Notes: generated by a model from the sequence alone, not told the origin. Positions 1 to 20,323 are shown, numbered from the stretch's first letter. The stretch is DNA of 20,323 bases from a virus (IMGVR_UViG_3300021963_000818:1-20323); one strand, 5' to 3'. A program made the numbers and translations.

Positions 1-2
1 GG

Positions 3-947
3 ACTTGTGATGCTTGGATTGTTGGTGGGCCACTCACGGACGATAAAAAAAAAGTAGAGACTGAATTTTCTAGGGATTGTGGGCAAGTCGAAGATGGAAC
101 CTTTGGCCCGGATAATAAATGTGCAGAAGGATATGGAAGGCCAGCACTAAAGGGTGGATATGAACCAAAAAGGCCAATAGGTGAACCAAGGAAAGATTCT
201 GCAAAAGAAACTCCCAAAACAAAAGAACAAGTTTTACCTCAAACAAAAATACCAAAATACAAGCAAAACGAAGGGCAACGCACAGGAAAACTTCGGACTC
301 CTCCAAAGGGCGTTAAGCTATTTAATGGAGCAAATGACGAAAGAGATTGGAATCAATACAGATCGGAAATTACAAGAAACGATCAAAATGCAATTTGGAA
401 AGTTGGTGAAATAGGGGTTAAGGGAAAAAATCTAGAGTTTAATGATTGGAGAGATCAAGTAAGAAATGATCAAAACGCTTGGCAAATTACAGATGACTTT
501 AGGGGAAGACATTATATAAAAATGAATGAAAAGCCAGAAAGTGATGTTGGTAAAAAACTTCGAAATTTGATGGAGCAACAAAAGCCTATAAAACAAAAAT
601 CGCCATTATATCGAGGAATGGGATTTGCAACAGAAAAAGAAGGCGATGATTATGTTCGTCAATTAACTGGTGGGGCAAAACTAAATAGAACACTTACATC
701 ATTTAGTGAAGACAAGGATGTAGCTAGGAGTTTTGGTGGAGGATCGGAAGCGCAAGTTAAATTAAGGCTAGTTAAAAGCTCTAAAGTGCGACAATTTCAC
801 GGATTAGATTCAAGCGGAGAAAAGGAATTTGTGCTTCCATATGGAGCAAGGATTAGGGCGGTTGGCGAACCTAAAAAAAGAGAGGCCAAAAATTTAAGAG
901 GCGAAAAATTTGGCTTTATATATGAAGTAGATGTGGAAGAATATTGA
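3..947 (+). CDS. Head-associated protein with C-terminal ADP-ribosyltransferase domain (5' partial)
   Basis: The frame is open from the window edge (first full codon at position 3) to TGA at 945-947, so the N-terminus lies outside; 314 codons are visible. The C-terminal third looks like an R-S-E ADP-ribosyltransferase that would move ADP-ribose from NAD+ to a protein. It has an Arg in LYRG (codon 612-614), a TSFS strand (696-707) and an ExE pair, GEKEF (Glu codons at 819 and 825). ExE is the usual signature of arginine-specific enzymes. Upstream is a hydrophilic Lys/Pro-rich linker and a Cys-x13-Cys segment (codons 78 and 120). The position just before the prohead protease fits a portal or MuF-type minor head protein; phage ART domains are known fused to such proteins. 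An ATG at 522 lies inside the same frame and is probably not the start. The ART call is fairly sure; the head-protein identity is inferred from position only. Confidence 0.72.
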   Translation, partial: TCDAWIVGGPLTDDKKKVETEFSRDCGQVEDGTFGPDNKCAEGYGRPALKGGYEPKRPIGEPRKDSAKETPKTKEQVLPQTKIPKYKQNEGQRTGKLRTPPKGVKLFNGANDERDWNQYRSEITRNDQNAIWKVGEIGVKGKNLEFNDWRDQVRNDQNAWQITDDFRGRHYIKMNEKPESDVGKKLRNLMEQQKPIKQKSPLYRGMGFATEKEGDDYVRQLTGGAKLNRTLTSFSEDKDVARSFGGGSEAQVKLRLVKSSKVRQFHGLDSSGEKEFVLPYGARIRAVGEPKKREAKNLRGEKFGFIYEVDVEEY

Positions 948-948
948 T

Positions 949-1098
949 ATGCCACTAGAAAAAGATAATTCATATAAGCAAAGAGTTTTTGGGTCTTCAT
1001 CAGACCTTGAACCTATTGATAAAGAAAAGGTTGATCCTAAAGAGCTTTGCGACAAGCCAGACTGCACTTGTGCAGATGGAATTGACAAGAAACCATAA
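949..1098 (+). CDS. Small hypothetical protein, 49 aa, Cys-containing C-terminus
   Basis: ATG at 949 begins 1 nt after the previous stop, and TAA is at 1096-1098. The 49-residue product is hydrophilic and acidic/lysine rich, with no membrane segment. It ends in a small Cys cluster (CDKPDCTC) that could bind a metal, though this is a guess. It fills the gap between the ART-containing gene and the Dps-like gene with no wasted sequence and is likely translated by coupling. The last codons overlap the TTGACA motif that precedes the next gene. The function is not recognised. Confidence 0.5.
   Translation: MPLEKDNSYKQRVFGSSSDLEPIDKEKVDPKELCDKPDCTCADGIDKKP
1082..1087 (+). promoter_or_regulatory. 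TTGACA start-upstream motif, copy 1
   Basis: TTGACA lies 21 nt upstream of the ATG at 1103, inside the 3' end of the preceding small ORF. It belongs to a set of seven copies placed 19-23 nt before starts. This copy is the least typical, because no clear Shine-Dalgarno follows it. Confidence 0.4.
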
Positions 1099-1102
1099 CC
1101 TT

Positions 1103-1480
1103 ATGGAAAACGCCAATGGCGAGACGATTCTCACAACTTTTCTGACTTATCAGAATCAGTATAAGATATTTCATTGGCAGACAAGGAGTTATAGCCAACA
1201 CAAGAGTTTTGGCGAAATCTACGAGTCTCTTACAGAGAACATTGATGAATTTATGGAAACCTTTATGGGCAAGTATGGCAGAATCATTTCTGCTTCTACC
1301 TTTGACTTTAGCCTTGATAATTATTCGGAAGGCTTTGGGGAATACAACGATGAGTTTATTTCGTTCCTTTCTGATGAGCTACCGGGTTATCTGAACGAAG
1401 GCGACACGGATTTGTTGAATATCCGAGATGAGATTCTTGGAAGCGTGAACCAACTCAAATACCTCTTAACCTTGGTTTAA
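1103..1480 (+). CDS. Dps/ferritin-like protein (DUF5856-like)
   Basis: The product is 125 aa and largely helical. It carries the KIFHWQTRSYSQHKSFGEIY segment (residues 21-40) followed by an acidic helix, NIDEFMETFMGKYGR (46-60). This resembles Dps and related starvation-type ferritins, where an HW pair and the following D..E residues help form an iron site. I associate it with the phage/virus family DUF5856; that is from memory and not a search. Dps proteins bind iron and some protect DNA. Here it could act in the infected cell or be a virion component. The ATG at 1103 is chosen over an in-frame start at 989 because 989 would overlap almost all of the small ORF at 949-1098. The end (1480) is 4 nt before the protease start. 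Family fold is fairly likely; the role is unknown. Confidence 0.65.
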   Translation: MENANGETILTTFLTYQNQYKIFHWQTRSYSQHKSFGEIYESLTENIDEFMETFMGKYGRIISASTFDFSLDNYSEGFGEYNDEFISFLSDELPGYLNEGDTDLLNIRDEILGSVNQLKYLLTLV

Positions 1481-1484
1481 TAAT

Positions 1485-2693
1485 ATGCCCCTACTTACTC
1501 CAAAAAAAGGCGAGAAAAGCAAGGATTTCGTTGGTCGCTTCATGGGTCACGAAACCGCAGTTAAAGATTTCCCAGACACCAAGCAAAGGGCGGCAGTTGC
1601 CTACCAGACCTACCGGGACGCAAAGAAGAAGCAACGCAAGGAAGCTAGACTTGAGGAAGATTCCACGATTATTCCTAATGTGTATATCTTGAGCCAAGGA
1701 GAGGCCAGAGGCCACGATTTGTTCATCGACAAGACCTCCATTGAGAAAGCCTATGAGCTAATGTCCAACGCTCCTAATGGCGTTAAGGTTAAAATGAATC
1801 ACGGCTCTGGGCTTGAAGCAGTTCTTGGTTTTGCTCGCAACCCTCGCATTGAAGGCGATAAACTGATGGCAGACCTTCACTTGCTCAAAAGCTCCCCCCA
1901 CTACGGATTAGTTAAAGAGATGGCATCAGAAGCCCCCGACCAATTTGGGGTTAGCTTGGCGTTCTTGAATGAGTCCGAGACGATCAATGGCAAAGACTAC
2001 ATTCGCCCACAAAGGATTGAGTCTGCCGACTTGGTTTCCAGCCCTGCCAGCAATGAGAAGTTTAGAGACTTTCAAAGTAAAGATGTTGAGATGCTTGTTT
2101 TCGCAGTTGGAACAAAGTTCCGATGTTGGGAAGGTTACAAACCAGCAAAGGGCATTGAAGCCTATGAACCCGGCTCTTGCGTAAAAGCCGAAGAAAATTT
2201 GGGATACAATGCGGGGGGCGTTAGCATCCCCGCCGATATGCCACAAGCAGTTGTCGAGAGCGACCCAATACTTGACAAAAAAGGAGATAAAAATATGGAT
2301 AAGAAATATATGGATGAATTGAGCGAATTGAAAGCTCGCCTAGCGGCTCTCGAAGCCGCTATGAAACCCGCTGACGAAGCCGCAGATCAAGCCGAAGATT
2401 CGGCAGAAGGAAAGCCTGTTTCTGATGTTCCTTCGCCCGAAGATAAGGTTAAGAAGGACGAAAGCCAGATGGCCGAAAAGCTCAAAGCCGTTCTGACTGA
2501 ATTTGGCATCAAGCCCATTTCCGCTTCCCCGGTGGTTGAAGCCCCGGCGAAAGTCGAGCCCAAAACTTTTGAAGAACTCGTAGCCGCCCACAGCGATTAC
2601 AGCAATTCAAAGCTCAAGGCGATGAACGCCGTGATGCTCTCAAACCCCAAAGAATATGCCGAGGCTCGTAGCCGTGGCATCACAAAAATCTAA
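1485..2693 (+). CDS. Prohead maturation protease fused to scaffold domain
   Basis: The product is 402 aa. Residues 1-50 match a common phage head-protein lead (MP..PKKGE...DF.GRFM then FPDTKQRAAVAY). Residues 60-190 look like a prohead serine protease: KMNHGSG (His106), FGVSLAF (Ser157) and ESADLVSSPASN (179-190) are spaced as in such proteases. Catalytic roles are inferred. A Cys-x17-Cys segment follows (Cys214, Cys232). From residue 271 on the protein becomes a charged coiled coil plus a low-complexity acidic linker, ending in SNPKEYAEARSRGI, typical of scaffold C-termini. It would guide capsid assembly and then cleave scaffold and itself. It sits directly upstream of decoration and capsid genes, as expected. 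ATG 1485 follows the Dps-like stop by 4 nt. Confidence 0.82.
   Translation: MPLLTPKKGEKSKDFVGRFMGHETAVKDFPDTKQRAAVAYQTYRDAKKKQRKEARLEEDSTIIPNVYILSQGEARGHDLFIDKTSIEKAYELMSNAPNGVKVKMNHGSGLEAVLGFARNPRIEGDKLMADLHLLKSSPHYGLVKEMASEAPDQFGVSLAFLNESETINGKDYIRPQRIESADLVSSPASNEKFRDFQSKDVEMLVFAVGTKFRCWEGYKPAKGIEAYEPGSCVKAEENLGYNAGGVSIPADMPQAVVESDPILDKKGDKNMDKKYMDELSELKARLAALEAAMKPADEAADQAEDSAEGKPVSDVPSPEDKVKKDESQMAEKLKAVLTEFGIKPISASPVVEAPAKVEPKTFEELVAAHSDYSNSKLKAMNAVMLSNPKEYAEARSRGITKI
2272..2297 (+). promoter_or_regulatory. Internal translation start signal: TTGACA, Shine-Dalgarno and ATG inside the protease gene
   Basis: TTGACA (2272-2277) is followed by AAGGAG (2281-2286), then an in-frame ATG at 2295 after 8 nt. 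AAGGAG is among the best Shine-Dalgarno matches in the window. It sits exactly at the junction between the protease and the coiled-coil scaffold parts. Confidence 0.65.
2295..2693 (+). CDS. Nested scaffold protein from internal start (Nu3-like arrangement)
   Basis: This 132-residue product would share frame and stop with the protease gene, starting at its Met271. It contains the predicted coiled coil (MDELSELKARLAALEAAM), an acidic Ala/Glu linker and the scaffold-type tail. In phage lambda, scaffold Nu3 is made the same way from inside protease gene C, giving a high ratio of free scaffold to protease. Evidence here is the strong Shine-Dalgarno at 2281-2286, the TTGACA motif shared with other starts, and the match between start position and domain boundary. 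That it is used in vivo is an inference. Confidence 0.6.
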   Translation: MDKKYMDELSELKARLAALEAAMKPADEAADQAEDSAEGKPVSDVPSPEDKVKKDESQMAEKLKAVLTEFGIKPISASPVVEAPAKVEPKTFEELVAAHSDYSNSKLKAMNAVMLSNPKEYAEARSRGITKI

Positions 2694-2711
2694 CACAAAG
2701 GATTAAATACA

Positions 2712-3074
2712 ATGTCCACTCAAGTTGATAATGTTTTCCGCACATTCGGAACGGCTTCTGCTGTTTCGGCTTATCGTTTTGTTACCCCCGATACCACCAC
2801 GGCGGGTTTCGTAAATGTTGCGGTTTCTGGTGCTAACAAAACCATCGGCGTGACTCAAGAAGATGCTCCCGCTGGCGGTTTCGTTACAGTTAAGATGCTT
2901 CACCCCACCTTCTTCGCAACAGTTTCTGGAACTTGTGCGGTTGGCAATACCTTGTTCTTCGATGCGGCTGGCCAATGCACCACGCTTGCGGCTAACCTCT
3001 CGACTGCTGGTGTCGCTCTTGAAGCGGCCACGGCAACATCGGCGGTTATCGAAATTGCAGTTCCATTGTTCTAA
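2712..3074 (+). CDS. Head decoration (capsid cement) protein
   Basis: The product is 120 aa with no signal peptide and is beta-rich with many small residues. The pattern of repeated V/G/T strands (RFVTPDTTTAGFVNVAVSGA, then IGVTQEDAPAGGFVTVKM, then AVGNTLFFDAAGQC) resembles DUF2190-type and gpD-like decoration proteins that bind outside the capsid lattice and stabilise it. It lies between the protease/scaffold and the major capsid protein, the usual place for gpD. AAAGGA precedes the ATG, and a degenerate TTGACA-like CTAACA lies 22 nt upstream. Codons look strongly biased, like the capsid gene, which suggests high expression. Confidence 0.7.
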   Translation: MSTQVDNVFRTFGTASAVSAYRFVTPDTTTAGFVNVAVSGANKTIGVTQEDAPAGGFVTVKMLHPTFFATVSGTCAVGNTLFFDAAGQCTTLAANLSTAGVALEAATATSAVIEIAVPLF

Positions 3075-3112
3075 ACAATAGTAACAACAAACAAAAGAAA
3101 GAATAATATAAA

Positions 3113-4075
3113 ATGAGCTTTATCTCTGGTGGCACGACAATTCGTGCAGACATCAACCAAGCCCTAATCGAAGCCCCGGCCCAGATTGGGATGATTGGTG
3201 CTGACATTATGCCTCTCTTGCCCGTCTCGGCAAAGAGTGGTGTTTACCTCAAAGTGCAGACGGCTGATGCCGATCTCTTGAACGCTGATGCGGCCAAGCG
3301 TACTGCTGGTGCTGAATACGCTCGTGCGGTTCGGAAATTCACCTCCGATACCTACGATTGTATTGAAACAGGACTGGAAGAATTGTTGGACGATTCTTTC
3401 CGTTCGGATGCTAACCGCTTCTTCCAGATCGAGGCCGAAACTGCCAAGTTCTTGCTTCGCCAAGTTAAACTCTCGCACGAAAAGCGGGTGTCTGACTTGC
3501 TCTGGGCAACGACTACCCCCTTCACCACGGCTGATATTAGTCCCACGGCTAACTACACCGAAGCTAACTTGGCAACCATCAACGCCCCTGCGGATGTGGC
3601 GGCTGGCAAGCTCGCTTTGAACAAGCTCGGTTACGAAGCAAATGCCGTCATCATGTCGGCCAATGTCTATGAACGGGTTCGCCGGACTACCCTCTTGCAG
3701 AATCAGTTCTACGGAGTTGTTTCCAATACTGGCGGTCGCTTGCTTGATGAGAGCCAGATTGCAACCGCTTTCGGTGTGGATAAAGTCTACATTGGTCGTG
3801 CGGCTTACAACACGGCGAACAAAAACAAGTCATACTCTGGCTCGTTCATCGTTCCCGACACCAAGATTGTTGTTGCCAATGTCTCTAGTGGTCAGTTCAC
3901 CGCTGGTGGTTTGGGTCGCACCTTGGTGTGGTCTGATGACGCCCCCGGTGGTTTCGTCTCTGAAAGCTATCGTGACGAAGCTCGGCGTAGCAATGTTCTC
4001 CGTGTTCGCATGAACACCGCAGAGAAAGTCATTGACGCTAATGCGGCGGTTCGTATCACCACGACCTACAGCTAA
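3113..4075 (+). CDS. Major capsid protein
   Basis: The product is 320 aa and is expected to form the icosahedral shell with an HK97-like fold. It follows protease, scaffold and decoration genes and is followed by a strong terminator. The N-terminal part (RADINQALIEAPAQIGMIGA, then LPVSAKSGVYLKV) and the middle segment (YDCIETGLEELLDDSFRSDA) resemble major capsid proteins of the lambda gpE-like/P22-like broad group. The C-terminal half has VYIGRAAYNTA, GGLGRTLVWSDDAPGGFVSE and a final beta segment, as in those families. The start at 3113 lacks a good Shine-Dalgarno (AAGAAAG only), which is odd for such a strongly expressed gene. Confidence 0.85.
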   Translation: MSFISGGTTIRADINQALIEAPAQIGMIGADIMPLLPVSAKSGVYLKVQTADADLLNADAAKRTAGAEYARAVRKFTSDTYDCIETGLEELLDDSFRSDANRFFQIEAETAKFLLRQVKLSHEKRVSDLLWATTTPFTTADISPTANYTEANLATINAPADVAAGKLALNKLGYEANAVIMSANVYERVRRTTLLQNQFYGVVSNTGGRLLDESQIATAFGVDKVYIGRAAYNTANKNKSYSGSFIVPDTKIVVANVSSGQFTAGGLGRTLVWSDDAPGGFVSESYRDEARRSNVLRVRMNTAEKVIDANAAVRITTTYS

Positions 4076-4106
4076 AAATTGGTTCATTGGTTGGTTCCTT
4101 GAAGAA

Positions 4107-4140
4107 GGGGGAGGGCGAAAGCTCTCCCCCTTTTTCTTTT
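4107..4140 (+). terminator. Intrinsic terminator after the major capsid gene
   Basis: A 10-bp stem (4107-4116 with 4121-4130, GGGGGAG core, one G-T pair) closes on a GAAA tetraloop and is followed by TTTTTCTTTT (4131-4140). It starts 32 nt after the capsid stop codon. It probably ends or thins out late transcripts so that the capsid block is made in excess over downstream genes. Confidence 0.9.
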
Positions 4141-4144
4141 GACA
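4139..4144 (+). promoter_or_regulatory. TTGACA start-upstream motif, copy 3
   Basis: TTGACA begins in the T-tract of the terminator, 22 nt upstream of the ATG at 4161. AAGGA follows at 4152-4156. Confidence 0.45.
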
Positions 4145-4160
4145 CAATCACAAGGAAACT

Positions 4161-4457
4161 ATGGCAGACCTTACAAATTCCGAACCCTACTACGATCAAG
4201 TTTCCCACGCCGCCCGTCCCGGCACTCAATATGTAACCACAACTGGAACGGCTGTTAGTGCCTCTGCTGGTTTTGCTGGTATCTATATTGTTTCGGACGC
4301 AAAGTTTTCAAGCATTTCATCTGCTGTAACGGGATTTTCTGGGCTTGCTAATGCAACGGCGGCCTCTGCATCCACCATCAATGCAGGAATTTATCTGGCT
4401 GGAACTTGCACGGCTTTTTCTATTCATAGCGGAATTGTTCTTGGCATTGGTGACTAA
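4161..4457 (+). CDS. Small Ala/Ser/Gly-rich virion protein candidate
   Basis: The product is 98 aa. After a polar start (MADLTNSEPYYDQVSHAARP) it consists mostly of small and beta-branched residues (A, S, G, T, I), typical of a compact beta-sheet virion protein. No catalytic motif, signal peptide or clear membrane helix is seen. It lies just past the capsid terminator, has a good Shine-Dalgarno (AAGGAAACT) and the TTGACA motif, and is followed by a lectin-like gene. It could be a minor decoration or a neck component. The family is not recognised. Confidence 0.6.
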   Translation: MADLTNSEPYYDQVSHAARPGTQYVTTTGTAVSASAGFAGIYIVSDAKFSSISSAVTGFSGLANATAASASTINAGIYLAGTCTAFSIHSGIVLGIGD

Positions 4458-4479
4458 AAGTCTGTAAGGTTAAATCCTT

Positions 4480-5271
4480 ATGATGATTAAGGGTGGCATT
4501 CGGATTGGTGGGCTATCAAGAATATCTGGCTTCGATGGAGATGCCGCCGCATACTTTGATAGGGCTGGCGTTACTGACGCAACCGCAAAACAACAAATCA
4601 ACGCCTTTGTTGTGGGCGTAAAGGCACTTAGCCTTTTCAATAATATGGTCTGCTGGACATTGCGTTCAGCGCAGAACAAGGGAAGCGGAACGACTGCATA
4701 CAGCTTGGGTGGTCTTGGGACTTACAATGGAACGCTAACAAATGGGCCAACTTGGGGAACGGATGGAATTGTATTTGATGGAACAAACGATTATATCCCA
4801 ACAACTCTAACAAGCGGTTTTTCTGCTGTGTCAGTATTTGGAATTTCAAAAAAAGATGCAACTAGCCAAATAATGGCAGAAGTATTCAAAGATGATGAGG
4901 GAGTAAATCGAGAATGGACTATTTTTGCAGAATTGGGAGGATTTGTTCAAGGAAGGTTATTTAATCCATTAAACTCACAAAATACAGGCCCAGCAGTTAC
5001 GACTGATTTTAGGGTTTCTTCCCTAAGAGGAAGCGCAACAGTCAATAAATTTAGAATAAATAATGGATCAGATACAACTGCGGGAACTGGAACCCTATTC
5101 CAAGGATCTGCGGCAGTAACATTAGGTGCAAAATCAAGTGGAGGCGATAGATGGTTTAAAGGAATAATTGCTGGTGCAATAATTTTCAATACAGCTCTTT
5201 CCGACAGCGACACATCCTCAATTTACACCCTTTACAAAACCACACTCGGAACTGGACTTGGCTTGCCATAA
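4480..5271 (+). CDS. Concanavalin/LamG-like fold surface protein
   Basis: The product is 263 aa. The N-terminal helical part (YFDRAGVTDATAKQQINAFV, residues 25-45) is followed by a beta-rich part. That part includes LGTYNGTLTNGPTWGTDGIV and FDGTNDYIPT, a typical edge of jelly-roll LamG/concanavalin lectin domains, and ends with FKGIIAGAIIFNTALSDSD, the usual last strands of that fold. Such domains bind glycans or other surfaces. In phages they are found in head fibres, tail fibres and adhesins. Between the capsid genes and the glycan island, it may be a head-surface adhesin. The second half is more AT-rich than the capsid genes. Start ATG 4480 is followed at once by a second ATG; either may be used. 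Confidence 0.6.
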   Translation: MMIKGGIRIGGLSRISGFDGDAAAYFDRAGVTDATAKQQINAFVVGVKALSLFNNMVCWTLRSAQNKGSGTTAYSLGGLGTYNGTLTNGPTWGTDGIVFDGTNDYIPTTLTSGFSAVSVFGISKKDATSQIMAEVFKDDEGVNREWTIFAELGGFVQGRLFNPLNSQNTGPAVTTDFRVSSLRGSATVNKFRINNGSDTTAGTGTLFQGSAAVTLGAKSSGGDRWFKGIIAGAIIFNTALSDSDTSSIYTLYKTTLGTGLGLP

Positions 5272-5289
5272 TTAAAAACTAGAAATCCT

Positions 5290-5303
5290 ATTGAAATCCT
5301 AAA
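5290..5303 (+). repeat. 14-nt start-upstream repeat (ATTGAAATCCTAAA), copy 1
   Basis: This 14-mer occurs exactly twice, here ending on the first base of the ATG at 5303 and at 11745-11758 before the ATG at 11762. Shorter AAATCCT cores precede the starts at 4480 and 17692. No Shine-Dalgarno is seen at these starts. Confidence 0.45.
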
Positions 5304-6955
5304 TGAAACACGAACTGTCTATTTATCTCATAGCTGGAAATGAGGAAGCCTACATTAGCCGATGCTTGGAAAGCTTCAAACCGATTGCAAAGGAGTTTAT
5401 TATTGCAATCGCTAGGGGAAACCAGACCCCGGACAAGACCGAAGAAATCTGCAAGAGCTTTGGGGCAAAGGTTGTTCACTACAAAAATAAACGCATTGAT
5501 TGGCCTCACATTGACGATTTTGCGGAGGCTCGTAATTTGGCATTAGATAACTGCTCTTGTGAGTGGGCGGCTTGGGTGGATGCGGATGATGTGATGGCAG
5601 AGGGATGCGAGGAGGCGATTGATCGGGCTTTGGACGAAGCCGAAAAGCAAGACAAGTGGCTAGTGGCGATGCGTTACGATGTGGCTAATGCTGGCCTCAA
5701 ACCCCTGCGAGAAACTTTCAGTCGCAAGGGCAAATGCCGTTGGAGGAACCGGGTTCACGAAATGCTGGTGGCAAGCGAGCCAGACAAGTTGGTGGCAGTA
5801 GATCATACTTTTAGAATCCACAAGCCCCACGGCTATAAACAGACAAGTGCCGATAGAAACTTTCGCATCTTGGCAGATACCCTCGAACCCGCACCAAACT
5901 CACTCTACTACACGGCTCAAGAAGCCTACCTTTCCAATCAAGTCGAGCGTTGCATTGATTACAGCAAGAGAGCTTTAATGTTTCCAGAGCTAGACGATAC
6001 GCTCCGCTACGATGTGCTTTGCAATCTGGGACGATGCACCGGGAAAGACGAAAGGCTAAAATGGTTAGGCCAAGCAATCACGCTACAACCAGATCGCAGG
6101 GAGGCTCATTACTACACGGCAATGGAATATGCGAGTCGTGGAATTTGGAACAAGGCTTACGCTTCCAGCCGAAGTGCTATGACCCTGCAACGGCCAAAGA
6201 CCCACTATTGGAATCAAGTCGAGGATGTTTATGATTGGAAAGCCCTAGACCTTTACCAGATCGCTTGTGTGTGCGTAGGAAACACCGAAGAATCCGAGAA
6301 GATGCTAAAAATGTGGCCGACTCCTAAAATCACACTCGTTCACGCAACCAGAGGCAGACCGCAGTTAGCTTGGCAACGGCGTTATCAATGGCTATCGCTT
6401 GCCCAAAAGCCCCTAGAGATTCAATGGATTTTTGCAGTCGATCACGATGAGAAGGTGGACTATACCCCGCACCAAGCTATTAGAGTTAATCCCGGCGGAA
6501 TCATCAATGCTTGGAACGAAGGTGCAAAACACGCCAAAGGGGATGTGATTATCCAGATGAGCGATGATTGGTCTCCCTGCAAAGGCTGGGATGCCCTAAT
6601 TTTGAACGCTATTGGGGATACAAAGGCCGATAAAGTGCTGGCAGTATCAGATGGGCTTCGACAAGACAAACTGCTTTGCATGGCCATTTTAACGCAAAAT
6701 AGGCTAAACAAGCAGGGCTATATGTTCCATCCAGACTATCAAGAGTCGGACGGCATCTATTCAGACAATGAGCATACCGAGAGAGCCTATGCAGATGGGG
6801 TGGTTATCGAGGCCAAGAACATTCAGTTTAAGCACGAAAATCCGATGTTCACCAAAGGCAACCCAGACGAACAACTAAAGAACCACAACAAGCCAGAGTT
6901 TTACGATAAGGGCAAAGCCATTTATGAGAGACGCAAAGCAAATAATTGGGCGTAA
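5303..6955 (+). CDS. Double-domain glycosyltransferase (GT2-like, TPR linker, second GT-A domain)
   Basis: The product is 550 aa. Residues 1-175 form a family-2 GT-A domain: SIYLIAGNEEAYISRCLESF at the nucleotide-sugar fold, a DxD-type metal site VDADD (92-96) and NRVHE (149-153), typical of GT2 enzymes with TPR tails. Residues 195-335 are helical repeats (TPR-like). Residues 342-550 look like a second transferase domain (ITLVHATRGRP at its start, QMSDDW near 418-423 as metal site). The protein would transfer sugars from activated donors in the cytoplasm. It opens a run of six sugar-related or methyltransferase genes. Whether both domains are active is unknown. The acceptor could be a virion protein or a host surface glycan. 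Confidence 0.82.
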   Translation: MKHELSIYLIAGNEEAYISRCLESFKPIAKEFIIAIARGNQTPDKTEEICKSFGAKVVHYKNKRIDWPHIDDFAEARNLALDNCSCEWAAWVDADDVMAEGCEEAIDRALDEAEKQDKWLVAMRYDVANAGLKPLRETFSRKGKCRWRNRVHEMLVASEPDKLVAVDHTFRIHKPHGYKQTSADRNFRILADTLEPAPNSLYYTAQEAYLSNQVERCIDYSKRALMFPELDDTLRYDVLCNLGRCTGKDERLKWLGQAITLQPDRREAHYYTAMEYASRGIWNKAYASSRSAMTLQRPKTHYWNQVEDVYDWKALDLYQIACVCVGNTEESEKMLKMWPTPKITLVHATRGRPQLAWQRRYQWLSLAQKPLEIQWIFAVDHDEKVDYTPHQAIRVNPGGIINAWNEGAKHAKGDVIIQMSDDWSPCKGWDALILNAIGDTKADKVLAVSDGLRQDKLLCMAILTQNRLNKQGYMFHPDYQESDGIYSDNEHTERAYADGVVIEAKNIQFKHENPMFTKGNPDEQLKNHNKPEFYDKGKAIYERRKANNWA

Positions 6956-7151
6956 AAAAGACCTTGGAAGGCTTGTCTTTGGAAAGGCTAGGAAAGCCCC
7001 CAAGATGGTTGAAGTAGATGTTAGCTACGATGAGAAGTGTGAAAATGCTTTATTTAAGGCTGGTATGATTGCGTTAAAACATGATAAAGAAGCCGTGATT
7101 GCTTATGTTATTCGCAAGGCTTTAGAGGAAAAAATTAAATGCAAGAAGTAA
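6924..7151 (+). CDS. Small lysine-rich helical protein
   Basis: The product is 75 aa, starting inside the last 32 nt of the glycosyltransferase gene in another frame and ending 13 nt into the next gene. The C-terminal 48 residues (from an alternative ATG at 7005) are an amphipathic helical unit, VEVDVSYDEKCENALFKAGM followed by IAYVIRKALEEKI. It might be a small DNA- or protein-binding helix bundle. The N-terminal 27 residues are basic. The family is not recognised. Tight packing argues that it is real, and the start may be 6924 or 7005. Confidence 0.5.
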   Translation: MRDAKQIIGRKKDLGRLVFGKARKAPKMVEVDVSYDEKCENALFKAGMIALKHDKEAVIAYVIRKALEEKIKCKK

Positions 7152-7747
7152 CCATTAACGATTCATTTGGGCAAGCCTTGGCAAAATATACCAAGGGTCT
7201 TGGTATTGGCTTGGAGATCGGCGGAGGAACCGGGGACGGCTCCACGCAATGCATCCACACCGATAAACTCTTTTCTATTGAGAACCACCCAGACCGCATT
7301 GGCCGTCATCGAATGAATCTAGAGGCAAAAGGTGGCGTTTCGGTGCAGGGAACAGCCGTTGTTTCTGGATTGTGGATGAACAAGACCGATACAGCAGAGT
7401 TTTACCGCATCACAAGAACCAATTTAAATGCGTATCCTTTAGAGCAAGTTTTGAGTTGGCACGATGAGTGCGTGGAAACTGCCAAGCCATACCAGACAAA
7501 CGCCATTGAGGACATTCACTTCGATCACAATGTGGACTTTAACTTTGTGCTTATTGATGGTTCGCCATTCTCCGGGGAAGCCGAACTTCGATGCGTGAGG
7601 CCGTTCTTGGCAGATAAAGCAATGATCGCTTTGGACGATACCAACGATATTAAGAATTGGACGAATTACCATAAACTAAAAGGATTCGCTAAACTGCTTT
7701 GGGAGGATTGGTCGGTGCGGAACGGAGCCGCCATCTTTCAGCTATGA
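7139..7747 (+). CDS. SAM-dependent methyltransferase-like protein
   Basis: The product is 202 aa. It has a class I Rossmann methyltransferase motif I, LEIGGGTGDGST (25-36), then LFSIENHPDR (44-53), where an acidic residue would hold the SAM ribose. VLIDGSPFSGEAEL (137-150) resembles the Methyltransf_24 type, and ALDDTND is near 164-170. Members of this type often act on sugars or sit in polysaccharide clusters. It overlaps the small gene upstream by 13 nt and the next methyltransferase by 4 nt (ATGA), so it belongs to the same translation unit. The acceptor is unknown; an O-methylated sugar is a reasonable guess from context. Confidence 0.68.
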   Translation: MQEVTINDSFGQALAKYTKGLGIGLEIGGGTGDGSTQCIHTDKLFSIENHPDRIGRHRMNLEAKGGVSVQGTAVVSGLWMNKTDTAEFYRITRTNLNAYPLEQVLSWHDECVETAKPYQTNAIEDIHFDHNVDFNFVLIDGSPFSGEAELRCVRPFLADKAMIALDDTNDIKNWTNYHKLKGFAKLLWEDWSVRNGAAIFQL

Positions 7748-8256
7748 CCAAGGGCGTGATTACATCGGAAGCCCCGCAGATTCATTGGGAGCATCTTAAT
7801 GTTGCTGGTGGTCGAGTGCTTGATTTGGGATGTGCGTTCTGGACGGAAGGCGAAAAACAAGAGGGAAACGGAACGGCAAAGTATTTCCTATCCCAAAAGC
7901 CAGAGTTTTATATGGGCGTGGACACAAACCAAGGGGACATAACCACTCTTTCCGCACAATACCCAAGCGGAGTCTTTAAGTGTGAAATGGTGGATTCAGG
8001 CGATCAGATTTTAGAATGGATTAAATCTTATTCAATTACACATATTAAATGCGACATCGAGGGACACGAAACAAACTTCCTAAAGATGGATAATGTTGGA
8101 ACGCTAAAAGAGATTGCTATTGAGCTTCATTCGTCTGACCTATGGCTAAAGGAATTTATGGTTTGGTTCGACTCTATTGGATTTGAGTGCTATCGGCACG
8201 ACTCGGTTTCTTTCTGTTCCGATATAAGCGTCATTTATGGTCGGCTGAAATGCTGA
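7744..8256 (+). CDS. FkbM-like methyltransferase
   Basis: The product is 170 aa. Motif I is VLDLGC (25-30), and IKCDIEGHE (101-109) is close to the KxDxEGxE signature of FkbM-family methyltransferases, which O-methylate sugars and polyketides. MGVDTNQGD (57-65) fits motif II. The start is the ATG in the ATGA overlap with the previous stop; a longer version from 7699 would run deep into the preceding gene and is less likely. It adds a second methyl transfer step to the island. The substrate is not visible in the sequence. Confidence 0.7.
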   Translation: MTKGVITSEAPQIHWEHLNVAGGRVLDLGCAFWTEGEKQEGNGTAKYFLSQKPEFYMGVDTNQGDITTLSAQYPSGVFKCEMVDSGDQILEWIKSYSITHIKCDIEGHETNFLKMDNVGTLKEIAIELHSSDLWLKEFMVWFDSIGFECYRHDSVSFCSDISVIYGRLKC

Positions 8257-9017
8257 CAATCTTTACCATCGTTCTCAATGGGATGCCCTATATCAATCGG
8301 CATCTTGATGAGTTCAAAAAGCTAAAGATTCCTTGGCAATGGCGAATTGTAGAAGGAGTTTCGGAACCACTAGGATGCACTCGTTGGTGCAAGCAAGTTC
8401 CAGACAAATACCACAAGAACTTTGTGAGCGTGGACGGAACGCACGAATATCTAAATAGCATTAACGAACCAAATGTTTCGGTTTATTGGCAAGCCAAGTC
8501 TTTCCCCGGTAAGCTGGCGATGATTAAAGAGGCTTTGCAGGGAGTGGAAAAGGGGGTGGTGATGGAAGTGGATGCAGATGAAATGTGGAGAGCCGACCAG
8601 CTAGACGCAATCTATGGGCATTTGAAGGGGTGCGAGGAAGGGCGAGCTATGCAGTTCCATTGCAATTATTATGTCGGACAAAACAAAAGGGTTGTGACCA
8701 AGCAGGGCTTTGGTTCGAACTGGTATGAATGGTTTAGAGCGTGGAAGTGGGGCAAGGGCATCGAGTTTGTAAGTCACGAACCACCCAAGTTAAATGTGAA
8801 TGGCCTTATGATTCCAAGAGGTATGACGGAGGCGTGGGGCTTAACCTTTGAACATTTTGCGTATGCCACCAAAGAGCAAGTGCAGTTTAAGGAAGATTTC
8901 TATGGATATAAAGGATTGGTTGAGGGATGGGAAAAGCTACAAGAAACCAAAGGCCCGGTTAGGCTTGCAGACTATATGCCATTTGTAGCAGACAAGAGCG
9001 TTGCCGATGACTGCTAA
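8250..9017 (+). CDS. GT-A type glycosyltransferase
   Basis: The product is 255 aa. It opens with FTIVLNGMPYINRHLDEFKK (5-24), typical of GT2-like enzymes, and has a clear metal-binding VVMEVDADEMW (103-113). Trp/Tyr-rich segments (NWYEWFRAWKWGKG) and the C-terminal HFAYATKEQVQFKEDFYGY resemble phage and bacterial GT-A enzymes of polysaccharide clusters. The start at 8250 overlaps the preceding gene by 7 nt. The in-frame extension to 8187 is rejected because it lies wholly inside the methyltransferase gene. The sugar donor and acceptor cannot be told. Confidence 0.75.
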   Translation: MLTIFTIVLNGMPYINRHLDEFKKLKIPWQWRIVEGVSEPLGCTRWCKQVPDKYHKNFVSVDGTHEYLNSINEPNVSVYWQAKSFPGKLAMIKEALQGVEKGVVMEVDADEMWRADQLDAIYGHLKGCEEGRAMQFHCNYYVGQNKRVVTKQGFGSNWYEWFRAWKWGKGIEFVSHEPPKLNVNGLMIPRGMTEAWGLTFEHFAYATKEQVQFKEDFYGYKGLVEGWEKLQETKGPVRLADYMPFVADKSVADDC

Positions 9018-9678
9018 AACCATCATCTACCGGGAGCGTCTTGGGGATGTGCTTCGATGCCTACCAGCGGCCAAGTTGCTGTCGGATAAAGGCCACGAAG
9101 TTTTTATTGATTGCTACGAGCAATATGCGGGGGTTTTCGATATGGTTTCATATTGCCAACGAGGGAACAAGGGCGATCAGATAGACTTGCAGATTTGGCC
9201 TACTCGATACGATGCTTTTAGGGCAAGCCGTAAGCCTTGGCACGATTTTGTTTATGACCACCCAGAAATCAAGGATGCAGAAAAGACAAACATTGTTCTT
9301 GATAAACTAGACGAAAAGCCAGCCAAGGGGCTTCCAGAAACATACAACCTAGTTGCCCCATTTGGAGCAAGCCAAAGCGACTATCGAAACCCGCTTTTAA
9401 TCATTAAGGATGCAAGGCAACAACTAGGCAAAGACAACTTCTATGTCCTAACCCCGCCAGACATTAAGATTCAAGGGCTAGATACCTACACGGCTCCAAG
9501 CGTTGCGGAGATGGCAAAGGCTATCCGAGGAGCAGAGAACTTTTGGGGAATCAATAGTTCACCAATGATATTGGCTTCGGCAGTTAGGCAGGGAAAGGAA
9601 ACAATGTTTTTCCCACAAAGAAATGGGTTTGAAGCTGATAATGTTTGGGACTTTGACGGCCTAACAAAAGCTGATTGA
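9007..9678 (+). CDS. Heptosyltransferase-like (GT-B, GT9-type) protein
   Basis: The product is 223 aa, shorter than full heptosyltransferases (around 320-350 aa). The start IIYRERLGDVLRCLPAAKLL resembles the GDvl..tPa..aL motif of GT9 enzymes. NLVAPFGASQSDYRNP (about 115-130) and WGINSSPMILASAV (about 179-192) match their second domain, where donor binding occurs. It would transfer a heptose-like or other sugar. A TTG at 9001 is possible, but the ATG at 9007 is preferred. It overlaps the GT upstream by 11 nt and ends the island; its TGA stop lies in a TTGACA motif that precedes the next gene. Activity is uncertain given the shortened fold. Confidence 0.62.
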   Translation: MTAKTIIYRERLGDVLRCLPAAKLLSDKGHEVFIDCYEQYAGVFDMVSYCQRGNKGDQIDLQIWPTRYDAFRASRKPWHDFVYDHPEIKDAEKTNIVLDKLDEKPAKGLPETYNLVAPFGASQSDYRNPLLIIKDARQQLGKDNFYVLTPPDIKIQGLDTYTAPSVAEMAKAIRGAENFWGINSSPMILASAVRQGKETMFFPQRNGFEADNVWDFDGLTKAD

Positions 9679-9680
9679 CA
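9675..9680 (+). promoter_or_regulatory. TTGACA start-upstream motif, copy 4
   Basis: TTGACA contains the stop codon of the upstream gene and lies 19 nt before the ATG at 9694. AAAAGG follows at 9687-9692. A further TTGACA at 9707-9712 is inside the next gene and is the only + strand copy not at a start. Confidence 0.45.
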
Positions 9681-9693
9681 CACCTAAAAGGTT

Positions 9694-10011
9694 ATGTCTG
9701 GCACGATTGACACAACCTACTTCTCCACCGATTTGACCTATATGATCGGAGACCTATGGACTAGCGTTACCGGGCTTGGTTCCTCGGCGGTTTCTGCAAG
9801 CGTTACAGACCTTGGAACTGCACAAGAATTGGATATTGGTGGAGATGTGATTAGGATTACACAAAGTTTAGTGGTTAAGGCATCGGCTATATCTGCACCC
9901 GCAATCGGTTCTCTTTGCTCTGTTTCTGGCGTTGAGAGAATGATTGCTGGGTTCTCCAAAAGCACCGATGATATTTCTTACACCATTGAACTTGCCGACA
10001 TTACAACCTAA
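9694..10011 (+). CDS. Head-tail connector candidate
   Basis: The product is 105 aa with a helical start and a beta-rich C-terminal half (DVIRITQSLVVKASAISAPA, then CSVSGVERMIAGFSKSTDDI). That pattern and size are like head-tail joining or stopper proteins (gpFII-type), in which a small beta barrel blocks DNA exit. It is the first gene after the glycan island and stands directly before the tail terminator-like genes, the expected place for a neck protein. No direct motif proves the family. Confidence 0.5.
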   Translation: MSGTIDTTYFSTDLTYMIGDLWTSVTGLGSSAVSASVTDLGTAQELDIGGDVIRITQSLVVKASAISAPAIGSLCSVSGVERMIAGFSKSTDDISYTIELADITT

Positions 10012-10427
10012 TGGCCTCCATAGAGCGAGAGGTTGAGAACGCCCTACTCAACGCAATCTCGGCGGTTACTGGCGTTAATTTCTACACAAGTGAACGAGGA
10101 ACGGCTAGAACGCTTCCGAATATCGTTGCCAAGGCATCCATAGGGTCGGAGCAACTAGGGCCATTTACCGGGGTATTTAGCACACCAGCAAGCCTTACTT
10201 TTACCGCAAGAGCCGACACAAACTCTAGGTCAGACTTCGATGCCAAGTTTCAAAGCATCGTAGCTCAACTTTATAGAAGCCCAGACCTTGCAAGCTATAT
10301 GACTAGCAATTCGAATATCACTTGTTATGTGGCAAATGTTACTGGCGAAAGGCCAAGTGTTGTTGCGGCCAATAGGACTTGGAGCAACGAAATAACCATA
10401 AACATAACCTCAACGGCTAAAAAATGA
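10011..10427 (+). CDS. Tail terminator-like protein, copy 1
   Basis: The product is 138 aa and begins in a TAATG overlap with the preceding stop. The N-terminal helix (IEREVENALLNAISAVTGVN), the LPNIVAKASI strand, GPFTGVFS and a late FDAKFQSIVAQLYRS helix fit the small alpha/beta fold of tail terminator/minor tail U-type proteins that cap the tail tube. The next gene is a clear paralog. Identity is inferred from length, position and fold pattern. Confidence 0.55.
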   Translation: MASIEREVENALLNAISAVTGVNFYTSERGTARTLPNIVAKASIGSEQLGPFTGVFSTPASLTFTARADTNSRSDFDAKFQSIVAQLYRSPDLASYMTSNSNITCYVANVTGERPSVVAANRTWSNEITINITSTAKK

Positions 10428-10846
10428 GTCAATCCACCCAGATTCTTGTAGAGGATGCGGTTTCAAGCCTTTTGAGTAGCGTTTCTGGTCTTAATCGCTA
10501 CACCACAAACCGCACCGGGGCTAGGTTGTTTCCGTTCGTTACAATATCGGCAACCATAAACACCCAACTTCTTGTGCCTTATAGCGGAGTTTATGATTTG
10601 AATGTGGCCGTGAACTATTCTGATACATCGGCCAAAGCAACCCAAGCAGAGTTTGATTCTGAATACTGCTCTATTTTCGAGGCTTTTTACTCTGAAACTC
10701 CAACCCTTACTGATAAGTTACAGAATGTGGCCGTAGGCACAAAAATCTATATGGCTCGAATTACAAGTCAAAGCCCAACCATTAGGGCTAATAAAAGGGC
10801 TTGGCAAAGAGGCTTAACACTAAATGTTTATGCAACGCCTCAATGA
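10424..10846 (+). CDS. Tail terminator-like protein, copy 2 (paralog of the gene upstream)
   Basis: The product is 140 aa and starts in an ATGA overlap. It aligns along its whole length with the preceding gene. VSSLLSSVSGLNRYTT matches LLNAISAVTGVNFYT, and RLFPFVTISATI matches RTLPNIVAKASI. PYSGVYD matches PFTGVFS, EFDSEYCSIFEAFYS matches DFDAKFQSIVAQLYR, and NKRAWQRGLTLNV matches ANRTWSNEITINI. The protein sequences have drifted a lot, so this is an old duplication. One copy may end the tail and the other may fill a neck or completion role. Confidence 0.6.
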   Translation: MSQSTQILVEDAVSSLLSSVSGLNRYTTNRTGARLFPFVTISATINTQLLVPYSGVYDLNVAVNYSDTSAKATQAEFDSEYCSIFEAFYSETPTLTDKLQNVAVGTKIYMARITSQSPTIRANKRAWQRGLTLNVYATPQ

Positions 10847-10980
10847 GAACTTTATTACTTATCGCTATGGCTTTTGTCGTTTGCTCTTGCTCTCCGGTGC
10901 AAGTGCAGAGCGATAACTACCCGACCAAATATCCAAACACTCCCACGATGGGCGATGCAGATAGGGCTGGAACGCTATGA
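10843..10980 (+). CDS. Small lipoprotein, 45 aa
   Basis: ATG 10843 lies in an ATGA overlap with the preceding stop. Residues 1-16 are a lipoprotein signal (MRTLLLIAMAFVVCSC) with a lipobox-like V-C-S-C and Cys16 as the lipid site. The remaining 29 residues are polar and proline/threonine containing. Such tiny phage lipoproteins include o-spanins (Rz1 type) and superinfection-exclusion lipoproteins. It is far from the lysis genes, so either is possible. It is the first of three tiny coupled genes. Confidence 0.6.
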   Translation: MRTLLLIAMAFVVCSCSPVQVQSDNYPTKYPNTPTMGDADRAGTL

Positions 10981-11126
10981 GTAGCGAGGTTGATTGGTCT
11001 AAAATCTCCGATGAAGAAAAAATTCGGGCATTATCCTATCTCTTTGATGAAGGATTCATTGAGGCATCTCAAGACGCAAATGGAGAGTGGTTTATTAAAG
11101 TTACCGAAGCAGGGTCAAAGCTATGA
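10977..11126 (+). CDS. Small winged-helix-like protein, 49 aa
   Basis: It starts in an ATGA overlap with the lipoprotein stop and ends in another with the next gene. The sequence KIRALSYLFDEGFIEASQDA followed by WFIKVTEAGSKL has the look of the second half of a winged helix (recognition helix, then a two-strand wing, then TEAG). It is too short for a complete domain, so it may be a protein-interaction module or a remnant. The function is not known. Confidence 0.5.
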   Translation: MSSEVDWSKISDEEKIRALSYLFDEGFIEASQDANGEWFIKVTEAGSKL

Positions 11127-11356
11127 GTGAGAACGACTCTAGCGAGATAAAGGAACGGCTTGCCCGGATGGAAGAACGCCAAAAGAACATTTCCACAATG
11201 CTCGAAATGAGTCTTTCTAGGTATGCCGACCTTGTAAATAGGGTGGGCGCATTAGAGGTATTGAAGCATAGAATGTTGGGAATGGTTGCAGTATGTGGAT
11301 TTCTATTTACTATTGGGTGGGAAATAATTAAGTCAAAATTCTTATCTAAACCATAA
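11123..11356 (+). CDS. Coiled-coil membrane protein, XhlA-like holin candidate
   Basis: The product is 77 aa. A heptad-rich charged helix (SSEIKERLARMEERQKNIST, about 6-25) is followed by a single membrane helix near the C-terminus (MLGMVAVCGFLFTIGWEII, about 51-69) and a short basic end. This layout matches XhlA-type phage proteins that assist a holin in lysis, but also generic small membrane anchors. It is the last of three coupled tiny genes and precedes the tail tube candidate, an unusual place for a lysis gene. Confidence 0.55.
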   Translation: MSENDSSEIKERLARMEERQKNISTMLEMSLSRYADLVNRVGALEVLKHRMLGMVAVCGFLFTIGWEIIKSKFLSKP

Positions 11357-11357
11357 C

Positions 11358-11363
11358 TTGACA
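11358..11363 (+). promoter_or_regulatory. TTGACA start-upstream motif, copy 5, with strong Shine-Dalgarno
   Basis: TTGACA (11358-11363) is followed by TAAAGGAG, whose AAGGAG core is the same as at the internal scaffold start. The ATG is at 11381, 23 nt from the motif start, the same spacing as at 2272/2295. Confidence 0.5.
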
Positions 11364-11380
11364 TAAAGGAGAACTTATCT

Positions 11381-11725
11381 ATGCCAGCCGTAACTATTGG
11401 AACTTCTGGGCTTGTTTGGGGTTGCACCGCAGAGGCTATTGGCCTTGTGCAGTCTTTTAGCGAAGCTCGTAACATTTCTAAATCAGAAATTACTAACAAT
11501 GTTGGGGAAATTGTTGGTATCTCTTACTATAACCCCACTACCGCTTACTCGCTATCCGTTGCCGTAACTGGTGCAATTTCCGTTACTGCTGGCGGTGCTT
11601 TGGCGGCACTCGCAAATGCGGCTACGGTTGGAACGACTCGGATTGATTCCTTGACGATCAACAAATCGCCCGATGCGTTTGTTACCCTCGATATCTCGGC
11701 TACTGGCTATCCGAATGTAAGTTAA
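11381..11725 (+). CDS. Tail tube protein candidate
   Basis: The product is 114 aa, beta-rich, with no signal peptide. FSEARNISKSEITNNVGEIV (26-45) followed by YYNPTTAYSLSVAVTG resembles the loop and strands of phage tail tube monomers and related small tail proteins. It has the best initiation signal of the tail block. Strong expression is expected for a tube subunit, and the gene lies two genes upstream of the chaperone pair, as in siphophages. It is shorter than most tube proteins (usually 140-250 aa), so the call stays moderate. Confidence 0.5.
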   Translation: MPAVTIGTSGLVWGCTAEAIGLVQSFSEARNISKSEITNNVGEIVGISYYNPTTAYSLSVAVTGAISVTAGGALAALANAATVGTTRIDSLTINKSPDAFVTLDISATGYPNVS

Positions 11726-11758
11726 TAGAGGCTCCAATCCTCTAATTGAAATCCTAAA
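11726..11758 (+). promoter_or_regulatory. Hairpin plus repeat copy 2 before the 11762 gene
   Basis: A 6-bp stem (11726-11731 with 11739-11744) precedes the second copy of the 14-nt repeat (11745-11758), just upstream of ATG 11762. There is no T-tract, so it is not a classical terminator. It may affect translation or RNA processing. Confidence 0.35.
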
Positions 11759-11761
11759 ATT

Positions 11762-12142
11762 ATGATGGAAGCCTTTTGGGGAACAACAAATATCAAGGTG
11801 GCATCTGCCGTTGCCACTTATGGTGGTAAACTACGAACTACCGACCCGGTAACAACGCAAGTTTACGAAGATGGTAGGAGGCAGACAACTTTTTGGTTTC
11901 AAGCCGATGGAGCCGGGACAATGGCTAGGGATGAAATGCAATGTCATTGGTCTGAAATGAAAAGCGATATAGAGTCTCCAATTCGATATATCCGTGCCGC
12001 CCTTGAAAATCGGGAAACACTTCTTGGTTTGGTCAAGAACAAGGTTGAACCAATCCGCATCATCCAGCGTGGCAATCAAACCCTTCTTATCCCAGAAAAC
12101 GCAAAGCCAGAACTCAAGAAAGCAATCCTAAAACACCTATGA
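11762..12142 (+). CDS. Hypothetical tail-region protein
   Basis: The product is 126 aa, mixed alpha/beta. The first half is Thr/Ala rich, with EDGRRQTTFWFQADGAGTMA (about 36-55). The second half is helical and charged (ESPIRYIRAALENRETLLGL), ending PELKKAILKHL. It is encoded between the tail tube candidate and the assembly chaperone, and its stop overlaps the chaperone start (ATGA). It is probably a tail assembly or minor tail protein. No family recognised. Confidence 0.5.
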   Translation: MMEAFWGTTNIKVASAVATYGGKLRTTDPVTTQVYEDGRRQTTFWFQADGAGTMARDEMQCHWSEMKSDIESPIRYIRAALENRETLLGLVKNKVEPIRIIQRGNQTLLIPENAKPELKKAILKHL

Positions 12143-12519
12143 GCATATCCCTAGAAGAAGAACTAAATTCATCGTTTGTATCCCCAGAGCGTGAGTTTAT
12201 GGGGGAGAAGTTGTCCCCATACACCGAGGGTTCTAGGTTGCTTTTATTGCAAGTAAGGGACGATAACGATTCATCCATTTACTTTATATGGGCGTTTATT
12301 TATATGCACATTCAGATTGCAAAGAACCGAAAGGATGCAATCAAATTGGCTTGGGATAAGAACTTGTTTAGAGAGAAAATTATTGAATATATTGAAGGGA
12401 AAAACGAATCTGATAGAGATTCCGCAACAAAAATCGTTTCTGCAATGGTCGATGAGGCACAAAAGGGAAGGGTTGAGGTAATTCAAACCCACGGATTACC
12501 CGAACTGGGAAACGCATAA
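12139..12519 (+). CDS. Tail assembly chaperone, G-like (zero frame)
   Basis: The product is 126 aa, acidic and helical. It lies two genes before the tape measure, where siphophages encode the chaperone pair that coats and folds the tape-measure protein. A canonical slippery heptamer 7 nt before the stop codon lets a fraction of ribosomes enter the -1 frame. The C-terminal region EKIIEYIEGK...ATKIVSAMVDEAQKG is typically helical. The gene begins in an ATGA overlap. Function is assigned from position and the frameshift signal rather than from sequence likeness. Confidence 0.72.
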   Translation: MSISLEEELNSSFVSPEREFMGEKLSPYTEGSRLLLLQVRDDNDSSIYFIWAFIYMHIQIAKNRKDAIKLAWDKNLFREKIIEYIEGKNESDRDSATKIVSAMVDEAQKGRVEVIQTHGLPELGNA

Positions 12520-12556
12520 CGCCAGCAGGGACGGCAAGTTTTGTGTTTCTGCTGGC
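12507..12556 (+). promoter_or_regulatory. Programmed -1 ribosomal frameshift signal
   Basis: The slippery heptamer GGGAAAC (12507-12513) is read in the zero frame as G GGA AAC. A 7-nt spacer follows, then a stem of GCCAGCAG (12521-12528) with CTGCTGGC (12549-12556) around a 20-nt loop. Two G-T pairs can lengthen the stem. The -1 frame is open from 12477 to its stop at 12725. Lambda uses the closely related GGGAAAG. Confidence 0.85.
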
Positions 12557-12725
12557 CGAAAAGACTGGATGGAGCGTGGAGTATATTTTATGGGAAATGC
12601 CTTTATCTTTATTGTGCCAAGCCAGCCATTCTTTTCTATGGTCTGCCGGGATGAAGTGTCGAAGGGTGTTGCGAGAGATTGGGAAAGATAGAGACGATCT
12701 TGAGAGGATGTTGGGCTTAACATAA
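12513..12725 (+). CDS. Tail assembly chaperone, T extension (-1 frame part of the GT-like fusion)
   Basis: This is the part added when ribosomes shift at 12507-12513; the full fusion runs from 12139 to 12725. The extension is about 70 residues. Its core LAEKTGWSVEYILWEMPLSL has the TGW..e.Il..Pl pattern often seen in T-type chaperone extensions. In lambda, G and GT together hold the tape measure and recruit tube subunits. The frame has no good start of its own: a GTG at 12543 lacks a Shine-Dalgarno and lies in the frameshift loop. Confidence 0.8.
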   Translation, partial: RITPAGTASFVFLLAEKTGWSVEYILWEMPLSLLCQASHSFLWSAGMKCRRVLREIGKDRDDLERMLGLT

Positions 12726-12735
12726 TTAAACTTAT

Positions 12736-13521
12736 ATGCTTACGATTAGCCTATTAAACCAAGCAAAGTTTGTCCATAAATTGCAACAATACCAGCAAGT
12801 ATCTCGTAAAAATATGGCCGATGTTATCAATAGCAAGCTCGGCGATGTTGCCGTTACAGCTATTGGAACTACATACCGAACAAACACGGCTCAAATTGCC
12901 TCTGAACTTCAAAGAATCGAAACCAAAACCAAAATAAAAAAGGTGTTTAAGCCAATAGGTTTTGACTCAAAAGGAAGGCTAAAGAAAAGGAAGATTGGTC
13001 AATTTTTAGCCAAGGAATCAAAATCAGTTGCTTATGTTGGGACATATAAGCTAGTTAATTGGTTGCTAAAAAACAGGGGACTTCCGACTCTTGGTAAAAC
13101 TAAACTTGGCCTAGGTGGATTGGGAATGGGAAATAAGGCCGGAACAATCGGGGCCTTGGCAAGAAGGCTTGTGGCCGGGAGAAAGCGATCTGTTAATTAC
13201 ATAAGGAACGGATGGGCGGCGGCGGCTTCGGTGTTTGGCAAAAGAGCCGCACTAACCAGAGGAGATTATAGTAAGGAATCCATCAAGCGTCTTGGTGGAG
13301 GAAGCAAGGCAGACTCAACTAAAGCACGAATGGAAGGAATTATATTTAATCACGCTGGGGACAAAGACACAAAGTATTACCCAGTAAGGAAAAGACAAGT
13401 TTCTGGTGCGGTAAAAGTTGGGCTACCCGGACTATTGGAAGCAATCGACAAGGTAATGAGTGATATGGCTGTTTATCTTGCCAGAAAGAACAAAGAACAG
13501 AGTGACAAGTTAGGGCTATAA
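12736..13521 (+). CDS. Basic hypothetical tail protein
   Basis: The product is 261 aa and strongly basic: KTKIKKVFKPIGFDSKGRLK at about 73-92, then a Gly/Lys-rich stretch LGLGGLGMGNKAG at about 124-136. No membrane helix or catalytic motif is evident. It sits between the chaperone pair and the tape measure, with 1 nt to the latter. The basic charge suggests nucleic-acid or acidic-protein binding, perhaps a minor tail or tape-measure companion. The family is not recognised. Confidence 0.5.
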   Translation: MLTISLLNQAKFVHKLQQYQQVSRKNMADVINSKLGDVAVTAIGTTYRTNTAQIASELQRIETKTKIKKVFKPIGFDSKGRLKKRKIGQFLAKESKSVAYVGTYKLVNWLLKNRGLPTLGKTKLGLGGLGMGNKAGTIGALARRLVAGRKRSVNYIRNGWAAAASVFGKRAALTRGDYSKESIKRLGGGSKADSTKARMEGIIFNHAGDKDTKYYPVRKRQVSGAVKVGLPGLLEAIDKVMSDMAVYLARKNKEQSDKLGL

Positions 13522-13522
13522 T

Positions 13523-15037
13523 ATGGCAGACGCTACTCAAAATCTAATGCTTCGAGTCCAAGGGGACAATAGTGGAGCCGATAAAGCTGTTGCTGGAACC
13601 ACAAAGGCCATTGAGAGGCTTCATATAAGTGGTCAAAAGGCTGGCGCAGTATTCAAAAATTTTAGTCGTAGTCTATCCGAGGCTAGAAATGCAAGCGATG
13701 TTGCTTCTGCCGCCGCTGATAGCTTGAGTCATATTTTGGGCAAAACATTAGGTGGTGCTATTGCGATTGGCGGATTTAAGATTTTCTCTGACCAAATCGA
13801 GCGAATGGGGCAAATGCTTAAAGATACAGCAACCGCCGCTCAAAAGGCTTTTGATGATATAGAAAAAGCTGGCAAGGCAATGAATTTAGATGAAGCAAAT
13901 GCCCAAGTATCACAATTAGACTCCTTTATTTTATCAACAGATAACAAACTTAAAGAGCTTAATAGAAGCCCATTTCAAAACTTTATTGCAGAAGCTACTG
14001 GTGCAAGAAAGCAATTAGAGGCTTTAGTTAAAACAAATAAGAAATTAAGAGACAGCAAACTCGCAGAAGGAATCATAAGCCAAAATCTAAATGATGAACT
14101 ACTAGATGGGTTAGACGCAGAATCTAAAAAGCTATATGAAATTGACGCTCAATATCGCAAGCGGTCTAAAATAGCAGAAACAATCACAAACCCACAAGAA
14201 TACGAAGCATTTCAGAAAGCAAGTGGCGATATAATGGCTCGTGAAAGAAACGCTCTTTTAGATAAGATGGCGAAAGATAGGAGAGATTCAGACTTCAAAT
14301 TTGCCAGACAAGTTTATGCTCAAGAGGTAAAGCTAGACAAGGATGCCGCAGACAGATCGGAAAAATTACGACAAGAGCTTATAGACAGAAGAATTGCAAA
14401 TCAGAATAGTGCATCCAAAGAGGAAATGTATGACATTGAGGAAAACGCAAGGCTTGAGGCTAAATTAGACCAAAACAGATTTGATCGACTAATGCGAGAT
14501 GCAAAAAGGGTTAGAGAAGAACAAAAAAAATATGCCGAAAACGAGCAAAAATATGGAGGCGGATTGCTTGGTGCATCACAAGCTGGTCGGCAAGCACTTG
14601 AAACAGCCCAAAAACAAAGAGCAGAAAAGGTAAGGCAAGAGAATTTTAAGGCTCAAGATGTTTATTTTAGCGAACAAGCCAAAGCCGAAAGCGCAAGAAC
14701 TGGAACCCGTGTAACGGCTCAAGATATGCGGGTTAGAGAAGCGCAAAGAGTTTCAGCCGCAAATATGCCAACTCTTGCAGAACAAGCTCAAGCTCAAGCC
14801 CAAGGGTTCACCCCAGAGCAAGTGGCAATAGCAAATGTAGCACAAAAGCAAACTGGTGGTGGATGGCTTAAAGACCTTCCAAACCAATCTTTAGATTGGA
14901 GCAATGGTGGCGCATCAAAACAACAAGGACAAAATGTTTCTGGTGGAAAGGGCGGGTTGATGGAAACACTCAATTCCATTCTGCAATCTTTATCATCTGC
15001 CCCACTTGTTACATCTGGCGCAGGGGGTTCTAAATGA
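13523..15037 (+). CDS. Tail tape-measure protein
   Basis: The product is 504 aa. The N-terminus (LRVQGDNSGADKAVAGTTKA) is typical of tape-measure proteins, in which the protein length sets tail length. A hydrophobic stretch (LGKTLGGAIAIGGFKIF, about 72-88) is followed by long charged, probably coiled-coil helices (about 180-400), with Gln/Ala-rich repeats near 400-435. About 0.15 nm of tail per residue would predict a tail of roughly 75 nm, a general rule and not measured here. It follows the chaperone pair and overlaps the next tail gene by 4 nt (ATGA). Confidence 0.82.
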   Translation: MADATQNLMLRVQGDNSGADKAVAGTTKAIERLHISGQKAGAVFKNFSRSLSEARNASDVASAAADSLSHILGKTLGGAIAIGGFKIFSDQIERMGQMLKDTATAAQKAFDDIEKAGKAMNLDEANAQVSQLDSFILSTDNKLKELNRSPFQNFIAEATGARKQLEALVKTNKKLRDSKLAEGIISQNLNDELLDGLDAESKKLYEIDAQYRKRSKIAETITNPQEYEAFQKASGDIMARERNALLDKMAKDRRDSDFKFARQVYAQEVKLDKDAADRSEKLRQELIDRRIANQNSASKEEMYDIEENARLEAKLDQNRFDRLMRDAKRVREEQKKYAENEQKYGGGLLGASQAGRQALETAQKQRAEKVRQENFKAQDVYFSEQAKAESARTGTRVTAQDMRVREAQRVSAANMPTLAEQAQAQAQGFTPEQVAIANVAQKQTGGGWLKDLPNQSLDWSNGGASKQQGQNVSGGKGGLMETLNSILQSLSSAPLVTSGAGGSK

Positions 15038-15714
15038 GTTCTATTATTGTTGGTTCGCCTATCTCTGGGGCAAAGGTTTTGCAAAGACAAGACTACCAGA
15101 GAGACATTAACGGACTCGAAACCATTACCGAAAACTATAAGATTCGGACAGAGGATCGACTTACTCTCGCCCCAGCAAAAGACACAACTCACGCTTCGTT
15201 CTCGTCATCTAGCTCTAAATACGCTAGGATGGCCGTAGAAACCATTAGCTTTAGCGAACAAGATGGCGGCCTTACATCTATGAATATTGTTTATGTGGGG
15301 CTTACTGCCTCCACCGGGTTGCCCAAGCCAGTAGTCAGAATGATTCCCACAACTGGTGCTGGCATCTATGGGCCGCCATTAACCATTGAAATTGAATTTG
15401 TAACTGATGTTACAGAAAGTCAGATTGCTACTGGTCAGCTAACCACCACATCCACGGCTCAAACAGACAATACCTCTAAAACTTTTGGTGGAAGAATCCC
15501 AACAATACTTAATGGATTAACGCTACCATCAAATCCAATTCAACCATTTAGCAAAATGTATGGTCTTGTTGGGGGAATAAATTATTTGGGTTATTGCCAA
15601 GATAATGTTGATTGCACACGAAGGGGTCAATTCTTGGTGGCTAGGGTTGTGTATAGGGAAAAACAAGATGCCTTTGGCGACCCAGCATTTGTTTCAAATT
15701 TCAAAAGAGTATGA
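15034..15714 (+). CDS. Minor tail protein, distal tail candidate
   Basis: The product is 226 aa and mainly beta, with a Ser-rich stretch (SFSSSSSKYARMAVETISFS) and a Cys pair near the C-terminus (YCQDNVDCTRRGQF). It follows the tape measure directly (ATGA), where distal tail or tail-tip proteins are encoded. No Dit signature is recognised. It is probably a structural component of the tail tip. Confidence 0.5.
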   Translation: MSSIIVGSPISGAKVLQRQDYQRDINGLETITENYKIRTEDRLTLAPAKDTTHASFSSSSSKYARMAVETISFSEQDGGLTSMNIVYVGLTASTGLPKPVVRMIPTTGAGIYGPPLTIEIEFVTDVTESQIATGQLTTTSTAQTDNTSKTFGGRIPTILNGLTLPSNPIQPFSKMYGLVGGINYLGYCQDNVDCTRRGQFLVARVVYREKQDAFGDPAFVSNFKRV

Positions 15715-15950
15715 CAAAAGAGCCTCGTCTTGTTGAGTTAAAGGGAAGCTCTCGCCTAGCCCTTGGTTTCTTCAATAGCCTTATTCGTAGAATTGAATGT
15801 ACCAAGCCCATTGCCGGAGATGGCGTCGTATTAACCGAAAAAGAGGACGGCATCCAAATTGCGGTGTCTGCAAGTTTTAATGTGGTAACTCTTAATGTTT
15901 GCTCCAATGGAACCCCAGCCACAATTCAAGTATATGGGCCGTCAGTCTAG
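15711..15950 (+). CDS. Small tail-tip protein
   Basis: The product is 79 aa, starting in an ATGA overlap with the gene upstream. It is beta-rich with one short hydrophobic helix (SSRLALGFFNSLIRRIEC). A short C-terminal segment (NVVTLNVCSNGTPATIQVYG) suggests a small beta domain. It lies between the distal tail candidate and the fibre. No family recognised. Confidence 0.45.
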   Translation: MTKEPRLVELKGSSRLALGFFNSLIRRIECTKPIAGDGVVLTEKEDGIQIAVSASFNVVTLNVCSNGTPATIQVYGPSV

Positions 15951-15952
15951 CA

Positions 15953-15958
15953 TTGACA
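15953..15958 (+). promoter_or_regulatory. TTGACA start-upstream motif, copy 6
   Basis: TTGACA is followed by TAAGGGG and then ATG 15974, 21 nt from the motif start. The nine bases TTGACATAA are shared with copies 5 and 7. Confidence 0.45.
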
Positions 15959-15973
15959 TAAGGGGCAGTTAAA

Positions 15974-17665
15974 ATGGCACAAAATATCGACTTCTTTATT
16001 GATGTGACCAATGGGACGCTTGTGGCGGCTGGCTCGGTCAAGAACGGAGTTCTCCCTACCTTTACCCGCAACGATACCTACAACTTCCGGGTGCGTCTCC
16101 AAGAGCGAGATACCAACAACTTCCTCCGTGATTTGGATACTACTGGGGCATCTCTAAAGCTAGGCATCGGTGGCATTGATGACGGCCCTAGTGATGGTCA
16201 ATTCAAACTCGTTCTAAACTCCGTCACATCCAATGCCATTTCATTTAACGCTACGACAAGCCAAGTTTATACTGCCATTTCTGCAATCGCTACTGGTGCT
16301 TCCGTTGCGTCTTATTCGAGCGAACCCTATTCCTATTTAATCACATCGGCCACGGCGAATACCGCAATGTCGTTTGGCGGGTCTAGCTTCACGATGTTCC
16401 CAACTAGCTCCGTTATCGTTAATACTCGAAGATTCCCAGCCTCCGGGGTGGCCGCCCAGCAAGTCATTAAACTCCGCAGAAATCCAGCCGTCTATTCGGA
16501 CTCTTTCACGGCATCATCGGTATCTGGTGTGGTTGCTCTTACCAGAACCCAAGTAGGCTCCACGACCCGCAACGAAATCTATAATCTTGCAGTTGGCCCG
16601 GATGCCGAGGGTGGTTCCGTTGTTCTGGCGTTTGGAACCAACACGACAACGGCTATCGCTATCGGGTCTAGTGCCGCTAGCTTTGCCGAAGCACTTACAT
16701 CCGTTACTGGCATCGGTGCAAACAATGTTTCCGTGGACTCTGGAAACAATTCTGGCGATTATTCAATTTCTTTCGTTCGTTCATTGGGATTACAAGCCGT
16801 CATAACCGCACTTACGCTGGATGCCTCTGGGGTTGTCTATGGAAACTATCTTGGCACATCGGTAACGATGGCAACGGCTGAATTGGACGAACTATTTGCC
16901 GAGGCTGGAACCGATACAATAGCTCCAACAATCGAGATCGAGCTTACCCAGAACGGAACGCCCAAGACAATTTATCAAGGGTCTATCAGCGTCCGCCGTG
17001 ACCTTATCACTACCGGGGCAGTAGTCCCCGCCGACCAAGCAAGCTATTACACCAAGGCCGAAGCCAACGCTCTCTTTGTTGAGGATTCCACATCTAATGT
17101 CGATGCAACAAATCGCAAGCTATACAATAGTTATGGAACAGCTTTCCTAGATTGGCAGAACAATAGCATTGGAACTGGCTCCACCATCCTAGACCTTTCT
17201 GGAACTGCCATCACGATTTCTGATGGCTATAACATTGGCATTGGTTCGACTACTGGAACCAAGATTGGTGTTAGCACAGCCTCAAAACTTGCCTTCTATG
17301 GCTCCACCCCAATCACACAACCCGCAAACATCAATGTTGTTTCTGGCCTAATCAATGTAGGATTGATAGCAAATGGGACAACCTACGGAGTGTTTCCACA
17401 ATCTCCAAGAACCATTACTACGCTAACATCTGTTTCATTTGGAACGCTAGCTGGCAACGATCAGCATTATAGGGATGTAGTTGTTACTGGTGCGGCTGTG
17501 AACGACATAGTTTTGGTTGGCTTACCTTCTGCAATTTCAGCAGGTGCAATTATTCAAGGGGTTGTCTATGCTTCAAATGTTGTTTGCTTGTCTTGCGTAA
17601 ATGCTGATAGCGTTTCTAGGGATGTGAACACGGCCACCTACCGAATCTCCGTCATCGGTTATTAA
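15974..17665 (+). CDS. Tail fibre or receptor-binding protein
   Basis: The product is 563 aa. The N-terminal third resembles tail-attachment domains (IDFFIDVTNGTLVAAGSVKN, then NFRVRLQERDTNNFLRDLDT, like BppU-type baseplate proteins). The middle is Ser/Thr/Gly-rich beta repeat. Residues near 370 carry YYTKAEANALF, a common fibre linker. Near 420 GTKIGVSTASKLAFYGSTPI matches a small beta fibre module found in many phage fibres, followed by a final beta domain. It would bind the host surface. It is encoded at the usual end of the tail cluster. Confidence 0.72.
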   Translation: MAQNIDFFIDVTNGTLVAAGSVKNGVLPTFTRNDTYNFRVRLQERDTNNFLRDLDTTGASLKLGIGGIDDGPSDGQFKLVLNSVTSNAISFNATTSQVYTAISAIATGASVASYSSEPYSYLITSATANTAMSFGGSSFTMFPTSSVIVNTRRFPASGVAAQQVIKLRRNPAVYSDSFTASSVSGVVALTRTQVGSTTRNEIYNLAVGPDAEGGSVVLAFGTNTTTAIAIGSSAASFAEALTSVTGIGANNVSVDSGNNSGDYSISFVRSLGLQAVITALTLDASGVVYGNYLGTSVTMATAELDELFAEAGTDTIAPTIEIELTQNGTPKTIYQGSISVRRDLITTGAVVPADQASYYTKAEANALFVEDSTSNVDATNRKLYNSYGTAFLDWQNNSIGTGSTILDLSGTAITISDGYNIGIGSTTGTKIGVSTASKLAFYGSTPITQPANINVVSGLINVGLIANGTTYGVFPQSPRTITTLTSVSFGTLAGNDQHYRDVVVTGAAVNDIVLVGLPSAISAGAIIQGVVYASNVVCLSCVNADSVSRDVNTATYRISVIGY

Positions 17666-17671
17666 GCCGAG

Positions 17672-17691
17672 AGCCGAAAGGCTGAAATCCT
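17672..17691 (+). promoter_or_regulatory. GNRA hairpin and AAATCCT core before the 17692 gene
   Basis: AGCC (17672-17675), GAAA loop, GGCT (17680-17683), then AAATCCT (17685-17691) run directly into the ATG at 17692. There is no normal Shine-Dalgarno in the free spacer; an AGG in the stem may be covered. Confidence 0.35.
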
Positions 17692-18288
17692 ATGGGTAAA
17701 GTTTTATCTGCACAAGGGAGTGGATATTATCCATCTTGCATACAAGAAGGCTCAAAACCAGATGACCCAGATTATCTTGACCTAACCATCGCACAAGGAA
17801 TGGCGTTGTATTGGAGGACTAGAAGATGGAGAGTTGATGCGTCTGGAAGTTTTTATTCTGATGGCAGAGGAACACCGGAAAATCCTATTGTATATTCTGG
17901 GGGCAGTGAACTTACCCCCTCTTTGACTATTACATCTGAAGAAAAACTTGTTTGTTTTGGGAATTACACATTTTACTTTAATGGCGATATCGGCGTTGAA
18001 TCTGTAACGCAGCCAATAACATTTACTTATGATTTTTCTGGCGGATATAAAACCAACGAAAAATTCTATCCATTTTTTGAGGTTGATTCAATTTATGTTT
18101 ATAATAGCTATCCGAGTGGTCAAAAAGTTGGAAGCACCAGATTTATTTTTAATAATTATACAATTGTAAAAGACCTTTACACAAACGACACCGGGGCAAG
18201 TGGAGATGTTTTGATTGATTTTACTTGCATCGAATACTGGTCTTATGGTGGCACTTACAACACCTCTACTGGTGAACCCTTGACATAA
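17692..18288 (+). CDS. Hypothetical virion protein, probable tail-tip component
   Basis: The product is 198 aa. A polar start with IAQGMALYWRTRRWRVDASG (about 33-52) precedes a beta-rich, aromatic part (FGNYTFYFNGDIGVES, then FEVDSIYVYNSYPSG). It is more AT-rich in codons than the fibre gene. It lies between the fibre and the lysis genes, so it could be a fibre chaperone, a tip protein or a receptor-binding accessory. No family recognised. The stop codon is part of the TTGACATAA motif of the next gene. Confidence 0.5.
   Translation: MGKVLSAQGSGYYPSCIQEGSKPDDPDYLDLTIAQGMALYWRTRRWRVDASGSFYSDGRGTPENPIVYSGGSELTPSLTITSEEKLVCFGNYTFYFNGDIGVESVTQPITFTYDFSGGYKTNEKFYPFFEVDSIYVYNSYPSGQKVGSTRFIFNNYTIVKDLYTNDTGASGDVLIDFTCIEYWSYGGTYNTSTGEPLT
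18280..18285 (+). promoter_or_regulatory. TTGACA start-upstream motif, copy 7
   Basis: TTGACATAAGGGCAGG lies upstream of ATG 18299, 19 nt from the motif start, and contains the previous gene's TAA. Confidence 0.45.
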
Positions 18289-18298
18289 GGGCAGGGCT

Positions 18299-18460
18299 AT
18301 GAACTGGCTTACCGAAAACTTTGCAAACATTATGGCTGGCGTTGGTGCGGTTGTTGTCCTTGCTCGCATTATTGTGAAGCTCACACCGACCCCGGCTGAT
18401 GATTCCGTTCTCGAAAAGATTGTTTCGGTTCTTAAAACCCTCGGACTTCACATCGACTAA
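18299..18460 (+). CDS. Holin candidate, 53 aa
   Basis: The product is 53 aa with one membrane helix (FANIMAGVGAVVVLARIIVK, about 8-27) and a short polar helix TPADDSVLEKIVSVLKTLGL. It is the first gene of a set with spanin-like proteins and endolysin, so it is the best candidate for the pore that releases endolysin. It ends immediately before the next ATG (TAA then ATG at 18461). Confidence 0.62.
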   Translation: MNWLTENFANIMAGVGAVVVLARIIVKLTPTPADDSVLEKIVSVLKTLGLHID

Positions 18461-18622
18461 ATGATTACTTCAATCCTCGCCGTCATAGCGGGATTGGTTG
18501 GAATTGGCGGGTGGTGGATTAAAAACAGAGCCAAGACCCGAAGGGAAAGAGACGATGAACAAATCGCTTATAGGCGTTCTCTCCGTGATGCGGAGGTGGA
18601 CTCTTGGATTCATCGCCGTTAG
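18461..18622 (+). CDS. Small membrane protein, i-spanin (Rz-like) candidate
   Basis: The product is 53 aa with one N-terminal membrane helix (ITSILAVIAGLVGIGGWWIK) followed by a very charged helix (TRRERDDEQIAYRRSLRDAE). That is the type II N-in layout of inner-membrane spanins, although real i-spanins are usually longer (about 100-150 aa). The lipoprotein gene at 18555 overlaps its 3' end in another frame, as in Rz/Rz1. Confidence 0.55.
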   Translation: MITSILAVIAGLVGIGGWWIKNRAKTRRERDDEQIAYRRSLRDAEVDSWIHRR

Positions 18623-18836
18623 TTGCATAGCTGGGTGTGCCACGACCCAGCCTTACGACCTTGGGCAAGCACCGAACCAAGACTCGATCTCGGACTTCAT
18701 CCAAAGGTGGGACAAGCTCGATAGAACTCACGCAACCCAAGACCAATATCGGGAACTCTATGCCCAGACGCTCAAGGCATTATCTAGAGCAATGGAAGAT
18801 GCAGAACGAAACAAGTCTAGGGCAGAGGCACAATGA
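18555..18836 (+). CDS. Lipoprotein, o-spanin (Rz1-like) candidate
   Basis: The product is 93 aa, beginning within the previous gene in another frame (68-nt overlap). Residues 1-28 are a lipoprotein signal with lipobox I-A-G-C and Cys28 as the lipid site. The mature part is helical and charged (DKLDRTHATQDQYRELYAQT...MEDAERNKSRAEAQ) and could form a coiled coil with the inner-membrane partner. ATG 18588 gives a tidier signal peptide (MRRWTLGFIAVSCIAGC), but 18555 has the better Shine-Dalgarno (AAGGGAAAGAG). The mature part is longer than lambda Rz1. Confidence 0.62.
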   Translation: MNKSLIGVLSVMRRWTLGFIAVSCIAGCATTQPYDLGQAPNQDSISDFIQRWDKLDRTHATQDQYRELYAQTLKALSRAMEDAERNKSRAEAQ

Positions 18837-19327
18837 CCCTTAAAGAGGCGGCAGAGCGTTCTAGGGGGCATATAGAGCGATTAGAGGCCAATTTTGGGGC
18901 TAGGGTGGCAAAGTGGTATTCGGAGCTATTAGACAAGAAAATCCCTGCCCTAATCTATTGCTCTATCCGCACCCCAGAAGAACAAGAAGAACTTTACGCC
19001 CAAGGCCGAACCAAGCCCGGAACAAAGGTAACCAATGCTAGAGGTATCCCCGCCCAATCCCTGCATATTGGAGGCCACGCAATCGACTTCGTCCCCTTGG
19101 CTCGAACTCCTACCGGGGATTACATCGCTTCTTGGGATGACGATAGCACCTACGCCATCTGCCAAAAGATTGCCGAGAAACACAACCTACGGCATTTAGA
19201 ATGGGAGACTCCGCATTTGGAGGATGGCACGATTTCTGGGTGGAGAGAATTGGTTTCTCCGCAAAAGCAAGATATGAAAATAAAAAAGATTTCACTCGTA
19301 AATAAAAAGCCTTGGTCTAGCAGATAA
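18833..19327 (+). CDS. Endolysin, M15 peptidase (L-alanyl-D-glutamate/VanY-like)
   Basis: The product is 164 aa and cuts peptide stems in peptidoglycan. SLHIGGHAIDF (76-86) is the SxHxxGxAxD zinc motif (ligands His78 and Asp85), and LEWETPH (122-128) gives the third ligand His128 with a nearby acidic residue as general base. In many relatives the acidic residue in this last motif is Asp; here the segment reads WETPH. IYCSIRTPEEQEELYAQGR (41-59) is the conserved helix. No signal peptide, so it needs a holin. It starts in an ATGA overlap with the lipoprotein. The C-terminal 20 residues are basic. Confidence 0.88.
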   Translation: MTLKEAAERSRGHIERLEANFGARVAKWYSELLDKKIPALIYCSIRTPEEQEELYAQGRTKPGTKVTNARGIPAQSLHIGGHAIDFVPLARTPTGDYIASWDDDSTYAICQKIAEKHNLRHLEWETPHLEDGTISGWRELVSPQKQDMKIKKISLVNKKPWSSR

Positions 19328-19330
19328 GGG

Positions 19331-19696
19331 ATGACATCTGCGAATGTTGTGCCGTCCAAACAAAAGTTTTTCAACAAGAAACATCTCCATCATTTAACGC
19401 AAATTCAAGCCGCAACTTGCGAGGCTTTGGAACGGAAATACACGGCGGGGGTCGAGGCTTACAAAACGAATCTTTGGGAGATGCCAGCAATGCGAATGGT
19501 CGAGGAGGGCATCAATGAGGCAGTTGATCAGATAACTTATTTGATGTCGTTACGGCAATCCATGAAAGTGATTTGTGCTTTAGCTCACGAAGGAATGACC
19601 GATCTCGAACTGACAAATCCCAAGGCTAGGGAATGTTGCCAACTTATTTACACTTCATTAACTGGCGATAGAAATAAGCCGAATGAAAACGATTAA
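19331..19696 (+). CDS. MazG-like/all-alpha pyrophosphohydrolase-related protein (weak)
   Basis: The product is 121 aa and largely helical. KYTAGVEAYKTNLWEMP (36-52) followed by EEGINEAVDQITYLMSL (58-74) recalls phage all-alpha NTP pyrophosphohydrolase relatives with a KY..G..E and an EE...D...Y pattern. However, the metal-binding ExxE...ExxD set is not complete, so activity is doubtful. It sits between the endolysin and the metallophosphoesterase and overlaps the latter by 14 nt. AAGGG lies directly against its ATG. Confidence 0.4.
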   Translation: MTSANVVPSKQKFFNKKHLHHLTQIQAATCEALERKYTAGVEAYKTNLWEMPAMRMVEEGINEAVDQITYLMSLRQSMKVICALAHEGMTDLELTNPKARECCQLIYTSLTGDRNKPNEND

Positions 19697-20323
19697 ATTT
19701 GTAGCGTGTGGAGACATCCATGGAAACGAGCAATGCCCTAAAAGCGTTAAGGCTCTATTGGCGTTTTGCAAAGACTTCAAGCCAGACCTAGTGGTTTGCA
19801 TTGGTGACTTGTGGGACTTCAAGGCCATCCGCAAAGGAGCCGGGGACGAGGAGCAAGCATCGAGCTTGCAAGAGGATTGGGATTGTGGGGAGGAGTTTAT
19901 CAGAGAGTTCTTTGCATTTGGAGAGGAACGAATCTTTCTCCGTGGCAATCACGATGAACGCCTATGGGATTTAGCCAAGAATACATCTAGCGGGATTTGC
20001 AGGGATTACGCCAACTCTGGCATTGAGAATATTGAAAGCATAATGAAGGAAACAAGGGCAAAGATGTTTCCCTACGATTCCATTCATGGCCTTTACACTT
20101 GCGGGAGTCTTTCGTTTGTTCATGGTTATGGACACGCAATGCACGGAGCGAAGCAACACTCCGATGCTTATGGGAATGTTTTGTTCGGCCACACTCATGC
20201 CATTGATTATTTCCGTAGCGTTTCACACGACTTGCGGGAAGCGTGGAATATCGGGTGTCTTTCCGAACTTGGGCCTACCTACAATCGCTCGCAGATGCGC
20301 CGCCTTCGCTGGCAGAACGGATG
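19683..20323 (+). CDS. Metallophosphoesterase (3' partial)
   Basis: 213 codons are visible and the frame runs off the window end. The calcineurin-like metal site is complete: ACGDIHGN (8-15; Asp11, His13), CIGDLWD (39-45; Asp42), RGNHDE (87-92; Asn89, His90), SFVHGYGHAMHG and FGHTHAIDYF. It would cleave phosphoester bonds in nucleotides, nucleic acids or proteins with two metal ions. Related phage enzymes act in DNA end or nucleotide metabolism. ATG 19683 overlaps the gene before it, so the two are likely co-translated. Confidence 0.82.
   Translation, partial: MKTIKFVACGDIHGNEQCPKSVKALLAFCKDFKPDLVVCIGDLWDFKAIRKGAGDEEQASSLQEDWDCGEEFIREFFAFGEERIFLRGNHDERLWDLAKNTSSGICRDYANSGIENIESIMKETRAKMFPYDSIHGLYTCGSLSFVHGYGHAMHGAKQHSDAYGNVLFGHTHAIDYFRSVSHDLREAWNIGCLSELGPTYNRSQMRRLRWQNG

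Follow-up and report, generated by a model that had tools for sequence, protein, structure and literature searches.

Bacterial ribosomes are known to find their start codons by Shine-Dalgarno pairing, on leaderless mRNAs, or within unstructured A-rich leaders. The epsilon element of T7 gene 10, TTAACTTTA, is a translational enhancer positioned upstream of the Shine-Dalgarno sequence, and to our knowledge it is a single site without genome-wide invariance. In lambda C/Nu3, an in-frame internal start in the protease gene yields the C-terminal scaffold. The closest known counterpart of the element described here, however, is found in the cluster K mycobacteriophages. Their start-associated sequences (SAS), reported in 2011, are copies of a 13-mer, GGGATAGGAGCCC, that contains AGGAG and is located 3-7 nt before the start (PMC3203893). 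They precede 11-19 gene starts per phage genome, in front of non-structural genes, and a role in translation initiation was proposed (PMC3203893). That role was still referred to as undefined in 2024-2025 (PMC11373665, PMC12699233).

The stretch of DNA under investigation, hereafter the window, is a viral contig of 20,323 bases whose gene content reads as the late region of a tailed phage. Its genes include those for a Dps-like protein (phrog_858), a protease-like protein, phrog_673, the major head protein (phrog_1005), glycosyltransferase-like proteins, and tail and lysis proteins. The phrog_673 protein, named head scaffolding, contains 120 aa, and the C-terminal part of the protease-like gene product is charged and coiled-coil-like. 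The lineage to which the window belongs is a large group of uncultured phages from lake and soil. Provided below are the features to which the text refers.

1082..1087, plus strand: TTGACA, 21 nt before the start at 1103 of the Dps-like gene (phrog_858); kept in 25/25 relatives
2272..2277, plus strand: TTGACA, 23 nt before the internal in-frame start at 2295; kept in 49/49 relatives
2295..2693, plus strand: predicted scaffold-like protein of 132 aa, from the internal start, in the frame of the protease-like ORF 1485-2693
4107..4128, plus strand: terminator-like hairpin and T-tract that follow the major capsid gene, shortly before a TTGACA; the layout recurs in relatives
4139..4144, plus strand: TTGACA, 22 nt before 4161, right behind the terminator-like hairpin; kept in 56/56 relatives
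4472..4477, plus strand: AAATCC, a second start-associated hexamer, 8 nt before 4480; 7/7 relatives
5283..5299, plus strand: two copies of AAATCC (5283-5288 and 5294-5299) before the glycosyltransferase-like gene at 5303; 66/66 relatives
9675..9680, plus strand: TTGACA, 19 nt before 9694; kept in 36/36 relatives
9707..9712, plus strand: TTGACA, 13 nt inside the gene 9694-10011, with no start association
11358..11363, plus strand: TTGACA, 23 nt before a predicted tail gene at 11381; 22/23 relatives
11749..11754, plus strand: AAATCC, 13 nt before 11762, behind a small hairpin; 22/23 relatives
15953..15958, plus strand: TTGACA, 21 nt before a predicted fibre gene at 15974; 11/12 relatives
17685..17690, plus strand: AAATCC, 7 nt before 17692, behind a small hairpin; 5/5 relatives
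18280..18285, plus strand: TTGACA, 19 nt before 18299 (53 aa, phrog_9685); 3/3 relatives

As can be seen, TTGACA occurs eight times on the plus strand of the window. A count by program on both strands confirmed the coordinates that an earlier note, made from the sequence alone, had assigned to these copies, and it revealed none on the minus strand, with 12.6 copies expected by chance on both strands together. Seven of the eight lie 19-23 nt before gene starts, the ATG standing 13-17 nt behind the hexamer. That this exceeds chance, as the note had claimed, is borne out by a binomial test based on 34 ATG starts and a qualifying fraction of 0.84% of positions (P = 2.3e-14). Among all hexamers in the window, TTGACA shows the best start association. 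The positions given in the note for the seven starts are likewise right, but 2295 is no ordinary gene start, being an internal in-frame start within 1485-2693. A suggested degenerate copy, CTAACA at 2690, placed before 2712, does not count as independent support, since it shares bases with the stop codon that ends the upstream gene (ATC TAA C), and relatives keep the two together. The arrangement around 2295 is reminiscent of lambda C/Nu3 in that the protease gene has an in-frame internal start and a predicted C-terminal scaffold-like protein; it differs from lambda in that the internal start bears a tag shared with other genes and kept in 49/49 relatives.

A search with the capsid protein provided 76 related loci. 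Together with the window, these contain 307 copies of TTGACA on the coding strand versus 9 on the other, and 236 of the 307 are situated 17-25 nt before an ATG followed by at least 45 open codons (18.9 expected). Distinct sites near starts lie at distances of 19-23 and 25 nt, with hardly any others. The earlier note had named relatives lacking the motif at the same genes as evidence against its proposal; instead, the hexamer is kept at the orthologous starts. When scored by gene instead of by motif, it is present in 224/226 copies of the seven orthologous starts, with all six bases nearly invariant. One of these seven is the start of a small gene, p85, located between those for the terminase and the portal, with the hexamer in 25/25 copies. 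It occurs at 0/76 capsid starts and at 0/71 phrog_673 starts, and late genes hold most of the start-associated copies in whole relatives of 35-38 kb. Orthologous genes retain the hexamer although its spacer to the ATG has diverged, which indicates conservation at each site and not copying and leaves the suggestion of a mobile start module without support. A scan of the collection from one copy brought in 29 new contigs with at least two start-associated copies; 28/29 are homologous to the window lineage, which speaks against a general signal in unrelated phages.

Like the SAS, TTGACA is a short, asymmetric repeat in one orientation that stands before many starts and is kept at orthologous genes. 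It is not, however, a 13-bp sequence with AGGAG at 3-7 nt, but rather a 6-mer without a Shine-Dalgarno sequence that is positioned at 19-23 nt, precedes late virion genes, and survives Shine-Dalgarno loss. The epsilon element shares with it a short length, a location just upstream of the Shine-Dalgarno sequence, and a distance of about 25 nt from the ATG, but the two sequences are unlike.

Deeper relatives were fetched with the terminase and sorted by terminase identity. At 75-79% identity, an ATG follows 29/37 copies of TTGACA at 19-23 nt, versus 1.7 expected. The corresponding values are 18/20 at 47-53% identity (0.8 expected) and 38/70 at 40-44% (3.1 expected), and in the last group additional GTG starts have TTGACA at 19 nt. 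The far genomes, with G+C contents of 49-61%, still carry the hexamer at the p85 gene and at the start that lies in frame within the protease gene. In one far relative (G016), which displays the same scaffold-in-protease arrangement, the internal ATG follows TTGACA at a distance of 20 nt. There are 124 distinct spacers in the close and intermediate relatives and 50 in the far ones, of which 38/50 measure 19 or 20 nt.

Shine-Dalgarno 5-mers are present in 52/104 spacers of the close relatives versus 9.6 expected, at about -8, and in 11/20 spacers of the intermediate relatives. In the far relatives they are found in 2/50 spacers versus 2.9 expected, and since TTGACA is kept there, the hexamer outlives the Shine-Dalgarno sequence. 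The register of the Shine-Dalgarno sequence shows equal spread relative to the ATG and relative to TTGACA. The hexamer has no match to the general register of the 16S 3' end, AAGGAGGTGATC, although the host's own 16S tail may differ. It was rejected as a Shine-Dalgarno or extended Shine-Dalgarno sequence on the basis of this lack of fit and of the presence of a separate Shine-Dalgarno sequence in close and intermediate relatives only.

The main rival to a role in RNA is a late-transcription role in DNA, whereby TTGACA would recruit RNA polymerase, with a host sigma factor or in a phage-modified form, and transcription would start near each late gene, perhaps yielding mRNAs with little or no leader. 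We regard this as rather unlikely, but several observations speak for it and count against an RNA element. TTGACA is the exact sigma-70 -35 consensus. In addition, the terminator-like hairpin lies directly before 4139 and is similarly placed in several relatives, such that a new transcript would have to begin there. The note had already dismissed a plain sigma-70 -35 box, and that judgment is upheld. A sigma-70 promoter would have its -10 hexamer 16-18 nt downstream and its start point upstream of the coding start. Scanning the window revealed no such -10 hexamer behind any of the eight copies, and logos from 174 distinct spacers (close, intermediate, and far), spanning 22 nt on the upstream and 44 nt on the downstream side, contain no second box. 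Beyond the hexamer, the logos display a T just before it, at 72-91% in the intermediate and far relatives, and in the close ones the purines of the Shine-Dalgarno sequence, but nothing more. The ATG is too near for a normal -35 box, which would put the transcript start inside the gene. Furthermore, the Shine-Dalgarno sequence of close relatives can start a single nucleotide behind the hexamer (TTGACAGAGGAGG, TTGACATAGGAGG), and therefore any transcript with that sequence must begin at or upstream of the hexamer's end. The near invariance of the six bases at orthologous starts is also unlike that of usual -35 boxes.

In 39 proteins other than the terminase and capsid, taken from a near-complete 37.7 kb relative and the window, Pfam and PHROGs revealed neither an RNA polymerase nor a sigma factor. 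A promoter for a T7-like phage RNA polymerase, which spans ∼20 bp, was rejected given that these 39 proteins include no such polymerase and that conservation around TTGACA is confined to 6-7 bp.

A further point in favor of a promoter comes from P8625 (NC_029047), a cultured Verrucomicrobia phage that is an outgroup with a head-gene order similar to that of the window. Four starts of P8625 are preceded by TTGACA at a distance of exactly 36 nt. At three of these the hexamer is followed after 17 nt by TATTGG, TATTGG, or TATCTG and then, after 7 nt, by the ATG, which is leaderless sigma-70 geometry. Eleven sites in the P8625 clade have an inverted repeat, GTATC...GATAC, in the spacer, with a total distance of 36 nt and once of 39 nt. 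As judged from this geometry, TTGACA in P8625 is most likely the -35 box of leaderless promoters, and this -35-like behavior counts against an RNA element in the window lineage. The two share the hexamer and the placement before late genes. Terminase identity to P8625 is, however, only 22%, and the strand bias of TTGACA is much weaker in that phage (14 versus 6 copies). A leaderless promoter of the P8625 type was rejected for the window on the basis of distance, namely 19-23 nt versus 36 nt. Because of this distance, and because there is no -10 hexamer at 17 nt here, the two are considered to be different devices, which may nevertheless have a common origin.

The earlier note had also named a TTGACA equally common inside genes as evidence against its proposal. 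Codon shuffling revealed strong depletion instead. In the close genomes, copies of TTGACA that are not elements number 21 versus 97 expected in sense and 1 versus 57 in antisense orientation. The corresponding values are 1 versus 19 and 0 versus 13 in the intermediate genomes, and 2 versus 20 and 4 versus 15 in the far ones. Avoidance on both strands away from starts favors a DNA element, and in antisense it is no natural consequence of an RNA signal. By a Markov model, however, the avoidance of TGTCAA ranks 15 among 3,719 non-palindromic hexamers. Hexamers avoided by the window lineage are numerous, most of them being restriction-type sites, and given that some of these are avoided more strongly than antisense TTGACA, the antisense avoidance is indecisive for a DNA reading.

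The same counts bear on RNA processing, in which a host or phage endoribonuclease would cut UUGACA and free late mRNAs with short leaders, much as phage messages are processed at T4 RegB and T7 RNase III sites. The scarcity of sense copies inside genes, the fixed and short distance to the start, and the tie to late operon genes all suit such a site. The close relatives, on the other hand, deplete antisense copies at least as strongly as sense ones, which cutting of the sense mRNA does not explain. There is also no clear reason for an upper bound on the distance, and a candidate nuclease was not found. We regard processing as quite improbable.

For the analysis of gene context, a start was defined as uncoupled if it is internal or separated from the upstream gene by a gap of at least 10 nt. 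In the window, 10/12 uncoupled starts have TTGACA or AAATCC, and among the coupled starts only that at 1103 does. With crude gene calls in 11 close genomes, TTGACA is located at 46/210 uncoupled versus 9/290 coupled starts (P = 3e-11) and AAATCC at 38/210 versus 14/290. In the far genomes the values for TTGACA are 16/64 and 2/78. The hexamer thus marks late-gene starts that are mostly uncoupled from an upstream gene. Across whole genomes, again with crude gene calls, most uncoupled starts have neither hexamer, a point that counts against the RNA element. Two natural experiments favor the link with uncoupled starts. The protease gene carries TTGACA (18/44) in genomes with another gene in front of it and is without it in the listed genomes in which the Dps-like gene lies directly in front. 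In 16 relatives, the tail gene is coupled to a short leader ORF of 10-11 aa that ends on its ATG; in these, TTGACA lies 45-75 nt upstream of the tail gene, which places it correctly for the start of the leader ORF.

These contexts also bear on the possibility that TTGACA is an operator for a translational repressor or autoregulator that would shut off late genes by blocking the ribosome. T4 RegA is a repressor of this type. The hexamer does lie at the upstream edge of the ribosome site, is common to many genes, and is specific to a late-gene set. Its retention without a Shine-Dalgarno sequence and at uncoupled starts, however, fits a positive role better, and there is no need for a repressor specifically where coupling is missing. 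Such an operator is the least probable of the explanations considered.

We infer that TTGACA acts in RNA, promotes translation, and is read by a factor. An RNA-level, start-associated element for independent ribosome loading fits best because of the positional rule, the uncoupled starts, the invariance, and the independence of the Shine-Dalgarno sequence, and we judge this reading to be about evenly poised between right and wrong. The bounded distance of 19-23 nt with a variable spacer points to reading by the ribosome, which needs such spacing whereas a promoter does not. Also in favor of the RNA element is the hexamer at the internal, in-frame start within the protease gene, where both close and far relatives carry it. 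A folded-RNA test counts weakly against this reading, in that the gain in accessibility at TTGACA sites is small in the close relatives and absent in the far ones. The note had listed an extended translation-initiation element among several options; it is the best supported of these, with its mechanism suggested by position. According to the proposed mechanism, the hexamer would be read in the mRNA at the upstream edge of the initiating ribosome, 14-23 nt before the start codon, and would help the 30S subunit to load directly at late-gene starts that lie beyond the reach of termination-reinitiation. It would work beside the Shine-Dalgarno sequence in close relatives and alone in distant GC-rich ones.

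The hexamer could be read by a component of the ribosome, but a late factor made by the phage is the likelier reader, because the TTGACA pattern is absent both from Akkermansia phage Moulinsart and from an Opitutaceae plasmid. Moulinsart has the best terminase identity over a long stretch among cultured phages, and from this similarity the hosts are likely to be Verrucomicrobiota. In the TAV5 plasmid of Opitutaceae, TTGACA is found 20 times on one strand and 18 on the other with no start association. This argues against a host-wide feature, although the plasmid is a small sample and other hosts may differ. Among the proteins scanned, no RNA-binding family rose above noise as a candidate reader. 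Two scans of genome contigs for a host found no relative of the capsid, and their only terminase matches were two distant ones in delta-proteobacterial MAGs.

Species in which Shine-Dalgarno sequences are scarce include Akkermansia muciniphila and another verrucomicrobium (PMC10783764). Such hosts, if correctly assigned, would give the TTGACA signal a purpose. More tentatively, then, the lineage may start late-gene translation with a UUGACA ∼20 nt upstream that is read on the 30S subunit by an agent other than the anti-Shine-Dalgarno sequence, and in the GC-rich branch, in Shine-Dalgarno-scarce and probably verrucomicrobial hosts, it may have replaced the Shine-Dalgarno sequence fully.

The TTGACA tag looks like an undescribed signal for the start of protein synthesis. 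If so, a hexamer at a fixed distance that marks uncoupled and internal starts and outlives the Shine-Dalgarno sequence would represent a further initiation route as well as a second, cleaner example of start-associated sequences. For annotation, TTGACA shows precisely where true starts lie, even hidden ones like the predicted scaffold start at 2295. Finally, the two hexamers can occur together: in 43 of the 66 relatives with AAATCC at the orthologue of the gene at 5303, TTGACA is also present 28-43 nt upstream.

At four starts in Verrucomicrobia phage P8625 (L325), the outgroup with 22% terminase identity to the window lineage, TTGACA is positioned exactly 36 nt upstream of the start:

P8625 5412
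P8625 10736
P8625 15558
P8625 22406

Three of these sites display a -10-like hexamer at 17 nt from TTGACA, and within the spacer of the same three lies the inverted repeat GTATCC-N7-GGATAC, imperfect in places. These sites are likely to be leaderless late promoters with an operator.

In some relatives, the tail gene, which begins at 11381 in the window, is preceded by one of two short leader ORFs, MQNTLSNEVSI and MINNFFEVSI, that are unrelated to each other. Each has TTGACA upstream, and the stop codon overlaps the tail-gene start (TAATG):

L020:10021
L021:9087
and others

A second start-associated hexamer, AAATCC, frequently occurs as GAAATCCTA. It is located mostly 7-16 nt upstream of uncoupled starts that lack a Shine-Dalgarno sequence, and is often preceded by a small hairpin. 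Four places in the window, the second with two copies, and their retention in relatives are as follows:

4472-4477, kept in 7 of 7
5283-5299, kept in 66 of 66
11749-11754, kept in 22 of 23
17685-17690, kept in 5 of 5

The protease-like ORF (window 1485-2693) contains an in-frame internal start, from which a scaffold-like C-terminal product (2295-2693) is predicted. This start is kept in 49 relatives and in the far relative G016.

Many short sites are extremely avoided across the phage lineage. Example counts over the window and relatives G001-G010 (loci L199-L218) are provided below, and CGCG, GCGC, and CCCGGG are likewise avoided there.

GCAGCA, 0 observed versus 92 expected
ACCAGG, 0 versus 72
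GGACC/GGTCC, 5 versus 370
ACGT, 34 versus 679
CATG, 100 versus 1257

This avoidance suggests that restriction systems are abundant in the hosts.

The proteins of the near-complete relative L201 include a match to Pfam PF25680 and phrog_1384, a Mom-like protein for DNA modification. The match most likely corresponds to the 200-residue gene at 15376-15978, the scanned range having also included its neighbors. In G002, the gene at 18561-19742, which extends across L201 and L202, appears from its sequence to encode a DNA methyltransferase with a DPPY motif joined to a ParB-like domain. This gene lies close to the terminase genes, and partial homologs of it are found in far relatives.
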